Virus record (IMG/VR): IMGVR_UViG_3300042564_003366
Coordinates: 1-64,000 of that record
DNA: 64,000 nt
Direction: 5' to 3' (one strand)
Source of the DNA: a virus
Shown piece after piece: positions 1 to 64,000 of the stretch. The notes beneath the pieces were generated by a model, which saw only the letters and a list, made by a program, of their open reading frames with translations, was not told where the DNA came from and made no database searches. How positions within the stretch are numbered: the stretch's first letter is position 1; each line of letters opens with the position of its first letter. The translations under genes were made by a program, and so were the position numbers.

Positions 1-1695
1 TTTCAAACAATCGAAGAAACAGATCCTTTCTTATATAGTAATTTAAAAGAAAAATTAAAGTATTTTAATCCAGCATTCCATTCAACAACTCCAGAGGGGT
101 TAAACGGTAGATTAACATTTTTGCAACAATGTGTTAGACCAGGAAATACTATACCAACAATAAAGAAAGATGGGGTGAAAGATTTTAAAGATGCGAAAAA
201 TACATCTTTTGGTATTCCACCAATATTAGTATTAAGGGTAGGTGACTTTTTCCATACAAAAATAATACCAAACACATTAGGTCTTACTTATGAAAAGTTG
301 GATTTAAACCCAGAAGGGATTGGGGTTCAACCTATGATAGCAAAGGTTAATTTAGGATTTACATTTGTGGGGGGACATGGGTTAGCAAATGCTATAGATA
401 AGTTACAAAATGCTTTGAACTTTAATTATTATGCTAATACCGAAGTATATGACCCAAAAGCTGATGTTACCGATGAAAGTTTAAATGATACTGATAAAAA
501 AATATTAGATTATATTAAAGAAAAAGAAAAAGTTGCAGAAGAAAATAATAATCCAGACCAAACAACAAATTCCTATACAACTATTGGGGTAATAGATGAA
601 GCATCTGGGATGCTTAATTATTTTAGTATTTATAACTTAATGAAAAATGAAACTATTGCCTATATATCAACAATAAGTTCAATTGTGGAAGAAAATTTAA
701 AAAGATATAATTCTGATTTTATAAAATATATATTAACTAATGTTAATAATAGTAGTGGCGTGTATTTAACTACTTCTGATGATGAGTTTTTACTATTAGG
801 TATTCCAACTAGTTACCAATCAAGTTTAACTAGCGTATTAAATGAAATTAATAAGAGCATTAAAAATGGTAGTGATTTATTTATTGATAAAATAAAGAAA
901 GAATTTAAAAATAAAAAAGAAATAGAATCCGAGGTAAAGTCAAATTATATCTCATATCTTCAATCTGAATTTGATAAAGTAATAACAGATGTTAATTCAT
1001 TTGTTAATTCGTTAATAAAAGCACAAGAAAACTATCAAAGAGTAGTATCAAAATTATTGTTTGTTACATCTACATATCAAGGTGCACAAGGTTATGATGG
1101 GTATTTGGATAAAGATGGTAATGTTACGAGTTATAAGTTGACTATGGATCCAAAACCTATTAAAGATTTATTAGCTAGTGCCAAAGATGAAATTAAAAAT
1201 ACTATTAGTTATATTAATAATGGGAAAGTTGACCCATATACAATAATATCAAGTAACAAACAAGAAAGTTTAATATATTTTTTATTTTATGGTATATTAA
1301 AGAATAAAGAAAATTTAAATGATTTTAAAAGTAAAATTCTATTAAAATCATTATCTAATGATAATGTTACTTATAATAATACTATCAAAAAAATATTTGA
1401 GGATTATTGGAATAGTGTGATTAGTAATTATGATGCATTAAAATCTGAAGGTGAATCTACATATAAAACAACATTAGTTTCCGAAAAAACAAAAAGTGTT
1501 AATGCAATAAAAGGAATAGACGTTAAAGAAGTTGATTTTAAATATTCTTACTTATTTATAGAAAACCCAGATAATAATATAAAAGATGCTTTGTTTAATC
1601 TAAATAGTAAGTTAGATTATGATTCTACAAATCATAAAACTTGGAATAAGAATAAAAACAATTTTATTTTAGTTAAAAATAAATTATCAAAATAA
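1..1695 (+). CDS. Tail/baseplate structural protein, 5' partial
   Basis: The frame is open from the first base of the window, so the gene starts upstream; the TTG at 121 is only an internal codon. The visible 564 residues begin with a conserved-looking part (phrases such as HSTTPEGLNGRLTFLQQC, LRVGDFFHTKI and DLNPEGIGVQPMIAKVNL) and continue with a long charged, Lys/Glu/Asn-rich helical part. I have an impression of similar proteins in tail clusters of T4-like phages of Bacteroidetes, but cannot name a T4 counterpart (tail-tube/baseplate proteins such as gp48 or gp54 are possible). Its stop codon abuts the ATG of the gp53-like gene, so the two are translationally coupled, which supports a baseplate role. 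No catalytic motif was seen. Confidence 0.6.
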   Translation, partial: FQTIEETDPFLYSNLKEKLKYFNPAFHSTTPEGLNGRLTFLQQCVRPGNTIPTIKKDGVKDFKDAKNTSFGIPPILVLRVGDFFHTKIIPNTLGLTYEKLDLNPEGIGVQPMIAKVNLGFTFVGGHGLANAIDKLQNALNFNYYANTEVYDPKADVTDESLNDTDKKILDYIKEKEKVAEENNNPDQTTNSYTTIGVIDEASGMLNYFSIYNLMKNETIAYISTISSIVEENLKRYNSDFIKYILTNVNNSSGVYLTTSDDEFLLLGIPTSYQSSLTSVLNEINKSIKNGSDLFIDKIKKEFKNKKEIESEVKSNYISYLQSEFDKVITDVNSFVNSLIKAQENYQRVVSKLLFVTSTYQGAQGYDGYLDKDGNVTSYKLTMDPKPIKDLLASAKDEIKNTISYINNGKVDPYTIISSNKQESLIYFLFYGILKNKENLNDFKSKILLKSLSNDNVTYNNTIKKIFEDYWNSVISNYDALKSEGESTYKTTLVSEKTKSVNAIKGIDVKEVDFKYSYLFIENPDNNIKDALFNLNSKLDYDSTNHKTWNKNKNNFILVKNKLSK

Positions 1696-2019
1696 ATGAA
1701 TTTAAAATATTATAATAGATATTCGCAATTCTCTGTGAATGGGGAACATAATACTGTTCCTTATGTTACTTTACCAAGTAAAAGTAGTGATAATGTTTAT
1801 TTTTATAAAAAGAATATAAGTAGGCTAGATAAGATATCACAACAATATTACCAAACTCCCTTCTTTGGGTGGTTAATATTAATTGCTAACCCCCAGTTTG
1901 GAGGATTGGAAACCAATATATATGATGGGGCAATGTTGAAAGTACCGTACCCCTTAGAAACGTCATTATTGGATTATAAAACAGAAGTAGAAACACATTT
2001 TTTTTATTATGGTAAATGA
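1696..2019 (+). CDS. Baseplate wedge protein, gp53-like with LysM fold
   Basis: This is a 107-residue protein starting at an ATG directly after the previous stop. Residues about 40-92 look like a LysM module: ISRLDKISQQYY, then a Trp-containing segment ending in IANP, then a YDGAMLKVPYP ending (start signal, helix, IxxAN, GxxLxIP). In T4, gp53 has a LysM-like domain, belongs to the baseplate wedge and is encoded next to the hub gene 5. The same pairing is seen here, since the gene overlaps the giant hub gene by 11 bases. It is shorter than T4 gp53, so it may be a reduced form or a LysM-type tail protein X. The LysM fold is fairly sure; the gp53 identity comes from context. Confidence 0.7.
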   Translation: MNLKYYNRYSQFSVNGEHNTVPYVTLPSKSSDNVYFYKKNISRLDKISQQYYQTPFFGWLILIANPQFGGLETNIYDGAMLKVPYPLETSLLDYKTEVETHFFYYGK

Positions 2020-5000
2020 GCAAGGGGATATTAAGGTTATATATGATTACCAAAATGTGATATATATTGACCCAAATAAAATTGTTAGTAGTGATGGTAC
2101 AGTTAATGATAGGGGTGTTAGACATGAAGATTTTGTTATGTATGCAAATCTCGAAACTAAACTAATACCTAGAACTAAATTATTAGTTGGTACTAATGTT
2201 AATGATGATATTAGAACAATATCTTTAGCTAGTATTAATTTTTTAAAACCTAATACTGGGGATGATTTTTTCACCGCTAGTTATTATGACGAGTTTACAG
2301 GAAAGAACTCATTAAGCAACAATGGGGTTAATCAAAAAGAATCTAAAGTTGTTGTGGATGAGAATAGGTCTTATTTTAAGAATGATGCTATTAATATCCA
2401 AGATAATAGTTTGTTTGGTATAAAAAATATATCAATAAAAACAAATTCATCTTTTGTCCCAACGGTTAGTATAACTATGGAAGATAGCCAAGGTAGGGCG
2501 TTATTTAGTTTAGGTAATAAATCACCATATTCAGCATTTTTTAATTTGCCATATCCACCATTTTATTTAACAATTAAGGGATACTATGGTAAGGCGGTTA
2601 GATATGAATTAGTTTTAATTAAGTTTAATTCTAGGTTTAATTCTTCATCTGGGGATTATTCGGTTGATTTGGAATTCCTTGGTTATAAGTATAATGTTTT
2701 AACTGATATTAGTATTGGGCATTTATTGGCTTGCCCCCACATGTATACTAAGAAGTACGAAGTATCTACTACACAAGCATCAAACAAAAGTATTGAAAAA
2801 TTTGACATAAATACTGAATTAGGTTATCAAAAGATAATAGAAGTATATAAAGATTATAAATCAAAAAATTTATTAGACCCCTCATTTCCAGAATTAACTT
2901 TATCGCAATTAATTTCTAAATTAGAAATGTTTGAGCAGAACATTTTAAATTCTTTAAATAAAGTCCAAGTTCAAAAATTAACTGATGGTAAAAAATATAA
3001 ATCAAATATTGAACTTTACTATAAATCAATAAGGGGTGGGGCTAAATCTTGGTTTACTAAGTATATAGATTCGAGACCTATTATATTAAAGACTGACGAG
3101 AAGAATACATTTATTTCAACAGAGGAAAATCTAGTTTATACATTCAAAGATGATATAACAAAAAATCCAGCGGAGAATAAAATAGAACTAGCAATAACTG
3201 AATTAAAAAAGATTATTGAAGATTATAACAAAAGTTTGTTAGAAAATGAAACATTTGGTAAAAACAAAACGCATTCGATAAATAATAATATTAAATACGA
3301 TTTGCTTGTTACGACAATAATAGAAGACCAAATTGACTGTGCTAAAAGTTTTGCATCTAGGGGTGGGTTTATTAGTCCAACAGTTAACACTAACGAGTAT
3401 TGTAAAAATATTAGAGATAAGATTTTTATTGACTATACGTTAGATGGGGTTAAGAAGACAGCACCGTTTTTTGTAATGAACAAATTTATAAAAGAAATAA
3501 ATAATATTGAATCAACATTCATTAGAGAATACAATAATATTGAAAGAACATTAAGTCTTGAATTGGCTAAAAAGGTTGAAAACAAAGAAACTGGTATAGG
3601 ATTTAGCCCAACAATTAAAAACGTTATTGCTGTTATTATGGCATCAACAGAAGCGTTTTTGAGGTTACTTGAAGATGTACATGAGAACGCTTGGTCAGTT
3701 AAAGATGATAGAGATAGATTTAATAGTGTTATTAATGATGATAGTCAAGATATTCCAGAAGCGGAAAAAGTTGTATTTCCTTGGCCTTTAGTTTTCTATG
3801 AAACAAATAAGGAGAAGGCTAACAAATATGAATTAATATATCCAGGGGATCCTAGTATTATACAAACGACAAAGGCGTATTACTATGATAAATGGCCAGA
3901 AGTAGAATTTGTGGAAGAATATTTAAAGGGTTTAGTTAAAAGGTTTGAAACCCCCTCAATTAACGATGTGTTGAATAGCGATGAATATATTAATACTAGA
4001 TTTACTTTAAATACTAATGAATATCCATTTAGTAATATACCATATTTTTCGATATCAAATTCTCAATTCTTATATGAGATATGGGATAGGCATTTTTATT
4101 CAATACATACATCTGGGTTAGCCTCAATTCCCCAAACAAGCGATACAACTATTATTGATTTTATTTCAAAAAACGAATCAAACAATATTAATACAAGTTT
4201 GGAATCAAATTCTATTTTGTTTTTACAAAAATTACAAAAATACCTTAATTCAGATGGGGGACTTAATGGGGATAATTATAATGATTTATTATTACAAATA
4301 TCTAATGGTGTTTCAGAAAACTACCAGAGGTATTTAGATGGTTATTATAACACAAATTATATAAATAATTTAGCAACGTACCCCAGCCAAATATATAATA
4401 TTGATACATTCACTAAATTAAGTGATAAATTTATAAATACATTAACTAGTTCCGAGATAACTAAAATATCAAATACAATTACTCAAGCGCCAATAATTGA
4501 TAATATTAATTGGTTTTACCCTTACTCATATTCTGCTTGGACTGAAACAAATTTAAATTTAAAAACAAGCAATATAACAAATTCTTATGATACTAAGGGT
4601 ACTGTATTTTTTAATTCTAGTAGGAATGTTATAACTAATTTTAGGGATGTAAACGACATTATCAATAATAGACCATTTAAGTATTTTGCTGATGATACAA
4701 ATAAAAAATTAATGTATGGGGATGTATATCAAGAAAACTATATGTCTAGTAAGGAGATATCTCTATTAAATACCCCTATTTTCACAAATGCAATAATTTC
4801 TGGTATTCAGAAATGGAGGTCTAATAATGATTATCCATTTATTGCTGCATCATATATTTTCTTAAATTCTCTACCATTATCAAATCTTAGTGATTTTTTA
4901 ATTAATAAAAATACAAATAATAAAAATGGATTTTTATTTGCTTCATTTATAAAATATTCTGCCATCCATAAATTACCGTATGCTTGGATTTTGAAATACG

Positions 5001-8000
5001 GTTCAATATGGCATAGGTATAAAAATTATGTAAACACAAATACTGACATTCTGGATGAAGTTTGGAAAGATTTTGATTATAAACAAAATTATAATACAGA
5101 TTCAGATTTTAAATATGCTATTGATAAGACAACAAATATTTCGTTAAAAAATGGACAAAATGTCAATACTGGATTTTATCCAAAATTAATTAATGATTTT
5201 AATGTATTTGTAAATGGTTTTGATTTATTTAGGGATTATTCAAATGAAGAATTAGCTGACTTGCAGAATAGGGGGCTTAAAATTATAAATAATTATAATT
5301 ACAATTATAGTGGATTAACCTTCAACAATTGGAGCGTACTTGTTCCAAAAAATATTTATGATGGATTATTTTTTTCTGGATATTGTTTTGATAACCAGTA
5401 TGGGGTTGATACAAATTATTACACATTACCATCATTCAATTCTGGGAAACAAACAATATCAGGCACAACACAACCATTAACAGAAGATGATTTAATAAAA
5501 GTAGCACATAATGGATCTATTAAATTATTGTATAATGACGAGGTGAATAGTTTTGATTTTACTGACTTAAAAAAACCAAATTATAATGAATATTTAAATA
5601 TCCAAAAGGATACAAATAATGCTTATACTTTGGGTATGGATTTGGCTACCACATATAGTAGTATTGAAGATATTTTTTCGGTATTTGACTATGATACGTT
5701 AAACTTATTTGAGAAGGAGTTTTTGGAATTTAGCAAGTCAATATATGATATTAATTATGTTGAAGATGACGCACAAATAAGTTTACTTGGGCTAGACTAT
5801 CAAGATGAGAACACCCAATATAGGAATTTCCAATTATTATTTAGGCAACTAATGGAAGTGCCCCCTAACTCTAATCCTAATATTGATTTTATTACTCAAT
5901 CATCGACATATCAAGATACCAATGTTAGGAGGATTATATCTGGGTTGTTAGATTATGATGTATTATTTAAGTTCGGTAATCCAACGCAATACAATAATAT
6001 AACATATAATTCGTTAATGAAACATATTAGCAACAAGTCTAATATATCAAACCCCCTAACTTTCAGACCGTATGTTAAGAATAGTTTACCTAGGGATGTT
6101 TCGTTATTAACCTCAGAAGCGATAAATCCAGCAGCTTGGAAAGCGATTAAATTACATGTTGGATTTTCAACAATAGATGAATTAAAGTATGATGATACGG
6201 GTTCTTATATTACAGATTTCTTTATTGATAATAGTATTGAGTTTACTGAATCTAATGTAATTAGGTTTTCGCATTTTATAAAAATGTATGCAACTCAAAA
6301 ATTAAAATTGCCCCAGTTGACATCAAACGGATTTTATTCTAGTTTGAAAACGAATCAAGATATTTTGTTGGGGTTGGTATCAAATACTTTAACGCAAACT
6401 TTAATAGAAGTCAAGAAAAATGTTAGTAATGTTAAGATTGCTCAAATTAATGTTGTGGACACAGCTGTTGATAGTAAATTATCCAAGTATGATTTATATG
6501 AGACATTTAAGGCAATAAATGATAAATGGATTTCAGGATCGGATTATAAAAATAGAACTTTGTTTGAGGATGTATTATTCTTGGATAGGGGTTCAAGGAA
6601 TATAGGGGATTTATATTATGCTGATATTTTTGATTTAAAAAAGATTTTTAACGACAGGAATATAAATCTTAATATGCCCATCTTTAATTTTATTGGGGGT
6701 ATTCTAAGGAAGAATAATTTTAATATTTTCCCAATGCCATCCTATGTTAATTTTTATGGTGCGTTATCACCGGGGGATTCTATAAATGATGTTGTGCAAA
6801 GTGCGACAGAGGTGGCTAATGATACTTGGGGAACATTCACTGACGTTGATTATAGAAAGTCAGGACCTAAATTGGTTTGCGTTTATTCTGGTAGGGATTC
6901 TACAACATTAAAAGGAAATAGAGATTTTAGATTTCACGATGATTCTTTTGATTGGGATAGGTCACAAGAAATTCCTTTTTTGGAGGATCAGACAAACAAA
7001 ACAGATTGGTCGCAATCAAATAAATGCGTTAGCTTTCTTGTTGATGTTGGGGTTCAAAATCAAGCAATATTTCATGGTGTTGATGTTGACCAAAACAATG
7101 GGGCAGCTACCGCAGAATCATTACAAATGATTGAGAATATAAGAAACTCCGTATCAAACAGAGGCGTGGCGACACAAAATGTTTCTATGTTTAATTTATA
7201 TAAAAATTTGAGTTATACCGCAACCATAAGAAGTATGGGTAACGCTTTAATTCAACCAACTATGTATTTTAAATTGCAACATTTACCTATGTTTGAAGGA
7301 CCTTATTTCATTACCGAGGTTAGCCATACAATAAGCCCAGGTGTTTTTGAAACGGTATTTAAAGGGGTTAGGCAAAGTATATATGCCCCCCCAACGATAG
7401 ATACTTATCTGGCGAGTATTAATGAAAATTTATTAACAAAGATACAAAGTCAGTTTTCAAAAACAATAAAGAGTGATATAATAGCTACGGATACACCAAC
7501 AAATAACAACCAAAGTGGAAAGAGTGTACCAACAAGTAGTAGTGGTTGTGCTATTCTGTTATATTCAACATATACTGGATTTACACAGAATAATGAAATT
7601 AATATTAAAACATTATCGTCAAAAGAATTATATTCCGCAATAACGGCAAAAGTTCCAAATACAAATTATGCTAATTTAATTTATATTATTTCATATTTGG
7701 CATCGTTTGATAATAATAATTTCAAGGCTAATCATTATAATTTTGGTAATGTTTGGTTGACCTATAATCGGGGTAATATAACTAATTATAATCAAAATAT
7801 TGAACAATTCTTTTGCTCAAAAAATTTGGTTACATCAAGCGAGCAGCCATATGCAATATTCCCATCATTAGATTCATATATTGATTATATGGCTAGGGTT
7901 ATTGAAAGAGTTTATGGAAAACTAGATTATTATAATCAAGTTAATGAGGTTGATCCTACCAGAGCACCTATTGTTGATGCTTATATAATATCTTGGTTAT

Positions 8001-8695
8001 ATGGAGAAGATTCAATTGGTGAAGTTAATGCTTCGAATACTTATGCTAAATTGAATGCTAGCGGATATTATGATAAATTAAAGTTAAAAACAAAAGCCGC
8101 TGGGGATAGTCTAAAAGCAATAAATCCAAAAGCATTTGAGAAAGAAGTAGAAACTTATGTTAAAGTGGAAAATTCCTTAAATAAAGAGGAGAAAATAACA
8201 ACAGTTGAAGAAGGTTGTACTTTCTCATATAAAGCACCAAATGTTGTGACAAGTATGTCGATAGGACAATTATCTGTACCTTACAATCTTAAAGTAACAT
8301 ATAACACAAAAAAGATTGAGGAGTTATTTTATACAGAAAACGTTACAAAAGAAATTGAGAATATATTAATTAAGTTATATGCATCAAATAATAATATAGA
8401 AATTGTTAAATTTGATATTGTTGTTAATTCTGGGACAACAGGTTACGACATAACATTTATTGCTGACATAGACCAATCCGCTGATTTACCATATACTGGT
8501 ATAAAAATATTGGGAGGTAAAACATCAGATAGTAATATAACTGAGAATAATTTAAAAAACAAGATTGAATCTTCACAAAATTATAATAAAGAAAAAGATA
8601 ATATTATAGTAGCCACTAAAGATATTTCACAGTTTGGCATAAAATATTGTTATGCTAGATATACAAAAATAAATTTATATCCTAAACTTGAATAG
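2009..8695 (+). CDS. Giant baseplate hub protein with possible C-terminal peptidoglycan-acting domain
   Basis: This 2228-residue protein starts at an ATG overlapping the LysM gene. Residues about 145-250 (SQGRALFSLGNKSPYSAFF, LTIKGYYGKAVRYELVL, VDLEFLGYKYNVLTDI) and about 1715-1795 (SYTATIRSMGNALIQPTMYF, FEGPYFITEVSHTISPG) look like the two ends of a gp27/late-control-D-type hub, split by more than 1400 residues of Asn/Tyr-rich insertion. A Ser/Thr/Asn linker near 1827-1850 is followed by a C-terminal region (about 1870-2000) with NFGNVW and AIFPSLDSYIDYMARV, faintly like glucosaminidase/lysozyme domains. In T4 the hub and the tail lysozyme are the separate proteins gp27 and gp5. The hub role is likely; the lytic function is a guess from weak motifs. 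It is far longer than any T4 hub protein. Confidence 0.65.
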   Translation: MVNEQGDIKVIYDYQNVIYIDPNKIVSSDGTVNDRGVRHEDFVMYANLETKLIPRTKLLVGTNVNDDIRTISLASINFLKPNTGDDFFTASYYDEFTGKNSLSNNGVNQKESKVVVDENRSYFKNDAINIQDNSLFGIKNISIKTNSSFVPTVSITMEDSQGRALFSLGNKSPYSAFFNLPYPPFYLTIKGYYGKAVRYELVLIKFNSRFNSSSGDYSVDLEFLGYKYNVLTDISIGHLLACPHMYTKKYEVSTTQASNKSIEKFDINTELGYQKIIEVYKDYKSKNLLDPSFPELTLSQLISKLEMFEQNILNSLNKVQVQKLTDGKKYKSNIELYYKSIRGGAKSWFTKYIDSRPIILKTDEKNTFISTEENLVYTFKDDITKNPAENKIELAITELKKIIEDYNKSLLENETFGKNKTHSINNNIKYDLLVTTIIEDQIDCAKSFASRGGFISPTVNTNEYCKNIRDKIFIDYTLDGVKKTAPFFVMNKFIKEINNIESTFIREYNNIERTLSLELAKKVENKETGIGFSPTIKNVIAVIMASTEAFLRLLEDVHENAWSVKDDRDRFNSVINDDSQDIPEAEKVVFPWPLVFYETNKEKANKYELIYPGDPSIIQTTKAYYYDKWPEVEFVEEYLKGLVKRFETPSINDVLNSDEYINTRFTLNTNEYPFSNIPYFSISNSQFLYEIWDRHFYSIHTSGLASIPQTSDTTIIDFISKNESNNINTSLESNSILFLQKLQKYLNSDGGLNGDNYNDLLLQISNGVSENYQRYLDGYYNTNYINNLATYPSQIYNIDTFTKLSDKFINTLTSSEITKISNTITQAPIIDNINWFYPYSYSAWTETNLNLKTSNITNSYDTKGTVFFNSSRNVITNFRDVNDIINNRPFKYFADDTNKKLMYGDVYQENYMSSKEISLLNTPIFTNAIISGIQKWRSNNDYPFIAASYIFLNSLPLSNLSDFLINKNTNNKNGFLFASFIKYSAIHKLPYAWILKYGSIWHRYKNYVNTNTDILDEVWKDFDYKQNYNTDSDFKYAIDKTTNISLKNGQNVNTGFYPKLINDFNVFVNGFDLFRDYSNEELADLQNRGLKIINNYNYNYSGLTFNNWSVLVPKNIYDGLFFSGYCFDNQYGVDTNYYTLPSFNSGKQTISGTTQPLTEDDLIKVAHNGSIKLLYNDEVNSFDFTDLKKPNYNEYLNIQKDTNNAYTLGMDLATTYSSIEDIFSVFDYDTLNLFEKEFLEFSKSIYDINYVEDDAQISLLGLDYQDENTQYRNFQLLFRQLMEVPPNSNPNIDFITQSSTYQDTNVRRIISGLLDYDVLFKFGNPTQYNNITYNSLMKHISNKSNISNPLTFRPYVKNSLPRDVSLLTSEAINPAAWKAIKLHVGFSTIDELKYDDTGSYITDFFIDNSIEFTESNVIRFSHFIKMYATQKLKLPQLTSNGFYSSLKTNQDILLGLVSNTLTQTLIEVKKNVSNVKIAQINVVDTAVDSKLSKYDLYETFKAINDKWISGSDYKNRTLFEDVLFLDRGSRNIGDLYYADIFDLKKIFNDRNINLNMPIFNFIGGILRKNNFNIFPMPSYVNFYGALSPGDSINDVVQSATEVANDTWGTFTDVDYRKSGPKLVCVYSGRDSTTLKGNRDFRFHDDSFDWDRSQEIPFLEDQTNKTDWSQSNKCVSFLVDVGVQNQAIFHGVDVDQNNGAATAESLQMIENIRNSVSNRGVATQNVSMFNLYKNLSYTATIRSMGNALIQPTMYFKLQHLPMFEGPYFITEVSHTISPGVFETVFKGVRQSIYAPPTIDTYLASINENLLTKIQSQFSKTIKSDIIATDTPTNNNQSGKSVPTSSSGCAILLYSTYTGFTQNNEINIKTLSSKELYSAITAKVPNTNYANLIYIISYLASFDNNNFKANHYNFGNVWLTYNRGNITNYNQNIEQFFCSKNLVTSSEQPYAIFPSLDSYIDYMARVIERVYGKLDYYNQVNEVDPTRAPIVDAYIISWLYGEDSIGEVNASNTYAKLNASGYYDKLKLKTKAAGDSLKAINPKAFEKEVETYVKVENSLNKEEKITTVEEGCTFSYKAPNVVTSMSIGQLSVPYNLKVTYNTKKIEELFYTENVTKEIENILIKLYASNNNIEIVKFDIVVNSGTTGYDITFIADIDQSADLPYTGIKILGGKTSDSNITENNLKNKIESSQNYNKEKDNIIVATKDISQFGIKYCYARYTKINLYPKLE

Positions 8696-8713
8696 ATTAT
8701 TTTAACATTTAAG

Positions 8714-8727
8714 ATATTTATAATAAA
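8714..8727 (+). promoter_or_regulatory. Candidate late promoter motif before the 8738 gene
   Basis: ATATTTATAATAAA; the core TATTTATA (8715-8722) ends 15 bases before the ATG at 8738. The same core and spacing recur before several other leading genes in the window. Confidence 0.5.
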
Positions 8728-8737
8728 AATAATAATT

Positions 8738-8962
8738 ATGAGCATTATTGAAAATCTAAATAATTACTTAGATGATACAAAAAACAAAAAAAATTCATTA
8801 CTAGATGATGGTTCACATCAAGTTTGTGATTTAATAACTGGGGAATGTTTTGTTGTTAAAGAAAAAGATGGATTAATTGAACGTAATGATAATAACAGAG
8901 TTGCAAATAGAAATGTTAAAGTTAAAACCAATGGTGGTTTAAAAGAACTATTAAATGACTAA
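8738..8962 (+). CDS. Small protein of unknown function with a CxxxxxxxC motif
   Basis: This is a 74-residue hydrophilic protein. It holds a VCDLITGECFVV segment with two Cys separated by seven residues, followed by a KDGLIER stretch. No signal peptide or membrane segment is present. It is preceded by a TATTTATA-type promoter motif and followed after 18 bases by the Pro-rich gene, so the two form a short late unit at the end of the first tail cluster. I do not recognise a family. A small structural or assembly protein is the best guess from its position. Confidence 0.65.
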   Translation: MSIIENLNNYLDDTKNKKNSLLDDGSHQVCDLITGECFVVKEKDGLIERNDNNRVANRNVKVKTNGGLKELLND

Positions 8963-8980
8963 TTTTTAAAATAAAAAAAA

Positions 8981-9694
8981 ATGAAGATAGATCAGAAAAT
9001 ATTAAATGAAATTAACCGTTATCACAAGATAAATAATTATATTACGGAGCAAGCTGCACCACCTCCACCCCCACCACCTCCAGGTGGCGAATTAGACCCA
9101 GCAGCAGGCGGTATACCAAATGCACCAGTTACACCTCCTGGCGAGGTATCACCTATCCCACCAACGGAACCAGGGGGTACAGACCCATTAAGTACAACAG
9201 AGCCAGAGATTATTGATGTTAACATGGATGATGATGTTACTGCAATTGATGATGAAGGTGGTAGCGAAGAAAGTGGAAATGAAGGTGGTGATTCTGAAGA
9301 GTTAGATATCACAGACTTGGTTACTTCACAAAAATCAATGGAGACTAAGCAAAACGAATACTTTGATAATTTATTTGGACAATTAAATAAGTTAGAAACA
9401 AAGTTGACTGAAATGGATAAGATTTTTGATAAGTTAACAGCAATGGAAACTAAGATTGAGAAGTATAGAGAAAAAACACCAGAAGAAAAATTAGAGTTAA
9501 GGACTTATGATTCATATCCTTTTAATCAAAAGTTATCTGATTTCTTTGATGACAAACAACAAGACATGCAAAAAAGTGGTAAGAATGAATATGTTCTAAC
9601 ATCTGATGATGTCATAGATATAAATCCTGACGAGGTTAAAAATACCTTTAACCAAGATTACGAGGAGGACGATTCATTTGATATTAAATTTTAA
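8981..9694 (+). CDS. Acidic, proline-rich protein with coiled coil; probably structural or assembly
   Basis: This 237-residue protein has a basic N-terminal helix (about 1-22), a run of eight prolines near residue 27, and a Pro/Gly/Thr-rich linker to about 75. A strongly acidic Asp/Glu/Gly/Ser stretch follows (about 76-108), then a predicted coiled coil with regular Leu/Met spacing (about 112-165) and an acidic tail ending in DDSFDIKF. This looks like a flexible tether joined to an oligomerising helix. It is the last gene of the first tail unit and is followed at once by a strong terminator. The short amphipathic N terminus could be a targeting peptide, but that is speculation. No enzyme motif was found. 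Confidence 0.65.
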   Translation: MKIDQKILNEINRYHKINNYITEQAAPPPPPPPPGGELDPAAGGIPNAPVTPPGEVSPIPPTEPGGTDPLSTTEPEIIDVNMDDDVTAIDDEGGSEESGNEGGDSEELDITDLVTSQKSMETKQNEYFDNLFGQLNKLETKLTEMDKIFDKLTAMETKIEKYREKTPEEKLELRTYDSYPFNQKLSDFFDDKQQDMQKSGKNEYVLTSDDVIDINPDEVKNTFNQDYEEDDSFDIKF

Positions 9695-9725
9695 AAAAAA
9701 AGGGGTGAATAACCCCTTTTTTTTT
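9695..9725 (+). terminator. Rho-independent terminator after the first tail cluster
   Basis: A six-base GC-rich stem, AGGGGT (9701-9706) with ACCCCT (9712-9717), closes a five-base loop. It is flanked by A-run and T-run arms that lengthen the stem and give a U-tract. It directly follows the 8981-9694 stop and insulates the replication genes downstream. Confidence 0.88.
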
Positions 9726-9779
9726 GGGATAAAGTTTCCTATACTTGTGGTATTAAATAATTAATCAAAAAACATAAGT
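9722..9779 (+). promoter_or_regulatory. Probable promoter region of the gp32-like gene
   Basis: The gene follows a terminator, so it must have its own promoter here. No TATTTATA late motif is present. TATACTTG at 9740-9747 resembles the Bacteroidetes -7 consensus TAnnTTTG with one mismatch, but no -33 element stands at the usual distance. This may be an early or middle promoter read by host polymerase. Confidence 0.3.
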
Positions 9780-10640
9780 ATGGGAAGTTTAGATGCCATT
9801 ATGGCGCAGTACGACAAAAATCAAAAGGGGAAGACCCAATTAACGGAAGAGGAGAGAATGAAGAGGTATTTTACATTGTTACTAAGTGAGAAAGAAACTA
9901 CTGGGCAGAGACGAATTAGAATTTTACCGACAAATGATGGTAGCACTCCTTTTAAAGAGGCTCATTTCCACGAAGTTAGAGTTAAAGGTTATACTCAAAA
10001 ATTTTATGACCCAGGTTTGAATGACAATGAGGCTTCGCCATTGACTGACATTTATAACACTCTAAGAGCAACTGGTAAAAAGGAAGATGAAGAAATGGCT
10101 AAAGAATATAAGCCAAGATTATTCTATGTATTAAAGGTTATTGATAGAGACCACGAGGAAGATGGTCCGAAGTATTGGAGATTTAAGCATAACTACAAGA
10201 AAGATGGTATCTTAGATAAGATTATTCCAATCATCAGAACAAAGGGGGACATTACCGATATAGATAATGGCAGAGATTTAATTATTGATTTAGTTAAAAC
10301 TAAAACCCCAAAAGGTAAAGAATATACAACAGTTTCGACAATTATGTTTGACGACCCAACTCCATTATCGACTGATGCGGAGTTAGTTAAAAAATGGTCA
10401 AATGATGAATCGACTTGGAAAGATGTTTATACAAAAAAACCAAAAGAATATTTAGAAGCTATTGGTAGAGGGGAGACCCCACAATGGGATAATAATCTAG
10501 GTAAATTTGTGTATTTAAACACAACAAGTGACGATAATTCTTTTGGTGGCGGGGCAACCGTTGCAAAAAATGCAACAGTTCAGCAAACAAGCGTTATTGT
10601 TGATGATGCGGACTATGCTGATGATGATTTACCATTCTAA
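9780..10640 (+). CDS. Single-stranded DNA-binding protein, gp32-type
   Basis: This 286-residue protein binds ssDNA at the fork and in recombination. The family signature lies in the centre (TGQRRIRILP at about 42-51, then an aromatic- and Lys-rich OB-like core with RLFYVLKVIDRDHEEDG and KYWRFKHNYKKDGI). The family assignment is supported by the neighbours UvsX, 5' nuclease and gp41-like helicase. The protein contains no cysteine, so the structural zinc site of T4 gp32 is missing. Its acidic tail ends in YADDDLPF, which matches the tip of bacterial SSB rather than that of T4 gp32. It starts at an ATG in an A-rich context and is the first gene of the replication cluster. Confidence 0.85.
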   Translation: MGSLDAIMAQYDKNQKGKTQLTEEERMKRYFTLLLSEKETTGQRRIRILPTNDGSTPFKEAHFHEVRVKGYTQKFYDPGLNDNEASPLTDIYNTLRATGKKEDEEMAKEYKPRLFYVLKVIDRDHEEDGPKYWRFKHNYKKDGILDKIIPIIRTKGDITDIDNGRDLIIDLVKTKTPKGKEYTTVSTIMFDDPTPLSTDAELVKKWSNDESTWKDVYTKKPKEYLEAIGRGETPQWDNNLGKFVYLNTTSDDNSFGGGATVAKNATVQQTSVIVDDADYADDDLPF

Positions 10641-10655
10641 TTAACCTAAAATAGA

Positions 10656-10698
10656 TTTTTTGCGCAAAGTATTGTTTTATGGTACTTTGTGCAAAAAA
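10656..10698 (+). promoter_or_regulatory. Long stem-loop between the gp32-like gene and uvsX
   Basis: TTTTTTGCGCAAAGTA (10656-10671) pairs with TACTTTGTGCAAAAAA (10683-10698) over 16 positions with a single G-U wobble, around an 11-base loop. The T-run is on the left arm and the A-run on the right, on both strands, so it is not a normal intrinsic terminator. It ends 26 bases before the likely uvsX ATG. It may protect or process the gp32 mRNA 3' end or control uvsX translation. Confidence 0.6.
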
Positions 10699-10724
10699 TA
10701 TCTTTTCTTAAATCAAAAAAATAT

Positions 10725-11729
10725 ATGGCAGGAATAAAGAAAAAAGCATCTGCAACTAGTATTGATGCTATTAAGGATAAGTTTTCTACAAAGACAAAGT
10801 ATAAACCAGAAGATTATTATTCGTGTGGTGAGCCTTTTTATAACGCTTGTGGCGTGCCTGGTCCTGTTATGGGGGGTATAAGTATGTTCTTGGGACATTC
10901 CAATACTAGTAAAACAACTGCTATGATATTGGCTGCTGCTGACGCACAAAAGAAAGGACATTTACCAGTTTTTATTATTACAGAGAAAAAATGGAATTGG
11001 GCACATGCTGTTGAGTTGGGGTTAAACGCGCAACTGAATGAAGATGGTGAATGGGATGGTGATTTTATTTTTAATGATTCATTTGATTATATCGAACAAA
11101 TGACTGAATTTATAAATGAAATTTTAGATGCACAAGAAAAAGGTGATTTACCATACTCTATTCTCTTTCTAATTGATAGTATTGGTTCGATACCTTGTAA
11201 GATGACATACGAGGGGAAAGGTGGTAAGATGCACAATGCAGCGGTTTTAGCCGATAAGGTAGGTATGGGGATACATTCAAGGATTTCAAAATCAAAGAAA
11301 GAAGATTATCCTTACCATAATACATTAATTGCAATCAATCAACCTTGGGTTGAATTACCAGATTCTCCATTTGGCCAGCCTACAATTAAAGCAAAAGGTG
11401 GCGAAGCACTTTGGTTGGCATCTTCTTTAATATTCTTATTTGGGAATCAAAAGAATGCTGGTATTAACCATATAACTGCAACGAAAAACGGTAGAACAGT
11501 TTCGTATGCTATTAGAACAAAGGTTTCAATATTGAAAAACCACGTTACAGGTATTGCGTATAAAGATGGTAAGATACTAGCCGTACCACAAGGGTACTTG
11601 CCAGATACAAAAGAGGCAATTGAAAAGTATAAAAAAGAATATTCACAATATTGGAATGGTATTTTGTCTGGAGATGGGGATATTACCTTTTCAGAAAAAG
11701 ACGATGAAGACGCTATAATCTTTGAATAA
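10725..11729 (+). CDS. uvsX: UvsX-type RecA family recombinase
   Basis: This is the strand-exchange ATPase that drives recombination-dependent replication and repair with gp32. The ATG at 10725 (334 residues) is preferred to an in-frame GTG at 10689, because the GTG lies inside a stem-loop arm and would add a non-conserved leader. Residues 57-64 form a Walker A variant, GHSNTSKT; the Gly before the Lys is replaced, as in T4 UvsX. Walker B is SILFLID (about 145-151), followed by SIGS. The QPWVELP and KAKGGEALWLASS segments match the RecA core loops. The C terminus is acidic. It lies downstream of the ssDNA-binding protein and immediately before the 5' nuclease gene. Confidence 0.9.
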   Translation: MAGIKKKASATSIDAIKDKFSTKTKYKPEDYYSCGEPFYNACGVPGPVMGGISMFLGHSNTSKTTAMILAAADAQKKGHLPVFIITEKKWNWAHAVELGLNAQLNEDGEWDGDFIFNDSFDYIEQMTEFINEILDAQEKGDLPYSILFLIDSIGSIPCKMTYEGKGGKMHNAAVLADKVGMGIHSRISKSKKEDYPYHNTLIAINQPWVELPDSPFGQPTIKAKGGEALWLASSLIFLFGNQKNAGINHITATKNGRTVSYAIRTKVSILKNHVTGIAYKDGKILAVPQGYLPDTKEAIEKYKKEYSQYWNGILSGDGDITFSEKDDEDAIIFE

Positions 11730-11730
11730 C

Positions 11731-12720
11731 ATGAAGAAAACCCTGCTAATTGATGGTAACAACTTATTTACAATAGGTTTCCACGGAGTAAGAGAATTCT
11801 ATGCTGATGGTAAGCACATTGGCGGGGTTTTCCATTTTTTAAATACAATTAGATTATTTCTTGAAAAACATAATCACGATAAGGTTGTTGTGTTTTGGGA
11901 TGGCAATGAAAACTCATTAATAAGAAAACAGATATACCCCAAGTACAAGGAGAATCGTAAAATTTCTATGGATGACCACAAGTATGAATCTTATTTATAC
12001 CAGAGAGAAAGAGTTAAAAGTTATCTTGAAGAAGTTTTTGTTAGACAATGCCAAGTGGATCAGAACGAGGCTGATGATTTGATTGCTTATTATACACAGA
12101 TAGCCAAAGGTGAGAATATGATTATATTTTCAGCGGACAAAGATTTAACCCAATTAATTGGAGAAAATGTAACAGTATATTCACCAAGTTCAAAGACGTA
12201 TAGTAAGAATGGGGATTTGATTCATTTTAAGGATATTGACATACCACATAATAATGTCTATATTTATAAAGTAATTGTGGGGGATACTTCTGATAATATT
12301 GATGGTATATCAAATTTTGGTGAGAAGAAGTTAAAAGCATTTTTCCCAAACTTTGAGAAGAAAGATTACCAGTTGGATGAAATATTAAATGAAGCGAAAG
12401 TTTTACTTGAAGAAAAAAAGAATAAATCTCTGGATAATTTGGTATCAGGTATTAGTAAATCTGGTTTTGTTGGGGGGGAATTTTTTGATAAAATCGGTAG
12501 AATAATTGATTTAAAAAATCCGTTAATAACGGATAACGGTAAAGAAATGGTTAATGAAATCTGCAATGATAAGTTAGACCCAACTGATAGGAGTTATAAG
12601 AATTTATTAAAACTAATGAATGAAGATGGGTTCTTTAAATTCCTTCCAAAGAAGGATGATGCTTGGGTTGATTTTATTAGACCATTTATGAAATTGAGTA
12701 GAAAAGAGAAAAAAAATTAA
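11731..12720 (+). CDS. 5'-3' exonuclease / flap nuclease (T4 RNase H / FEN family)
   Basis: This nuclease probably removes RNA primers and 5' flaps during lagging-strand synthesis. The ATG at 11731, one base after the uvsX stop, gives 329 residues and is preferred to a TTG at 11722. The PIN-domain acidic residues are visible: LLIDGNN near the N terminus, QNEADDLIAYY and FSADKDLTQL near the middle. A helix-3-turn-helix follows (GDTSDNIDGISNFGEKK). Length and motif order match T4 RNase H (305 residues). The tight spacing implies cotranslation with uvsX. Confidence 0.88.
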   Translation: MKKTLLIDGNNLFTIGFHGVREFYADGKHIGGVFHFLNTIRLFLEKHNHDKVVVFWDGNENSLIRKQIYPKYKENRKISMDDHKYESYLYQRERVKSYLEEVFVRQCQVDQNEADDLIAYYTQIAKGENMIIFSADKDLTQLIGENVTVYSPSSKTYSKNGDLIHFKDIDIPHNNVYIYKVIVGDTSDNIDGISNFGEKKLKAFFPNFEKKDYQLDEILNEAKVLLEEKKNKSLDNLVSGISKSGFVGGEFFDKIGRIIDLKNPLITDNGKEMVNEICNDKLDPTDRSYKNLLKLMNEDGFFKFLPKKDDAWVDFIRPFMKLSRKEKKN

Positions 12721-12739
12721 TAATTAAAACAAAAAAACG

Positions 12740-13195
12740 ATGAAACAAACTGATGTAACAAAAGTTGAATTCTTACTTACGCTTAATGAGAACATTATTG
12801 TTCAAAGATTTTTGAATGTGAAAAACATTAATCCTAATGTTAAGAAATCCTATGAGTTATATGAATCTGTAAAGTATTTTGCAGAAGAATTATCTTGGTT
12901 TTTGAAGAACAAAGCAATTCAGTACTTGACAGAAAATCAATCAACTATTATGATGGATCCAGATGTTATGAATACATCTTCAACAGATGGTGTTGAACAT
13001 TTTAATATTTATATTAAAATAGCAGACCAACTAGTTTCTCATAGGATTATTGATGGTAAGCAATATCCACCTAAAGTTAGATATACTGTTGATGTTAGAC
13101 CTTTTATTAAAGATTACTTAAAAGAGTTAACATCGGTGTTAGTTAGTCCTAATCTAACCCACGAGTATTTAGAGAAAAATTTATTATCTAACTAA
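12740..13195 (+). CDS. Conserved-position protein of unknown function in the replication cluster
   Basis: This 151-residue soluble protein shows alternating strands and helices, with a central acidic, Met-rich loop (near 70-85) and a basic KYPPKVRY-like stretch before the C-terminal helix. No cysteines or known catalytic motifs were seen. It lies 20 bases after the nuclease gene and 13 bases before the helicase gene, so it is cotranscribed with the replisome. A helicase-loading or replisome accessory role (compare T4 gp59) is possible from context only; I see no sequence support for it. Confidence 0.6.
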   Translation: MKQTDVTKVEFLLTLNENIIVQRFLNVKNINPNVKKSYELYESVKYFAEELSWFLKNKAIQYLTENQSTIMMDPDVMNTSSTDGVEHFNIYIKIADQLVSHRIIDGKQYPPKVRYTVDVRPFIKDYLKELTSVLVSPNLTHEYLEKNLLSN

Positions 13196-13208
13196 TAAAT
13201 CATTTTAA

Positions 13209-14576
13209 ATGTCCAAAAATTTTGATTACTTGGGACAAACGTTCCAGTTGCAATTAATTAACCAAATTATTTTGGATAAAGAATTTGCCAGAGCAATAAT
13301 TGATTTTATAAAAGTTACCTATTTTGATAATAAATATTTCAAGTTAATCATACAAATGATTAAAGAATACTATTCAAAATACGAAACATCCCCCAACTTC
13401 GATACTTTGGAAGTTGTTGCGAAATCTGAAATTAGCCAAGAGTTAGCGTTAAAGATTGTGATTGATACTATTACAAAAGTAAGAAACGCACCTCTTGATG
13501 GGGTAGATTTAGTTCAAGATAAAGCACTGAAATTCTGCAAACAAGAAGAGGTTAAGATTGTGTTAGAGAAAGCACAAAAGGTTATTAATGAGGGTGATTT
13601 TGAATCTTATGACCAATTAGAGGAATTATTAAGATACGCCCTCCAAGTAGGGGTTAAAGAATCTAACGGGTTTGAGGTGTTCAATGATTTGGTTGACGTT
13701 CTTGACGAGGATTATAGACACCCCATACCAATGGGTATTAAGGGTATAGACGTTCTCTTAAAAGGAGGTTTAGCCAAAGGTGAGGTAGGAATAGTATTTG
13801 CAGGTCCAGGTATCGGCAAATCGACTCTATTGACCTTGGTTGCAAATACGGCTTTCAATAATAACTATAATGTTTTGCATATATTCTTTGAGGATAACCC
13901 CAAGATTATACAAAGAAAGCATTTAACTCTTTGGACTAAGATATCCCCAGATGAGTTACCGAACAATAAAGAGATAGTATTTGAGACCGTTAATAGAATA
14001 AAAGAAACTCATACTAATAAGTTAATTCTAAAGAAATTACCATCTGATACTTTAACTATGAATCAGATTAAGAATCAGATTAGGAAGGTAATTGCTGATG
14101 GTGTGAAACTTGACTTGGTTGTATTGGATTATATTGATTGCGTTGTACCTGATAGGCAAGGTAATGATGACTGGAAAAATGAAGGTTCGGTTATACGTCA
14201 TTTTGAGGCTATGTGCCACGAGTTAAATATTGCTGGTTGGCTTGGTACTCAGGGAAATAGGGCTTCAATTTCTTCAAATGTTGTAACGAATGACCAGATG
14301 GGGGGTTCAATAAAGAAAGCACAAGTAGGTCATGTTATCATTAGTATAGCAAAGAGTTTACAACAAAAAGAGATGAACTTAGCAACTGTTGCAATAACTA
14401 AATCAAGAATAGGAAAAGATGGTATTGTATTCGAGAATTGCAAATTCGACAATGAGATGCTTGAAGTTGATACGGATACTACGGCAACATTCTTAGGGTT
14501 TGAAGAACAGCAAGTTGAAAAAAAGAAAGAAAGAATCAAAGAATTGCTGGCTAAGAAGAGTGATAATTTTTTATGA
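13209..14576 (+). CDS. Replicative DNA helicase, DnaB/T4 gp41 family
   Basis: This 455-residue hexameric helicase unwinds the fork and works with a primase. The N-terminal helical domain (1-150) resembles the DnaB N domain. The RecA-like motor starts with PMGIKGIDVLLKGGLAKGE. Walker A is GPGIGKST (199-206), Walker B is LVVLDYID (303-310), and a QGNRAS segment fits the DnaB H3/sensor region. The length is close to T4 gp41 (475 residues). It is the last gene of the first replication sub-operon and is followed by a weak AT-rich hairpin and then nrdB with its own motif. I see no primase in the window. Confidence 0.92.
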   Translation: MSKNFDYLGQTFQLQLINQIILDKEFARAIIDFIKVTYFDNKYFKLIIQMIKEYYSKYETSPNFDTLEVVAKSEISQELALKIVIDTITKVRNAPLDGVDLVQDKALKFCKQEEVKIVLEKAQKVINEGDFESYDQLEELLRYALQVGVKESNGFEVFNDLVDVLDEDYRHPIPMGIKGIDVLLKGGLAKGEVGIVFAGPGIGKSTLLTLVANTAFNNNYNVLHIFFEDNPKIIQRKHLTLWTKISPDELPNNKEIVFETVNRIKETHTNKLILKKLPSDTLTMNQIKNQIRKVIADGVKLDLVVLDYIDCVVPDRQGNDDWKNEGSVIRHFEAMCHELNIAGWLGTQGNRASISSNVVTNDQMGGSIKKAQVGHVIISIAKSLQQKEMNLATVAITKSRIGKDGIVFENCKFDNEMLEVDTDTTATFLGFEEQQVEKKKERIKELLAKKSDNFL

Positions 14577-14595
14577 TAAAAATATTTTATACTCA

Positions 14596-14620
14596 AAAAG
14601 TGATACTTTTATTTTTTGTT
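14596..14620 (+). terminator. Weak AT-rich terminator-like hairpin after the helicase gene
   Basis: AAAAGT (14596-14601) and ACTTTT (14605-14610) pair around a three-base loop and are followed by a T-rich run. The stem has only one G-C pair, so readthrough is likely. Confidence 0.35.
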
Positions 14621-14623
14621 TTT

Positions 14624-14635
14624 ATATTTATCTTA
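14624..14635 (+). promoter_or_regulatory. Possible promoter motif before nrdB
   Basis: ATATTTATCTTA resembles the window's TATTTATA motif but has C where the others have A, and it lies 20 rather than 15-16 bases before the ATG at 14652. It may be a weaker or a different class of promoter. Confidence 0.3.
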
Positions 14636-14651
14636 ACCTAATAATAGAAAA

Positions 14652-15632
14652 ATGAAAAAGAATATTTTTGAAAAAAGAGTGAATATTTTGCCTTATGAAT
14701 ATCCATCCTTATTAGCTTATAAGGATGCAATAAGACACTCGTACTGGATACATTCGGAGTTCAACTTTACAACTGATATTGATGATTATAAGACAAAAAT
14801 ATCAAATGAGGAGAGGGAAGTTATTAAGAGGTCAATGTTGGCTATTGCTCAAATTGAGGTTAATGTAAAGACATTTTGGGCTGACTTATATAAGAGAATG
14901 CCTATAACTGAAATTGGTGATGTTGGTATGACATTTGCCGAGAGCGAAGTAAGACATAAGGATGCTTATGCTCAATTATTAAGGATTCTTGGGTTAGAAG
15001 ATGAGTTCCAGACAGTTATTGAAATTCCTGCCATAAAGAATAGAATTAGTTATTTAGCAAAATATCTGGATGGGACAAGGAGTAAAGAGAATAAGATGTA
15101 CACAAAGTCTGTATTATTATTTTCATTGTTTATTGAACATGTAAGTTTATTTAGCCAGTTCTTGATTATGATGTCCTTTAACAAGGAGAAGAATCTATTC
15201 AAGGGTATTTCAAATGTGGTTGAAGCCACCTCGAAGGAGGAAGAAATACACGGCAATTTTGGGTCAGAACTTATCAATATTATCAAGGAAGAAAATCCAG
15301 AATGGTTTGACGCTGAATTTGAGGCATTGATTGATTCAGCTTGTCATAAAGCGTATGCTGCGGAATGTGGAATACTAGATTGGATATTTGAAAACGGTGA
15401 ATTAAGTTTCTTATCAAAAGATACAATTAAACATTTCATTCAGAATAGATTTAACAACTCATTAAGTAGAATTGGAATGAAGCCAGTATTTGAGGTTGAT
15501 TTTGCTGAGATTGAGAAAACGTTATGGTTTGATGTTGAAATTCTATCAACGAAAGAGGGGGATTTCTTTTATAAGAAGCAAATTGATTATAATAAGAAAA
15601 GCAAGAGCATAACAGAAGATGATTTATTTTAA
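14652..15632 (+). CDS. nrdB: Ribonucleotide reductase class I, small (radical) subunit
   Basis: This 326-residue diiron protein holds the tyrosyl radical used by NrdA to make dNTPs. All expected metal ligands are visible: E69, E99, H102, E162, E197 and H200. Tyr106 stands four residues after H102, as the radical Tyr122 does in E. coli NrdB. The C terminus ITEDDLF is the type of tail that docks on NrdA. nrdB precedes nrdA with only 12 bases between them, so the pair is one unit. The phage thus boosts its own dNTP supply. The ATG start lies after an A-rich leader with no Shine-Dalgarno. Confidence 0.95.
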   Translation: MKKNIFEKRVNILPYEYPSLLAYKDAIRHSYWIHSEFNFTTDIDDYKTKISNEEREVIKRSMLAIAQIEVNVKTFWADLYKRMPITEIGDVGMTFAESEVRHKDAYAQLLRILGLEDEFQTVIEIPAIKNRISYLAKYLDGTRSKENKMYTKSVLLFSLFIEHVSLFSQFLIMMSFNKEKNLFKGISNVVEATSKEEEIHGNFGSELINIIKEENPEWFDAEFEALIDSACHKAYAAECGILDWIFENGELSFLSKDTIKHFIQNRFNNSLSRIGMKPVFEVDFAEIEKTLWFDVEILSTKEGDFFYKKQIDYNKKSKSITEDDLF

Positions 15633-15644
15633 AAAACAAATATA

Positions 15645-17270
15645 ATGAATAAAGAAAAATATTATTGGTTAAATGATGAGAGTAGGCTTTTCTTATCAAG
15701 GGGGTATATTAGTGAGACCCCCGAGCAAAGGATTAAAGATATTGCAAATAAAGCGGAAGAATATTTAAAAATTGATGGTTTTGCTGTTAAGTTTGAGGAT
15801 TATATGGCAAGGGGTTTTTATAGTCTTTCTACCCCTGTATGGATTAATTTTGGCAAAGAGAAGGGTTTACCTATATCTTGTTATGGATCCAATATTGATG
15901 ACACATTAGATAGCATTTTAAATGCTGGAAGAGAAATTGGTATGATGTCAAAATATGGTGGTGGTACTAGTGCTTATTTAGGTAACATTAGAGAAAGGGG
16001 TAGTAAGATATCAACAGGTGGGACTGCTGATGGTCCAGTACATTATGCAAGGGTGTATGACACAGTAGTTGATGTTTGCAAACAATCAGAGGCAAGAAGG
16101 GGTGCATGTGCAGTTTGGTTGCCAGTTGAACATGAGGATATTATGGAGTTTCTTGATATTGGAACAGAAGGTAATCCAATCCAGAATTTACAATATGGTG
16201 TTACTGTTACAGATAATTGGATTAATGATATGAAGGGGGGAGACCCAAGTAAGAGAAAGGTATGGGCAAAGATTATTCAAAGGCGTAATGAATTTGGTTT
16301 TCCATATATTATGTTTAAGGATAACTCAAATAACAATTCCCCCTACAAAGAGTTGGGTATGGAGATAACTGCTTCAAATTTGTGTAGCGAAATTCAATTA
16401 TTTACAGATTCAAACAACTCTTTTGTTTGTTGCTTGGGTTCATTGAATTTACTTCATTGGGATGAAATAATTGAGACTGACGCAATTGAGGTTTATACTA
16501 TGTTCTTAAATGCAGTTATGGATGAATTTATATTGAAGTCAGGTAAAATGGCTGGTATGAAAAGAGCTAATAGATTTGCATCACAGCATAGAGCCATTGG
16601 TTTGGGGGTTTTAGGGTATCATTCATTATTCCAATCCAAGTTAATACCATTTGAATCTTTGATGGCAAAGCAATTAAATCATCAAATATTTAAAACAATC
16701 AAGGAAAAATCAGATGCAACATCAAGATATTTGTTTGAGGAAAAAGGTTATAAATCATTGAGAGATGGATTTGCAAATGTAACATTAATGGCTATTGCCC
16801 CAACCAAGTCAAGTTCTTTTATTCTAGGGCAAGTAAGTATGGGTATTGAGCCAATCAAATCAAATTATTTTATTAAAGATTTGGCTAAATCAAAAACAAT
16901 TTATAAGAATCCATTTTTGGAGATTGAATTGGATAAGTATGGTTTAAATACACCAGATACCTGGGAAAGTATTTTAAAGAAAGATGGATCGGTTCAGCAT
17001 TTGGATTTCCCCACAAAAGAGGTGTTTAAATCATTTATTGAAATATCACCAAAAGAATTGATATTACAAGCAGCACAGAGGCAAAAATTCATTGACCAAT
17101 CACAATCATTAAATTTGATGATACACCCATCAGTTCCAGCAAAGGATATAAATCAATTATATCTATATGCACATGAAGAGGGGGTTAAGACGCTTTACTA
17201 TCAGTTTAGCCAGAGTTCAGCACAATCATTCGCAAGAAATATTAATGAGTGTGTGAGTTGTGAATCGTAG
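15645..17270 (+). CDS. nrdA: Ribonucleotide reductase class I, large (catalytic) subunit, short form
   Basis: This 541-residue protein reduces ribonucleotides. The active-site set is present: C79 in PISCYG, N245-C247-E249 in NLCSEI, a second redox Cys at 262/263, and the radical-transfer Tyr pair in KTLYYQFSQS. The C-terminal swinging-arm cysteines appear as CVSC, with two rather than four residues between them as in E. coli. It is about 200 residues shorter than E. coli or T4 NrdA and begins almost at the catalytic barrel, so the ATP-cone that mediates dATP feedback is absent. It ends the replication region, before a bidirectional terminator. Confidence 0.94.
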   Translation: MNKEKYYWLNDESRLFLSRGYISETPEQRIKDIANKAEEYLKIDGFAVKFEDYMARGFYSLSTPVWINFGKEKGLPISCYGSNIDDTLDSILNAGREIGMMSKYGGGTSAYLGNIRERGSKISTGGTADGPVHYARVYDTVVDVCKQSEARRGACAVWLPVEHEDIMEFLDIGTEGNPIQNLQYGVTVTDNWINDMKGGDPSKRKVWAKIIQRRNEFGFPYIMFKDNSNNNSPYKELGMEITASNLCSEIQLFTDSNNSFVCCLGSLNLLHWDEIIETDAIEVYTMFLNAVMDEFILKSGKMAGMKRANRFASQHRAIGLGVLGYHSLFQSKLIPFESLMAKQLNHQIFKTIKEKSDATSRYLFEEKGYKSLRDGFANVTLMAIAPTKSSSFILGQVSMGIEPIKSNYFIKDLAKSKTIYKNPFLEIELDKYGLNTPDTWESILKKDGSVQHLDFPTKEVFKSFIEISPKELILQAAQRQKFIDQSQSLNLMIHPSVPAKDINQLYLYAHEEGVKTLYYQFSQSSAQSFARNINECVSCES

Positions 17271-17291
17271 ATTTGATACAATTTGTTAAAT

Positions 17292-17331
17292 AAAAAACCC
17301 CCAACCTATTAATTTAGAATTGGGGGTTTTT
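17292..17331. terminator. Bidirectional rho-independent terminator between nrdA and a minus-strand gene
   Basis: AAAAAACCCCCAA (17292-17304) pairs with TTGGGGGTTTTT (17320-17331) around a 15-base AT-rich loop. Runs of A and T on the two sides give a U-tract in both directions, which suits the convergent genes on either side. Confidence 0.88.
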
Positions 17332-17338
17332 ATCTTTT

Positions 17339-17599
17339 TTATTTTCCACTCAATGTGTCATAAATACTTTCAAGTTTTTTTACATCAGCTTCACTAAATG
17401 CAAAATTAGTATTCTCAAATTTATCTTTCATTTTTGAAAGTTTATCCATAATTTTGTTAACCATAGATATTGCTTTTTTGCCAGTTTTTGCTTTACCTTC
17501 TTTATGGTAATCCATAAAAAGACCTTCACTTCCTTTGTCTTCAACAATTCTTTTAACTAGGTTATTTAAACCAGTTTCTGTTAATCTTACTGTTTTCAT
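17339..17599 (-). CDS. Small basic helical protein of unknown function
   Basis: This is an 86-residue Lys-rich protein, one of only two minus-strand genes. The N terminus MKTVRLTETGLNNLVKRIVE is an amphipathic helix of the form (I/V)RLTExxLxxIVxRVI. From memory of phage sequences, this type of N terminus recurs on otherwise unrelated small phage proteins. The rest is a helical Lys/Met-rich core and an acidic C-terminal helix. No catalytic residues are evident. It has its own TATTTATA-type promoter motif on the minus strand, 12 bases before the ATG. A DNA-associated or capsid-targeted protein is conceivable but unproven. Confidence 0.7.
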   Translation of the reverse strand: MKTVRLTETGLNNLVKRIVEDKGSEGLFMDYHKEGKAKTGKKAISMVNKIMDKLSKMKDKFENTNFAFSEADVKKLESIYDTLSGK

Positions 17600-17611
17600 A
17601 TTTTTTTTTTA

Positions 17612-17619
17612 TATAAATA
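17612..17619 (-). promoter_or_regulatory. Candidate late promoter motif on the minus strand
   Basis: Read on the minus strand this is TATTTATA followed by TAAAAAAAAAATATG. It has the same orientation relative to its gene as the plus-strand copies, at 12 bases from the start codon. Confidence 0.5.
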
Positions 17620-17660
17620 TACAATAAATTAAATTCATTTACAAATTTATAAAAAAGACA

Positions 17661-17670
17661 TATTTATATA
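17661..17670 (+). promoter_or_regulatory. Candidate late promoter motif before gp25
   Basis: TATTTATATA; the eight-base core ends 15 bases before the ATG at 17684. It begins the gp25-gp6 unit. Confidence 0.55.
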
Positions 17671-17683
17671 CAAACAAAGTATA

Positions 17684-18160
17684 ATGGCTGAAGGTTTTAC
17701 ATATGGGGTTGATTTTCCTTTTGACACTTCTCCAAAAGGGGATTCGTTAAAGATGACTGAATATGTTTCAGAGGAGATAAGAGCGTCTTTGTTGCATTTA
17801 CTTTTAACAAGAAAAGGTAGTAGGTATTATCTACCTGATTTCGGCACTAGACTTTATGAATTTTTATTTGATCCTTTGGATGTTGTATCTTTTGATATCA
17901 TTGAAGATGACATTAGAACTGCTGTTAATAAATATATACCTAATTTAGTTTTGAATAAAATAACAATTGAGCCTATTTTAGAAAGTGAAGAGGCTAAAAC
18001 TACCAAATTAAATTTAGATGAAATGGGGTCAAGTTCCGTTGATAAGATTTATAGGTCACCAGGTAAGGGAACTTATGAGAATACAGCGAAAATAAAAATA
18101 GAATATACAACAACAAATAACACTTTTAGTGGTAGCGATTTTGTAATTATAAACATATAA
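17684..18160 (+). CDS. Baseplate wedge protein, gp25-like
   Basis: This 158-residue protein belongs to the gp25/lysozyme-like baseplate family, which seeds sheath polymerisation at the tail base. The signature is the segment SLLHLLLTRKGSRYYLPDFG (residues 38-57) followed by TRLYEFLFDPLD; this is the family core with the conserved Arg-Lys-Gly turn and the DFG. A short charged insertion near 108-130 lengthens it slightly relative to T4 gp25 (132 residues). It stands immediately before gp6, as in many contractile systems, separated by one base. The fold resembles lysozyme, but no lytic function is expected. Confidence 0.92.
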   Translation: MAEGFTYGVDFPFDTSPKGDSLKMTEYVSEEIRASLLHLLLTRKGSRYYLPDFGTRLYEFLFDPLDVVSFDIIEDDIRTAVNKYIPNLVLNKITIEPILESEEAKTTKLNLDEMGSSSVDKIYRSPGKGTYENTAKIKIEYTTTNNTFSGSDFVIINI

Positions 18161-18161
18161 T

Positions 18162-19994
18162 ATGACAGACAAGAAAATATCTTATGGTGTAAGGGATTTC
18201 CAAGGAATAAGGAGTGAATTAATAAATTATGTTAAAACATATTACCCTGATTTAATAAATGATTTTAATGATGCTTCAATATTCTCAGTATTTTTAGACT
18301 TAAATGCTGCGGTTGCCGATAATTTACACTATCATATTGATAGAAGTTTACAAGAAACAGTTTTACAATATGCACAGCAAAAATCATCAATATATAATAT
18401 TGCAAAAACATATGGTTTAAAAATACCAGGACAAAGACCATCTGTAACATTATGTGATTTTTCAATAACAGTTCCTGTATTTGGTGACAAACCAGACGTT
18501 AGATACGCTGGCTTATTACAAAGAGGTGCACAAGTTACGGGTAATGGAGTAATATTTGAAACATTAAATGATATTGATTTTGCATCTGATTATGATACTC
18601 AAGGGAATAAAAATAGAACTGTTGTACCAAATAGGTTAAACAATATAATCATTAACTATACATTAACAAAAAGAGAACCAGTAATTAATGGTACAACAAA
18701 GGTTTTCAAGAGAGTAATTACCCCTTCTGACATTAGACCCTTTTTTGAATTATTCTTACCTGAAAAGAATGTTTTGGGCATAACAAGTGTGTTATTAAAG
18801 AATGGACAAATTGGGACTATACCTCCAAATGCTGATTTTTTAAGTGAGAATGATAGATGGTATGAGGTTGATTCTTTGGCTGAAGATCGTGTTTTTATTA
18901 TTGATACAACAAAAGATACAAGTAATGCTGGCATAAAAGTTGGTAAATACATTCAAACAGAAAATAGATTTATTAGTGAATATACGCCAGAAGGATTTAA
19001 GAAAATTACTTTCGGTAGTGGTGTTAATACTGCTATGGAGCAATTAAATAATTTCACATTAAATGGTCAATCCCCAACCTTAGAAAACATATTAAATAAC
19101 TTTTCATTAGGTAGGACATTACGCCCCAATACAACATTATTTATACAATATAGAGTTGGTGGTGGGGTTAATACAAATTTAGGACCAAATACATTAACGC
19201 AATTAGGCGTTAATAATTTTATTATTAATGCTGGAAATTCAGCACAAGAGTCTGCGGTTATTAATTCACTTAGGGTTAATAACTTATTCCCAGCGATAGG
19301 GGGTGCTGGATTGCCTAGTGTTGAGGAGGTTAGAAATTTTGTTTCATATAATTTTGCAGCACAAAAGAGGGCTGTTACAATTAGGGATTACGAGTCAATC
19401 ATTAGGAATATGCCCCCGGAGTTTGGAGCACCTGCCAAGGTATCCATTCAAGAGAAAGACAACAAAGTAGAAGTTTTGCTACTTTCTTATGATATTAACG
19501 GTAAATTAGTGAGTGATAATTCTAAGTATTTGGCAGATAATATTGCCAATTATTTATCTAATTATAGGATGTTAAATGATTATGTTGTGGTAACATCAGC
19601 AAAAGTTATTGATATAAGTATTGATATTAGCGTGGTGTTATCAGCTGGATTTGCATCAAAAGATGTTATTAACAATATCATAACTGCTATTAATACTTAT
19701 TTTTCTCCACAATCTATGCAATTGGGTACAAATGTTAATTTATCCGAATTGAAGAGTAGCATACAAACATTAATTGGTGTTGTTACAATAAGTGAAATGA
19801 CAATTAAAAATGAAGTTGGGGGTGATTATTCTGGTGGGGAAACATCAATGGAATACTCGGATAAAGAGAATAAAATAATTCAACCAGTAGATGATACCAT
19901 TTATTCTCAACCATCAGAAATTTATCATATTCGTTATCCCGAAAAAGATATTAGAGTAAAAGCAAAACTAGCTACTGGAATGACTATTGGGTAA
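18162..19994 (+). CDS. Baseplate wedge protein, gp6-like (baseplate J family)
   Basis: This 610-residue protein is close in length to T4 gp6 (660 residues). The N-terminal part contains the wedge signature YPDLINDFNDASIFSVFLDL followed by ADNLHYHIDRSLQETVLQYA, typical of gp6/baseplate J. A central beta domain follows, then the C-terminal EVRNFVSYNFAAQKRAVTIR and DYESIIRN segment of the J family. gp6 dimers join wedges into the baseplate ring. The gene starts one base after the gp25 stop. Neighbouring baseplate genes make the assignment firm. Confidence 0.92.
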   Translation: MTDKKISYGVRDFQGIRSELINYVKTYYPDLINDFNDASIFSVFLDLNAAVADNLHYHIDRSLQETVLQYAQQKSSIYNIAKTYGLKIPGQRPSVTLCDFSITVPVFGDKPDVRYAGLLQRGAQVTGNGVIFETLNDIDFASDYDTQGNKNRTVVPNRLNNIIINYTLTKREPVINGTTKVFKRVITPSDIRPFFELFLPEKNVLGITSVLLKNGQIGTIPPNADFLSENDRWYEVDSLAEDRVFIIDTTKDTSNAGIKVGKYIQTENRFISEYTPEGFKKITFGSGVNTAMEQLNNFTLNGQSPTLENILNNFSLGRTLRPNTTLFIQYRVGGGVNTNLGPNTLTQLGVNNFIINAGNSAQESAVINSLRVNNLFPAIGGAGLPSVEEVRNFVSYNFAAQKRAVTIRDYESIIRNMPPEFGAPAKVSIQEKDNKVEVLLLSYDINGKLVSDNSKYLADNIANYLSNYRMLNDYVVVTSAKVIDISIDISVVLSAGFASKDVINNIITAINTYFSPQSMQLGTNVNLSELKSSIQTLIGVVTISEMTIKNEVGGDYSGGETSMEYSDKENKIIQPVDDTIYSQPSEIYHIRYPEKDIRVKAKLATGMTIG

Positions 19995-20050
19995 TTTGTT
20001 TATTTTAAGCCAAACAAAGTTATTATATAATAAATAATCAATAACTAAAA

Positions 20051-20060
20051 TATTTATATA
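20051..20060 (+). promoter_or_regulatory. Candidate late promoter motif before the 20075 operon
   Basis: TATTTATATA; the eight-base core ends 16 bases before the ATG at 20075. It heads a tightly packed run of four baseplate genes ending at 28197. Confidence 0.55.
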
Positions 20061-20074
20061 ATCAAACGGTTTAA

Positions 20075-23000
20075 ATGGACAACTCTTTTAGAATAAGAAC
20101 AGAAATAGGTAAAGACAAAGTAGTAAATTTTGAGTTAAATCAGGACTTTGAATTTTTAGAAATACTATCCTTTAAAGTTAGACAATCAGATGTTTTCTCA
20201 TTAAATTGTGCTAATTATGGTGTTGTAACAGGAAGGGTTACAGCAAATACTGGCTTTGGATTGCCAAATGCAAAAGTTTCAATTTTCATACCAATAAGCG
20301 ATGAGGATGCTAATAATGAAGTTATTAACGCAATTTATCCTTATAGAAATATAAAAGATACAAATGAAGATGGGTATAGATATAATCTATTACCTTATGA
20401 AGAATCTTATTTTGGACATGTTCCAACGGGTACATTCCCCTCACTAGATGATGTTTTATTAAATACCGTTGCCATTGAAGTATTTGACAAGTATTATAAA
20501 TATACGGTCAAGACAAATTCAAGCGGTGATTATATGATATTTGGTGTTCCCATAGGTGGTCAAGTTGTTTTTATGGATCTTGATTTATCTGACATGGGGG
20601 AGTTTTCATTAACCCCAGAAGATTTAATTAGAATGGGGTTGGCAACCAGAGACCAATTAAAGGATGGAAAGTTTAAGGCATCAACTGACTTGCAAATATT
20701 GCCCCAAATTGTATCATTAACAAAACCAGTTGATGTATCACCATTATGGGGGGATGATGAAATATGCCAGCCAGCAATTAATAGGGTTGATTTTGATTTA
20801 AGGGATGATGCAAATATTGACATACAACCAACATCTGTTTTTATTGGTTCAATAATATCAACAACAGATAAGTTAGCAACAAAAATAAGTTGCAACAAAC
20901 CAAACAAACAAGGTGAGTTATGTAATTTGATTGCGAACACTGGACAAATATTAGCAATCAGGCAAACAATTGATGTAGATAATTTAGATAAGCCAATTTT
21001 AGAACAATACGAGATAGAAGGTGGGGGGTATGTTATTGATGATAATGGAGCTTGGATTGTAGATGTTCCGATGAATTTGGATTATGTTATTACAGATGAG
21101 AATGGGGAGAAAATAATAACAACAGATAAGACAAGGGGCATCCCAACAAAGGGTAAATATAGATTTAAGGTTAAGTGGGAGCAATCGGATGAGTTAAATA
21201 AATCAACAAAAAGAGCCACATATTTGCTTCCTAATATTAAAGAATATGGGTGGGATAGTTTGGATCCAACAGTTGACCCAATAAACTCAAATGTTCCAAA
21301 TGTTAAAGAGCAACTTAGGGGTTCTTATTATTTTGGACTTGCTTGGTCGGGCTATACTAATTCAGCTGATGCTATATCTTGTGAGGATACATTCTATGAG
21401 TTTAATTATAATAGGGTTTATACTGTAAGTAATTTAATATATAATGACCCGATAAAAGGAATATCAGATGATTTATGCGATGCTAGGGTCAATAAGTTTC
21501 CAACGAATGATGGTATTAAACACCCCACGTTCTTGGGTAGTATTATTAATTTCTTTAATTCTTTAATTTCAATTATTACGGTAAACTTAATTGTTCCGTT
21601 AGTTTTCATTTTACATGTAGTATCAGGAATTATTAATTTAATTCTCGACATCGTTACTATTGTCGGTAAAATTATGAATTTTTTAGTAAGATTATTTGGA
21701 TTTAAGTCGGTTAAATTTATTGATTTAACTAACTTAAAAATAAAAACTATAAAACTACCTATAATATCATATCCATCTTGCACTACTTGTGAGTGCGATG
21801 CTACTGTCATTAGTGATGAACCAGTTCCACTTTTGGATTCTGGGTTTTTAACGCCAATTAGTAACCCAGCTAATTATTATAAGAAATATTTGGATTCATT
21901 ATTGTTGTTAGATGGTCAATTTAATAAATTTTTTAATGGGCATTATGGTATAACCATATTTAGCCAGAGATACGACCCCCAGACAAACGAAGGTAAAGAA
22001 GATAGGCAATACTTTGCGGAGGCAGTCAGTCAAGCGCTAGGGGGTAAATTAACCATATTTGAGAATATAAATGATTATAAAGAAACCATATCTGATGAAT
22101 TTGAATTCTTAAATTTAAACAAATTCTTCACGTACCAATTAACTTTGAATATACCAGAAAGAATTAATTTATTTAATACCAGAGGGCAATATTTTTCTTA
22201 TACAAATTTAATTAAAGTTACCTTTTCAGTTAATAACAATCTTGGAAAATCGCATTACGATAATACATTAACTGTTTTAACGCCAAAGTTTTATGATTCA
22301 GGTACATTATTGAGTTTTGTTGACCCCAAAATAACTTTTGATGAAAATAATAAAAACAATATTACTGGTACAACAGTTGGGGATGTTAATTTTAACATTA
22401 CAATTAATTATATTGACCCTGGGAAATCTGATAAATCAGTAGTATATACAATTCCAAAATCAGATAGTTTGGTTAAAACCCAAATTTTCCCTATGGACAT
22501 TGAGTATTATCAAGTAATTACTGCCATAACTTACAGTCAATTTATAAAAATATCTAATACAAGTAGTTTTCCTAGGTCATTCCCAACAATATTAGCGGGT
22601 TCAGGAGACACTAGGTATAGTAAAGATAATAATATTAATATTGAAGGTCAGACAAAGAAGAAAACTTTGGATTATTATGAAAATATTGAAGAGCAATATG
22701 TTGTGATAATGCAAAGGGGCGTGGATCCGTATTCCCCCTTATTCATAAATGAATATAGTTTAGGTAGAATTTTTGGATTCCAAGATGAATTGGCTATAAA
22801 GATAACGGGAGAAACTAGATTAAACATCCCTATTCAGAAAATAACTAATGGAGAATCAATACAGAGTCATTATAATCAAAATCAGATTTTTTATCCATCT
22901 TATTTTTTCACCCCAGGTAGTGATTTCGTTTCCATAACATTCCAGAATGGAGGTTATTATTCGGCATTTGATAAAACATATATAAATAATAATATCAATT

Positions 23001-24736
23001 CAAATCAAATTTTAAGTGAATTAGATGTTACCACAACTATAACACCAAAATATAATAATAATATTTTTGTTCAAAATGGTTCTTATTTATCTTTTGATGA
23101 TTTATCTGGGGGTAGTTTTTTCTTTAATAACACTAATAACAATAATGTGACAAATAGAATGGATTATTTGTCACCATCTTTATATGGTCCATTTCATGTT
23201 TCGCCATTTGTTAGATTAAATAATAAGCAGAATAATATTATGCGTACAGATAGATTACCATCATCGGATCAGTTAGATAGACCAGATGATAATTGGAGTT
23301 TTGATGTGCCGTTATTGCAGCAAAACTTGGTGTTTGGGGCATACATATTCACATTGTCAAGTGGGGGTGATTTGGTTATAGATAGTGTTGGTACGGATGA
23401 TTCATTTGGTGATATTGATAATGAAGGATTACCAGGCAGTGATTTAATATCTAGTTTTGATACTTGTTCAGAGATGGTTGATTTGGATTGTTATAAAGGT
23501 GAAGGTGAGGATTTTAGAATAGATGAGAAGTGTGAGGACAAAGGCAGAGTTGATAATGGATGTTATGTATTATTGAAGAATAAAATTATTGATATTTTTG
23601 TTGACATAGAGAATGTTTTAGAATGGAATCGTAGAAACTCTGTTATTCGTTCATTATGCTCTGGCATAATATCAGAATCATTTTTAAATAATTGGGTTAA
23701 TGGTACTTTATTTGCTCCAGCATTAAAAACTAATTTCAAAATAAGTAATAAAAAAGTAGAGGCTAAATATTGCAAACAAAGTGCTTATTTTGATGACAAT
23801 ACAAATAATTTATATTATAGATCATCCCCATATTATGATGGTAGTTTTATAACCTTTGCAAATTATGGTATAATTCCTAGGCCTACAACAATTATGGATT
23901 TGGGGAAGAAAACATTCACATATATAAAACATATAACTGATATACAAGATTTCAGATATATTATGAATAAATTATCCAATACATCATATCAAGAAAATGA
24001 TTCATTAATTAATTTTTACGTAATATCAAGGCTAATAAGTACAACATTCTTAGATAATTTAAAGGGTTCAAATATTATTGATAAATTCTTTTCAAGAAAA
24101 CTTGGTAATTTTAAAATGATTGATGGAGATTTGGCGCAATTATTCAGTATAAATTCACAATTGGGGGTATTAGAATTTTCTGGGGAAAACTATGAAGATA
24201 CACCGAACTCGGTTCAAATTTATAAAATTAAAAATAAAGTTTGTATTGCTGTGTTTTTTAATTCATCAATTGAAGACTTACAAATAAGGGATTATTTAAG
24301 TCCTGGTAGAATAAATGTAAGAGATAATGATATATTAGAAAGAAAAATACCAATAAAAATAAAATCACAAAAAGTTCCGATGCTTATTTGGAGTAAAGTG
24401 CCTGGTACAAATATTTTTGGTAATGATGAAAATAATTGGAAAGTAGATAATAATAAATTAACATTAACAAGTAGATATTACCAAGATTTAGATAGGCTTG
24501 AACCAAATAAAGCAGAGAATAACTATTTTGTTAATTCAAGAACCTTGGTAGGTAATTTATCTGACGATATTTATAGTCGTGGCTATATATATGCTGTGGA
24601 TTCAGATGGGGTGATTTCATTAATTGACAGTAATTCTAGCGAGAAGTTTTTAGTTGGTGCACCATATTATTTTTATTTTGGTTTAGTAAAGGGGGGTTCA
24701 GCTATGAATTTATTTAAAAATAGATATCCATCATGA
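20075..24736 (+). CDS. Large baseplate-associated protein with a long hydrophobic segment
   Basis: This 1553-residue protein begins with a beta-sandwich like a carboxypeptidase regulatory domain (about 50-170: VVTGRVTANTGFGLPNAKVS and, later, KTNSSGDYMIFGVPIGG). The striking part is residues about 486-545. This is nearly 60 residues of Ile, Leu, Val and Phe with almost no charge, enough for two membrane passes, followed by a SCTTCECD cysteine cluster. The rest is Asn/Tyr/Ser-rich beta structure. It leads an operon of wedge-region genes and overlaps the next by four bases. It could be a fibre-network or membrane-contacting baseplate protein. I know no T4 counterpart. Confidence 0.6.
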   Translation: MDNSFRIRTEIGKDKVVNFELNQDFEFLEILSFKVRQSDVFSLNCANYGVVTGRVTANTGFGLPNAKVSIFIPISDEDANNEVINAIYPYRNIKDTNEDGYRYNLLPYEESYFGHVPTGTFPSLDDVLLNTVAIEVFDKYYKYTVKTNSSGDYMIFGVPIGGQVVFMDLDLSDMGEFSLTPEDLIRMGLATRDQLKDGKFKASTDLQILPQIVSLTKPVDVSPLWGDDEICQPAINRVDFDLRDDANIDIQPTSVFIGSIISTTDKLATKISCNKPNKQGELCNLIANTGQILAIRQTIDVDNLDKPILEQYEIEGGGYVIDDNGAWIVDVPMNLDYVITDENGEKIITTDKTRGIPTKGKYRFKVKWEQSDELNKSTKRATYLLPNIKEYGWDSLDPTVDPINSNVPNVKEQLRGSYYFGLAWSGYTNSADAISCEDTFYEFNYNRVYTVSNLIYNDPIKGISDDLCDARVNKFPTNDGIKHPTFLGSIINFFNSLISIITVNLIVPLVFILHVVSGIINLILDIVTIVGKIMNFLVRLFGFKSVKFIDLTNLKIKTIKLPIISYPSCTTCECDATVISDEPVPLLDSGFLTPISNPANYYKKYLDSLLLLDGQFNKFFNGHYGITIFSQRYDPQTNEGKEDRQYFAEAVSQALGGKLTIFENINDYKETISDEFEFLNLNKFFTYQLTLNIPERINLFNTRGQYFSYTNLIKVTFSVNNNLGKSHYDNTLTVLTPKFYDSGTLLSFVDPKITFDENNKNNITGTTVGDVNFNITINYIDPGKSDKSVVYTIPKSDSLVKTQIFPMDIEYYQVITAITYSQFIKISNTSSFPRSFPTILAGSGDTRYSKDNNINIEGQTKKKTLDYYENIEEQYVVIMQRGVDPYSPLFINEYSLGRIFGFQDELAIKITGETRLNIPIQKITNGESIQSHYNQNQIFYPSYFFTPGSDFVSITFQNGGYYSAFDKTYINNNINSNQILSELDVTTTITPKYNNNIFVQNGSYLSFDDLSGGSFFFNNTNNNNVTNRMDYLSPSLYGPFHVSPFVRLNNKQNNIMRTDRLPSSDQLDRPDDNWSFDVPLLQQNLVFGAYIFTLSSGGDLVIDSVGTDDSFGDIDNEGLPGSDLISSFDTCSEMVDLDCYKGEGEDFRIDEKCEDKGRVDNGCYVLLKNKIIDIFVDIENVLEWNRRNSVIRSLCSGIISESFLNNWVNGTLFAPALKTNFKISNKKVEAKYCKQSAYFDDNTNNLYYRSSPYYDGSFITFANYGIIPRPTTIMDLGKKTFTYIKHITDIQDFRYIMNKLSNTSYQENDSLINFYVISRLISTTFLDNLKGSNIIDKFFSRKLGNFKMIDGDLAQLFSINSQLGVLEFSGENYEDTPNSVQIYKIKNKVCIAVFFNSSIEDLQIRDYLSPGRINVRDNDILERKIPIKIKSQKVPMLIWSKVPGTNIFGNDENNWKVDNNKLTLTSRYYQDLDRLEPNKAENNYFVNSRTLVGNLSDDIYSRGYIYAVDSDGVISLIDSNSSEKFLVGAPYYFYFGLVKGGSAMNLFKNRYPS

Positions 24737-26373
24737 GTAAGTATAAAATAGTTCCAAATTCATTTAAATTTAAGACCGCAGAGGAATTAGATAGTTTTAT
24801 TAATATAGATTTATCTACTGATAGAAAAGAACTTATTGAATTTGATAAGAACACAAATATTGATTTAGCTGATTTGGGGAATAAAGAAAAGAATGAATCT
24901 TTCAGATATAGACCAACAGTTAAAATAAATTTTATATATAACAATTCATACACTGGGACAACAATTTATACAGGTCATACATTATTTTATGAATATACGA
25001 GTAATTTAGATATAAATAATAACTACGGCTATTTAAATAGTTATGATTTTGACTTTTTTAGACCCCCTACTAATGTTGAGTATGATATATATGACACTTC
25101 GATAGCTTACAAGTATAATTGGTCATATTACTATACATATCCATTTGATGAGGTAGATAAAGAATTATCAATAGATTTATATGGTAAGAGTTTAACATGG
25201 AGTTCTTCGGATGGAATACCTTTCGTTTCAGAATATATAAAAGCCAATGGTAAAGATTTTATACGCTTAAAGTGTGGAGTTAAACATAACTTGTCGGCAT
25301 TTGAATATATAAGTTTAACAATAAATGGAGATGAGAATATTATAAAAATATCTTCATTAGGGGATGAGAAATACCAATCAGAATTTTACATATTGAATAT
25401 TGAGGTTGTTGATGTTTTAAATCCTATTATACCAGATGAGTATATTGGCACATTTAAAAGAGTTATTAATCCAAATAATTTAGAAGAAACCAAATCAAAA
25501 TATTATATTAGGAGGCATAAAGTAATAAAAAATGTTGACCAAATAAATGCTGTTAAATCTGGGTATGAGAAAAATATTTATGATTCACCTTATAGTTTGG
25601 TTTTCTATAAAAAAGAAACTAAACTAGGTAGGAGAAATTCAAATACTTCATATAATTTTACTATTGATGATGACATTGAGTTAGGTAATTTGGTTGATAA
25701 TAAAAACAGACCAATAACTGAATTATTTTTCACTATTGTTAACAAAGGGGTTAGTGGTTTTTTTAATAATCCAAATAATAATACGGGGTTAAAAGAAGGC
25801 TGGGAGTTTAATATAACAAGTACACCTAATAGATGGTGGGATGGCGCTGGGGCAAATACCAATATACCAACGTCAACATATACGAAAGATAATCTTGATT
25901 TTTATTATAATGATAATTATAAAAACGGTGATTTATTGAATGGGGATTTTTGTGAATGGAATAGTTTCGAACAAACGGAAAGGGTTATTTCGGAATATCA
26001 TCATAAAATAACACATAATCCCGATATATTTAAAATAGGCAATCAAAAAAATGGATATTACTATAAACCCCATAATAAAATTGTTGTAAAGGTTTTTTCT
26101 GACTATATAGAAAGGGGTTCAGTCGATGAGGTAGATAATATTCCAAGTTATGCTTTTTTCTCAAAACAAACAAATGAATTTGTATGGCGAGATTTATATG
26201 ATATTGGGTATTTTGATGATAATACGAAAGGTGTTAATTACCCATTTATAAATAATACGCATTATCCTTTTAATTATTTTATATTTAGATTAGTCCAAGA
26301 GGGGTATTCTTACACTAATAAAATTAGTGGATCAACTGAAAATGAAAAACCTATAATAGATGAGTGTGAATAA
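24733..26373 (+). CDS. Baseplate-region protein of unknown function
   Basis: This 546-residue protein overlaps the preceding stop by four bases (ATGA), a classic coupled arrangement. It is rich in Asn, Tyr, Asp and Phe, with alternating strand patterns and few helices, like the large beta-structured proteins of phage baseplates and fibre connectors. No catalytic motif, Cys cluster or membrane segment was seen. It shares its opening (SKYKIVPNSF) in style with the next protein's KYKLIKPN, which hints at a common N-terminal docking peptide. A structural baseplate role is inferred from the operon alone. Confidence 0.6.
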   Translation: MSKYKIVPNSFKFKTAEELDSFINIDLSTDRKELIEFDKNTNIDLADLGNKEKNESFRYRPTVKINFIYNNSYTGTTIYTGHTLFYEYTSNLDINNNYGYLNSYDFDFFRPPTNVEYDIYDTSIAYKYNWSYYYTYPFDEVDKELSIDLYGKSLTWSSSDGIPFVSEYIKANGKDFIRLKCGVKHNLSAFEYISLTINGDENIIKISSLGDEKYQSEFYILNIEVVDVLNPIIPDEYIGTFKRVINPNNLEETKSKYYIRRHKVIKNVDQINAVKSGYEKNIYDSPYSLVFYKKETKLGRRNSNTSYNFTIDDDIELGNLVDNKNRPITELFFTIVNKGVSGFFNNPNNNTGLKEGWEFNITSTPNRWWDGAGANTNIPTSTYTKDNLDFYYNDNYKNGDLLNGDFCEWNSFEQTERVISEYHHKITHNPDIFKIGNQKNGYYYKPHNKIVVKVFSDYIERGSVDEVDNIPSYAFFSKQTNEFVWRDLYDIGYFDDNTKGVNYPFINNTHYPFNYFIFRLVQEGYSYTNKISGSTENEKPIIDECE

Positions 26374-27151
26374 GTATAAATTAATTAAACCAAATGTTAA
26401 TGACTTGTTAATAAACCTACCAATAGAAATTAACTGGGATTATCTGGGGCATCAAGATAGCATAGATTCGTATGAAGAAACAATTATTGATACTATTACA
26501 AAAGATAAAATTGACTATGAATTAACTAGGTTTTCCCCCAAAAAATGTAGGGAAGGTTCTGATGTGCCTATTGAAAAATGCAACCAATTAAATTTTGAGT
26601 TTTATTTTTTCACAGGAACAACAATTGCTGATAATTCGCAGTGGATTCCTAGTTATTTAAATGGGGATTTTTTCGAGAAGGATATTATTTTTAATACTAA
26701 CAAGTTTAAAAACTCTTTTTTTAAATTAGATTTTTATGACTCACCAATAGCGAAGGAGCAAAAAATATATTTGTCAACCATTTTCCCATTTGAGAATGGT
26801 AATAAAAATAATAATGGCGTTAAGATACCAATATATACATTAGATTACACGTCTAATAGTGAGAATTATTTTATTTATTGGTTGAAAGATAAGAATTATT
26901 TAAATATTGATACTTTTTATGTTTCGGCAACTTATTTTAATAGTTCTGATGGGGATTTTACTAGGATGGCAAATATTTGCCAAGGGGGTTTGGCTGATAA
27001 ATATAATTTAAATTCTATTTTTGATTTTTATTATAAATTAGAATTAGATTATGATGTTAAGAAATATGAATATTTTGATATGAAGGTTGAAGATTTAGTT
27101 GTGGGGTTAGTTAATAACCCAATAAAATGGTATGAATACGTTTCAATATAA
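26360..27151 (+). CDS. Baseplate-region protein of unknown function
   Basis: This 263-residue protein has an ATG 14 bases inside the end of the preceding gene. It starts MSVNKYKLIKPNVNDLLINL, resembling the N terminus of its upstream neighbour. Its composition is Asn/Asp/Tyr/Phe-rich with predicted beta structure, a pair of Cys near residues 64 and 76, and no enzyme motif. Its stop overlaps the next ATG by one base. It is probably a connector or wedge accessory protein built together with its neighbours. Confidence 0.58.
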   Translation: MSVNKYKLIKPNVNDLLINLPIEINWDYLGHQDSIDSYEETIIDTITKDKIDYELTRFSPKKCREGSDVPIEKCNQLNFEFYFFTGTTIADNSQWIPSYLNGDFFEKDIIFNTNKFKNSFFKLDFYDSPIAKEQKIYLSTIFPFENGNKNNNGVKIPIYTLDYTSNSENYFIYWLKDKNYLNIDTFYVSATYFNSSDGDFTRMANICQGGLADKYNLNSIFDFYYKLELDYDVKKYEYFDMKVEDLVVGLVNNPIKWYEYVSI

Positions 27152-28197
27152 TGTTATATAAATTAAAAATAACCCCAGAGTCTTTTTCGCAAATAATCAA
27201 ACATGTTGATTATAATGGTAAAGAAGTTGGTGTATATAGAACAGTAAGCGAGGTTTTAACTGGGACTACTAATAATCAACCAATTATTTCATCATTTAAC
27301 ATTCCTATTTTATTAAAACAAAATTACGTTGATTTTGGATATTATTCAGAATTTGATGGTGCTATTTTGCAAAAAGAAACAGTATTAAATTTTGTGTTTA
27401 GCGCAATAACTGAATATGAATATCTTGTATTGAATACATCAAACAATTTAAATAATTTCACAAAAGATGCTAATTATGTTATAGATTGGGGCGATGGAAC
27501 AGTTGAAGATTTAATAACGAACCCTATATATCATACATACTCAACTGGGGGTCTGGAATATTATACAATAGTAATTACCCAAACAAATAATTTTGGAACT
27601 AATATTATTAAAAAGAATGTGATAGTACCATTTGATGCTACGAAGGTTAGTGATGATCCAAACGGTACGGCTGAATTTATCCCCAGCGGTGGCCCATGGA
27701 AGGGTACACCATTAAGTTATGATTATATTTTTAGTGGGGATAGTGGTAGTTTAGAGGATTATGTTAATACTACCCCCGTACAAATAAGCGGATATACCTA
27801 TTCAAAGATTAAGGATTTATCATCCTACGGAACAGATACTTACCTAGTAGGAAAACCAATATATATTGACAATATATTATTAGGGCAAATTGATAGTATA
27901 TCAACAGAATATACGGCATATACTATACAAAATATTAGTTATGTTGATTATCCTAGTGGTTTAACAATATTTAATATTGAAACTAGTGGCTTAACAACAA
28001 ATACAACTACTTTGAGCGGTATTACAAAAGATGAGGTTTTATTAAAATCAGTTTCAAGCCCACAAATATTTTCTAATGTTTTTATTGAGAGAGGTAAAGT
28101 TTCTGGGTACGAGAAGGTTCTTAGACTTGGGGAAGTGAAAACAATAGAAGATTTAGAAAATTATGGATATGGGTTCTTCAAATTGGAAAATAAATAA
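27151..28197 (+). CDS. Baseplate-region protein with a PKD-like domain
   Basis: This 348-residue protein overlaps the previous gene by one base. Residues about 105-160 hold a PKD-type immunoglobulin-like motif: NYVIDWGDGTVEDL followed by YHTYSTGGLEYYTIVI, with the WGDG turn and HxY strand typical of that family. PKD domains are common in surface and adhesion proteins of Bacteroidetes and usually act as spacers or in binding. The remaining parts are beta-rich with Thr/Ser/Gly. It ends the operon that starts at 20075, and a new promoter motif follows. It may link baseplate and fibres. Confidence 0.65.
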   Translation: MLYKLKITPESFSQIIKHVDYNGKEVGVYRTVSEVLTGTTNNQPIISSFNIPILLKQNYVDFGYYSEFDGAILQKETVLNFVFSAITEYEYLVLNTSNNLNNFTKDANYVIDWGDGTVEDLITNPIYHTYSTGGLEYYTIVITQTNNFGTNIIKKNVIVPFDATKVSDDPNGTAEFIPSGGPWKGTPLSYDYIFSGDSGSLEDYVNTTPVQISGYTYSKIKDLSSYGTDTYLVGKPIYIDNILLGQIDSISTEYTAYTIQNISYVDYPSGLTIFNIETSGLTTNTTTLSGITKDEVLLKSVSSPQIFSNVFIERGKVSGYEKVLRLGEVKTIEDLENYGYGFFKLENK

Positions 28198-28207
28198 AGA
28201 AATAAAC

Positions 28208-28223
28208 TATTTATAAAATAAAA
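28208..28223 (+). promoter_or_regulatory. Candidate late promoter motif before the 28232 operon
   Basis: TATTTATAAAATAAAA; the core ends 16 bases before the ATG at 28232. It starts the group that runs into the SprB-repeat gene. Confidence 0.55.
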
Positions 28224-28231
28224 ATAATATT

Positions 28232-29125
28232 ATGGCAATTGGAGTATATGGTACAGTTAGACCTAGTGATGTTAGTCCAGAAGATGTTGAAATTATTATG
28301 ATATATTCGCCATCAAGAGACCAAACGGAAACTATTGTTCAAAAAAAATTATCAGCAACGACATTACTAAAACCATATTTTGACGATGTTAATACTCAAG
28401 AGTTATTGGGGGGTTTATATAACTTAACATTACCAGCAGCCGAATTTACTTCAATTGGGTTTTATACATTATATTTAAGACCTGCGCAAATAAGAACTAA
28501 AATAAGCGATTGTGGAATATTAAGTGCGTTACCAAATGTTAAAGGTATCGTTATTAACTTAGATGAAGTACCAGATGATTTTAGAAATAAATTTGAGAAA
28601 GCCCAAGAACTTGTTGGTTATAGGGTGGAGTATTTAAATAATGGGCAAAAAGTCCCTAATTTTTTTAGAATAGTGACATCATCTTTTTTTTGTGAACCTA
28701 TTGTTACAAATGAAACAAATACATCGCAAAAAACAATAAGATATAGATATGTGGAGAATAATACAAATTTAGTATTTTTGACTTTGTCCCCAAGCAACTC
28801 ACCATCTAACAAGACAAATGCTGTACCATTTATTGGGCAGCCTGGACAAAGTATTATTATTTCTAATACATATTTTAATCCTACTACATTAGAGGTTGAG
28901 ATTGCTGAACATGACATATCAACATTAGCTGTTGGGTTATTTGGTAATCAGACTAAATCTGTTGAGGATGGAATATACACTATATATGATAGTGAAAATA
29001 ACATATATAAACAATATAATTTATTTGAAGTTAGAAATGAATTTAATGAATTGCTTTATGAGGTTAGAGAAGACCGAGGTGATGATATTGATATAAGTAA
29101 AAACTTTGATAATATAATAGAATAA
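28232..29125 (+). CDS. Baseplate-region structural protein of unknown function
   Basis: This 297-residue protein starts MAIGVYGTVRPSDVSPEDVE. It is predicted to be mixed alpha/beta with a central VGYRVEYLNNGQKVP and NFFRIV segment. No Cys cluster, membrane helix or catalytic motif is evident. It leads an operon with the gp7/tail-protein-I-like gene, whose ATG overlaps its stop by one base, so stoichiometric assembly with that wedge protein is likely. T4 gp8 occupies a comparable place next to gp7, but I see no sequence proof of homology. Confidence 0.6.
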   Translation: MAIGVYGTVRPSDVSPEDVEIIMIYSPSRDQTETIVQKKLSATTLLKPYFDDVNTQELLGGLYNLTLPAAEFTSIGFYTLYLRPAQIRTKISDCGILSALPNVKGIVINLDEVPDDFRNKFEKAQELVGYRVEYLNNGQKVPNFFRIVTSSFFCEPIVTNETNTSQKTIRYRYVENNTNLVFLTLSPSNSPSNKTNAVPFIGQPGQSIIISNTYFNPTTLEVEIAEHDISTLAVGLFGNQTKSVEDGIYTIYDSENNIYKQYNLFEVRNEFNELLYEVREDRGDDIDISKNFDNIIE

Positions 29126-32100
29126 TGCCAATAATTTATATTAAGAAAAGTCCAGGTAGTGGAATTGGAGTATTTGATAATTTAGTTGGATACCAGCTTG
29201 TACAAGGTGGGGGCTTAACCTATGGAAATTTCCAGTTTACCCCAAGTATAACGGAAAAAACATCACCAAGTTTTTATACAAATTTATTTGATAAGCCGAT
29301 AAATCTTTTGGACTTAGGTATTAGTGATATATCTAATGTAAGAGAAAGCATAACTAATGAATTGAATGTTGTTCCAAATTATGATATATCACAAGTTTTT
29401 AATTTTTCATTATACGGTTCATTATCAAAAAGATTTTCAGTTTCAATAACTAAAATTATAAATTATTTTCCAGCGTCTATTGATGTTAATTTATATGATG
29501 ATAATTTAGTTACTGGTTATACTGCGACAAATATTTCTTATGAATTAGACAGCACAACATTTGATATTGATGTATTGAAAATAAAGAATCCATTTGGTGT
29601 GGATTTTACTAAAAATGCAGCAATTAATATTAGTTCAAACGAAATTAGTGTTAGTAAGTTTAGGGATTTAACAACATACTATAAAGATTATGTTTTAGAC
29701 ATTCAAGGGGAACAATATCCAATAACTATATTAAATCCTACGGATAGTTTAACAAGTGGGGTATTGAATATTACCGTGTCTGGCAACCCATTTAATATTC
29801 TTGTTTATCAAGTAGAACAATCAACAACGCCTTTTATAATTAGACCTAGCGATTTTTTATATAATTTAGTTTTGAAGAGTGATTTTGACGAGGTTGAACA
29901 ATACATGTTAAATACATTAACAAATCCAGTTTACACTATGAACTTACAAGTTCCAGAGGAGAAAGAAGATGGTAGTTTTGTTATTGTTAATTATAGTTTA
30001 AATTGGCCACTAGATGGTAGTTGGAATTTAGATATCTCATCCGAGAGTTTTGATACTTATTTGAATAAACTACAAGAGATTTCTGAGTATTTTGATGGGG
30101 TTAAAACCAACTTGATATCGAGATTTTTTGTTGCTGATTCTTTAAAAGAATTTGATACAAATGACCGTAGAGTTGAAAGTGTTTTACAAATATATGGTCG
30201 TAGTTTTGATGAGGTAAAGAAATTTATTGATTCATTAGGTTATATGAACTCCATTAACTATGTACCTAAAAACGATATTCCTTCACAATTATTGTCTGAT
30301 TTAAGTAAAACATTAGGCTGGGGGGATAACTTTGATTTCTTATATGATAAGTCATTAATCGACTCAATTTTTGGGACAAGTGAAAGCGGCATATATTCTG
30401 CTTATAGCAGAACTCAAACGCCATTGGAATTAAATTATGCTTTTTATAGAAATTTAGTAATAAATTCATTTTACTTATTTAAGTCAAAGGGTACAAGAAG
30501 ACCTATTGAATTTTTAATGAAGTTATTTGGTGTTCCAGATGCAATGATTCAATTTAATGAGCATATTTACTTGGCAGATGGCCCAGTAGATTTAAATAAA
30601 TTTAATAATGCGATAGAAAAATTGGATGGGGGTTTTTATATTGATTCTGATCCTATTTTCACCAATCAAACATATACGATTGAGGGTATTTTATTTACTG
30701 GCTTTACGTCAAATAATGATTCTGTTGTAGTTAATTATAATATAAATGATTATCCTGTTTATACTGCAACTGGTTACCCCAAAAAGGTTAGTAATCCAGA
30801 TTTTTATTTCCAAAAAGGTGCTGGCTGGTATGAACTGACCCCACCTCATAGGAGTTTAGAAATACCAAAGAGAGTAGTTAGTGGGGATACGACAACATAT
30901 AGTTCAGAATTCGAAGGCTTCACATATGGCCAAAAATATTTAGATTTATTCAGAAGGTTTCCATACATGGACGATGGTTTTGGTTTGACTAAAACGATTG
31001 ATAATAAGAAATCTTGGAATGTTCTTGATGTGTTAACTAGAAAATCATTAGATGGTGACTATAACGCATATTATTTCTTAAATACTGAAAGGTTATTATT
31101 AAATGTTAAGAACATTGATTTGTATATAAACCCATCACAAGCAATTGTTTATGATATTTGGTTGAAGTCTGTTGAAAACAACTATCCGATACCACAAGAG
31201 GGGTTAAATTTATCTAATACTGGTTCACCAAATGACCCTAGTGGGGATAGTAAAGATAGTACGAAGATAATTCCTAGCCCCAAGACGAAGACGTTTTTTG
31301 AGTTTCTACAAACATTTTCATCAAATATGATTAATGTTAGAAACCGCTTATACATTACAGATAATAAGACTGGGGGGTACCCTGTTTTGCAATACATATT
31401 TTGGAAATATCTTGAAGCACAACAAATTTCTGGTGCGACAAACAAATATACCTATAATAATTTAATTGAATATGTTAACAATATAAATCCGTATTGGGTT
31501 AAAATTGTTGAACAAATGATTCCTGCTACAACTATATGGAATACAGGTGGTAGGTATGAGAATACCCCTTTTCATCGTCAGAAATATGTATATAAAAGAA
31601 GATTGGGTTGCGTTGTTGGGGAAATACCAAATAAGAAAGTATTGAATCAATATACTGAAATAAATATTTGGTACACATCTGGTGTTGAAATGACAGAAAC
31701 CTATAATGCTTTAATCGAAATGAGGGATACTGTTTTAAGAGATTGTTTCTTAACATACTATAATAATGATATTTCTTTATACGAACAAAATGTAAAAATA
31801 AGAGAGTTTTCTGGTAAAGTTTCCAAAAATAGAACATTTTACGCTTTAAATACTTCTGGTTCGACACAATCAGTTAAGAGTGTTATTAATCTTGTATTCC
31901 AAGATGAGGCTCAAAATGCATACACAGGGGTTGATTTTAATATAAATAACACCCCAACTGACAGATATGTATTAGATATAGCTGATTTAAGAAATGGGAT
32001 TTCAGGTTTTACGAAATCATATTATACTGGAATAATATTTAGAATTAATACAAATAATACAACATCAAGCGACTTTAGAAAGTTACTAGTTGCGATTAAG

Positions 32101-32742
32101 GATGGTGCTGGTAGTTATAGTGGTGAGTTAGGTTTGTCAGATAAAAATCAATTCAGTTATTTATTGGATGTGGATAAAGGATTGTCTTCATTATATTATA
32201 GCAATCTAATTGTATCTGCATTAAATAATATTGGCTTTAACCTACAAAACTGCACACAAAGTAAAACGGTGGTAAATAATTTTAAAGGGTTAAATTTAGC
32301 ATTACCAAAAGAGGATATCATAAATAGTGATATTTTTAATGGTATTTGTCAAAAGAATTTAATAGAAATAATTTCAATACCTAATGAAAAGTTTGTTGAT
32401 ATATTAAGAACTAATATAATGAATGCGAAGGAAACTGCATTAGGTACCTGTGATGATAACAAAGTATTAACAACTTGGTTCTTAGAGTTTAAACTAGGGG
32501 CTAATACATTAATCAGAAGTAGTTTTTATAGTGGTCTTGGTAATACCGATGCTCCAACTGAAGCCATCTGGAATAGCGCATTAACCAATATCTTACCAGA
32601 ATTAATTAGTAATAATATTAACTACCAAGTTCCGACAAACAATCAAGTAACTTTAACGGATTTATTTTGTAAAACAATAAATACGGATAATAAAAAGATG
32701 ACACTTAATATTAGTGTTGATGTAACATTAATTTGTGAATAA
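29125..32742 (+). CDS. Baseplate wedge protein, gp7 / tail protein I-like
   Basis: This 1205-residue protein has, near residues 345-480, the pattern of the phage tail protein I/wedge family. It contains RFFVADSLKEFDTNDRRVES, a SQLLSDLSKTLGWG segment, and FKSKGTRRPIEFLMKLFGVP, which matches the family's KGTRxxIexxLrxfG core. Its length is close to T4 gp7 (1032 residues), the largest wedge protein. The C-terminal half is beta-rich with internal domains and contains DTVLRDCFLTYYNND. It is coupled by one-base overlaps to the genes on both sides, so it may connect the wedge to the fibre network that follows. Confidence 0.72.
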   Translation: MPIIYIKKSPGSGIGVFDNLVGYQLVQGGGLTYGNFQFTPSITEKTSPSFYTNLFDKPINLLDLGISDISNVRESITNELNVVPNYDISQVFNFSLYGSLSKRFSVSITKIINYFPASIDVNLYDDNLVTGYTATNISYELDSTTFDIDVLKIKNPFGVDFTKNAAINISSNEISVSKFRDLTTYYKDYVLDIQGEQYPITILNPTDSLTSGVLNITVSGNPFNILVYQVEQSTTPFIIRPSDFLYNLVLKSDFDEVEQYMLNTLTNPVYTMNLQVPEEKEDGSFVIVNYSLNWPLDGSWNLDISSESFDTYLNKLQEISEYFDGVKTNLISRFFVADSLKEFDTNDRRVESVLQIYGRSFDEVKKFIDSLGYMNSINYVPKNDIPSQLLSDLSKTLGWGDNFDFLYDKSLIDSIFGTSESGIYSAYSRTQTPLELNYAFYRNLVINSFYLFKSKGTRRPIEFLMKLFGVPDAMIQFNEHIYLADGPVDLNKFNNAIEKLDGGFYIDSDPIFTNQTYTIEGILFTGFTSNNDSVVVNYNINDYPVYTATGYPKKVSNPDFYFQKGAGWYELTPPHRSLEIPKRVVSGDTTTYSSEFEGFTYGQKYLDLFRRFPYMDDGFGLTKTIDNKKSWNVLDVLTRKSLDGDYNAYYFLNTERLLLNVKNIDLYINPSQAIVYDIWLKSVENNYPIPQEGLNLSNTGSPNDPSGDSKDSTKIIPSPKTKTFFEFLQTFSSNMINVRNRLYITDNKTGGYPVLQYIFWKYLEAQQISGATNKYTYNNLIEYVNNINPYWVKIVEQMIPATTIWNTGGRYENTPFHRQKYVYKRRLGCVVGEIPNKKVLNQYTEINIWYTSGVEMTETYNALIEMRDTVLRDCFLTYYNNDISLYEQNVKIREFSGKVSKNRTFYALNTSGSTQSVKSVINLVFQDEAQNAYTGVDFNINNTPTDRYVLDIADLRNGISGFTKSYYTGIIFRINTNNTTSSDFRKLLVAIKDGAGSYSGELGLSDKNQFSYLLDVDKGLSSLYYSNLIVSALNNIGFNLQNCTQSKTVVNNFKGLNLALPKEDIINSDIFNGICQKNLIEIISIPNEKFVDILRTNIMNAKETALGTCDDNKVLTTWFLEFKLGANTLIRSSFYSGLGNTDAPTEAIWNSALTNILPELISNNINYQVPTNNQVTLTDLFCKTINTDNKKMTLNISVDVTLICE

Positions 32743-34880
32743 TGGCAGCATTTACTTATAATTTAATTTTAACAGGGGATTGTAGTAATACTAATATTGG
32801 GGCATTTTCTATGACTTTATCTGGGGGAACGCCACCATACTCTGTTCAATTTTCAGCACCATTAGAATCATATGATGTTTCATTAACAACCTCACCTATA
32901 ATTGTAAATAGTCTAAGCGCTAGCACATATTCTGCAAGAATAAATGATTCTTCATTGCCTATTAATACCGAATATTATATTAATATTCCGATATCAAGTG
33001 GGTTCTGTGGGAATATTGTAAATGTTACAAATACAACTTGTGACGCATCTAACGGATCTGTTACTGCTACCACAACATCTTATAACACATCTGTTTATAC
33101 TTATTTATATAGACAAGACAATGTATTGATATCGAGCAAAGGTGCTACAAATAATAATATTATTTACGATAATTTAAGTGGTGGTACATACTATATTTAT
33201 ATTGAAGATATTGGGGGTTGTACTGCAAAAACTGAATCATTTATAATTAAAGAATCTATTGATTTTGATTTTGGTTACTTTGCCGTTAAGAGTTCACCTT
33301 GTTTTTCTGGTGAAACGGGTAAGATATATATAACAGGAGAAACGGGAACGCCACCATATAGTTACTATTGGAGTGTTCCACAAACCGGGAATACGGTAAG
33401 CGGTCTAACCTCTGGTTTATATTCCGTTGAGGTTGTTGATGGTAATAATTGCTCAAAATCAAAAACTATCGAAATTCTTGATGCTAGTGAAATGGGTATT
33501 GTTTCAGTAGTTAATACCCCACCGAGTTGTTTTAATGCGAATGGGGGTATTAGTGTTACCATATCTGGTGGTACTGCGCCATTTTATTATTTATTAGATA
33601 GTGGTTTTGCTGATATTTCATACGAAAATACATTTGTCGCAACTGGATTAACATCTGGGGGGTACACATTAAAAATTACTGATGCTGCCTTATGTGAGGT
33701 AGAAAGTTTAATAACGTTGACATCTGTCAATGGTATGTCATCGGTTGATATTATAGGTATTAATTCATCTTGTTCTAATTCTGGGGGCAGCATTACGATA
33801 AATACTAATGGTGGCGTTGGCCCATTTACATTTGGGTTAATAACACCAAGTGGCAACACAATTACAAATACATCTTCATCTAGTAGTTTCACATTTTCAA
33901 GTTTAAGTGGAGGGACATATACTGCTTATGTTTCTGATTCAACAAGTTGCAATTATAGTGAAGAAATAACTATTATAACAGAAGATAAGTTTACTTTAAG
34001 TTATACGACTACCAATACAACTTGTGGGGATTCAAATGGATCAGTATCAATGCTTATAACGTCAGGCGGTACACCACCATATAATTTTTATTTAGGAAAC
34101 AATTTTGCAGTAATAGGTACCATTTTAACCGCACATACATTTAATAATGTTTCAGTAGGTCAATACTCATTAAGAGTGGTGGATAGTTTGGGTTGTGAAC
34201 AAGTAAAACAAGTTTCTATTAGCCAGAGTAGTGGTATAGAATTTAATTTATATCCAATATCTTGTGAAAGTGGTAATGATGGGTCTATTAACGCTTTTAT
34301 ATCAAAAGGTAAACCTCCATTTACATTTAACTGGAGTAATAATATCCCTAACAACCCACAATCCATTAGTGTTTATAATTTAAGTGGGGGAACATATAGT
34401 TTAAACCTAGTTGATTCAGATGGTTGTAGTTTAACAAAACAAACAAATGTTTCATGTTTTAAAGCATATACTAGCACTCAGACTTATACAATTGATACTG
34501 AACAATTTGTTGTACAACCTATGAGTAGTAATTCATTACTTGATATTTTAAATGATGGATTTAATGACTTAACTTTGGGGAATACATCTTGCTACTTAAA
34601 TACTGCCATATATGAATTAATAATTGATTTGAATCCTATGATGTATAGTGCTAGTACGATATTCTTTACTGGTGATACAAGGACAAAAGTCCCCTCAGAT
34701 TCTGAATATGCTGATGTATTAAAATCAATTATTAAAGATGTGCCAGGTGTTGAAAGTGTTGAATATGACTTGTTCACAAATAAAGTTAAAATTATAGCTG
34801 AACCTAATAATCAACAAATATTATCGCAGGTTTTAACAATAAGATTAAAAATAACATATGATATTATTTGCACATCATGA
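32742..34880 (+). CDS. Virion adhesin-like protein with about seven SprB-type repeats
   Basis: This 712-residue protein is made mostly of tandem repeats of about 75-85 residues. Each has a Cys near its start, then DxSNGSV-like turns, GGTPPYSxxW-like strands, and an (L)SGGTYxxxVxDxxGC ending. This is the pattern of SprB repeats, found in the gliding adhesin SprB and other flavobacterial surface proteins. About seven copies cover residues 1-575. The C-terminal 135 residues form a different, DUF-like alpha/beta domain (DVPGVESVEYDLFTNKVKI). Phage proteins using this fold are probably parts of the fibre network. It overlaps the wedge gene by one base and the next gene by four. Confidence 0.72.
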   Translation: MAAFTYNLILTGDCSNTNIGAFSMTLSGGTPPYSVQFSAPLESYDVSLTTSPIIVNSLSASTYSARINDSSLPINTEYYINIPISSGFCGNIVNVTNTTCDASNGSVTATTTSYNTSVYTYLYRQDNVLISSKGATNNNIIYDNLSGGTYYIYIEDIGGCTAKTESFIIKESIDFDFGYFAVKSSPCFSGETGKIYITGETGTPPYSYYWSVPQTGNTVSGLTSGLYSVEVVDGNNCSKSKTIEILDASEMGIVSVVNTPPSCFNANGGISVTISGGTAPFYYLLDSGFADISYENTFVATGLTSGGYTLKITDAALCEVESLITLTSVNGMSSVDIIGINSSCSNSGGSITINTNGGVGPFTFGLITPSGNTITNTSSSSSFTFSSLSGGTYTAYVSDSTSCNYSEEITIITEDKFTLSYTTTNTTCGDSNGSVSMLITSGGTPPYNFYLGNNFAVIGTILTAHTFNNVSVGQYSLRVVDSLGCEQVKQVSISQSSGIEFNLYPISCESGNDGSINAFISKGKPPFTFNWSNNIPNNPQSISVYNLSGGTYSLNLVDSDGCSLTKQTNVSCFKAYTSTQTYTIDTEQFVVQPMSSNSLLDILNDGFNDLTLGNTSCYLNTAIYELIIDLNPMMYSASTIFFTGDTRTKVPSDSEYADVLKSIIKDVPGVESVEYDLFTNKVKIIAEPNNQQILSQVLTIRLKITYDIICTS

Positions 34881-35140
34881 CAAAAATTGTTTTATCAAAT
34901 TTGGTTGGGTCATACCCTTTGAAGATTTACATATCTGACGTATATGGGGGTAATGAAACGTATCTGGGTCAAGTAAATTCATACTTCAGTGGAACAACTG
35001 AATATAATCTTCCTTTGGTTTTTGCAACTGCGCCACAAGTAACCATAAAAATAATAGATTCATTAAATGAGGCTATTGAGAGGAAATTAAATTGCCAATT
35101 TAATTGTGATTTGATTGTTGACATATCAATTGTAGCATGA
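34877..35140 (+). CDS. Small single-domain beta protein, related to the next gene
   Basis: The ATG at 34877 overlaps the SprB-repeat gene's stop by four bases and gives 87 residues; an upstream in-frame TTG at 34868 is less likely. The core SNLVGSYPLKIYISDVYGG is shared in pattern with the next protein (TDLVGAMPLYIYISDGNG) and with the 52965 protein (NGLTGASPFHIYI), which defines a small paralogous family. The domain looks like a compact SprB/immunoglobulin-like sandwich. It probably caps or decorates a fibre. Confidence 0.62.
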   Translation: MTKIVLSNLVGSYPLKIYISDVYGGNETYLGQVNSYFSGTTEYNLPLVFATAPQVTIKIIDSLNEAIERKLNCQFNCDLIVDISIVA

Positions 35141-35355
35141 ATGTAATAACAATAACTGACTTGGTTGGGGCGATGCCTTTATATATTTACATTTCAGATG
35201 GGAATGGTAATAATAAAACATATATTACAACAATTTATCAATTTTGTTATTCACTTGATGTAGAAGTACCAAGTTTTTTTAATGGTCAAACAACTTTAAT
35301 TATAACAATACAAGATATATATGGTAATGAAACTTTCAAGATAATAAGTTGTTGA
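35137..35355 (+). CDS. Small single-domain beta protein, paralogue of the preceding gene
   Basis: This 72-residue protein overlaps the previous stop by four bases (ATGA). It repeats the pattern TDLVGAMPLYIYISD and ends in a Cys-containing ETFKIISC strand. With the 34877 and 52965 proteins it forms a family defined by the (L)(V/T)GxxPxxIYI core. It is too small to be a fibre itself and is likely a capping or docking domain. The assignment as a real gene rests on overlap coupling and paralogy. Confidence 0.62.
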   Translation: MNVITITDLVGAMPLYIYISDGNGNNKTYITTIYQFCYSLDVEVPSFFNGQTTLIITIQDIYGNETFKIISC

Positions 35356-35359
35356 GTTT

Positions 35360-36463
35360 ATGGCAGTATATAAGTTTATAATATATAATCAAAATCCGAT
35401 ATGTGGTTCAAAATATGAGCAAAATATCAATACAAGTGGTTGTACTACTTTTCTATTAAAATTAAATAACTTATCAACATCAGAGGGACCATTCAATATT
35501 TATATTGATACAATCAATTCAACACCAATATATACAAATATTACCAGAAACCAATTATCCGCTGGCGTTCAATATAGCTTGGAGTGTCCAACGCCATCAG
35601 CAACAATACCATCTACACCATGTATTACAAGAACGCCAACGATAACTCCGACTGTAACAGTTACATCAGGTTTAATACCTACACCACCACCAACACCATC
35701 AATAACAAGAAGTGTTACACCAACAATAACAATAACTCCAAGTATAACAAGAACAATAACTCCAACACCGTCAATAACTCCAAGTATAACAAGAACAATA
35801 ACACCAACACCATCAATAACTCCAACGATAACTCCAACAAATACACCTTCAATTACGCCATCGAACTTGCCATTTTATGCTTATGTATTTGCAGAGCCAC
35901 AAACATATAATAATGGGGTTGAATTAGAAAATTACATGTTAAGTAGTGGTGCAACTTGGGGTGGATACCAATTCTATGGCGTACCAAGTACGATAGACTA
36001 TTCTAACAATTTAAATACATACGCACATTATTCTGGATGGACAAGTAATTCTAATAATTACATAACAAGCCCAACCAATATGTCATCAATAATAAAACAA
36101 TCAAGTGGTACGTCAGTTGATTCATTTGGTTGTACTCAGACCCAATATTCATTTGGTACCATACAGATAACAGAGTCTGATGTTAATCCAAACATTCAAT
36201 ATTTTTATACTATATGGATACCAATCGCTGGTGTTGGAAATAATTTAAATAGTATGATAATTGATGCTGGAACAAGTTTGTGTGGAAATGAATATTTAAA
36301 TAACGGTATTCCAGATGATATAATTTTGCAAAATGTAACCATAACAAGTGGCGCAGTTATACCACCAGGTAATTATAGGGTACTTTGGCTACCTATTTTA
36401 TATTTACCAATAACAATTCCATTATACAATAATATTTATATAAAAGGTGAAATAAAATACTAA
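35360..36463 (+). CDS. Thr/Pro-repeat stalk protein with a C-terminal beta head
   Basis: This 367-residue protein has an N-terminal beta domain (1-75) resembling the small proteins upstream. A low-complexity stalk follows (about 78-170), built of TP(T/S)IT-type units with occasional Arg (for example ITPSITRTITPTPSITP). A C-terminal globular domain (about 172-367) starts with FYAYVFAEPQTYNNG. The stalk is extended and rich in Thr and Pro, a typical O-glycosylation or prolyl-hydroxylation target. The gene lies just before a 2-oxoglutarate dioxygenase gene. It is likely an accessory tail fibre; the C-terminal head may bind a receptor. Confidence 0.68.
   Translation: MAVYKFIIYNQNPICGSKYEQNINTSGCTTFLLKLNNLSTSEGPFNIYIDTINSTPIYTNITRNQLSAGVQYSLECPTPSATIPSTPCITRTPTITPTVTVTSGLIPTPPPTPSITRSVTPTITITPSITRTITPTPSITPSITRTITPTPSITPTITPTNTPSITPSNLPFYAYVFAEPQTYNNGVELENYMLSSGATWGGYQFYGVPSTIDYSNNLNTYAHYSGWTSNSNNYITSPTNMSSIIKQSSGTSVDSFGCTQTQYSFGTIQITESDVNPNIQYFYTIWIPIAGVGNNLNSMIIDAGTSLCGNEYLNNGIPDDIILQNVTITSGAVIPPGNYRVLWLPILYLPITIPLYNNIYIKGEIKY
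35591..35868 (+). repeat. Thr-Pro repeat region within the 35360 gene
   Basis: This is a low-complexity coding repeat based on ACNCC(A/C)(T/A)C(A/N)ATAAC units encoding TPTIT/TPSIT/TRTIT. Related stretches occur at 51205-51655, 53569-53850, 55250-55470, 59601-59812 and 63766-63840. Confidence 0.85.
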
Positions 36464-36468
36464 ATAAT

Positions 36469-37056
36469 ATGGCAATAGGTTTTAAGCAATTTGTTCCAAA
36501 TTTAACAAATTACTACACATTCGCAACAGGATTTTCTGATATTGAATTAGAAGCAATTGAAAAATTAGCAGATAAAATACAATCTGAAAATGCATCTGTT
36601 TTAGGGTCTCCTAATAATGTTAATGATTATAGAAGGAGTACAATTAAATGGCTACCCAATGATGGGGAATATGCTTGGATATATGAGAAATTATTCAATT
36701 ACGCAGAAGAAGCAAATAATGTTATGTGGAAATTCAACATTGGAGACAATTTGGAGAAAATTCAATATACCATATATGATAGTTCAGATGCTGGAATGTA
36801 TGATTGGCATATTGATTGTGGTGATTCGTCACCATCTTGTTTTAGAAAAATATCTATAACAGTGCAACTTACAGGTCCTAATGATTATTCTGGGGGGGAT
36901 TTGATTTTGAAATATGGTAAAAATGATACATTCGTACCAAAAGATAAGGGTCGAGTGGTTATTTTTCCCTCATTTGCATTACATCGTGTTACTCCTGTTG
37001 AATCTGGTACTAGAAAATCTTTGGTTCTTTGGTTAGGTGGCTCATCATATAAATAA
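36469..37056 (+). CDS. Fe(II)/2-oxoglutarate dioxygenase, prolyl-4-hydroxylase-like
   Basis: This 195-residue enzyme is of the type that uses O2 and 2-oxoglutarate to hydroxylate a protein side chain. The metal-binding motif is H114-x-D116 (YDWHIDCGD) and H172 (LHRVTPV), with R182 placed to bind 2-oxoglutarate. The segment SGGDLILKYGKND and the RVVIFPSFALHRV strand match P4Hc/PKHD-type enzymes. It sits between a Thr/Pro-stalk gene and the collagen-like fibre gene, both plausible substrates. No signal peptide is present, so it would act in the host cytoplasm before virion assembly. A small-molecule or DNA/RNA substrate cannot be excluded. Confidence 0.85.
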   Translation: MAIGFKQFVPNLTNYYTFATGFSDIELEAIEKLADKIQSENASVLGSPNNVNDYRRSTIKWLPNDGEYAWIYEKLFNYAEEANNVMWKFNIGDNLEKIQYTIYDSSDAGMYDWHIDCGDSSPSCFRKISITVQLTGPNDYSGGDLILKYGKNDTFVPKDKGRVVIFPSFALHRVTPVESGTRKSLVLWLGGSSYK

Positions 37057-37092
37057 TTATATGGTTATATAAACAAATTTAAATAAAAAAAC

Positions 37093-37108
37093 TATTTATA
37101 TAATAAAA
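37093..37108 (+). promoter_or_regulatory. Candidate late promoter motif before the collagen-like fibre gene
   Basis: TATTTATATAATAAAA; the core (37093-37100) ends 15 bases before the ATG at 37116. It is the cleanest copy in the window. Confidence 0.6.
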
Positions 37109-37115
37109 TAATAAT

Positions 37116-40100
37116 ATGCCAACTAGAGTTAATTTTGGATCGCAAATTAAATTAAGTCCAATTGAGGTAGCTTGTAAATTTGCAACAACAACAAATGTAT
37201 CTTTTTCAGGTATATCAACCATAGATGGATTTAGTTTAACAACAAATGACAGGGTATTAGTTTGGCAACAAATATTACCAGAAGAAAATGGTATATATAT
37301 TGTATCTGGTGATACAAATTTGGTTAGAGCAAATGGAGCAAAAGTAGCAACTGATTTTAAAATAGGCCAACAAGTTTTTGTATATTCAGGATCCACAAAT
37401 GGCGAAAAACTATTCTATTTAAAGACAAATGTAACAACCATTGGTGTTAGCCCAATTGTATATGATGTTTTTGCTGGACTTAGTGGTTCATCTGGAACAA
37501 GTGGTAGTTCGGGTACGAGTGGTGGAACTGGTAGTTCAGGTGCAAGTGGTTCATCAGGAACAAGTGGAACGGATGGTACGAGTGGAAGTTCGGGAACAAG
37601 TGGAACTGATGGCACAAGCGGTTCATCAGGAACAAGTGGAACGGATGGTACGAGTGGAAGTTCAGGAACAAGCGGAACGGATGGCACAAGTGGTAGTTCA
37701 GGAACAAGCGGAACAGATGGTACGAGTGGTTCATCTGGCACAAGCGGAACGGATGGTACAAGTGGTAGTTCAGGAACAAGTGGGAGTAGTGGTACATCTG
37801 GTAGTTCAGGAACAAGTGGAACAGATGGTACAAGTGGTTCATCAGGAACAAGTGGTAGTAGTGGAGTAACTGGTACAAGCGGAAGCAATGGAACATCAGC
37901 ATTTATTGTGTCATCAGCATCAACACCATCACCAGTTAATTTGGATTCATCTTGTTATTGGTATGATACAACCAATAAATTGCCAATGGTTTCATATTAT
38001 GGATTTGGTAATATAAATTCTTGGTCAGCAGGAGGAGCAATGATAACAGCAAGACTATTATTAGAAGGAGCAGGAACTCAAAATGCAGGACTTGCTGTGG
38101 GAGGTTATACAAATGCAATGCCTGGAGTATCCTGCACCGAAGAATACGATGGCACATCTTGGTCAGCAGGAGGAGCATTGATAACAGCAAGATATACATT
38201 AGCAGTAGCAGGAACACAAAATGTAGGTCTTGCATCAGGAGGTTTTACAAATGTGAATGTCTCGTGTACCGAAGAATATAACGGCACATCTTGGTCAGCG
38301 GGAGGTGCGTTTATAACAGCAAGAAGTAGTTTAGCAGGAGCAGGGACACAGAATGAAGGACTTTTAGTAGGAGGTGTTTTAGTCTCAAACCCAGGAGTTT
38401 CCTGTACCGAAGAATACAATGGCACATCTTGGTCAGCAGGAGGAGCAGTAATAACAGCAAGATACGGTTTAGCAGGTTCAGGAACACAAAATGAAGCATT
38501 TGTAGCAGGAGGTTTTACAAATGCAGCAGTATCTTGTACCGAAGAATACAACGGCACATCTTGGTTAGCGGGTGGTGCAATGATAACGGCAAGAAGACAA
38601 TTAGCAGGTGCGGGAACACAGAATGAAGGGATTATGATAGGAGGAGGTACGATAGGTACATTTTTTTCTTGCACTGAAGAATATAATGGTACATCATGGT
38701 CAGCAGGTGGTGCATTGATAGTAGCGAGGAGAGGATTGGCAGGGGCAGGAACACAAAGTGCAGGACTTGCAGCGGGAGGTACGTCAAATACAAATCTAAC
38801 TTGTACCGAAGAATATTCTAATTTTGGTTTAATTAATAGTACAGGTGCAGGAACATCTGGAACAAGTGGAGTTAGCGGTAGTTCTGGTGTTAGCGGTTCA
38901 TCAGGAACAAGTGGTGCGGCAGGTTCGATGGGACCCCCAGGACCAAATGGTGCGCCTGGTGCAAGTGGTTCGTCAGGAACAAGTGGTAGTAGTGGAAGTA
39001 GGGGTACAAGCGGAGTAAGTGGTTCGTCAGGAACAAGTGGTGCGGCAGGTTCAATGGGACCCCCAGGACCAAATGGACCCCCAGGGCCTCCAGGACCTGC
39101 TGGAGCAAGTGCTGGAATTACATCATACACAAATCCAGCAGATAATAGAGTAATAACATCAGTTAATTCAACAACTATAAATGCAGAATCAAATTTAACT
39201 TTTGATGGTACAACATTAATTGTTACTGGAAATCAACAAGTTACTGGTGGTAGTTATGATTCGGGTATTACAAGAATAAATAATCCAGGTGGAGCATTTT
39301 ATACAACTACAACTGCAACAATCACTGGTGCATTTAGGATAGCTTTACCCACCGCTTCTGGTGGTCAGTTTCCAATGTTACAATTTACAATAAATATTTA
39401 TCGTTATTCTACAGGTTTAAGTACAAGAATTAGAGTGGGGGGACATATTTCAAGTAGTCTGTGGTATAATGTTTTTGCATATGCTATTACTGATTCTGCT
39501 CCTAATTATAATGTAAGATTTGGAAATAATGGTGGATCAGATATGTATGTTTGGGTTGGCGAAACAAGTACAGTATGGGAATACCCACAAATTTTTATAA
39601 CAGATTTCCAAAATGGATATTCTGCTATATCTTCTTTTTGGGCAACTGGATGGGCAATAACTCCTCAAACAAGTTTCAATACCGTTCAAATAACTAGAGC
39701 ATCTGCACTATCGTTAAATACAAATAATTATACTTCTTATTCTCCTACTTTAACAGGTACAGGTGCATCTGGTACTTGGGGTATTAGTATAACGGGTAAT
39801 GCAGATACTGTAGATGGATTTAGCGCATCTCAATCGACGATAGCAAACGGAATCGTAGTAAGAGATGCAAATGGATACATCTTTGGTAATTATATAAATT
39901 TAACAGATGATGGTAATCCTGGTGGAGGAACTTCCATCTCATCGTTTATAACAAAACAGGGTGATAACTACTATCGTTCAGTATCTCCGACTAATGCTAT
40001 GGTTTCAATTAGAGGTGTTGCATCTGGTACTTCTTGGGCTATAGGTGTGACAGGTAACGCTGGTTCTGTCACTTACTTACTTAATAGAACTGATTCAGCA

Positions 40101-40511
40101 TTTTATCAAGTTTTATGGGGTGCTGGTTATACTAATACTATTGGAACTATCGCATATTCTTGTGCTGGTGTTACTATCCAATCTAGTACTGGTACTTTAA
40201 GTGCAACAGTATTAACAGAAACATCAACAATAAGAATAAAAGAAAATATTGAAGAAATTCAGAATCCTTTAGATATAGTTAAAAAACTAAGAGGTATTAA
40301 GTATAATAAAATAGGAAATGATAACAAAGAAATTGGTGTTATTGCTGAAGAAGTCAACGATATTTTAAGTGAAGTTGTTGTTAAAGACAACGAAGGACAA
40401 CCATCTTCTGTTTCTTATGGTAGATTAACTGCATTATTAATTGAGGCTATTAAGGAACAAGATAAACAAATTGAAATTTTAAGAAAAAGGATTGATGATT
40501 TAGAAAAATAA
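37116..40511 (+). CDS. Tail fibre: collagen-like stalk, kelch-like repeats, S74 chaperone
   Basis: This 1131-residue fibre contains, in order: an N-terminal virion-docking domain (1-115, with DRVLVWQQILPEENGIYIV, typical of phage fibres); a Gly-Ser-Ser/Gly-Thr-Ser triplet stalk (about 121-258); and six kelch-like repeats of about 44 residues (302-568, each with AGGAxITAR and SCTEEYNGTSW). A second stalk with true collagen triplets (about 585-667, including GPPGPNGPPGPPGPAG) comes next, then a beta-structured head (about 700-1020) and an S74-type intramolecular chaperone (about 1028-1131). The chaperone begins STIRIKENI, where self-cleavage is expected, and ends in a coiled coil. It is probably a trimeric receptor-binding fibre. 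Confidence 0.85.
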   Translation: MPTRVNFGSQIKLSPIEVACKFATTTNVSFSGISTIDGFSLTTNDRVLVWQQILPEENGIYIVSGDTNLVRANGAKVATDFKIGQQVFVYSGSTNGEKLFYLKTNVTTIGVSPIVYDVFAGLSGSSGTSGSSGTSGGTGSSGASGSSGTSGTDGTSGSSGTSGTDGTSGSSGTSGTDGTSGSSGTSGTDGTSGSSGTSGTDGTSGSSGTSGTDGTSGSSGTSGSSGTSGSSGTSGTDGTSGSSGTSGSSGVTGTSGSNGTSAFIVSSASTPSPVNLDSSCYWYDTTNKLPMVSYYGFGNINSWSAGGAMITARLLLEGAGTQNAGLAVGGYTNAMPGVSCTEEYDGTSWSAGGALITARYTLAVAGTQNVGLASGGFTNVNVSCTEEYNGTSWSAGGAFITARSSLAGAGTQNEGLLVGGVLVSNPGVSCTEEYNGTSWSAGGAVITARYGLAGSGTQNEAFVAGGFTNAAVSCTEEYNGTSWLAGGAMITARRQLAGAGTQNEGIMIGGGTIGTFFSCTEEYNGTSWSAGGALIVARRGLAGAGTQSAGLAAGGTSNTNLTCTEEYSNFGLINSTGAGTSGTSGVSGSSGVSGSSGTSGAAGSMGPPGPNGAPGASGSSGTSGSSGSRGTSGVSGSSGTSGAAGSMGPPGPNGPPGPPGPAGASAGITSYTNPADNRVITSVNSTTINAESNLTFDGTTLIVTGNQQVTGGSYDSGITRINNPGGAFYTTTTATITGAFRIALPTASGGQFPMLQFTINIYRYSTGLSTRIRVGGHISSSLWYNVFAYAITDSAPNYNVRFGNNGGSDMYVWVGETSTVWEYPQIFITDFQNGYSAISSFWATGWAITPQTSFNTVQITRASALSLNTNNYTSYSPTLTGTGASGTWGISITGNADTVDGFSASQSTIANGIVVRDANGYIFGNYINLTDDGNPGGGTSISSFITKQGDNYYRSVSPTNAMVSIRGVASGTSWAIGVTGNAGSVTYLLNRTDSAFYQVLWGAGYTNTIGTIAYSCAGVTIQSSTGTLSATVLTETSTIRIKENIEEIQNPLDIVKKLRGIKYNKIGNDNKEIGVIAEEVNDILSEVVVKDNEGQPSSVSYGRLTALLIEAIKEQDKQIEILRKRIDDLEK
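37478..37890 (+). repeat. Collagen-like Gly-x-x coding repeat
   Basis: About 45 triplets alternate GTS, GSS and GTD. At the DNA level, variants of a 36-base unit recur with synonymous changes (aacggatggtacgagtgg-type), so the repeat is selected at the protein level and is prone to length change. Confidence 0.85.
38022..38820 (+). repeat. Six kelch-like repeats in the fibre gene
   Basis: There are six units of about 130-140 bases, each encoding WSAGGAxITARxxLAGAGTQ and then GLAxGG...SCTEEYNGTS. The same unit makes up the three genes at 44154-47037. Confidence 0.85.
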
Positions 40512-40513
40512 AC

Positions 40514-40521
40514 TATTTTTA
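40514..40521 (+). promoter_or_regulatory. Variant late promoter motif before the 40538 gene
   Basis: TATTTTTA followed by AATAAAA; it ends 16 bases before the ATG at 40538. It has one mismatch to the core but the same spacing. AAAGGAA just before the ATG is one of the few purine-rich leaders here. Confidence 0.4.
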
Positions 40522-40537
40522 AATAAAATGAAAGGAA

Positions 40538-40780
40538 ATGAAAAAGTATTATCAAGTTGAAAACTATGGACACGGATTTATAACTCACCAAGAGAATGAA
40601 ACGGCACATATTGCAGGTTTCCCAGGGAATATCTGGGTAACTGAAAACGTATCTTGGGCGCAAAGGGTTAATGCGGTGGAGAAGACAAAGGAAGAGGCTC
40701 AAGCAATTGTTGATGCTGCTGTTGCATCTTCATATACACCACCTAATAGCACAACTCCACCACCAATAATTTTACCTTAA
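40538..40780 (+). CDS. Small protein of unknown function following the fibre gene
   Basis: This 80-residue protein has the opening MKKYYQVENYGHGFITHQEN. It contains a small alpha/beta part and a Thr/Pro-rich tail ending in PPPIILP. No cysteine or catalytic motif is seen. It starts the operon that carries the dioxygenase and sulfotransferase genes. An ATG ten bases upstream is out of frame and quickly stopped, so 40538 is the start. Possibly a fibre assembly factor; function unknown. Confidence 0.62.
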   Translation: MKKYYQVENYGHGFITHQENETAHIAGFPGNIWVTENVSWAQRVNAVEKTKEEAQAIVDAAVASSYTPPNSTTPPPIILP

Positions 40781-40788
40781 AAAAAAAT

Positions 40789-41472
40789 ATGAAAAAAGAA
40801 TTACAAATTACAGAAGACTTAAAAGAGATTGTAAGTGTTTTGAATGAGGATGATGCACAAACCATTTTATTATTAAAAGACGAATTGGTTGATAATTGGC
40901 ATAAAAAGCAGATTTTTAGAACAGAAACAGAAATGAGAGTTTCTGTTTTAAATGATGCAAAACATCCTACAAATGCTTCCAAATACTGGCAATCAGTAAG
41001 AGAAATGTCAGCACATTTTGATGCTTTGATGAATTTATCTTTTGATTTGAGGAAAAATACAGTAGACAACTTACGTCTTGATAAAAAGATGCAAGACTTA
41101 CTTGAAAATGAAGATGAGAATAAGTTTGATATTATGGATGCACAAATAGACCTCGATAGAAATTTATATGATAGGTCATGTATGTTGCAAGTTGCAAAGG
41201 ATCGAGTTAGGGAATTGAGTCTATGGAGTACTATAAAGAGAGAATTAGATGATAGTTCTTTTGATGTAGAAAATGTAAATACGCATCAAGCGGAATCATT
41301 ACATAGATACTTTGAAAATAGGGTTAAATCTTTAAACGATTCATCTGCACCAGGCGAGATTATTAATGCTATGGGTCCTTATCTATCATTCAATAGATTG
41401 AAGACTGATGATGGAAAATTGAAAAACTTCTTGGGTGAAGTAACCGAGGATACAAAAAAGAAATTAAATTAA
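40789..41472 (+). CDS. Helical protein of unknown function, similar to T4-like cyanophage proteins
   Basis: This 227-residue, highly charged, mostly helical protein contains RTETEMRVSVLNDAKHPTNA and the phrase DVENVNTHQAESL. I recall very similar proteins of unknown function in marine T4-like cyanophages, where they also sit among structural and dioxygenase genes; this is from memory and unverified. No metal-binding or ATP-binding motif was seen. It lies 8 bases after the small gene and 2 bases before the dioxygenase gene, so it is cotranslated with the modification enzymes and may serve them as an adaptor. Confidence 0.68.
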   Translation: MKKELQITEDLKEIVSVLNEDDAQTILLLKDELVDNWHKKQIFRTETEMRVSVLNDAKHPTNASKYWQSVREMSAHFDALMNLSFDLRKNTVDNLRLDKKMQDLLENEDENKFDIMDAQIDLDRNLYDRSCMLQVAKDRVRELSLWSTIKRELDDSSFDVENVNTHQAESLHRYFENRVKSLNDSSAPGEIINAMGPYLSFNRLKTDDGKLKNFLGEVTEDTKKKLN

Positions 41473-41474
41473 TT

Positions 41475-42059
41475 ATGACCAATTTTATCTACACCAAAAA
41501 AAATGCAATATCTGCTAATACGTGTTATAACTTAATAAAAACATTTGAAGCGTCAGATTTAAAGCAGGCTGGTGTTTTATATGGACCGAATGGTGTATCA
41601 TCTAATAGTGATAAAAAATCAACAGATATAACTTTTGACCCATCCTTCCTAAAAAAAGAAGGATGGGCAATTTTATTAGAAGAAGTAATTGGAACAATTC
41701 AAAATGGTGTTTCAGATTATTTAAATAGGCATTCTACCGCAATGAGTAAAATGGATCCTATTGACTTATATACGTATTTCAATATGCAGAAGTATGAGCC
41801 AAATGAAGGGTTTTATGGCTGGCATTGTGAAAGAGCAGGCGTTAAGCATTCAGATAGGTTGCTAGTTTGGATGATATATTTAAATACTTTAACAGATAGA
41901 GGTGAAACAGAGTTTTTTTATCAGCAACATTTCGAAGAACCAGAGAGAGGAAAATTAGTTATTTGGCCTTCAGATTGGACACACTTACATAGAGGTGTTC
42001 CATCACCAACAGAAACAAAGTATATTTTAACAGGTTGGTTTACACACAATAAAGTATAA
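41475..42059 (+). CDS. Fe(II)/2-oxoglutarate dioxygenase (HxE type)
   Basis: This 194-residue enzyme has proximal metal ligands H117-x-E119 (FYGWHCERAG), a distal His at 170 or 172 in DWTHLHRGVPS, and K182 near the cofactor site (TKYILTGWF). Glu replaces the usual Asp in the HxD motif, as happens in some family members. The fold and order resemble phage P4Hc proteins. It is two bases downstream of the helical protein and four bases upstream of a second dioxygenase gene. Together they look like a cascade acting on a fibre protein, but the substrate is not known. Confidence 0.82.
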   Translation: MTNFIYTKKNAISANTCYNLIKTFEASDLKQAGVLYGPNGVSSNSDKKSTDITFDPSFLKKEGWAILLEEVIGTIQNGVSDYLNRHSTAMSKMDPIDLYTYFNMQKYEPNEGFYGWHCERAGVKHSDRLLVWMIYLNTLTDRGETEFFYQQHFEEPERGKLVIWPSDWTHLHRGVPSPTETKYILTGWFTHNKV

Positions 42060-42063
42060 AGTT

Positions 42064-42660
42064 ATGGAATTTTCAATACATGAAGAAACTTGGTTTTCAA
42101 CACCTATTTGGGAATCAGAGGTTAAAAACATAAACAATGATGAAATTAAGGATTATTGTTTATGGTTAAGGGAAAATACAAGAGGTGCGACCATTTCAAA
42201 TAGAGGTGGTTGGCATAGTAGTGAAATTGCATTACCATTACCAAGTGATTTAACAAAATTATTTAGCAATCTTGAAATATTTGTTAATGAAAACTGTTTT
42301 AAACATTTGGGCATTGACAACTTGAAGTTTGGGAATTTTTGGGTTAATATTAATACACCAGGGTCTTATAACTTATTACACGATCACCAAAATAGCATAT
42401 TATCTGGCGTGTATTATGTATCAGTTCCATTTGATAATATGGGTGATTTGGTTTTACATAGAGGCGATAATGCGGAGTATTTTTTAAAATCAGATGTGGA
42501 AAGAATTAGCACAAAAACAAACTCATTTACATCAGTTAAAAAACCTATTGAATCTTTCTTTTATATCTTTCCATCTTGGGTTAAGCATCATGTTGAATCA
42601 AATGAATCACAAGGCGAGAGAATATCAATAGCGTTTAATTTTGTACCTAATAATAAATAA
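42064..42660 (+). CDS. Fe(II)/2-oxoglutarate dioxygenase of the TIGR02466 type
   Basis: This 198-residue protein has the pattern of the TIGR02466 family of putative dioxygenases: FWVNINTPGSYNLLHDHQNS, then LSGVYYVSVP, and later FFYIFPSWVKHHVESN followed by ERISIAFNF. The metal ligands are probably among H106/H108 and H175/H176, with R186 for 2-oxoglutarate. Such enzymes are common in T4-like marine phages, and their substrates are unknown. It stands between two other dioxygenase genes with spacers of 3-4 bases. Confidence 0.84.
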   Translation: MEFSIHEETWFSTPIWESEVKNINNDEIKDYCLWLRENTRGATISNRGGWHSSEIALPLPSDLTKLFSNLEIFVNENCFKHLGIDNLKFGNFWVNINTPGSYNLLHDHQNSILSGVYYVSVPFDNMGDLVLHRGDNAEYFLKSDVERISTKTNSFTSVKKPIESFFYIFPSWVKHHVESNESQGERISIAFNFVPNNK

Positions 42661-42663
42661 AAT

Positions 42664-43302
42664 ATGAACGCACAAGTCTATTCTTTATTTCCAACACCAT
42701 TATATGTTGCAAATTATGACAAAGATATTAAAGAAGTAATTGATTATTTTGATAAGTGTGAAATGTTGGACACAAAGAGTGGTTATGGGATGATATCAAA
42801 AAATAGTTATATATTAGATAATCCGATATGTGATGATTTGAATAAATTTCTAATGTCTTGTTTTGAAGATTTTGCAACAAACATTATGAGATATAGGTTT
42901 AAAGAATTGGCATTTGCTCAATCTTGGCTAACATACAAGAACCCAAACCAGTTTCATAAAGCCCATACACATCCAAATACATTATTGGCTGGAGTGTTCT
43001 ATTATGATGCACACGAGGATGATGCTGCAATATGCTTTTCAAAAGAAGTGAAGTCATTTAATAGATCATACTTTGAACCATCATTAATTGATGATTATCA
43101 AAATCATATTTTTTCACAAGAAGAGATATATTATATGCCAAAGAAAAATGATTTTATTATATTCCCATCATGGTTGACACATGGTGTACCACCAAATAAA
43201 ACAAATAGAGTGAGGAAGGCATTAGGTGTCAATGCTTTAACAAAAGGCACATTAGGTGATAAAGAAACCATATCAGAAATTATATTTGGAAGATACGCAT
43301 GA
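42664..43302 (+). CDS. Fe(II)/2-oxoglutarate dioxygenase of the TIGR02466 type
   Basis: This 212-residue enzyme starts NAQVYSLFPTPLYVANYD (typical of this family: xLFPTPLxxxxx). It has FHKAHTHPNTLLAGVFYYDA with candidate ligands H101/H103, and IIFPSWLTHGVPPN with the distal His173 and an Arg nearby. It is a distant paralogue of the preceding gene, arranged in tandem. Its stop overlaps the sulfotransferase ATG by four bases. It is presumably part of the same modification pathway. Confidence 0.84.
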   Translation: MNAQVYSLFPTPLYVANYDKDIKEVIDYFDKCEMLDTKSGYGMISKNSYILDNPICDDLNKFLMSCFEDFATNIMRYRFKELAFAQSWLTYKNPNQFHKAHTHPNTLLAGVFYYDAHEDDAAICFSKEVKSFNRSYFEPSLIDDYQNHIFSQEEIYYMPKKNDFIIFPSWLTHGVPPNKTNRVRKALGVNALTKGTLGDKETISEIIFGRYA

Positions 43303-44117
43303 AACAAAAGATATTTTTTAATTCAACATTACCGAGAAGTGGTAGTACATTACTTCAAAATTTGCTGGGACAAAATCCTGAATTCTTTGTAACTCCGACA
43401 TCAGGTCTAATTGATTTGATGTTAGGAGCAAGAATAGGTTATAATCAAAACTATGAATCAAAAGCAGGTGATACAGAAATGTGGAGAGAAGGCTTTTATA
43501 AGTTTTGCTCATATGGAATTGATGGATATATAAAATCACAAACATCAAAACCATATTATTTGGATAAGAATAGAGTTTGGGCATTTTACTACAATTTATT
43601 AACGCATATTGTAGAAAAACCAAAAGTATTGTACATGGTTAGAGATTTACCATCCATCTTCGCTTCAATGGAGAAGAAGTTTAGAATGAATCCTGACAAA
43701 GATGACGGAACCATGGATAATGTAAAGATGAAAGGAACTACAACACATAAGAGAGTTGAATTATGGGCTCAATCACATCCTGTAGGTTACTCATTAGAAA
43801 AATTATATCAGACTTTGCTGGATGGTACAGCAAGTAATTTTTTATTTATAAGATACGAAGATTTATGTATTAATCCAGAAAATGTTATGAAAAGCATCTA
43901 TCAATATTTGGAGTTGGATGAATTTAAACATAATTTCCAACATATAAATCAAGTTACAACTGAAAATGATGCAATACATGGAATATATGGAGACCACATC
44001 ATAAGGAATTCTCTTAAAATGTTGCCAAATGATTCGAAAGAAATATTAGGAACACATACCGTAGATTTGATTAAGGAAAATTATAAATGGTATTATGATT
44101 TCTTTGGGTATAAATAA
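43299..44117 (+). CDS. PAPS-dependent sulfotransferase-like protein
   Basis: This 272-residue P-loop protein carries the two PAPS-binding motifs of sulfotransferases: LPRSGSTLL (11-19, the 5'-phosphosulfate loop) and VRDLPSIFASM (114-124, the 3'-phosphate loop). FLFIRYEDLCINPENVMKSI is the usual downstream helix. It would transfer sulfate from PAPS to a hydroxyl or amino group on protein, sugar or lipid. The four-base overlap with a dioxygenase gene suggests that it modifies a group made by hydroxylation or glycosylation. No membrane segment is present, so it acts in the cytoplasm. Confidence 0.87.
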   Translation: MKQKIFFNSTLPRSGSTLLQNLLGQNPEFFVTPTSGLIDLMLGARIGYNQNYESKAGDTEMWREGFYKFCSYGIDGYIKSQTSKPYYLDKNRVWAFYYNLLTHIVEKPKVLYMVRDLPSIFASMEKKFRMNPDKDDGTMDNVKMKGTTTHKRVELWAQSHPVGYSLEKLYQTLLDGTASNFLFIRYEDLCINPENVMKSIYQYLELDEFKHNFQHINQVTTENDAIHGIYGDHIIRNSLKMLPNDSKEILGTHTVDLIKENYKWYYDFFGYK

Positions 44118-44130
44118 AGTTGGGAGAGGA

Positions 44131-44145
44131 TATTTATAATAAAGT
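44131..44145 (+). promoter_or_regulatory. Candidate late promoter motif before the kelch-like gene array
   Basis: TATTTATAATAAAGT; the core (44131-44138) ends 15 bases before the ATG at 44154. It drives the three tandem propeller genes, which have no copy of the motif between them. Confidence 0.55.
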
Positions 44146-44153
44146 AAATTAGT

Positions 44154-45092
44154 ATGGCAAAATTACAGAGTAGTGAAATAGTAGGAGTAGCAAATAGACC
44201 TGCAACAATATGTTCAAATACGATGTGCATTTGGTTTGACACAACTAATTTAAAAACGGTTATTTCCTATTGTGGTTATGGAGCAGGTACTTGGTCAGCA
44301 GGAGGTGCATTAATAATTGCAAGAGCATATTTTGGTGGAACAGGAACTCAGAATGAATCTTTAGTAGCAGGAGGTTCAGGTGTAACTGGAGATGCATCAT
44401 GTACAGAAGAATATAATGGAACATCATGGGCAGCAGGAGGTGGTCTTATAACAACAAGATATCATCATGCTTTATTAGGTACACAAAACGAGGGTCTTGC
44501 GGTAGGAGGATATGCTTATCCAACACCTGCGGTAAGATGTACAGAAGAGTATAATGGCACATCATGGTCAGCAGGGGGTGCTTTGATATCAGGAAATTGG
44601 CTGATTATGGGAGCAGGCACACAGAACGTTGGGCTTGTTGCTGGAAACGCATGTACTGAAGAATATAACGGTGCTTCTTGGTCGGTAGGAGGTGCTATGA
44701 TTGTAAATAGGAATTATTTAACAGGAGGTGGTACACAAAACGAGGCTTTTGCATCAGGTGGGGGTGGGCCAGTAAATTGTACTGAAGAATACAATGGTAT
44801 TTCTTGGTCAGCAGGTGGGGCAATGATAACTGCAAGGTATAATTTAGAAGGTAGTGGTGCTCAGAATGCGGGTATTGTAGCGGGAGGTATATCAAGTACA
44901 TGGCTATCTTGTACAGAAGAGTACAACGGTAACTCTTGGTCAGCAGCTTCAGCAATTTCAACAGCTAAAAGAGGTTTAGCGGTTTCAGGTACACAACAAT
45001 CAGCTTTAGCAACAGGAGGTGTATCTAGTCAGTATTGGGGGGATACACAAGAATATAACAAATCATTCACAATAATAGATAGCATTCAATAG
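44154..45092 (+). CDS. Stand-alone kelch-like repeat protein, first of three paralogues
   Basis: This 312-residue protein has an N-terminal 45-residue strand/hook segment (MAKLQSSEIVGVANRPATIC, then CIWFDTTN) followed by six kelch-like repeats of about 44 residues. These have SAGGAxIxxR and TEEYNGTSW at regular intervals, with one shortened repeat near the middle. The repeats match those inside the 37116 fibre, which also carries a CYWYDTTN variant of the hook. It probably folds as a six-bladed propeller that binds a host surface sugar or protein. It is the first of three adjacent paralogues. Confidence 0.72.
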   Translation: MAKLQSSEIVGVANRPATICSNTMCIWFDTTNLKTVISYCGYGAGTWSAGGALIIARAYFGGTGTQNESLVAGGSGVTGDASCTEEYNGTSWAAGGGLITTRYHHALLGTQNEGLAVGGYAYPTPAVRCTEEYNGTSWSAGGALISGNWLIMGAGTQNVGLVAGNACTEEYNGASWSVGGAMIVNRNYLTGGGTQNEAFASGGGGPVNCTEEYNGISWSAGGAMITARYNLEGSGAQNAGIVAGGISSTWLSCTEEYNGNSWSAASAISTAKRGLAVSGTQQSALATGGVSSQYWGDTQEYNKSFTIIDSIQ

Positions 45093-47010
45093 ATATAATA
45101 CAATATGGCAAAATTACAAAGTACAGAGATAGTAGGTGTTGCAAATAGACCTGCAACAATATGTTCCAATAGTGTTTGTATGTGGTTTGATACTACTAAT
45201 ACTAAAATAGTTTTTTCATATTGTGGGTATAGTGGTGCAGGTGTCTGGTCAACGGGAGGTGCATTAATAATAGGAAGACAATCTTTAACAGGCGCAGGTA
45301 CTCAAAATGTGGGATTAGCTATGGGTGGTTTTTCAAATGCAGGGGTTGTTTCTTGTACAGAAGAATACAATGGCACATCTTGGTCAGCAGGAGGTGCTTT
45401 GATAACAGGAAGATATGATGGGGGAGGATTAGGAACTCAAAATGAGGGATTAGCCGTAGGAGGTACTACAAATACAGGTGCTGTTTCATGTACAGAAGAA
45501 TATAATGGCACATCTTGGTCAGCAGGTGGCGCACTTATAATAGGAAGATTTTATTTAGCAGGGGCAGGAACTCAAAATGAGGGATTAGTTATGGGAGGGT
45601 TTTCATCTTTGCGATGTACTGAAGAATATAATGGTACAAGTTGGGCAGTAGGCGGTATATTAATAACGGGAAGACATCATATAGCAGGTGCAGGAACTCA
45701 AAATGTGGGGTTAGCTATGGGGGGGGTAACATTATCATGTACTGAAGAATATAATGGCACATCTTGGTCAGTGGGTGGTGCAATGATAATAGCAAGAAGA
45801 GGTTTAGCAGGGGCAGGAACTCAAAATGAGGGATTAGCTATGGGAGGGCAAACCCCTTCATTTGTATCTTGTACAGAAGAATATAATGGTACAAGTTGGT
45901 CAGCAGCTGGTGTGTTAGCAACAGCAAGATATAACTTAGGAGGGGCAGGTACACAGTGTGCAGGACTTGCTATTGGAGGAAATGCTACGGGTAATAGAGT
46001 TGGAAACACAGAAGAATACACTAAACCATTAGCAATAATAGACTGTATTAAATAGAATATACAATATGGCAAAATTACAGAGTAGTGAAGTTGTTGGAGT
46101 AGCAAATAGACCTGCAACAATATGTGTAAATACGGTATGTTTATGGTATGATACTACTAATTTAAAACCAATGGCATCTTATTGTAGTAGGAGTGGAGCA
46201 GGTGTCTGGTCAGCAGGAGGTGCGTTGATAACAGGAAGAAGAGAATCTGGTGGTGGAGGTGCTCAAAACGAGGCGTTTATAGTTGGTGGTTATATTAATA
46301 CACATCTTACGTGTACAGAAGAATATAATGGAACATCATGGGCAGCAGGGGGTGGTCTTATAACATCAAGATACACTTTAGCTGGTGCAGGTTCACAGAA
46401 TGTTGGGTTAGCTATTGGTGGATATACAACTGGGTATGTTGGTTGCACAGAAGAATATAACGGCACATCGTGGACAGCAGGTGGAGCATTAATTACTGTA
46501 ATTGGTTATCAAGCAGCAGCAGGGACACAAAACGAAGCGGTTATAGGTGGTGGATATAACCAAACTCCAAGTGGTGGACCTAGAGTTTGTACCCAAGAGT
46601 ATAACGGTACAAGTTGGTCAACAAGTAATAATATGATAACCGCAAGATATGTTCTTTCTGGAATGGGTACACAGAACTCTGGACTTGCTGCTGCTGGTTA
46701 TTCAACCGCTTGTACTAGTTGTACTGAGGAGTATAATGGAACATCATGGTCAGTAGGGGGTGCATTAATAAATTCAAGGTGGGCTTCTGCGGGTGCTGGA
46801 ACACAGAACGAGGGGTTAATTATGGCTGGTTGGATAGGTTCGCCAATATCATGTACAGAAGAATATAATGGGAATAGTTGGACTACCGCAAACCCGACTA
46901 TTGTTGCAAGAGCGACTTATTGGGGGGCTGGTAGTCAAGGTAGTGCTTTAATAGGCGGTGGTTATACGCCAACGCATGTTTCTTGCACCGAAGAATACCT
47001 AAAATCATCA
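44290..47010 (+). repeat. Array of about 18 kelch-like repeat units across three genes
   Basis: Six units occur in each of three consecutive genes, and six more lie in the fibre gene at 38022-38820. Units such as GAATATAATGGCACATCTTGG recur almost unchanged, which gives many targets for homologous recombination. Confidence 0.82.
45105..46055 (+). CDS. Stand-alone kelch-like repeat protein, second paralogue
   Basis: This 316-residue protein has the same hook (MAKLQSTEIVGVANRPATIC, CMWFDTTN) and six regular repeats. It has the highest internal regularity of the three (GAGTQNxGLAMGG recurs), which suggests recent repeat conversion. It starts 12 bases after the previous stop and has no promoter of its own. 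The surface loops between the conserved blades differ from its neighbours, as expected if they set binding specificity. It is very likely a virion or fibre-attached propeller; no enzyme motif is seen. Confidence 0.72.
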   Translation: MAKLQSTEIVGVANRPATICSNSVCMWFDTTNTKIVFSYCGYSGAGVWSTGGALIIGRQSLTGAGTQNVGLAMGGFSNAGVVSCTEEYNGTSWSAGGALITGRYDGGGLGTQNEGLAVGGTTNTGAVSCTEEYNGTSWSAGGALIIGRFYLAGAGTQNEGLVMGGFSSLRCTEEYNGTSWAVGGILITGRHHIAGAGTQNVGLAMGGVTLSCTEEYNGTSWSVGGAMIIARRGLAGAGTQNEGLAMGGQTPSFVSCTEEYNGTSWSAAGVLATARYNLGGAGTQCAGLAIGGNATGNRVGNTEEYTKPLAIIDCIK

Positions 47011-47037
47011 TACACAATAGTAGATTGTATCTTATAA
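46066..47037 (+). CDS. Stand-alone kelch-like repeat protein, third paralogue
   Basis: This 323-residue protein opens with MAKLQSSEVVGVANRPATIC and CLWYDTTN, followed by six repeats. Repeats 3-4 are more diverged, with a longer loop (NQTPSGGPRVC). It starts 10 bases after the previous gene and ends 28 bases before the GT9-like glycosyltransferase. As with its neighbours, the conserved Trp, Gly-Gly and Thr-Glu-Glu-Tyr positions support a propeller, and the loops are variable. Confidence 0.72.
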   Translation: MAKLQSSEVVGVANRPATICVNTVCLWYDTTNLKPMASYCSRSGAGVWSAGGALITGRRESGGGGAQNEAFIVGGYINTHLTCTEEYNGTSWAAGGGLITSRYTLAGAGSQNVGLAIGGYTTGYVGCTEEYNGTSWTAGGALITVIGYQAAAGTQNEAVIGGGYNQTPSGGPRVCTQEYNGTSWSTSNNMITARYVLSGMGTQNSGLAAAGYSTACTSCTEEYNGTSWSVGGALINSRWASAGAGTQNEGLIMAGWIGSPISCTEEYNGNSWTTANPTIVARATYWGAGSQGSALIGGGYTPTHVSCTEEYLKSSYTIVDCIL

Positions 47038-47065
47038 TTTACATACAACAAAAAATAGTTTTAAT

Positions 47066-47941
47066 ATGAATAAATACATTGTTTGGCACATTCAAGGTGG
47101 ATTAGGAAAGAATGTTGCAGCAACAGGATTACCAAAGACAATAAAAGAAGTATATAGTGACAGAAAACTTATAATGGTTGTATCGTATCCCGAAGTTTTC
47201 CTAAACAATCCTTATGTTGATAGGGTTTACCCATTAGGTAATTGCCCCTACTTTTACGAGGATTTTATAGAGAATAAGGATACCCTTGTTTTTAGGCATG
47301 AGCCGTATCATCAGACAGGACACATACACAAGACAAAGCATTTAATAAGTAATTGGTGTGACTTACTTGGAATAGAATACAGCAATCAAATACCTCAATT
47401 ATATCCTAATTACTCAGAAAAGATAAATGCGAAGAAATGGTTTAGGGATAAGCCAGTTGTGATATTGCAGACATCTGGTGGAGAGTTAGAATCAAAGAAT
47501 ATATATTCGTGGTGTAGGGATATGCCACAAGATATTGCACAAATGGTTGTGGATAAGTATAAGGATTCACATAATATATTTCACATAACGAGGCAAGGGG
47601 GTTATGTTTTGAATGGTGTGGAGAGGGTTGATATGAAGTTATCCAATATGGAGTTATTTGGTATGTTGACCGTATCATCAAAGAGATTTTTGATTGATTC
47701 ATCTTTGCAACATGCAGCGGTTGCGATTAATTTACCATCGGTAGTATTTTGGGTTGGAACATCCCCCCAGGTTTTTGGTTATGGTATTCATACAAATATT
47801 GTGGCGAACAAGATTAACAATAAGAATCATTTGATTGGATCTTATTTATTTGATTTCCAGTTTGATTACAATATTTATGAGTGTCCGTATAGCAGTTTGG
47901 AGGAGATGTTTGATTTGGAGAAGGTGGTTAGTGTGTTATAG
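47066..47941 (+). CDS. GT9-like (heptosyltransferase family) glycosyltransferase
   Basis: This 291-residue GT-B-type protein has the family N-terminal loop (HIQGGLGKNVAATGL) and the C-terminal nucleotide-sugar region (RFLIDSSLQHAAVAINLPSV, then FWVGTSPQVFGY), as in ADP-heptose:LPS heptosyltransferases. It could add a sugar to a host glycan or to a phage protein. Its 3' end overlaps the convergent triple-domain glycosyltransferase by six bases, an intimate tail-to-tail pairing. It is somewhat short for the family (about 320-350 residues). Confidence 0.8.
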   Translation: MNKYIVWHIQGGLGKNVAATGLPKTIKEVYSDRKLIMVVSYPEVFLNNPYVDRVYPLGNCPYFYEDFIENKDTLVFRHEPYHQTGHIHKTKHLISNWCDLLGIEYSNQIPQLYPNYSEKINAKKWFRDKPVVILQTSGGELESKNIYSWCRDMPQDIAQMVVDKYKDSHNIFHITRQGGYVLNGVERVDMKLSNMELFGMLTVSSKRFLIDSSLQHAAVAINLPSVVFWVGTSPQVFGYGIHTNIVANKINNKNHLIGSYLFDFQFDYNIYECPYSSLEEMFDLEKVVSVL

Positions 47942-50635
47942 TAGGTGTTTTATTTCATTTATCACATCTTGTGTTGTAATGCTTTTTTGGCATTCGTGTT
48001 GTCTTGGTGTATCTTTATGTATTGGGCACCAGTTCCAATCACCTTTATCGAACTTAAAGTTGGGGTTTGACCAACAGGAGTTGCAAACATTATGATTATA
48101 TATTCTAATGCAATTTGTTTTAAATTCGTGGTTTACGTCTGAGAAATTTCCAATAACGGCTGTTTGTTTGTTTAATGCCCAAGATAGCCAACTTAGACCA
48201 CTTGCAAGACCGATGAAGAATTCTGAATGGTGAATATAATTCATTACATTTTGTATATTATAATTGGTTGGGGTTAAGGCGTTTTTGACGTTGTTTCCTT
48301 CTTTGGAAACATTAACAACGGTATAATTTAATTTATTTAAGTATTCTGTTAATTCATTCCATCCATTTGGATATTGCCAGAATTTAAGCGCAGCGGTTGA
48401 ATCGGTGGCTATTGTTATGTATTTTTCTTTTAAGGGTCGTGGTGAGGCTTCTAGGTGGGTAATTGGTCTTATTTCTTTGTGTTCCAATCCTAGAATATTT
48501 GTTGCTGCCATTTGTAATGGTATGGTATTTGGCAATATGGGTTCCATATCAGGGTTGTAGAACCATCCTAGTGCATATTTTGCATATATGTTATGAACAA
48601 CTTTGCCTGGGGTTGTAAATTCAATATCTGGGTATGTTTTTTCAAATAATTCATTCCAGAATGTTGAGGTGATAACATGACAATTATGTTTATCTTTAAA
48701 TTCTTTGATATAAGGCATCCAAGCTACGGTATCTCCCAATGATTTTGAATCCATTGCAATATAAACCCTTTTGTTTTGGAAAGATATTGGGATGATTTCA
48801 GTTTTGTTATTTTGTGTTATGGATATTTCCCAATCAATAAAGTATTTTTTTGATGCTCTTGCCCAATTATTTCTTCCAATATTTGTTGTATATATAATAT
48901 TATTTGTTTTCTTATCTTTAAATGATATATCATATCTTACATTTGGTCCCCCCTTTATTTCAACAAATGGACCATCAATAAAATGGCAAATAATGGTTGG
49001 AGTTGCCACAGTTTTGTCAACTTGGTAAATATCATAAGATGCAAAATGGTGAACGCCTTCCAAATCAAATAAGGTTTTTGTTGGGGTATTGGTATCATTT
49101 ATTTTAAAATTATGAGCATTTAAGGTTTCATATGTTTTTAATTCAAACATTTTGAAATTTTCATAAAATGATTCTTTTGATTGGAATAAATTAAAATATT
49201 GAAGCATCGGGTTAATATTCCCCGAGAAGAAATTTGTTCTATAACCCATATCATCATTTGGATAAAATTTAAAATCAAAATCATCCAATATGTTATAATG
49301 ATTTGTTAATGTGTTTTTGTCTGGGATAACATCATAATTTATGATATGAATTTTCTTTTTATTTAATCCATTTGCCAATAATAATCCTTGTTGGATTAAT
49401 TTATATACCGCATAACTATGTTCAAACGGCATTGGATATTCATCTTTTTGATTTGTTTTGGGATTTAATACCCATCTATTGAATATAACATTGTGTGTTT
49501 CATATTCTGATGCCATTAATATGGGATTATCTTGGGAATACAGTACATAATCACAAGATTGTTGAATTTGGTCATCAACGGGGAAATTGCAAGATAATAT
49601 AATATCAGTATCAATTGAGGATAGGCAACGTTGTAGAAGATTTTGTCTTGATAAGTTATTGCAATGAGCCAGAACGATTGTTATTTCATCTTCTTTCTTA
49701 TCATTATTTTCATTTAATAAATCAATTAATATTTGTTTATTTTCAATTGGATTATCTGTTGAATATCTTGCCCTTTTATCGTAATACCCTTCATAAGTTT
49801 CAAGATCCTTTGTTATTAACTTTAAATTATGTGCCAAAGCCTCTTTTAAGGATATTGGGTTTAATTCAAATTTTGATGGAAAATAGAATAAATCAGCAGC
49901 AGCGTAATAATCATAGGTATTATCCTTTTCCCCGTGCATAATGCAATTGGATGGCAAGGTGCTTAATAATGGTTTCCAATAATGTTCAAAATTGCCAGCC
50001 ATATTGCCAACAAAGTGAAATAATATATTTTCATTTGCGCATAGTTTCGCCACCTCGATAATCTCACCTTGGTTTTTTCCTTCCGTAAATAAGCCAACAT
50101 GAAGAACATGTTTGAATTTGGGATCAAAACCCAATTTCTCTTGTGCCAGAAGTTTATTTGATTTTATTTTTGGAACGGGGTATTCCCATATTGTATTTGG
50201 GGTGTTTAATGAATTGAATTTCTTTTTGCTCCATTCTGACACCAAAATGTATTTATCTGGTTGGTATCTAATATCATTTGGATTTGTGAATGAGCCGTGG
50301 GTGGTTACAAATATGTTATAAGGTCTATCTTCGATAAATATTTTATCCAAAATGGAATCTGGTAAATCAAATTCTGGAATTTCTTGGAAATGAATTATGT
50401 CTGGGGAAATATCATTAATGATATCAAGTATTTTTTCTTTATTTTCGGGTAAGGTATATACTGTAACTAGTTCTTTTATTTTGTTTTTCTGAACAACATA
50501 ATCATTTGTTACATTTTTTATTTCAATAACTGATATGTTATATTTTTTCTGAAAATAATTAATTTGTGTTAATAAATATTGGGGCAATCCACCAGTTGAT
50601 AAGTGTGGTGTTATGAATAAAAGTTTTTCTTTCAT
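47936..50635 (-). CDS. Three-domain glycosyltransferase: GT4, GT-A-like, and TibC/Aah-like O-heptosyltransferase
   Basis: The start is the ATG at 50635 (899 residues); 13 extra in-frame residues upstream are not part of the GT4 fold. Residues 1-315 are GT4-like (LLFITPHLSTGGLPQYLL at the start; VLHVGLFTEGKNQGEIIE; FPSKFELNPISLKEALAH). Residues about 318-540 resemble a GT-A-type domain. Residues about 543-899 match autotransporter O-heptosyltransferases of the TibC/Aah type. They contain a beta domain with GPFVEIKGG, AMDSKSLGDTVAWMPYIKEF, GLASGLSWLSWAL, and four Cys (851, 854, 870, 882) in CNSCW, DWNWCP and ECQK. Such enzymes glycosylate adhesins on Ser, so phage fibres are a likely substrate. 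It is the larger of the two minus-strand genes. Confidence 0.8.
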   Translation of the reverse strand: MKEKLLFITPHLSTGGLPQYLLTQINYFQKKYNISVIEIKNVTNDYVVQKNKIKELVTVYTLPENKEKILDIINDISPDIIHFQEIPEFDLPDSILDKIFIEDRPYNIFVTTHGSFTNPNDIRYQPDKYILVSEWSKKKFNSLNTPNTIWEYPVPKIKSNKLLAQEKLGFDPKFKHVLHVGLFTEGKNQGEIIEVAKLCANENILFHFVGNMAGNFEHYWKPLLSTLPSNCIMHGEKDNTYDYYAAADLFYFPSKFELNPISLKEALAHNLKLITKDLETYEGYYDKRARYSTDNPIENKQILIDLLNENNDKKEDEITIVLAHCNNLSRQNLLQRCLSSIDTDIILSCNFPVDDQIQQSCDYVLYSQDNPILMASEYETHNVIFNRWVLNPKTNQKDEYPMPFEHSYAVYKLIQQGLLLANGLNKKKIHIINYDVIPDKNTLTNHYNILDDFDFKFYPNDDMGYRTNFFSGNINPMLQYFNLFQSKESFYENFKMFELKTYETLNAHNFKINDTNTPTKTLFDLEGVHHFASYDIYQVDKTVATPTIICHFIDGPFVEIKGGPNVRYDISFKDKKTNNIIYTTNIGRNNWARASKKYFIDWEISITQNNKTEIIPISFQNKRVYIAMDSKSLGDTVAWMPYIKEFKDKHNCHVITSTFWNELFEKTYPDIEFTTPGKVVHNIYAKYALGWFYNPDMEPILPNTIPLQMAATNILGLEHKEIRPITHLEASPRPLKEKYITIATDSTAALKFWQYPNGWNELTEYLNKLNYTVVNVSKEGNNVKNALTPTNYNIQNVMNYIHHSEFFIGLASGLSWLSWALNKQTAVIGNFSDVNHEFKTNCIRIYNHNVCNSCWSNPNFKFDKGDWNWCPIHKDTPRQHECQKSITTQDVINEIKHLL

Positions 50636-50705
50636 TTTTATAAGTAAAATAACATTTTTTTTTGCTAAAATCAATATTTTATATGTAATAAATCAAAATA
50701 TTTGT

Positions 50706-50713
50706 TATTTATA
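50706..50713 (+). promoter_or_regulatory. Candidate late promoter motif before the Hint-stalk gene
   Basis: TATTTATA ends 21 bases before the ATG at 50735, slightly further than elsewhere. The 99-base gap 50636-50734 is divergent, so it should also hold the promoter of the minus-strand glycosyltransferase gene, which I cannot identify. Confidence 0.45.
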
Positions 50714-50734
50714 TGAAATAGTAAAGTAAGTTTA

Positions 50735-52972
50735 ATGTTAATAGATAATTTGTATAATGGTGGTATTTTAAGTAATGAAATTAAATATGATTTAATGCAT
50801 TGTGGGTTTCTTGGTGGGGCTAAAATTAATATTGATTTTGGTGAAACAAAGGAAATTAAAAATATTGCTAAATTAGATAAAGTTTTAAGTTACAATATTG
50901 AATATAAGAAATATGAATTAAATTTAGTAGTTGATACGCACATAAAGAAAGTAGATAAAGTTTATGTAATAAATAAAAATATTATATGTGGGGAAACTCA
51001 AAAATTTTATGTAGATAATTTTGGTTGGAAGAAAGCGAAGGATTTAGTCATATCAGATAAGATTTTTAATGTAACAGAATATATTACTATTGAAGATTTT
51101 GAGATAAGGTATGAGGATTATATTTTATATGATTTAACAATTGAGAAGAATCATAACTTTTTTGTTTTGGGCAATTTGGTCCATAATCAAATTAATATAT
51201 CAGCAACCCCAACAAGTTCAGTTACCCCCACCCCAACGCCAACTATAACACCAACCATAACAATTACTCCAACAATATCAGTAACAACAACTATTACTCC
51301 AACTATAACACCAACCAGAACGGTAACTAGGACAATAACTCCAACACTAAGTATTACGGAGACTGTATTTCCGACAGCAACACTTACTAGAACTCCAACC
51401 ATATCAATAACCCCAACAATAACACCAACAATATCAATAACAACAACTATAACACCAACTAGAACGATAACGCCAACCATATCAATAACGCCAACCATAT
51501 CAATAACACCAACTCAAACCATAACGCCAACTCAAACCATAACACCAACGAGGAGTATTACTCCAACTATCACAAATACAATAAGTGTAACCACAACCCC
51601 AACAATAACTCCAACCATATCAATAACCCCAACAATAACACCAACAATACCAATAAAAACATTATTCCAAGATTGTAAAAATAATTCAATAAAGTATAGA
51701 TTTAGTTCTATTGGTTTGACATTTAATGTAGGGGAAATTTATGAGGTAAATGGTAATGGATTGCACTTTTTTGGTCAAGTTATTGCTTATGCCGAGCAAG
51801 GTACATTATACAGTTCAAATGGTATTGTATTCACAGGGCCACATACGGTATGTCCAAGTTTTTGTTTAACAAATGAATATACTTTATTAGATGGTTTTGC
51901 TGGTAATTATAAATCTGGTGGAACATATAATTCTAAAATATACTACACTGGTGACACTAGTGGCTTTGTTTATTATAATAATAGTGAATGGTGTTTAAGT
52001 GATAGTTTAGGGGGTGATTGTATAATAAATGGTAAATCACCTTGTTTTTCTATTACCCCAGACTTTAATTCATTAATCATATATTCAGGCTATTGTGTTA
52101 CACCAACGCCAACGCCATCAGTAATAAGTAGTATTAATTTTGATGCTTCTTTTACTTGTGAAATTGATATATCGCCAACCCCATCAATAACAAGAACGAT
52201 AACACCAACTGCATCATTAAGTGTAACGCCTAGCACTAGTATAGTTTATAACGAGAACATAGATTTATTATTATCTGGTTATACACCAAATTTAACCGTA
52301 ACTCCAACCGTGACACCTTCTATTACCCCAACTGAACCAATACAAATATTGGGGGCAGTTACATTTAATATGTTGGAAAATAGGTTTGCCAGAAATGGTG
52401 GTGTTAAGGTATTAAAAGATTGTAATTCTGGTGTATATTATTATGTTTCGCAAGATTTAATATATAATGGGCAACCAATTTTAACTGGTAAAATATTGAG
52501 GTTAAATGCCCAAGGGAATACAATTTGTGTTAATTACATTAGGGATAATGACAATTCTAGCACGAATTTATTTTTTGATGAAATAATTTCGGTTGGGGAT
52601 AGTTGCTCAACATGTGTAATATCACCAACACCAACAATAAGCATAACGTCATCAGTTAGTGTAACGCCATCACAATCAATTATGCCAACACCAAGTTTAT
52701 CAAGTAATTTGGTTTTTGTATTTGAAAGTTGTGGAGTTATATCACCAAGTATAAAGAAAAGCCAATTGGTTCAAACACAGCCATATGCGGAAATGTTAAA
52801 TATTGGTGATGTAGTTAAAGACTTTAATTTAAATTGCTGGGTATTTTTGGGGTATTTTAATAATAGTTATATACCAAGTAGTGATTTTATCTCATTAACA
52901 TATAATGGTAATTATTTTAATAATTATGAATCAAATATATATATAAATTGTCAAAATTGTACAAATGGATAA
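50735..52972 (+). CDS. Thr/Pro stalk fibre protein with an N-terminal Hint (intein-like) domain
   Basis: Residues 23-151 of this 745-residue protein form a Hint domain. Cys23 opens it (HCGFLGGAKINID), followed by KEIKNIAKLDKVLSYN, then GWKKAKDLVISDKIF and YDLTIEKNHNFFVLG, closing with V149-H150-N151. The block B His is apparently Gln (GETQKFYV), and the residue after Asn is Gln, not Cys/Ser/Thr. Full splicing is therefore doubtful, and cleavage or a dead fold is more likely. A Thr/Pro-Ile-Thr stalk follows (about 157-307), then Cys-containing beta domains separated by more Thr/Pro linkers. It is the first of three Thr/Pro stalk genes in a row. Confidence 0.78.
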   Translation: MLIDNLYNGGILSNEIKYDLMHCGFLGGAKINIDFGETKEIKNIAKLDKVLSYNIEYKKYELNLVVDTHIKKVDKVYVINKNIICGETQKFYVDNFGWKKAKDLVISDKIFNVTEYITIEDFEIRYEDYILYDLTIEKNHNFFVLGNLVHNQINISATPTSSVTPTPTPTITPTITITPTISVTTTITPTITPTRTVTRTITPTLSITETVFPTATLTRTPTISITPTITPTISITTTITPTRTITPTISITPTISITPTQTITPTQTITPTRSITPTITNTISVTTTPTITPTISITPTITPTIPIKTLFQDCKNNSIKYRFSSIGLTFNVGEIYEVNGNGLHFFGQVIAYAEQGTLYSSNGIVFTGPHTVCPSFCLTNEYTLLDGFAGNYKSGGTYNSKIYYTGDTSGFVYYNNSEWCLSDSLGGDCIINGKSPCFSITPDFNSLIIYSGYCVTPTPTPSVISSINFDASFTCEIDISPTPSITRTITPTASLSVTPSTSIVYNENIDLLLSGYTPNLTVTPTVTPSITPTEPIQILGAVTFNMLENRFARNGGVKVLKDCNSGVYYYVSQDLIYNGQPILTGKILRLNAQGNTICVNYIRDNDNSSTNLFFDEIISVGDSCSTCVISPTPTISITSSVSVTPSQSIMPTPSLSSNLVFVFESCGVISPSIKKSQLVQTQPYAEMLNIGDVVKDFNLNCWVFLGYFNNSYIPSSDFISLTYNGNYFNNYESNIYINCQNCTNG
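51205..51655 (+). repeat. Thr-Pro-Thr-Ile repeat stalk in the Hint-fibre gene
   Basis: About 150 residues of TPTITP/TPTISI/TPTRT units are encoded by ACNCCAAC(A/C)ATA(A/T)C-type repeats with many synonymous differences. Shorter relatives lie at about 52100-52130, 52173-52240, 52290-52335 and 52620-52705. Confidence 0.85.
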
Positions 52973-53273
52973 TCTTAAAGTTTTTATCAATGGTTTAACT
53001 GGGGCTAGTCCTTTTCATATATATATATGTCAACCAAATATAAATGAATGTTTTTATGTGAATACTATAACTGGTACTACATATAACTTTGATATACCAA
53101 AACCTTTTGATAACAACACATCATATTTCTTGAAAGTTATTGATAATAATGAAAATATAATTATTGGATTTATGGGGATAACCCCAACCCCAACTATAAG
53201 TATAACACCAAGCATTACACCATCAATAAGTTTAACACCAACACCCACAGCAAGTGTTGTCGGTGGGGCTTAA
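52965..53273 (+). CDS. Small beta-domain protein with a Thr/Pro tail
   Basis: This 102-residue protein has an ATG overlapping the preceding stop by eight bases. Residues 1-72 are the third member of the small-domain family seen at 34877 and 35137 (NGLTGASPFHIYI core). Residues 73-98 are a Thr/Pro stalk (GITPTPTISITPSITPSISL). It looks like one domain plus one linker broken off from a larger fibre, or a stand-alone extension unit for the fibres on each side. Confidence 0.65.
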   Translation: MDNLKVFINGLTGASPFHIYICQPNINECFYVNTITGTTYNFDIPKPFDNNTSYFLKVIDNNENIIIGFMGITPTPTISITPSITPSISLTPTPTASVVGGA

Positions 53274-53298
53274 ATAAACTAAAATGAATTTTTAATAA

Positions 53299-56200
53299 AT
53301 GGCATATAAAATAATATCATTAGGTACACCAGGTCAAATTGATGTGCCATCAACATGTTTAGGAACAACGGGTTTAACAAAATATATTGATGAAACTTTT
53401 GCTATAACAAATGGTTTAATAATCTATAATGATACAAATTTAACAACACGAACATATACATCTAATCCGGGGGGTTATTCATTAATAATAGATGGGTTGT
53501 TTAAGTATGCTGTAACATTTGACGAGAGTGGAACGGTTAGCGTAGTAACTAGTTGTGGGATACCAGCATCATTAACCCCAACACCAACAATATCAATAAC
53601 ACCAACAATAAGCATTACTCCTACAATAACACCAACAATATCAATAACACCAACAATAAGCATTACTCCTACAATAACACCAACTAATACAATAACGCCA
53701 ACTATTACTATTACATCATCGGTAACACCAACAGCAGGTTTATCTCCAACACCAACAACAAGTTTAACGCCAACCATAACACCAACCATAACTCCTACAA
53801 TAACAATTAGCCCAACGATATCATTAACACCCAAATCAACACCAATTGGCCCTGAATGTGATATTCCTATAACAATATTACCATTAGAAGTTATTTGTGA
53901 TCCAACAGATGCTACTTGGCCTAATTGTGATGATGGTCAAATTTCCTTAAAAATAAAAGGTGGTACGCCACAATATAAAATATATATAAATGGGGTTCTA
54001 ACAACTGAAGACCCAATAATTAATTTAAAACCAGGTGTTTATGAAATACGAGTGGTTGATTTTTATGGTGATTACATTGTAGTAATTTTTTGTGAAGTTA
54101 AATGCCCATCACCAATATCGCCAACCCCAACAAAGAGCGTTACACCTTCAAGAGTTACACCAACCCCAACAAAGAGTGTTACCCCTTCAAGAGTGACACC
54201 AACGCCATCTAAAACAAGGGTTACACCAACGCCCACAATGACACCTAGCCCAAGTGGTCAACCTTGTGTTGTTATGCTTATGGGGGTTGATGATAAATTG
54301 CTATATAGTTTTAGTTTAATTGGTGAAAATTGGTATGAAACACCAGAGCCAAAGATTTTTGATGTTGCGGCATATTCAGCAGCACACAATGGGGTATCAA
54401 CATGGGTTGTTGGTGGTGAGGCAACTGAAGCAAGGTTGGCTTATTCGTATGATGGGATAAATTGGACATCTATTGCAAACGGTTCATCTATATTTGAATC
54501 GAGATGTAGTGTAGTTATACATGATGGTAGTAAATTTATAGCAGGTGGTGGCGGTGACTACGGAGGTCAAATTGCAACATCGCCAGATGGAATTAGTTGG
54601 ACAGTTGTTGCAGAGGATCTTTTTGATGGTGGTGATTGTTTAACATTGTCATACAATGGTAGCATATATGTTGCTGGGGGTTCAGGTTTTATTACTAGTT
54701 TGGCTTATTCAAATGATGGAATTACTTGGTTGCCTATTGCTGGTAGTGGAGCATTAATGTTGCTTGTTAAATCTATTGCAACAAATTGTTCTGGGTTTGT
54801 TGCTGTTGGTGGTAACACTGATAATAGTCCTACGGGTAATACCATATTAACATCTGAAGATGGGATTAAATGGGTTGGTGAAGGTGTTGACGATATTGGT
54901 ACGGGTAATTCAGTTGTTTGGAATGGTTCAAATTGGGTTGCTGGTGGTGAAAGTTTTGGTGGTGTTTTGTCATCGTATATCGTTTCATCAGATAGTCATA
55001 CTTGGACACCAATTGAATTTGATACTATTGTAACTGCATTACATTGGAATAATAGACGATTGTTTTATGGTGGTGAACCAGATGGTAATTTACCAATTAA
55101 GAATTTATATAAGACAGCACCCCAACCAGGGAGTTACACAGATAAGAGTGATTTAATTACACCATATGCACAGAATATGGTTAATTTCATTTCATCTAGG
55201 TATTCTGGATGTTTGGGTTATAATGAAGATTGTATTCCGCCCGAACCATCACTTAGTGTAACACCATCTATAACACCAACAATAACACCAACCAAATCAA
55301 TAACAAGAACACCATCAATAACACCAAGTATAACGCCAACAATATCAATAACACCAAGTATTACACCAACAATATCAATAACACCAACAATTACGCCTAG
55401 TATATCAGTAACTAGAACCGTTACTCCAACAATATCTATAACAAAAACACCTACCCCAACGACAACAACGCAACCAGATGAGTGTGTTGTATTGGTTGTA
55501 GTTCCAAATGTACCAAATAACCCATTAGTATCTGATGGTGTTAAGGTTTATAGATTTAAAGTTGATACTGGTGCAACTACATTATATGCTGATTTAAAAG
55601 ATGTAAATAATGATCCAATATTTGCGAATGATATTGCGATGACCGAAACCAAATTCTGGTTATACAATGCATCAAACCCCAATATAATTCACGAGTATAA
55701 TATTACTAGATTACTTAACCCTTGGACTTATTCGTATAGTAGAAAAATAACAGCAGATGTTAATTTAGGTAAAGGATTAGCAGCAAAAAATAATACCACA
55801 TTAATTGGTGGGGGTTACACACTAGATTCAAATAATGTTTCCACGATATATGAATTTGATATATCTGGTTCTCAAGCAACTAAAAAGCCTCTTTTTGATT
55901 TACCAGGTGGGGGATCAATAGTTGAAGGTGATTTATATTACAATAAACAAAACGGTGTAATATATGCTGTTTATTACAGACTAATAAATGACCCAAATAA
56001 TCCAGGACAACAATTATTAGAATCAAATATTGGTATGTTTGACCCTAATAAGAATGGAGCAAATAAATTAGTTAGAAATTATACATTACCATTTAGCGGT
56101 GTTCTTACAATTTTCGTTGATAGAGGTAGACTCTTTATTGTTGAAAATCAAGAGGACACTAAAAATGTGGTTTATCAAATTGATTGGGTCACATTAGCAC

Positions 56201-59200
56201 CAACACTTTTTAATGTTAATGTTGGATTAACTGATTTGTTTAGGGGTGGTGCAGAGTCGGATGATTGTAGAAAAATATTATGTAATGAATTAGTCAAAAG
56301 TCAAGATTATGGTAATTATGGTTTCCCAATTGAATTTGAAATTCAATTAGATAGATTAGTGGGGGGGACCGTTAATTTTAAATATACTTCAGCAGATAAA
56401 CCAACAAGATTTATTCTTGTTTTTGATGGTCAACCAATTGTTGATACTGGGTATGTTGGTGCTCCAATATATGGGCATAAAGTTCCGCCACAAACAGCAG
56501 AAAGAAATTTATTTACAACATCTCTAAATGGTAAAATTGACCCAATAACGGGTAATTTTTATCCAAATTCTTCGACAACAGACCCAGCACCAGATAATTT
56601 CCCAAACATTAATCAAACGGCATTAAAATCGTTTATTAAGAATTCTTCAACATCAACTCTAGTAGTTAGAGTATATGCGCCATTAGACCAAACAATATGG
56701 TCATTTGAGGTTAGTTGTCCAATACCACCAACACCAACTCCAACGAGGACAAAAATTGTACCATCTTTAACCCCAACACCGACAAGACCAGACCCAGATG
56801 GGTGCATACCATGTAACAACAATGTTCAAATCAAGGGTACTCAAACATATGGTAAGAAATATTGTATTATAGTTCCAAATAATGGTTTGGTTGAATTTTA
56901 TTTTGAAACATATGTAAATCCTGATAGGTTTATTATTGAATATGAAGGTGAAATTATTGGAGACACAGGTTTTGTTGGATTAGAAGCTGATAGTGCAACT
57001 CCTGGGTTTGGTAGAGGTGGGGGTAATAGACTATTTTTCCAACGAGGTGTAGTTAATGATTTAGAACCTATTACTAATATAACATATCCAAATATTTTAG
57101 CAAGAGATACTTATAAAACCCCACCAAATGATGATTCTGTTGGGTATCCAGTTGTTCATAGTGTTAGTTATACACCTGAACAAATACAAGGTAATCCAAT
57201 GCCATTTGTAAAGGTAAGTACAGGTTATAATAATTGTGATTTTTGTCTATATGGTCCTTGTAGAGGTCAAGGGTTAACTGATAGCAAATGTGGAACCATT
57301 TCGTTTGTAAAAAATGGAGTGTCAGATAAAATATATGTTTATGCTTATGGACCAGAAAGTAATACTGAGTGGTTTTTTAGAATGAAATGCCCACAACCGT
57401 ATAAGTGTGATCAAGTTGTGTATCCTGATACAACATTTAATTGTTATTACAGCACTTACGCTATAAGTGGTGATACAGTTCCAGGTCTTGTTAGATTTGA
57501 GAGTATTTCTAAAAATACACCAGTTAGGTTTATCCTTAGAGACCTAAATAAGACACAAGTTGTTGATACTGGTTATATTGGTGATTTGAAATATAATATA
57601 GGTGGAGGTGAAAGAAATATTTTTAATACATCTTTGGTTGGTAAACTAGATCCCTACTTAAATCAAAATTATCCTATAGCATATGATGCACAAAATCCAA
57701 GACATATTAAAATAGCAGCAGATGGTTATCCTATTGTTTATGCGACAAATGAATTTGAAGAGTATTTTTATAAAAAAGATAATCAACCAATTACAGCATA
57801 TGTTGATGTTTTTGACCCATTATGCCAATATGATTGGGAGTTCATTGTATTGTGTCCTTGTGAATTGGATTGTTTTGATGATCCTACACCACCAGACCCA
57901 TCAGTATCGGTAACACCATTAAATAGTATCACACCAACACCTACTATAACTAAAACTATAACAAGTACACCATCAGTAACGCCAACGGTAGGGTTGTCTC
58001 CAACACCAACAAGAACGCAAGCACAACAACTTGATTGTTTTGATTGTTCTAATGTTCAATATGCAGGAGGGCAAGTATATCCAGCAAGGTATTGTTTTAA
58101 TATAGGTACAGATATAAATCAAGTTGTTCCTCTTAATTTTAATACAATAAATTACCCCGATAGGTATATTGTAAAATTTGATAATAATTTTGTTATTGAC
58201 ACAGGGTATGTTGGTTCAACTGGGTATGGTTATGGTGAACCATTAAGAGGTGATTTTATATCAACATTATTGGGTAAAATTGACCCAATTAGTGGTTTGG
58301 GTTATCCAGATGTTAATATACCAAATACTGAAAGTGATGGATTTCCAATCATTTTTGGTAGTAAGGTTACTTCACGTAATTTTGTAAAAAATACAAATAC
58401 TAATATTGTTTATGTTGAGGTTTATGCACCAATGTTAACAACACAATGGTCTTTCTCACTTGGGTGTGGAGTTAATAATCCAGATGAATTAATACAAAAT
58501 TCAGTATTAAGTCCAACATTAACACCTATGCCTAGTATAACCCCTACCTTAACGCAAACGAATAACCCATACGCAAATATATGTAGAGTGTTTTCTGCTG
58601 GTAGAGACTTAACGGGTAACAATAGATGTTTAGTTGCTTGTGAAACAAGTAGTCAAATATTTGGTAAATATTTAACATTTAATGGTTCTATTGGTTCTAT
58701 TTATTATGCTAATCAAACGGCATGTGAAACTAATAATCAAAGATTGTGGGGTTTTGAAAGGACATTTGTCGTAAATGGCATATGTTATACAATAAATGAT
58801 TCTGGGGCTATAGTTAGTTCAACTTTATGTCAAGTTGTAACCCCAACGCCAACACCATCAATAACACAAACAAATTCATCACAAGAATTAATTAATGCGT
58901 CTATTGTATTAGGTATTACGTTTACTGGTGTATATAGAATTTATTTTAACCAAAATTTAAGTGGGGTGACACAAACAGATAAATTAGTCAATTTACCTGA
59001 CAATAATTATACTGATATAGCAATATCAGGTACAAAACTTTGGTTAAATAGTATTTTGAATAATAGTATTGATGAATATAATATAACTTTATCGCCTTGG
59101 ACTTATTCATATAGTAGAACAATAAATATTTCTAATTATTTAGCAAGTGGTAATGGTCTAGCATATAAATCAAGTAATGTTCTTATTTCAGGAAATCAAG

Positions 59201-61227
59201 GAATATATGAGATTGATATAACGACTAATAATGGCTTGGAAACTTTATTATTTATGCTTCCAAATAATGGAGGGAATATTGTTTCAGAGGTCAATGGGGA
59301 TATTTTATATAATCCTACAAATGGTAATTATATTATTATATATAATACAATATATAGGGATAGTGGTGTTATTGAACATTATATTGGTGAGTTCTCATCA
59401 AATGGTTCATTGTTGAATAGGGTTACATTAAGTAGGGATGATTTCTATAGCATTTTTGCACAAAATCAGAAAACGTATGTTACTACAGTGACAAATGAGA
59501 TATTTGAATTAAACTCAAATTTTGATTTAGTTTATTTTGGTTTAATGGATGATATTAGCCTTAGAGGTGCGGCCAATTTAGAAAGTGCTATAATGCCAAT
59601 TCCACAACCTTCTATAACCCCATCAAAAACCCCATTCCCAACTAGAACAGCCACAAGGAGTGTAACCCCAACTAGAACGGTAACAAGAACTATATCAAGA
59701 ACTCCAACACCAACTAAATCATTAACACCAAGCATTTCAATCACACCAACCATAACACCAAGTATATCTATAACTCCGACTATAACACCAACTATATCAA
59801 ATACAAGGCCATTTGTTCCATCATTTTGTTCAAATTGTCAACCATCTGGACAATGGAGGCAGTATAATGCAGATTGTTGTTACCTTGTTGAAACATTACA
59901 AGTCAATACTCCAACATCAAATATTTATACAACTTCACCAAGCAAGTCTAATAATTACTCTATGTATGGTGCAAGATTTTATAATGATGGTTTCACAAAG
60001 GATGGTAGGGGCGAGATTTCTTATTTCTCAAATACATTAGACATTTGGGCAAACACATATTCACAAGATGGGTTTGGTCCTATGAATAGGAGCGGTGTTT
60101 GGGCAAGTAATATTGAAAATAAATGGGTAGGATTTGCAATTCCATTGGGTGGTAATGTTTCTGGAAAAAGATATTGGATTGGTATTGGAGCAGAAAATAA
60201 CTTCAAGATTATTTTAAATGGGGTTGAATTAATCAATACCACAACACCTCCAGCAACATATCCATTAACTGGGGATTCATATAAGTATTGGCATGTATAT
60301 CCAATTGATGTGTTTGCTGGAACAAGCATACTTGAAGTATATGGCTTAAATGATACTTATGGTTCATTTGGCTGCGAGGTATATGATAAGGATGTTTATG
60401 ATTTGATAAATGCAACATCAGTTGATAACTTGAATATTGTGTTTTCAACAATAACTAAACCTAATTTTGAGTTGGTTCAAAATTTATCAAACATATATTT
60501 AACAAATGGTTTTTCTTGTGCTACCAATTTCTCATATTCATCAATAAATAATAATTGCCAAAAGATATTAACTTGTTGTGATACGCCATCAGTTTCTTTG
60601 ACACCTAGTGTATCAATAACGCCAACAAAAAGTGTTACAATTTCACTCACACCATCAAGACCAATACCAACATATTACCAATCAACACTAAGTATTGTAA
60701 TAGATAGTGGTATCTGTGATAGTTGGGGAGTTATACCATTTGTTGATAAAGATTCTGTTTGTTCTAACTATAATGAATGTTTTACTGGTGTTACATCATC
60801 AAGCAGTGTTTCTTTATATATGACAAACAAAAGGACTCCACAAACACCAATAGTTGGGGATTTATTGTATGATTCAAATGGTGTAAAACCCCAAGCAGGT
60901 TGGTATATAACAAAAGATGGAATTACAAACAACACAAAGGTTATTTTTGTAAATTCAATTGGTATGTTATCTTCTTCTGAATTTTGTTTTGAAACCAAAA
61001 TAGCAAAAGGGCAAACCAATAATTCTTGTTCATCTTTGATTTATGATACAATAACAATTTATAAAACTTACAATTATCTTACAAATGTTTCAAAATTATA
61101 TAGAAGCCAAACAAATGCCCAAATGGGAGTTTCTGATTGGAATGGTTGGTACTATTTTGTGGCTGTTGATAGTAAAGTATTAACCATTGATTTTGATGGT
61201 GTTATTATTAATATTGAGCAATGTTAA
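53299..61227 (+). CDS. Giant multidomain Thr/Pro-linked fibre protein
   Basis: This 2642-residue protein is built like beads on a string, with globular domains separated by at least eight Thr/Pro linkers. The order includes an N-terminal beta domain (1-88) and an SprB-like repeat (about 186-271). A propeller follows (about 320-648) with five SxDGxxW-type blades (YSYDGINW, SPDGISW, SNDGITW, SEDGIKW). A second propeller-like domain (about 725-990) has a relative near 1870-2100. Four related sandwich domains carry RFIxxxxxxxxxDTGYVG (at about 1034, 1208, 1408 and 1620). A galactose-binding-like domain lies near 2190-2400 (RYWIGIGAENNFKIILNG). It is one of the longest phage fibre-like proteins I would expect. 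Confidence 0.75.
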   Translation: MAYKIISLGTPGQIDVPSTCLGTTGLTKYIDETFAITNGLIIYNDTNLTTRTYTSNPGGYSLIIDGLFKYAVTFDESGTVSVVTSCGIPASLTPTPTISITPTISITPTITPTISITPTISITPTITPTNTITPTITITSSVTPTAGLSPTPTTSLTPTITPTITPTITISPTISLTPKSTPIGPECDIPITILPLEVICDPTDATWPNCDDGQISLKIKGGTPQYKIYINGVLTTEDPIINLKPGVYEIRVVDFYGDYIVVIFCEVKCPSPISPTPTKSVTPSRVTPTPTKSVTPSRVTPTPSKTRVTPTPTMTPSPSGQPCVVMLMGVDDKLLYSFSLIGENWYETPEPKIFDVAAYSAAHNGVSTWVVGGEATEARLAYSYDGINWTSIANGSSIFESRCSVVIHDGSKFIAGGGGDYGGQIATSPDGISWTVVAEDLFDGGDCLTLSYNGSIYVAGGSGFITSLAYSNDGITWLPIAGSGALMLLVKSIATNCSGFVAVGGNTDNSPTGNTILTSEDGIKWVGEGVDDIGTGNSVVWNGSNWVAGGESFGGVLSSYIVSSDSHTWTPIEFDTIVTALHWNNRRLFYGGEPDGNLPIKNLYKTAPQPGSYTDKSDLITPYAQNMVNFISSRYSGCLGYNEDCIPPEPSLSVTPSITPTITPTKSITRTPSITPSITPTISITPSITPTISITPTITPSISVTRTVTPTISITKTPTPTTTTQPDECVVLVVVPNVPNNPLVSDGVKVYRFKVDTGATTLYADLKDVNNDPIFANDIAMTETKFWLYNASNPNIIHEYNITRLLNPWTYSYSRKITADVNLGKGLAAKNNTTLIGGGYTLDSNNVSTIYEFDISGSQATKKPLFDLPGGGSIVEGDLYYNKQNGVIYAVYYRLINDPNNPGQQLLESNIGMFDPNKNGANKLVRNYTLPFSGVLTIFVDRGRLFIVENQEDTKNVVYQIDWVTLAPTLFNVNVGLTDLFRGGAESDDCRKILCNELVKSQDYGNYGFPIEFEIQLDRLVGGTVNFKYTSADKPTRFILVFDGQPIVDTGYVGAPIYGHKVPPQTAERNLFTTSLNGKIDPITGNFYPNSSTTDPAPDNFPNINQTALKSFIKNSSTSTLVVRVYAPLDQTIWSFEVSCPIPPTPTPTRTKIVPSLTPTPTRPDPDGCIPCNNNVQIKGTQTYGKKYCIIVPNNGLVEFYFETYVNPDRFIIEYEGEIIGDTGFVGLEADSATPGFGRGGGNRLFFQRGVVNDLEPITNITYPNILARDTYKTPPNDDSVGYPVVHSVSYTPEQIQGNPMPFVKVSTGYNNCDFCLYGPCRGQGLTDSKCGTISFVKNGVSDKIYVYAYGPESNTEWFFRMKCPQPYKCDQVVYPDTTFNCYYSTYAISGDTVPGLVRFESISKNTPVRFILRDLNKTQVVDTGYIGDLKYNIGGGERNIFNTSLVGKLDPYLNQNYPIAYDAQNPRHIKIAADGYPIVYATNEFEEYFYKKDNQPITAYVDVFDPLCQYDWEFIVLCPCELDCFDDPTPPDPSVSVTPLNSITPTPTITKTITSTPSVTPTVGLSPTPTRTQAQQLDCFDCSNVQYAGGQVYPARYCFNIGTDINQVVPLNFNTINYPDRYIVKFDNNFVIDTGYVGSTGYGYGEPLRGDFISTLLGKIDPISGLGYPDVNIPNTESDGFPIIFGSKVTSRNFVKNTNTNIVYVEVYAPMLTTQWSFSLGCGVNNPDELIQNSVLSPTLTPMPSITPTLTQTNNPYANICRVFSAGRDLTGNNRCLVACETSSQIFGKYLTFNGSIGSIYYANQTACETNNQRLWGFERTFVVNGICYTINDSGAIVSSTLCQVVTPTPTPSITQTNSSQELINASIVLGITFTGVYRIYFNQNLSGVTQTDKLVNLPDNNYTDIAISGTKLWLNSILNNSIDEYNITLSPWTYSYSRTINISNYLASGNGLAYKSSNVLISGNQGIYEIDITTNNGLETLLFMLPNNGGNIVSEVNGDILYNPTNGNYIIIYNTIYRDSGVIEHYIGEFSSNGSLLNRVTLSRDDFYSIFAQNQKTYVTTVTNEIFELNSNFDLVYFGLMDDISLRGAANLESAIMPIPQPSITPSKTPFPTRTATRSVTPTRTVTRTISRTPTPTKSLTPSISITPTITPSISITPTITPTISNTRPFVPSFCSNCQPSGQWRQYNADCCYLVETLQVNTPTSNIYTTSPSKSNNYSMYGARFYNDGFTKDGRGEISYFSNTLDIWANTYSQDGFGPMNRSGVWASNIENKWVGFAIPLGGNVSGKRYWIGIGAENNFKIILNGVELINTTTPPATYPLTGDSYKYWHVYPIDVFAGTSILEVYGLNDTYGSFGCEVYDKDVYDLINATSVDNLNIVFSTITKPNFELVQNLSNIYLTNGFSCATNFSYSSINNNCQKILTCCDTPSVSLTPSVSITPTKSVTISLTPSRPIPTYYQSTLSIVIDSGICDSWGVIPFVDKDSVCSNYNECFTGVTSSSSVSLYMTNKRTPQTPIVGDLLYDSNGVKPQAGWYITKDGITNNTKVIFVNSIGMLSSSEFCFETKIAKGQTNNSCSSLIYDTITIYKTYNYLTNVSKLYRSQTNAQMGVSDWNGWYYFVAVDSKVLTIDFDGVIINIEQC
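53569..53850 (+). repeat. Thr-Pro repeat linker 1 of the giant fibre
   Basis: TPTISITPTI units are encoded by near-identical tandem DNA repeats (an exact 48-base-scale duplication of the block around 53590-53680). Confidence 0.82.
55247..55470 (+). repeat. Thr-Pro repeat linker 3 of the giant fibre
   Basis: This linker of about 75 residues holds TPSITPT, TPTISI and TRTPSI units between the first and second propeller-like domains. Confidence 0.82.
59601..59812 (+). repeat. Thr-Pro repeat linker before the C-terminal domains of the giant fibre
   Basis: This linker of about 70 residues starts with an Arg-rich half (TRTATRSVTPTRTVTRT), followed by the usual TPTITPSISITPTI half. Confidence 0.8.
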
Positions 61228-61282
61228 AAAAACAAAAATATGTCTATATATATAATATGAGCAAAATGATAAAATAACTATT

Positions 61283-61294
61283 TATTTATATAAT
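61283..61294 (+). promoter_or_regulatory. Candidate late promoter motif before the dual-protease fibre gene
   Basis: TATTTATATAAT; the core ends 15 bases before the ATG at 61306, with a second overlapping near-copy starting four bases upstream. Confidence 0.55.
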
Positions 61295-61305
61295 TTTAAA
61301 ATTAA

Positions 61306-64000
61306 ATGAGTTTAGATAAAGGATTTAGTCCAGAATTGTTAAAAAAATTAACAGAAAAACATTTTAATGAATCATCTGAAAATGTTATAGGTGTATTATA
61401 TGGTTACAAACAAAAATCAAATGTTCTTACTGATAATTTGAGTTTGGTTTTCTTTGTCAAAGAAAAAAAACCAATATCTGAAATACCTGAATCTGAATTA
61501 ATTCCAAAAGAAATTAATTTTAATGGACAGACATTCATAACTGATGTTCAAGAATCCAACTATGAATTATTATCTTGTTTATCTGATAACTTTAATTGTG
61601 ATAATTTAAATGTACCTAATAGGGGTCAAATATTACCTTTAGAGGGGGGTATATCAATATCAAACTCTATACAAGCACTTGCCCCAGGCACTGGCACAAT
61701 GGGTTTATTAGCCATTGATTTGGATAGTTATTCATTGGTTGGGATATCAAATAACCACGTTTTAGTTGGTGATTCAGCATTCTATACAAAATATAGAAAT
61801 ACAAATGCTATCGCTACAAATATTTTCGGAAACGAGATTGTTCAACCTGGTTATGCGGATAGAGCACCAAGAGATGTTATAGGTGTAGTTAAGAAATACG
61901 ATCCAATTAGACCATATCCAGAATTAAATTATTCAGACTCAGCAGCGTTAGCAATAGATGACCCCTCAATAATTGATTTTGTTCGTTCATTTAAGCAATA
62001 TGATTTAAATTCATTATCTGGACCATTTGAATTTGCAACAACAGAAGAGATTGATAGATTATTATCAATTGATTATAATACGGCAAAGATATATAGTACT
62101 GGTAGAAGTACGGGTTCAAAGGGGGAAAATGGCGAGATGCAACTTAGAATTGCTGGTTTATTTGGTAATGTTTTAGTTAATTTTCCAAATCAACTAACAA
62201 ATGTCCCAATAGTATTGGCTGACAACATATTTTTCTATGGTATGTCAGATAATGGGACAATATGTGATTATAGTGTTTGTAAAGGTGATTCTGGATCAGC
62301 ATTAGTTGCAGAAATAAATGGTAAATACAAAATAATTGGTATAGTTTGGGGAGGGGATTCAAGCCCAGGTGGTTATGGTATTGCAAGTAGAATAGATAGA
62401 ATTGCATCAGCATTAAATATTGGTCCTTGGTTGGGTCAAACAGATGTTAATTTTTCAGATACTAGTAAAATTGAATTAAAAATTGTTGAAGGTATTAATG
62501 ATATTAAAACAATAAATTCAGAAGGTAAAACTTTTTGGCAAATTGGTGCTTATACCCCAATAACTTTTGATTTATTTGATGAATATGCGGGAGACAGACC
62601 AAATGATATCCCAGATTATGTTGATTTTGTATCAATTAGACAAGATGTTGTTGATTTTTTATTTTTACAGAAGTTTGAAAAATTAAATCTTAATGTCCCA
62701 TTTGAGGGGTCAACACTTACTTTGAATTTAAATGCACAAAGTTTTTATAGCAATGAACCATTTAAGACATCAAGTGGGTTAATATTAGAACAAACATCTA
62801 TTTCATATATTGGGGAGATTGATGGTTATTTAAATTCTAATGCTTTAGTATTAATAACAAATAGTAATGTTAAAATACTAGCAACATATGAGAATCATTC
62901 AGTAGTGTTTGAAAATTATGAAAGTAATTTATATAGTACTTGGGATTCTTTTGATGTGCAATCAACTAAGGGTTTTTTATTAGGTGGTTGTGTAATGCTA
63001 ACCCCCGAAGAGGGGGAATTTCAAGTATTAGAAAAAATAACAAATGAATTTAGTACAAATCAATTAACCGAAAAAGTAGTAACAGTACAATTACATACCC
63101 ACTATAATTTATATCAACAAGCTGGGGGTAATGTAGGTGTAGTACAAAGTTATTTAGATTGGTTAACTTTAAATGTTGGAAGAATAATACAAAAAGAATT
63201 TTCTGGTATTTTCAGATTAGAATTCTCATTTATTATTTGGAATACTCCATCACCATTTAGACCATACCTATATAGTGGTTCATTTGCATTTCAAGATTAT
63301 ATAGGTGCGCAACCAAACACACATTGTTTGTATCATTTATTAGTTGAAAATACGACAGATGGTGGGTCTGGCGGTGTTGCTTACGTTTCAGCACTTTGTA
63401 AACCTAACAAGGAAAGAACAGGTGCCTCAGGAGTAATTGATTTAAGTAGTAGGGTGGATTATCCCAATTATGACTGGGGGGTTAATGTTGTTGCGCATGA
63501 ATTAGGACATAATTTAGGAACAATACATACACATGATTGCGTATGGAATGGTAATAATACAGCCATAGATGGTTGTTATCCACCAAATTGTTCTGCATTA
63601 GAGCAGTATCCAGCAAATAAGGGTACTATTATGTCATATTGCCACACAATAGGTGGTGTGGGTGTTGATTTAAATTTAGGATATGGCCCGCAACCAAGAC
63701 AAGCAATAATTAATCATATTACAGCTGCAAATAATGCTGGCTGTTGCTTTAGTGAGCCACAAGTTACAAGAACGCCAACACCAACAATATCAGTTACAAA
63801 GTCAATTACACCAACTATATCAAAAACACCAAGACCAACACAATCAAGTGTTGTATGTCCTCCGCCTTTCTGTCCTATGATTGGACCATATAGTTACCCA
63901 ACATATCCTGATTATAAAATGTATGATATTACATCTAATTTAGGTTATGTTTTTTTAGATTCTGTTATACCAGGTAATGTTGCTAGATTTATAGTGAACT
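61306..64000 (+). CDS. Dual-protease fibre protein (trypsin-like plus metzincin), 3' partial
   Basis: The frame runs from the ATG at 61306 off the window end (898 residues visible). Residues about 100-380 are a trypsin-like serine protease domain with H151 (SNNHVLVG), D211 (YSDSAAL) and S329 (KGDSGSALV). Residues about 590-810 are a metzincin: HELGHNLGTIH (Zn ligands H731, H735, H741, base E732) with the Met-turn IMSYCH (M776) and paired Cys, like Bacteroidetes reprolysin-type enzymes. A Thr/Pro stalk (about 821-848) then leads into a further domain cut by the window end. There is no signal peptide, which fits a virion protein. Both active sites look complete. Confidence 0.85.
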   Translation, partial: MSLDKGFSPELLKKLTEKHFNESSENVIGVLYGYKQKSNVLTDNLSLVFFVKEKKPISEIPESELIPKEINFNGQTFITDVQESNYELLSCLSDNFNCDNLNVPNRGQILPLEGGISISNSIQALAPGTGTMGLLAIDLDSYSLVGISNNHVLVGDSAFYTKYRNTNAIATNIFGNEIVQPGYADRAPRDVIGVVKKYDPIRPYPELNYSDSAALAIDDPSIIDFVRSFKQYDLNSLSGPFEFATTEEIDRLLSIDYNTAKIYSTGRSTGSKGENGEMQLRIAGLFGNVLVNFPNQLTNVPIVLADNIFFYGMSDNGTICDYSVCKGDSGSALVAEINGKYKIIGIVWGGDSSPGGYGIASRIDRIASALNIGPWLGQTDVNFSDTSKIELKIVEGINDIKTINSEGKTFWQIGAYTPITFDLFDEYAGDRPNDIPDYVDFVSIRQDVVDFLFLQKFEKLNLNVPFEGSTLTLNLNAQSFYSNEPFKTSSGLILEQTSISYIGEIDGYLNSNALVLITNSNVKILATYENHSVVFENYESNLYSTWDSFDVQSTKGFLLGGCVMLTPEEGEFQVLEKITNEFSTNQLTEKVVTVQLHTHYNLYQQAGGNVGVVQSYLDWLTLNVGRIIQKEFSGIFRLEFSFIIWNTPSPFRPYLYSGSFAFQDYIGAQPNTHCLYHLLVENTTDGGSGGVAYVSALCKPNKERTGASGVIDLSSRVDYPNYDWGVNVVAHELGHNLGTIHTHDCVWNGNNTAIDGCYPPNCSALEQYPANKGTIMSYCHTIGGVGVDLNLGYGPQPRQAIINHITAANNAGCCFSEPQVTRTPTPTISVTKSITPTISKTPRPTQSSVVCPPPFCPMIGPYSYPTYPDYKMYDITSNLGYVFLDSVIPGNVARFIVN
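63766..63840 (+). repeat. Thr-Pro repeat stalk after the metzincin domain
   Basis: This short stretch encodes TPTPTISVTKSITPTISKTP. It shows that the protease protein belongs to the same family of linked fibre proteins. Confidence 0.8.

Follow-up and report, generated by a model that had tools for sequence, protein, structure and literature searches.

A conserved glycosyltransferase, sulfotransferase and oxygenase gene cassette beside phage fibre genes, and its possible role in virion decoration

A 64,000-nt stretch of viral DNA (the window), belonging to a 72-kb fragment of a T4-like virus, encodes four 2OG-Fe(II) oxygenases, a PAPS-type sulfotransferase (SULT), a glycosyltransferase of the GT9 fold and a multidomain glycosyltransferase among fibre-type genes. 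A first-pass annotation had proposed that these enzymes form one system acting on the phage's own fibres; its ORF positions were reproduced and the observation as a whole was confirmed. In many related phages much of the gene set turns up again as a cassette of conserved order, next to fibre or tail genes, which argues for one system, with the exception that two of the proposed members, the oxygenase DO1 and the glycosyltransferase GT3dom, are absent from the nearest relatives (L003-L008). We give a probability of roughly one half to the reading that the fibre proteins of the virion are decorated by a glycosylation-sulfation pathway of the phage's own, which often includes hydroxylation.

The four oxygenases, all on the plus strand, score above the Pfam cut-off of 27 bits for 2OG-FeII_Oxy_3/_5, and each carries a predicted metal triad, HxD/E(/H)...H, with a distal Arg or Lys, the ligand roles in DO3 and DO4 being assigned by position. 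DO1 (36469..37056), which lies between a Thr/Pro-stalk gene and a collagen-like fibre gene, is PKHD/P4H-like (PF13640, 49.8 bits; PKHD-type hydroxylase 3dkq, E 4.3e-9), and its putative ligands H114xD116..H172..R182 are kept in 11/11 aligned rows, all these oxygenase counts being of rows that passed a length filter. In DO2 (41475..42059; HxE..H..K; PF13640, 44.3 bits), H117 and E119 are kept in 17/18 rows and H172 and K182 in 18/18. DO3 (42064..42660) belongs with Oxy_5 and TIGR02466 (PF13759, 82 bits; TIGR02466, 84.3 bits against an NCBIfam cut-off of 62.5) and keeps H108, H175 and R186 in 22/22 rows, while DO4 (42664..43302; Oxy_5; PF13759, 64.5 bits) keeps H101xH103..H173..R184 in 31/31.

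SULT (43299..44117, plus strand) matches Sulfotransfer_3 (PF13469, 65.8 bits against a cut-off of 27), and its nearest solved relatives are protein-tyrosine sulfotransferases (profile E 1e-10). In PAPS sulfotransferases, PRxGST is the 5'-phosphosulfate motif and an Arg/Ser pair binds the 3'-phosphate. Both are found here, P12, R13, G15, T17, R115 and S123 being invariant in 27/27 aligned rows, an alignment that left out five further matches (the split L104 pieces, L017, L079 and L092). The enzyme is predicted to transfer sulfate from PAPS; its link to APS kinase is a genetic one. The GT9-like gene (47066..47941, plus strand) is matched by nothing in Pfam or NCBIfam at E<=0.01; its AlphaFold (AF2) model (pLDDT 88.8) finds GT9 enzymes as best Foldseek matches (3tov, E 1.8e-9; WaaF, TibC, WaaC), and the 22 best are all GT9 or TibC at probability 1.00, pointing to the GT-B fold of GT9. 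The catalytic Asp of GT9 enzymes lies close to the N-terminus; at about that place the protein has an invariant GGLGK with Lys15, so its donor and activity are uncertain. The first-pass assignments of the four dioxygenases, the PAPS sulfotransferase and the GT9-like gene are thereby borne out, the first two by family scores and conserved residues and the last by predicted structure.

Two further genes open the cassette. The first, sm80 (40538..40780, plus strand), is small and conserved with a variable tail, gave no match in a PHROG search and lies upstream of gp227 in most maps. The second, gp227 (40789..41472, plus strand), encodes a helical protein with a weak phrog_1409 match; its AF2 model (pLDDT 73.7) matched no viral fold at E<=0.001, and tblastn against 50,697 phage records gave no match at 1e-5. 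Spacers are short: 5 nt between the stalk gene TP367 and DO1, 2 between gp227 and DO2, 4 between DO2 and DO3 and 3 between DO3 and DO4, with a 4-nt overlap of DO4 and SULT.

Relatives of the GT9-like gene occur at 68 viral loci, which fall into 36 clusters, and comparison shows that sm80, gp227, the oxygenases, SULT and GT9 make up one conserved cassette, its gene order kept across 40-95% identity. SULT is near GT9 in 28/36 clusters, on the same strand in 28/28, and lies within 5 kb in 19 of the 24 where both flanks reach that far. By comparison, gp227 was detected in 17/36, sm80 in 16/36 and DO1 in 10/36, where it sits inside the cassette. Some clusters keep GT9 and SULT without oxygenases, so this pair is the core. 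GT9 stands without SULT in four clusters with both 5-kb flanks (L060, L073, L074, L091), and a search elsewhere in SULT-less records found it in 0/8, a blank that is unvalidated. None of 80 nrdB loci had SULT, GT9, APS kinase or DO-type oxygenases, a control that represents the replication region rather than cargo inserted in the fibre region.

The neighbours in the window are largely fibre-type genes on the plus strand. TP367 (35360..36463), upstream of DO1, encodes a Thr/Pro-stalk protein (maximum Thr+Pro 0.62 in 60 aa), and COL1131 (37116..40511) a collagen-like fibre with 47 consecutive G-x-y repeats that matches tail-fibre families (e.g., phrog_8745, 3e-41) and also phrog_27227. Between SULT and the GT9-like gene lie PROP1, PROP2 and PROP3 (44154-45092, 45105-46055 and 46066-47037), candidate acceptors; one to five such genes occupy this place in close relatives. 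They had been called propeller fibres; we describe them as kelch-like proteins of fibre type, a reading based on the repeat GG..EEYNGTSW of PROP1. PROP1, the only one scanned, has no Pfam match and matches solely phrog_27227, a family of unknown function. In L003-L009, L054 and L055, sm80, gp227, DO2-4, SULT and GT9 are 76-95% identical versus 50-72% for the PROP and COL genes, so the fibre genes beside the cassette change faster than the cassette itself.

A similar setting is seen in many relatives. Twelve of 22 long records (cluster mates included) hold the fibre-associated family phrog_27227 at distances of 41-6630 nt to GT9 (with random placement as the null, Fisher p is 1.6e-10 when overlaps are barred and 0.003 when they are allowed), and the tail-spike family phrog_4636 lies within 2.6 kb of GT9 in 5 of the 10 that lack it. 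Kelch-like motif genes occur within 6 kb of 11/36 GT9 clusters versus 0/54 loci without GT9 or SULT. For example, L273 has the order collagen-like protein, an 86-aa ORF, gp227-DO2-DO3-GT9-SULT and two collagen/kelch proteins. Several observations speak against a fibre acceptor: neither PHROG family is near GT9 in 5/22 long records (G017-G020, G022); only 14/36 clusters have at least one of three features, a collagen run, a Thr/Pro stalk or a strict kelch motif, at 6 kb or less; of the 7 long records with a tail sheath, only 2 have it that close to GT9; seven clusters (L075, L079, L080, L085, L088, L089, L091) are flanked on one side by replication-type genes, including a DNA primase for L075; and neither the distant SULT relatives in S-SCSM1 and S-SKS1 nor the oxygenases in S-SCSM1, S-CAM1, S-RIM2 and P-TIM68 adjoin annotated fibre genes. 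Moreover, co-location with fibres would be expected of whatever cargo had inserted into a fibre region.

Two expectations about the acceptor fared poorly. Thr/Pro stalks (Thr+Pro >= 0.45 in 60 aa) are hardly typical partners, lying within 6 kb of 1/36 GT9 clusters and within 10 kb of 4/36. Pro hydroxylation of the collagen-like repeats is likewise weakened: the third Gly-x-y position of COL1131 holds Ser 53 times, Asp 7 and Pro 5, and Gln or Ser is the commonest third residue in 10/10 collagen-like proteins examined from relatives. A collagen prolyl-4-hydroxylase system, whose substrate Pro is rare there, was rejected for that site specifically.

GT3dom (47936..50635, minus strand) is an accessory gene. 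Its listed ORF starts at TTG 50674; a relative aligns from residue 14, which favours the start at 50635 given in the first-pass annotation. Of the three domains described there, two stand, an N-terminal GT-B domain (Glycos_transf_1, 39.8 bits versus 26.4 in Pfam) and a C-terminal TibC-like protein O-heptosyltransferase; the middle region has no match in a Pfam scan. Four Cys form the iron finger of TibC-type enzymes, and an Asp is catalytic. The C-terminus has both the equivalog score of this family (TIGR04414, 281.5 bits against an NCBIfam cut-off of 200) and these residues: 345 residues align to TibC (4rb4, E 2.7e-53) with the four Cys kept, and an LGD aligns to 4rap, whose Asp is absent from 4rb4. 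Unlike the homologous autotransporter enzymes TibC and Aah, GT3dom has 900 aa, bears the GT-B domain and adjoins phage fibre genes. TibC is a known protein glycosyltransferase, and the homology therefore supports protein modification; GT3dom would be an optional second glycosyltransferase, probably O-glycosylating Ser/Thr of a phage protein. The L009 clade has it and so, in a more diverged form, does L055; in both it is accompanied by relatives of HintTP745 (50735..52972, plus strand), a Hint-like domain (PT-HINT 3.5e-5, below cut-off) followed by a Thr/Pro stalk. TibC-like glycosyltransferases are not enriched with the cassette (5/16 records versus 5/20 control contigs), and among 14 TibC-like regions from other records, two have a Thr/Pro ORF of at least 0.45 no more than 6 kb away (L055; L033, where the ORF has 89 aa) and two have a collagen run at such a distance (L022, L111).

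From the enzyme families and motifs, the conserved order, the location and the linkage to APS kinase, all directly observed, we infer a chemistry, an order and timing of steps, and fibres as acceptor. The GT9-like enzyme would add a sugar to a fibre protein, and SULT would then transfer sulfate from PAPS onto that sugar; zero to five 2OG oxygenases may hydroxylate residues or glycan, perhaps creating attachment sites. In many relatives an APS-kinase-like gene, a HIGH-motif nucleotidyltransferase and DUF2061 would secure PAPS. None of the three was found in the window record, and this virus would draw on host PAPS or on genes beyond the fragment.

That the enzymes instead remodel the host surface (LPS, capsule or EPS) by glycosylation and sulfation, e.g., blocking superinfection or adsorption to debris, is unlikely. 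The cassette is embedded in a fibre region, no polymerase or flippase family appears among the sampled neighbours scanned with Pfam, and T4-like phages are normally lytic; on the other side, the LPS heptosyltransferases WaaF and WaaC are among the closest folds to the GT9-like protein, and a marine bacterium is reported to have a sulfated capsule whose synthesis is described from genomic data (PMC11766843).

The APS-kinase linkage, which supports the glycosylation-sulfation pathway, also bears on a further alternative, quite improbable in our judgement, in which independent auxiliary metabolic genes gathered at a permissive locus, the APS kinase serving sulfate assimilation and the oxygenases host metabolism or AlkB-like repair. 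APS kinase is the PAPS-making step. An APS-kinase-like gene sits in 12/36 GT9 clusters and in many relatives adjoins SULT (in L097 a full-length APS kinase, E 2.7e-61, directly follows it), and the nine over-cut-off APS kinases in the 22 long records (7 clusters) all lie within 6.4 kb of GT9. Among 43 APS-kinase clusters, the nucleotidyltransferase is present in every one and SULT in 14, versus 0/25 control clusters (p 0.001). This proximity and the conserved gene order argue against independent genes, as does PAPS reductase (PF01507), found in 0/30 APS-kinase records, possibly fragments, and in 14/14 control genomes; on this ground the usual reading of the kinase as a gene of assimilatory sulfate reduction is disfavoured. 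Against the glycosylation-sulfation pathway, 29/43 clusters have no cassette-type SULT (11 have only motif-level candidates, two of which, when tested, had no Pfam match), and only 3/14 of those with SULT have a collagen run, Thr/Pro stalk or strict kelch motif within 6 kb. Lone oxygenases elsewhere favour independent genes, as do excerpts in which viral CysC is assigned to assimilatory sulfate reduction (PMC9529941) and P4H-like genes of cyanophages to AlkB-like repair (PMC2984593). Like that CysC, possibly of the same family, the APS-kinase-like proteins here are short and on phage contigs; here they are linked to SULT, with no PAPS reductase found in the 30 records.

An acceptor other than a fibre, either sm80 or a secreted small molecule of a RiPP-like or natural-product pathway, is very unlikely: the small, conserved sm80 comes early in the cassette, and related islands also include genes for halogenase and carbamoyltransferase, but 20/36 clusters, some cut short, have GT9 without detected sm80. 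DNA hypermodification by an oxygenase and a glycosyltransferase acting on bases, a logic used by some phages, is highly improbable, since the oxygenases match Oxy_3/Oxy_5, no TET/JBP or DNA-glycosyltransferase family is among the matches listed (Pfam and PHROGs for the oxygenases; Pfam, PHROGs and NCBIfam for the glycosyltransferases), and to our knowledge a sulfotransferase has no place in such a scheme.

More broadly, and more tentatively, tailed phages might build sulfated glycoprotein fibres by a self-contained pathway of a sulfate activation unit (APS kinase, minimal nucleotidyltransferase and DUF2061), the GT9-like enzyme, SULT and variable tailoring by up to five oxygenases, with a halogenase or carbamoyltransferase in related islands. 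If so, a large share of viral "cysC" and many 2OG oxygenases of viruses, now filed under host metabolism, would be virion-decoration genes. If the glycosylation-sulfation reading holds, some viral cysC and tail-linked oxygenases would make that move, a vague auxiliary-gene class would yield a prediction open to direct test (fibre glycopeptides shifted by +80), and a function would be gained for phage sulfotransferases, whose role "remains unclear" in the excerpted text of a 2023 paper (PMC10580990).

Glycosylated phage particles are already known, to which predicted sulfation (and hydroxylation) would be added. Mycobacteriophage capsids and tail tubes are glycosylated (Freeman et al. 2023, as cited in excerpts of PMC12363180 and PMC12619734, the latter also mentioning phage DNA glycosylation); there phage-encoded glycosyltransferases decorate the phage's own structural proteins, as is predicted here, whereas here a syntenic GT9, SULT and oxygenase cassette, in some relatives with APS kinase, lies by fibres. 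Giant viruses resemble it in a virus-encoded sugar pathway, reportedly proposed for surface fibrils (PMC10117803), and differ in infecting eukaryotes. The marine T4-like phages Mosig EXVC030M, HTVC008M, S-CREM1 and P-RSM6 lack the GT9-SULT pair in the stretches compared, by annotation and, for HTVC008M, also by blastp. They share tandem 2OG oxygenase genes, annotated gene by gene, near tail-fibre, fibre-assembly, neck or collagen-like genes, together with tryptophan halogenases; in the pelagiphage Mosig the oxygenase run lies between fibre and neck genes.

The window derives from a 72,399-base IMG/VR record, has a GC content of 32%, and is part of a T4-like myovirus fragment that encodes baseplate wedge proteins, a UvsX-like recombinase, a DnaB-like helicase, and ribonucleotide reductase. 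All of the genes named in the first-pass annotation are present and belong to the families given there, with two qualifications: the glycosyltransferase at 47066 (GT9) retains its family by predicted fold only, and of the three domains described for the minus-strand glycosyltransferase (GT3dom), the first and last were identified while the middle one was not confirmed. Alignment with relatives indicates that putative catalytic ligands are kept in all four 2OG-Fe(II) oxygenases (DO1-DO4), as are the PAPS-binding motifs of the sulfotransferase at 43299 (SULT). The GT9-like enzyme has a Lys, invariant among relatives, near the position where GT9 enzymes presumably carry a catalytic Asp. The predicted fold of the cassette protein gp227 had no match among viral models at E ≤ 0.001. 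The putative late-promoter motif TATAAATA occurs 32 times in the window relative to 22.6 expected, a number reached by 4 of 100 shuffles; one plus-strand copy is found ~60 nt upstream of the collagen-like gene, another ~37 nt upstream of the kelch-like gene PROP1, and none precedes sm80 or gp227 on that strand.

A SULT scan of viral contigs identified 17 loci, many of which (L009-L015 and L018) represent a single phage. The close loci share, as far as their contigs extend, the order sm80-gp227-DO2-DO3-DO4-SULT, one to five kelch-like genes, and then GT9; L007 and L019 have an FkbM gene inserted ahead of DO2, and in L007 this one-lineage methyltransferase occupies 7396-8169, between gp227 and DO2. 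The divergent loci L016 and L017 are arranged as sm80-SULT-APS kinase-HAD (L016)-nucleotidyltransferase-gp227-DO3-GT9, without DO2 and DO4, the HAD-type phosphatase of L016 (11250-11594) being 114 aa in length. No match to gp712, gp90, DO1, or the Thr/Pro-stalk protein TP367 of the window was found in the eleven compared loci. A search for the same gene set in related phages had been proposed as a check, and a syntenic cassette does indeed recur among both these loci and those of a wider GT9 scan.

The latter scan yielded 68 loci that formed 36 clusters at 90% identity. SULT was present in 28 of these clusters, invariably on the same strand (28/28); it lay within 100 nt of GT9 in 13 clusters and within 5 kb in 19 of the 24 having 5 kb on both sides, with L089 (5.5 kb) as the twentieth. 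Oxygenases, numbering one to five per locus, were found in 26 of the 36 clusters and went undetected in the other 10, some of which end early. In the deepest relatives (L095, L096, L097, and L099), whose GT9 is ~40-46% identical, SULT sits by GT9 and no oxygenase was detected. The eight SULT-less clusters had no SULT elsewhere in their records; four of them end short at a flank (L053, L063, L069, and L076), and the absence looks real in L060, L073, L074, and L091. A conserved enzyme system with a glycosyltransferase and a sulfotransferase at its core is well supported.

Genes associated with sulfate activation accompany this core. Within the cassette, an APS-kinase-like gene occurs in 12/36 GT9 clusters, a HIGH-motif nucleotidyltransferase in 11/36, and DUF2061 in 10/36 (and in 31/43 APS-kinase clusters), the DUF2061 counts coming from a profile built on two sequences; none of the three is in the window record. 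Family calls by Pfam/NCBIfam cover three APS-kinase-like, two nucleotidyltransferase, and two DUF2061 members, plus L016 and L097. The kinase profile best matches solved APS kinases (E 1.7e-18), all nine APS kinases over the Pfam cut-off in 22 long records (seven clusters) sit 9-6320 nt from GT9, and in L097 a full-length APS kinase directly follows SULT, flanked by two repeat-rich proteins. Conversely, 43 APS-kinase clusters, drawn from the best 80 of at least 574 loci, all contain the nucleotidyltransferase, usually adjoining the kinase, with SULT in 14 and GT9 in 10. Control loci around nrdB, which samples a replication region (best 80 of 473 loci; 25 clusters), contained a single nucleotidyltransferase and lacked SULT, GT9, APS kinase, and oxygenases; SULT enrichment in APS-kinase versus nrdB clusters gave p = 0.001, with kinship treated by clustering only. 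A figure of 25/43 that includes the candidate "sulfotransferases" ST2 and ST3 is not relied on, because these were recognised from an N-terminal motif, and the single member of each that was scanned had no Pfam match. Since the nucleotidyltransferase resembles NMN adenylyltransferases, a role in sulfate activation is only a guess from its linkage. The first part of phrog_10255 matches the kinase and its last part the nucleotidyltransferase, which suggests the existence of fused forms. Islands of the two genes were also seen in other phages (L124 5291-11951 and similar loci). With one member of each gene type scanned, APS-kinase islands additionally hold oxygenases, unrecognised PRxxST/GRxGST-motif proteins, tryptophan halogenase-type genes (6/43), and carbamoyltransferase-type genes (10/43).

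In the 22 long records, which include some cluster mates, phrog_27227, a family seen in fibre proteins of this analysis, lies 41-6630 nt from GT9 in 12, and the tail-spike family phrog_4636 lies within 2.6 kb in five of the other ten; neither is near GT9 in the records of L095, L096, L097, L098, and L104, with L097 and L104 having repeat-rich neighbours without a PHROG match. The S74 chaperone family is found in 12 of the 22. Tail sheath is near GT9 in two of the seven long records containing it, and a sheath-type gene, assigned by PHROG in L056 and by clustering in the other six, follows within ~6 kb in L056, L059, L061, L064, L068, L069, and L082. Across the 36 clusters, when motifs are counted strictly, kelch-like genes occur within 6 kb of GT9 in 11, collagen runs in 6, Thr/Pro stalks in 1, and any of these in 14. 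The corresponding proportion for any such gene within 6 kb is 3/14 in APS-kinase clusters with SULT and 1/29 in those without SULT and GT9, and 0/25 in nrdB clusters. Replication-type genes flank seven of the GT9 clusters on one side, with fibre-like genes in between in L089 and L091. The compact cassette of L273 comprises a collagen-like protein, an 86-aa protein, gp227, DO2, DO3, GT9, SULT, and two collagen/kelch proteins, the first of which matches tail-fibre PHROGs.

Comparable arrangements are found in four of eight inspected stretches from cultured phages. In Mosig, four genes annotated as 2OG oxygenases belong to a run that is placed between fibre and neck genes and includes genes named ferrochelatase and endonuclease V, the names of PHROGs also matched by window oxygenases. 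A comparable run in HTVC008M is bordered by a neck gene and by large hypothetical proteins, of which one matches the collagen-like fibre COL1131 over 103 aa. In S-CREM1, a collagen-like protein and a tryptophan halogenase are followed by nine oxygenase/JmjC genes, and in P-RSM6, five annotated oxygenases accompany two halogenases and genes for tail-fibre assembly. In S-SCSM1, S-CAM1, S-RIM2, and P-TIM68, oxygenases lie amid photosynthesis, nucleotide, or replication genes. Finally, AG-345-L05, a marine virus from single-cell data, carries two relatives of SULT, one of GT9 (44%), and a weak match to an oxygenase close to a protein of 916 aa that contains a Thr/Pro-rich stretch (0.40).

The C-terminal domain of GT3dom passes the equivalog for autotransporter O-heptosyltransferases and aligns with TibC over 345 residues, four Cys included; this homology is the strongest single pointer to a protein acceptor. 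GT3dom itself is accessory to the cassette. Among close relatives it was observed only where a Hint-Thr/Pro gene is also present (the L009 clade and L055); L003-L008 and L054, a number of them truncated contigs, lack both. A TibC-like enzyme was rejected as a core part, having been found in 5 of 16 author-chosen cassette records (including L033, originally found by GT3dom search) versus 5 of 20 control contigs without GT9 and APS kinase, with one below cut-off in each set. Four of the five cassette-record copies lie within 4 kb of GT9-SULT genes, and seven TibC-like regions that were examined had neither a Thr/Pro ORF nor a collagen run within 6 kb.

In the portions of the literature consulted, the function of phage sulfotransferases "remains unclear" (PMC10580990), estuarine virome auxiliary metabolic genes include a sulfotransferase and a 2OG oxygenase (PMC12285232), cyanophage P4H-like genes are interpreted as AlkB-like repair and a proposed tryptophan halogenase role is termed speculative (PMC2984593), and mycobacteriophage virion glycosylation is cited (PMC12619734 and PMC12363180). 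No open-access paper on a phage glycosylation-sulfation cassette was found among the matches listed, and none joined phage sulfotransferase, glycosyltransferase, and tail fiber; cysC auxiliary metabolic gene and sulfotransferase; or phage prolyl hydroxylase, collagen-like, and tail fiber.

The best explanation, to which we assign a probability of about 0.5, is a pathway for glycosylation and sulfation, often with hydroxylation, acting on virion fibres. The phage's own fibre would be the most economical acceptor given the genes' location and the TibC homology, at about even odds, and host-surface glycans are the main rival acceptor. Cassette proteins are 76-95% identical to those of the window versus 50-72% for kelch-like and collagen-like fibre proteins (the 24% value for DO3 of L006 reflects alignment to DO4, as the L006 contig begins inside the cassette). 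Slow-changing pathway genes beside fast-changing fibres are how shared decorating machinery would be expected to look, and the same contrast would equally be expected of a metabolic module that is conserved but sits at a variable locus. Viral CysC is interpreted as assimilatory sulfate reduction in PMC9529941; PAPS reductase was not found in 30 APS-kinase records and was found in 14/14 control genomes. Protection of Thr/Pro stalks, as initially proposed, fails as a general role, an ORF with Thr+Pro ≥0.45 in 60 aa lying within 6 kb in 1/36 GT9 clusters and within 10 kb in 4/36 (at ≥0.40, 2/36 within 6 kb and 5/36 within 10 kb), and the suggested prolyl hydroxylation of fibres is not favoured for collagen repeats. 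Tyrosine sulfation of the repeated EEY in kelch-like proteins was considered, given that TPSTs are the nearest sulfotransferases of solved structure, and was set aside because the Tyr belongs to the repeat motif and, from the kelch pattern, is presumably buried.

Several loci have additional features. In L104 (9998-11696), both GT9 and SULT are broken up, each into two ORFs, through either sequencing error or decay. In L043 (10877-15233) and some relatives, GT9 is followed by a second block encoding a 305-aa protein, a 309-aa DUF6445-type protein, a 604-619-aa GT2-type protein, and a 221-aa GT2. The L273 contig was binned with an uncultured Flavobacteriaceae genome, possibly a host hint or a binning artefact; in bacterial and archaeal genomes, 2 of 35 GT9-like pattern matches were confirmed, one within a Flavobacteriaceae MAG, on a contig that resembles phage, and one at 33%. 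Thr/Pro-rich ORFs of 2642 aa (53299-61227, in the window) and 2766 aa (61306-69606 of the record, past the window end) are followed by a third that is interrupted by the record end. HintTP745 (50735-52972) has a Hint/intein-like domain at approximately residues 39-151, ending in VHNQ and followed by a Thr/Pro stalk; it may possibly be a self-processing fibre, the domain scoring under Pfam cut-offs.

Follow-up and report, generated by a model that had tools for sequence, protein, structure and literature searches.

The window analysed here comprises 64,000 nucleotides (positions 1 to 64,000) of the IMG/VR virus record IMGVR_UViG_3300042564_003366, which is 72,399 bases long. Ten proteins from the window were compared with PHROGs: the proteins in the gp25 and gp6 positions matched baseplate wedge families, and one match each was obtained to a tail fibre, a UvsX-like recombinase and a DnaB-like helicase, on the basis of which we read the virus as a T4-like myovirus. 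The gp6-type protein reached 98–99% length coverage in the 'phages' collection only at 28–29% identity, with matches in four Flavobacterium phage records, a Microcystis phage and an uncultured phage. Elsewhere, the window encodes a 712-residue protein with SprB repeats (32742–34880), which are known from the gliding adhesins of Bacteroidota, and three successive paralogous proteins built of repeated EEYNGTSWSAGG-like units (44154–47037), a kind of protein also encoded at the related locus L065. Further along the record, at about 61306–69606 (L063:307–8607), lies the gene for a 2,766-residue stalk protein; near its N terminus this protein has a reprolysin-like metallopeptidase stretch and also gives a weak trypsin-like match. 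A search of viral_contigs with a 2,642-residue neighbour protein gave no lead.

The gene of interest is a fibre-type open reading frame of 745 residues, separated by a short gap from a preceding glycosyltransferase gene on the opposite strand (Table 1). Its product begins MLIDNLYNGGILSNEIKYDLMHCGF; residues 139–152 read NHNFFVLGNLVHNQ and are followed by a Thr/Pro stalk that ends at about residue 305, and additional short Thr/Pro stretches lie within the body. Cys23 is encoded at 50801–50803 and Asn151 at 51185–51187, directly followed by Gln152, coordinates that confirm the 22 residues ahead of Cys23 and the 129-residue span from Cys23 to Asn151 given in the initial annotation. An alternative start at Met21 would leave just two residues ahead of Cys23.

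Table 1 Features of the fibre-type gene, with the basis of each assignment
Feature	Position in window	Strand	Basis
Whole gene, 745 residues: Hint head, Thr/Pro stalk and conserved C-terminal body	50735–52972	+	Body aligned with relatives
Leader, residues 1–23; Cys23 is the −1 residue	50735–50803	+	Alignment, AlphaFold model, structural rows
Hint domain, residues 24–151	50804–51187	+	Profiles, phmmer, alignment, fold model, structure matches
Gly24 at catalytic position 1	50804–50806	+	Alignment, structural rows, six-position census
Block B motif GETQ; Gly86 replaces Thr and Gln89 replaces His	50990–51001	+	Alignment, census
Block F, kept, Asp133 to His140 (DLTIEKNH)	51131–51154	+	His140, census; Asp133, read from sequence
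Block G, His150-Asn151; predicted cut after Asn151	51182–51187	+	TIGR01443, alignment, census
Gln152, +1 residue, not a nucleophile	51188–51190	+	Sequence
Short link and Thr/Pro stalk (TPTITPT repeats), residues 153–305	51191–51649	+	Sequence
Conserved C-terminal body, residues 306–745, common to relatives without a Hint	51650–52969	+	Body alignment, relative scan

The Hint (intein/hedgehog-like) domain at the head of this protein is real, beyond chance. PT-HINT (PF07591) is the top Pfam match of the protein and scores near its cut-off of 27.7 bits, giving 28.6 bits (E = 1.9e-6) with residues 1–156 and 24.5 bits, under the cut-off, with all 745 residues. The NCBIfam profile TIGR01443 (intein_Cterm) scored 21.4 bits against a cut-off of 15.6, and PF14890 matched residues 116–151 alone, under its cut-off. 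Using phmmer, six solved bacterial intein-like (BIL) or intein sequences were matched at E values of 3e-4 to 5e-3 and a seventh at 1.9. An AlphaFold2 model built from a 24-row alignment had a mean pLDDT of 87.9 and a pTM of 0.80, and leans on that alignment of Hints, as the sequence alone gave a pLDDT of 27.6. Within the model, every ten-residue block of residues 21–150 averages a pLDDT above 90, and leader residues 1–18 fall below 50. Its top solved match was the Tetrahymena BIL2 domain (Foldseek E = 8e-11; Z = 21.4); the Clostridium thermocellum BIL aligned at Z = 21.0 with an rmsd of 1.4, and the matches ran in order from BIL domains through mini-inteins to hedgehog at Z = 17. Together with the family profile match, the modelled fold places the domain in the Hint superfamily. 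The initial annotation had proposed that a tail-stalk protein carries a Hint-like domain ahead of its Thr/Pro stalk, to be checked by Pfam profiles and structure prediction; the PF07591 score on residues 1–156, the alignment-based model and the PHROGs matches of the window's proteins, which indicate a tail-gene region, all agree with it.

Searches of the whole 72-kb record with PF07591 and with residues 1–156 found a Hint at this single place, and PF13403 matched nowhere in the record. Residues 1–156 recovered only L001 (30% identity) from viral_contigs and only L257 (31%) from genome_contigs, collections whose searches may omit near copies of the window's own record. The L257 match lies at 4001–4456 of a Clostridia MAG contig and covers residues 23–152 of the window's protein; a Ruminococcus phage protein also bears a similar Hint-like domain. 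A DNA pattern joining the end of the Hint to Thr/Pro repeats, written with one codon for the first His, returned no match in a search from which the window's own record was possibly omitted.

The 24-sequence alignment assigns Gly24 to catalytic position 1 and Cys23 to position −1. The same register appears in 19 of the 50 structural rows listed, which start with residue 24 opposite residue 1 (or hedgehog 258); one row (7cfv) starts with residue 23 opposite residue 1, and the remaining 30 start elsewhere and give a register by counting only. A four-sequence alignment set Cys23 at position 1 by opening a gap. Cys at −1 is also found beside a normal Cys1 in L015, L018 and L025. With Cys23 at −1, N-terminal thioester chemistry would not be expected. 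The initial annotation had framed the domain by Cys23 and a terminal Val-His-Asn; the Asn151 end of that frame holds, and the catalytic place given to Cys23 passes to Gly24.

The N-terminal catalytic set is lost, with Gly24 for Cys1 and Gly86 and Gln89 for the Thr and His of block B, and the C-terminal set (Asp133, His140, His150 and Asn151) is kept. The Gln at the block B His position and the Gln after Asn151 had been recognized before, as had the atypical site that makes normal splicing unlikely, a judgement that the altered position 1, block B and +1 residues uphold; loss of the block B Thr is an additional change. We placed the domain in a census drawn from 156 Hint matches in the loci fetched, in which 47 distinct Hints gave a match at each of the six catalytic positions. 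In 46 of them both Cys1 and the block B His are present; the window's Hint alone has neither, and retains His140, His150 and Asn151. These counts come from a model whose alignment contains the window's own Hint, and they omit partial matches (the Cys1-less first units described below among them) and include near-identical copies. A +1 residue other than Cys, Ser or Thr is common in the census (40 of 47, the window's included), and 14 of those 40 domains are followed by a stop codon at a distance of one or two residues.

Comparison with known classes gave a mixed result. The window's domain shares the C-terminal His-Asn of class 1 inteins and departs from them at position 1 (Gly24, where they have Cys or Ser), +1 (Gln152, where they have Cys, Ser or Thr) and block B (Gly86 and Gln89, where they have Thr and His). 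Position 1 would suit a class 2 intein, but Gln152 at +1 does not. For class 3, the block F position holds Asp133, in a YDL motif, rather than Cys; we take Asp133 to be the place of the block F Cys of the WCT motif. The His-Asn end followed by Gln, with no nucleophile at +1, is that of a type A BIL, and Gly24 stands where a type A BIL has its thioester-forming residue. Downstream of the domain are a stalk and a body common to phages, the body without any Pfam match, rather than the effector of a PT-HINT toxin, and the hedgehog row (1at0) starts with residue 258, presumably the hedgehog catalytic Cys, opposite Gly24. From the residues at these positions, splicing, ligation and N-terminal cleavage by the window's Hint are unlikely, which leaves cleavage after Asn151 as the one plausible reaction. 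Joining of the fibre to another protein, which the initial annotation had also raised, is unsupported because the nucleophiles at position 1 and +1 are both missing.

Relatives of the fibre were collected through its neighbour and through its body. The search with the glycosyltransferase gave the best 80 of 173 loci, 13 of which matched the C-terminal body, seven of them identical. A six-row alignment of the body recovered 67 loci, several on contigs reached before, which encode 38 distinct proteins. A Hint in the fibre frame was found in none of these 38 distinct relatives (67 loci; i-E below 1), and no second fibre with a Hint in the head position turned up among them. Their N-terminal parts vary (MACTCFYYDV, MSSCGTILNSG, MANCYTI, MGIISVNFYSG and others) and in most cases lead into Thr/Pro repeats; in L065 and the copies identical to it, both a head of this sort and a stalk are missing ahead of the body, and the heads of L195, L215 and L228, whose rows start without Met, are uncertain. 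Judged from these sequences, the window's Hint occupies a freely varying head position of the fibre. Its absence from 38 distinct relatives indicates that it is not a general requirement for the fibre. Searches with the 191-residue start of the body against viral_contigs and with the body against the 'phages' collection gave no lead. Gene order differs in L065, where the fibre gene is preceded by a small gene that resembles, by eye, positions 52965–53273 of the window.

Scanned in six frames, four of the 67 loci contained Hints (L181, L204, L206 and L207). The L181 copy is degenerate and on the opposite strand. At the other three, which represent two distinct relatives, the gene directly upstream on the same strand encodes another stalk protein that ends in a complete Hint followed by a single Lys (THNK); from the last codon of this gene to the first Met of the fibre relative there are 113 bases in L206 and 354 in L204. 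Loss of such a gap would produce the order seen in the window, and an in-frame fusion with a Hint-bearing module probably placed the Hint on the fibre. The upstream Hint of L204 is 22% identical to the window's (row L242), which suggests a possible route rather than proof of the event. A very near relative, G004 (the contig of L047), carries three inteins, one in the DnaB-like helicase gene and one in each of the two ribonucleotide reductase genes (38755–43448, corresponding to 13209–17270 of the window, where these genes are intein-free). We set aside an origin from these three inteins, as residues 1–156 gave a best tblastn E value of only 0.058 against those loci.

Other Hints without Cys1 occur in related phages. 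Tandem arrays of Hints are located close to the glycosyltransferase gene in other relatives. A Hint lay within the 6-kb flanks of this gene at 5 of 80 loci, and in 11 of the 50 glycosyltransferase records searched whole (E up to 1e-4); a later search of 35 records found 12 with a Hint at E up to 1e-5, nine already known and three new. In tandem arrays of Hints, the first unit lacks Cys1 and its block B is mostly altered. First units were counted with a model without domain ends, which gave 27 rows; 17 above 150 bits were retained (L152, L242, L019, L181, L024, L120, L013, L020, L034 and L016 were the weaker rows dropped) and, L092 being a cut copy of L146, 16 distinct first units remained. All 16 keep the terminal Asn and 14 end in His-Asn, with YN or SN in L165 and L255. 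This count is free of the circularity for HN that affects a set of 14 distinct rows chosen by HN ahead of the next unit; the selection requiring HN had given 16 rows, one of them an enzyme intein. The 16 are not independent, 14 of them falling into eight groups at 60% identity. An invariant Gly adjoins position 1 in the 14 distinct first units aligned, and the block F His is lost in the array-first rows aligned. On an ungapped reading, L150 and L159 have a Cys two residues ahead of position 1. Four of the 16 (L002, L004, L005 and L240) have their Asn directly followed by the Cys1 with which the next unit begins, and for that reason these four could go beyond cleavage. Two apparent homologues of the array protein carry a degenerate Hint followed by other sequence (THN-Tyr in L181 and EHN-Gly in L120).

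Going by these alignments, the combination of a missing Cys1 and a retained final Asn recurs among the Hints of related phages. The window's Hint scored 70 bits with a model of active Hints and 10 with a model of first units, and it probably reached this state separately; on the same scores we put its descent from array-first Hints low. The proteins of L001, L002, L005, L015, L030, L087, L147 and L237 start with MKGT[LV]FSADF or a similar sequence and carry two to four tandem Hints, including the Cys1-less first, with few residues between them; the arrays mostly end in HNK and a stop. By eye these proteins are ATP-grasp-like, and the N-terminal part of L001 had no Pfam match. Single Hints were seen in or near the end of proteins that look like tail or stalk proteins (L019:3149–5557, L034:3205–4287 and L020:3353–5710); that of L020, whose protein is rich in Cys and Thr, has Cys as its next residue and could be a true splicing intein.

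The reading that we favour, holding it at evenly balanced confidence, is of a BIL-like Hint that has lost its N-terminal chemistry and acts as a C-terminal-cutting variant in the exchangeable head of the fibre. The Hint fold would position His150 and His140 near Asn151, Asn151 would cyclise to a succinimide, and the chain would break between Asn151 and Gln152, separating a 151-residue head from a stalk that starts with Gln152; the domain would be a slow, single-turnover C-terminal cutter. Whether it cuts after Asn151 at a meaningful rate is, on our analysis, close to a coin toss. Such cleavage is chemically plausible because the C1A mutant of the Ssp DnaB mini-intein still releases the partner downstream of it, with lower efficiency at 25 °C, and because the block B His acts in the opening step of the reaction; the accessible text of PMC4339811 describes this mutant and the slowing of C-terminal cleavage by loss of Cys1, and that of PMC6333167 assigns the block B His to the N–S acyl shift and C-terminal cleavage to the block G Asn. 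In the available part of PMC4031507, C-terminal cleavage is an off-pathway reaction that arises when Asn cyclisation comes first. The array-first Hints and the upstream Hints of the related phages serve as analogies only, given scores of 10 versus 70 bits and 22% identity, respectively. The cut could release or mature the fibre; a needed maturation step is doubtful, because the relatives lack the domain.

Somewhat short of an even prospect is an inert Hint, either a leftover of fusion or a folded head that replaces other small heads, whose remaining catalytic residues are relics of its past, on a protein that remains full length in the virion. Loss of the N-terminal catalytic set fits this reading, as do the variable heads with no Hint in any of the 38 distinct relatives, and the open frame by itself shows no use, since a stop anywhere in the Hint would also abolish the fibre. 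It accounts less well for the joint retention of Asp133, His140, His150 and Asn151 and for the two profiles, TIGR01443 and the sub-cut-off PF14890, that match the C-terminal stretch alone; C-terminal cleavage has also been reported both off pathway and in the C1A mutant (accessible portions of PMC4031507 and PMC4339811). It is improbable that Cys23 acts, one residue early, as an N-terminal nucleophile that supports cleavage at both ends or type A BIL splicing. Cys23 adjoins position 1, the 7cfv row and the gapped four-sequence alignment pair it with position 1, and a few inteins without the block B His still splice, according to the accessible text of PMC6333167; but the larger alignment and the 19 structural rows favour Gly24, L015, L018 and L025 show a −1 Cys as a mere neighbour of Cys1, and the Thr of block B is lost along with its His.

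We give less credence again to a polymorphic-toxin PT-HINT that releases a downstream effector. Although PT-HINT is the top Pfam match and similar domains occur in the Ruminococcus phage protein and the Clostridia MAG contig (31%), the score is near the cut-off, intein and BIL structures match too, and what follows the domain is a Thr/Pro stalk and a body common to 38 distinct phage proteins. The faintest prospect of all is that the fusion arose by misassembly or by local rearrangement of a single contig: no second copy was found, residues 1–156 matching only L001 and L257 in searches that may omit near copies of the window's own record, and the local gene order is unlike that of L065, but Hint, stalk and body share one uninterrupted frame of 751 codons.

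The favoured reading, a C-terminal-cutting head, could extend to a broader view that we consider rather unlikely, in which Hints of a distinct kind, without Cys1 but able to cyclise Asn, serve these phages as slow, one-sided release linkers, the window's fibre and the array-first units being cases. Fibres or polyproteins would then shed a head, an enzyme or preceding domains at a defined moment. If the window's head cuts itself, it would be a natural one-sided self-cleaving domain like those engineered by changing Cys1, would provide timed N-terminal maturation of a fibre with no protease needed, and would give a function to Cys1-less Hints, which are easily dismissed as dead. Even an inert domain would be a clear example of a Hint module in an exchangeable fibre head.

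The literature searched, which covered few subscription journals and included the accessible parts of PMC3556154, PMC5259590, PMC7664689 and PMC8616854, yielded no account of a phage fibre with a Hint. Hints in predicted proteins of uncultured Caudovirales in BFVD, compared as database rows only, have the same fold, and the names of some of these proteins refer to fibronectin type III, PASTA or collagen-repeat domains. The upstream Hints of L204, L206 and L207 come from related phages at the same locus and likewise adjoin a Thr/Pro stalk, but they form the C-terminal end of another gene, retain Cys1 and the block B Thr and His, and are distant in sequence (22% identity). The array-first Hints (L001, L005, L156, L159 and others) resemble the window's in lacking Cys1, in a mostly altered block B and in keeping the terminal Asn (16 of 16), and differ in being distant by profile score, in having further Hints downstream, in loss of the block F His and in the kind of protein that carries them. 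The C1A Ssp DnaB mini-intein of the dual-intein system is engineered, whereas the window's change is natural, extends to block B and is accompanied by Gln at +1; the engineered domain presumably retains its block B His. The two are alike in lacking a nucleophile at position 1 while keeping Asn and the penultimate His, and in the one-sided C-terminal cleavage to be expected, as far as the accessible text of PMC4339811 describes it. Nearest in fold among solved BILs are that of C. thermocellum (2lwy) and the Tetrahymena BUBL1 BIL2 (6tmm/6y75), at Z = 21.4–20.9. Type A BILs are defined, in the available part of PMC4031507, by a His-Asn end without a +1 nucleophile, and their proposed mechanism requires Cys or Ser at position 1 for the thioester. 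The window's Hint, which has no homing endonuclease insert, shares that His-Asn end and the missing +1 nucleophile, and differs in having lost the position-1 Cys or Ser and both the Thr and the His of block B.

Follow-up and report, generated by a model that had tools for sequence, protein, structure and literature searches.

The open reading frame (ORF) that closes the window (the whole stretch of viral DNA analysed here, 64,000 of the 72,399 bases of its source IMG/VR record) encodes what is, with good support from sequence, a fibre-type protein, with two protease domains at its N-terminal end: a trypsin-like serine protease resembling rice NAL1 and, behind it, a metzincin that has kept its prodomain. 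On balance, it is probably a virion fibre in which the NAL1-like module would serve in attachment or processing and the latent metzincin would act against a protein of the host surface or matrix. The domains, catalytic residues, prodomain with its cysteine, homologies and gene context that enter this reading are taken from sequence or from models, and the features concerned are the following:

26360..27151, plus strand: tail-region gene, intact in the window; in a related contig (L068), a tag/serine-protease/linker cassette divides its homologue in two
53299..61227, plus strand: Thr/Pro fibre protein of 2642 aa, upstream of the protease ORF, with domains common to it and no clear C-terminal tag
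61306..64000, plus strand: fibre-type ORF, in-window part, with no stop before the window end (full ORF 61306-69606 in record G000, 2766 aa)
61306..62550, plus strand: NAL1-like trypsin-like serine protease module, aa 1-415, including the closing FWQIG (YWQxG) motif, from phrog_20754, alignment and homologue fold
61756..61758, plus strand: catalytic His151, from alignment with phage homologues
61936..61938, plus strand: catalytic Asp211, from the same alignment
62290..62292, plus strand: catalytic Ser329 (GDSGS), from the same alignment
62593..63000, plus strand: metzincin prodomain, aa ~430-565, from homology to zymogens and a model matching the ADAM17 and fragilysin zymogens
62989-62991, plus strand: invariant Cys562, candidate cysteine switch, from a 24-sequence alignment
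63067..63750, plus strand: metzincin (reprolysin/adamalysin-like) catalytic domain, aa ~588-815, from Pfam matches, alignment and model
63496..63528, plus strand: zinc motif HELGHNLGTIH, aa 731-741, from sequence
63631..63633, plus strand: Met-turn Met776 (GTIMSYC, from aa 773), from sequence and alignment
63769..63852, plus strand: first Thr/Pro linker, C-terminal of the metzincin, matching other linkers in the record and followed later in the ORF by longer ones

The frame had been described in the earlier note as open from 61306 to the window end, which is confirmed, and it runs on to 69606 in the record. Past the metzincin, the protein consists of Thr/Pro linkers (six long ones in the ORF) and repeated domains of ~130 aa, with a vWA domain at aa 2274-2449 (E 4.5e-15); both linkers and repeated domains recur in the upstream fibre 53299-61227, in agreement with the claim that the stalk is shared with the fibres. 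As judged by reading the N-terminal sequence, no signal peptide is present at the ORF start (MSLDKGFSPELLKKLTEK), nor is there a C-terminal sorting (T9SS-like) domain, the ORF terminating in GDCEPGGGGGS, and a Pfam scan of the entire 2766-aa protein gave no Peptidase_S74 C-terminal self-cleaving domain. Other products of the window include a UvsX-like recombinase and subunits of the baseplate wedge, the wedge genes lying upstream of the protease ORF, and the closest named relatives of the wedge protein belong to Flavobacterium phage immuto (29% identity) and Microcystis phage Mel-JY01. The virus is an uncultured T4-like phage, likely of a Bacteroidota host. Since the source record is a fragment (72 kb), partner genes may be absent from it.

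The proposal of a protease-bearing fibre has thus held up at the level of gene and protein sequence, given the missing signal peptide, the tail and fibre neighbourhood, the shared linkers and domains and the same design in other phages. That the protein is instead a non-virion effector, freed at lysis to degrade extracellular protein in the manner of the secreted metzincins of some large phages, seems very improbable: a 270-kb phage contig does encode a free metzincin that has both a signal peptide and a T9SS-like C-terminus (L033:7878-9680), its serine protease gene (L066) being unlinked, but the window protein lacks both of these secretion features and its linkers and domains are those common to fibres.

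The serine protease module matches phrog_20754 'protease' with E 7e-21 over aa 24-371, and the Pfam family Trypsin (PF00089) only just over the cut-off. The triad H151/D211/S329 named in the earlier note lies at those positions, in agreement with the family matches and with an alignment of 33 phage homologues, in which the His and Ser (contexts NNHV and GDSGS) are invariant and the Asp (D-A) nearly so; on these matches and this conservation, the domain is not a chance one. The two protease domains were modelled separately, and the fold of the first was assigned through the model of a homologue (L069), to which the window serine protease is 41% identical in the alignment; the best match of that model is rice NAL1 (Foldseek E 4e-14, Z ~21). 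Moreover, a family profile that includes the window copy finds NAL1 sequences with E ~1e-5, and profile and model both give a NAL1-type N-terminal domain followed by a trypsin fold. Rice NAL1 (NARROW LEAF 1) is thus like the phage family in its N-terminal domain, trypsin fold and H/D/S triad, whereas the phage members sit in fibre loci, most of them behind a C-terminally tagged fibre, and in the window a metzincin and a stalk have been joined to the module.

Alignment-based scans yielded 191 related IMG/VR loci, and the 80 best were retained. A typical member stands alone, has 400-440 aa and terminates shortly after the YWQxG motif, while linkers and further C-terminal domains are present in a minority. 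The family of the window module also includes PHROG 20754 'protease' and, in the uncultured jumbo phage LR756508, a stand-alone serine protease; unlike the window copy, the latter is a protein of 335 aa and unfused, and its upstream gene is untagged. Among the phage records searched, no cultured Flavobacterium phage with a family member was found. A pattern scan of GTDB contigs from 84,980 prokaryote genomes gave no relatives, and a profile search gave distant matches in three of the 295 genomes of the class containing a Flavobacterium; the idea that phages took this serine protease from bacteria was therefore rejected. As the bacterial matches are only distant, the family is a phage-associated subfamily of a fold that is not exclusive to phages. 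One more distant match of the profile search, an NAL1-like protease encoded by a Chryseobacterium (L244), may be a bacterial cousin of the phage family.

The metzincin domain exceeds the Pfam cut-off for four families of the M12B group, Reprolysin_5, _2, _4 and _3 (PF13688, PF13574, PF13583, PF13582), the first with E 1.2e-12 and a score of 49 bits, where the cut-off is 27, and falls below it for PF01421; taken with the conserved residues, this match too is not due to chance. The complete HExxHxxGxxH motif with Met-turn noticed at first reading is indeed present (HELGHNLGTIH at 731-741, Met776), and across all 24 aligned homologues both are unchanged, as is the cysteine of the prodomain (562 here). 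A motif scan followed by an alignment scan of viral contigs gave a viral metzincin set of 39 loci, and the protein was compared by blastp with seven ORFs from the motif scan. In this comparison, aa 434-814 of the protease ORF align with a signal-peptide protein (E 5e-36), and the extent of this alignment identifies aa 430-565 as a prodomain. The predicted structure of prodomain and catalytic domain has a mean pLDDT of 77.5 (~90 for the prodomain), and its top PDB matches are the zymogen of ADAM17 and Bacteroides fragilis profragilysin, with only 9-15% identity; ADAM17 is a membrane sheddase and fragilysin a secreted toxin, in which they differ from the window protein.

Furthermore, GTDB contigs contain at least 270 loci related to the metzincin, and nearly all of the 80 listed are from Bacteroidota. 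A hydrophobic leader opens nearly all of the 79 related ORFs that were read, and a T9SS-like domain ends many of them; a signal peptide is present in most bacterial and many viral homologues. The secreted M12B-like metalloproteases of Bacteroidota (Flavobacterium, Chryseobacterium, Saprospiraceae and others) share with the window protein the invariant prodomain cysteine, the HExxHxxGxxH motif and the Met-turn, whereas the phage protein has neither their signal peptide nor the T9SS-like end that they often carry, and its metzincin is instead preceded by a serine protease and followed by a fibre stalk. Thus, by homology and model, the phage protein includes a whole metzincin zymogen minus its signal peptide. 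Since the prodomain is retained, the enzyme should be made in a latent form and would need activation, and Cys562 is, from alignment and model, a candidate cysteine switch.

Metzincins are also found on fibres of other phages. Three tandem ORFs with an N-terminal prodomain and metzincin occur in a 215-kb contig (L043:6146-16885) and two in a 108-kb contig (L049:6990-16317); most of these run on into Thr/Pro linkers like those of the window, and several have C-terminal domains in common with the neighbouring fibre. The prodomain cysteine is conserved in them, and their zinc motifs are mostly canonical, although in one of the five the Gly is replaced by Asp. Next to a related fibre in L227 lies a partial case, which is probably a third such contig. 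The metzincin fibre is therefore a recurrent design and no one-off. Both proteases on one chain, however, were found in no other record: a peptide-pattern search of IMG/VR gave no relatives of the entire N-terminal part, and the INPHARED phages gave only a stand-alone serine protease and one weak match (E 5). Of 44 records with the serine protease, one also has a metzincin by profile, and of 22 metzincin records, one also has a serine protease, so the two enzymes are usually unlinked.

The genes around the serine protease in other phages bear on its function. Among 52 non-redundant members, there are 43 (45 by a looser pattern) in which the gene directly upstream closes with a short, conserved C-terminal tag, such as NTIYVHIPN, NTLFMFIPNL, NTIYTHFESL, RTIYKYLDIL or NTVFVKYDVY, usually right behind a Thr/Pro or Thr-rich linker and no more than 18 bases from the protease start codon. 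Elsewhere, the stricter pattern occurs in only 8 of 755 other ORFs, and some of these eight are tags already counted or belong to a second copy of the protease. When proteases were clustered at 70% identity, 29 of 33 clusters contained a tagged case. The core of the tag is encoded by 26 different codon sets, which rules it out as a DNA signal and implies conservation at the protein level. With tag and protease modelled as one artificial chain, the stop being read through, the tag forms a strand (pLDDT ~73), while the joining stretch scores ~40-57. For several NAL1 chains whose N-terminus is resolved, the alignment starts at model residues 3-7, in or beside the tag, against NAL1 residues 47-51; this is a hint, based on the first and last aligned residues of an artificial chain, that the tag may replace the N-terminal strand of NAL1 itself.

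In the window, no clear tag is found at the end of the upstream fibre 53299-61227, which lies 78 bases from the protease ORF, an arrangement shared by a few other members. The sequence NNIYIKGEIKY, at the end of 35360-36463, was considered as a tag and set aside as too weak a match to count. As its upstream gene is untagged, the serine protease may act differently in this phage.

A contig closely related to the window phage (L068, ~56-94% identity across window 20075-34877) provides a further case. At L068:2134-4568, a tag/serine-protease/linker cassette splits the homologue of 26360-27151 into two ORFs: the first 63 residues run on to the tag GTVFIYIPNI and a stop, the protease starts two bases later and is followed by a Thr/Pro linker, and the rest of the tail protein then resumes with 65% identity. 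The gene is uninterrupted in the window and in two other relatives (L228, L230). That both halves remain conserved in spite of the insertion suggests either that the two chains are kept joined by the tag and protease, or that the split does no harm.

These observations have led us to consider, tentatively, a two-part joint of tag and NAL1-like protease that couples virion chains and travels as a mobile cassette, the window protein being a derived form with a latent metzincin. The tag would add a strand to the protease module and so couple two separately made chains, which the protease might also release by cutting; the cassette of tag, stop, start, protease and linker would move among phages and, as in L068, could interrupt a tail gene without destroying it. 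For the window copy, behind an untagged gene, this idea may not hold.

More generally, the adjacency of tag and protease points, at the level of gene order, to a role in assembly, docking or processing more than in host digestion. The suggestion of the earlier note, in which the two enzymes would act alike on surface proteins of the host (perhaps gliding adhesins or an S-layer), is accordingly supported only for one of them. The metzincin fits such a role because its relatives are secreted extracellular proteases of Bacteroidota, although it comes with a prodomain; for a serine protease whose family normally lies beside a tagged fibre, assembly, docking or processing fits at least as well. As an account of both enzymes, degradation of a host receptor or barrier is unlikely: the catalytic residues are intact in both and other such phages carry metzincins on fibres, but the serine protease is mostly stand-alone, in many phages comes straight after a tagged fibre gene and is able to insert in a tail gene, all of which argues for a virion partner over a host substrate.

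NAL1-like proteases recognise specific partner proteins. This property, together with the adjoining tag and protease, would also suit a serine protease that is purely a maturation enzyme, trimming its own chain and neighbouring fibres, with the metzincin as a passenger or binding domain. We find this quite improbable, since a passenger would hardly have kept all the metzincin catalytic residues and the prodomain cysteine, and tandem metzincin fibres that look active occur in other contigs.

For the reading that we prefer, a fibre with an NAL1-like module and a latent metzincin, we infer the virion location, activity, order of activation and substrate as follows. The NAL1-like module would attach or process fibre chains, as in the fibre loci of related phages. 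The metzincin zymogen would have been acquired from host-type secreted Bacteroidota proteases and grafted on a Thr/Pro stalk, which replaced the usual signal peptide and sorting domain. The prodomain would hold the zinc site closed while the virion assembles in the cell, and its removal, whether the adjoining serine protease or a protease on the host surface performs it, would free the metzincin to cleave a surface or matrix protein while the distal domains, vWA included, bind. That the serine protease cuts off the prodomain is a guess from their order in the chain, because the bacterial homologues would be expected to activate without a linked serine protease.

Each of the domain families is already known. 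In the open-access literature we found no description of the serine protease/metzincin fusion, of recurrent metzincin fibres or of the tag/protease pairing. The polysaccharide depolymerases of phage tailspikes likewise place a catalytic domain on a receptor-binding protein (reviewed in PMC5380687), whereas the enzymes of the window are proteases, one of them a zymogen. If our reading is correct, Bacteroidota phages use protease-armed fibres, with one protease as a zymogen, and protein (an adhesin, glycoprotein coat or matrix), not polysaccharide, would be indicated as the barrier or receptor, so that some phages may attack or trim proteins instead of sugars at docking. Moreover, the analysis exposes a widespread family of NAL1-like phage proteases, paired with a short C-terminal fibre tag, and makes its role directly testable.

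Finally, several other genes of the region were noted. A fibre-type ORF (50735-52972) has an N-terminal HINT/intein-like domain (PF07591, E 3.5e-5, under the cut-off) followed by Thr/Pro linkers, and a tail-region protein (32742-34880) contains SprB repeats (E 1e-28), which are those of adhesins for gliding motility. Three paralogues in tandem (44154-47037) are kelch-like repeat proteins (GGALI...TEEYNGTSW), and 37116-40511 encodes a collagen-like protein with GTSGSSGTSG repeats, whose C-terminus resembles, by eye, the Peptidase_S74 chaperone domain. The gene next downstream of the protease ORF (L006:11643-12560, record 69642-70559) carries a Fib_succ_major domain (E 6e-37).
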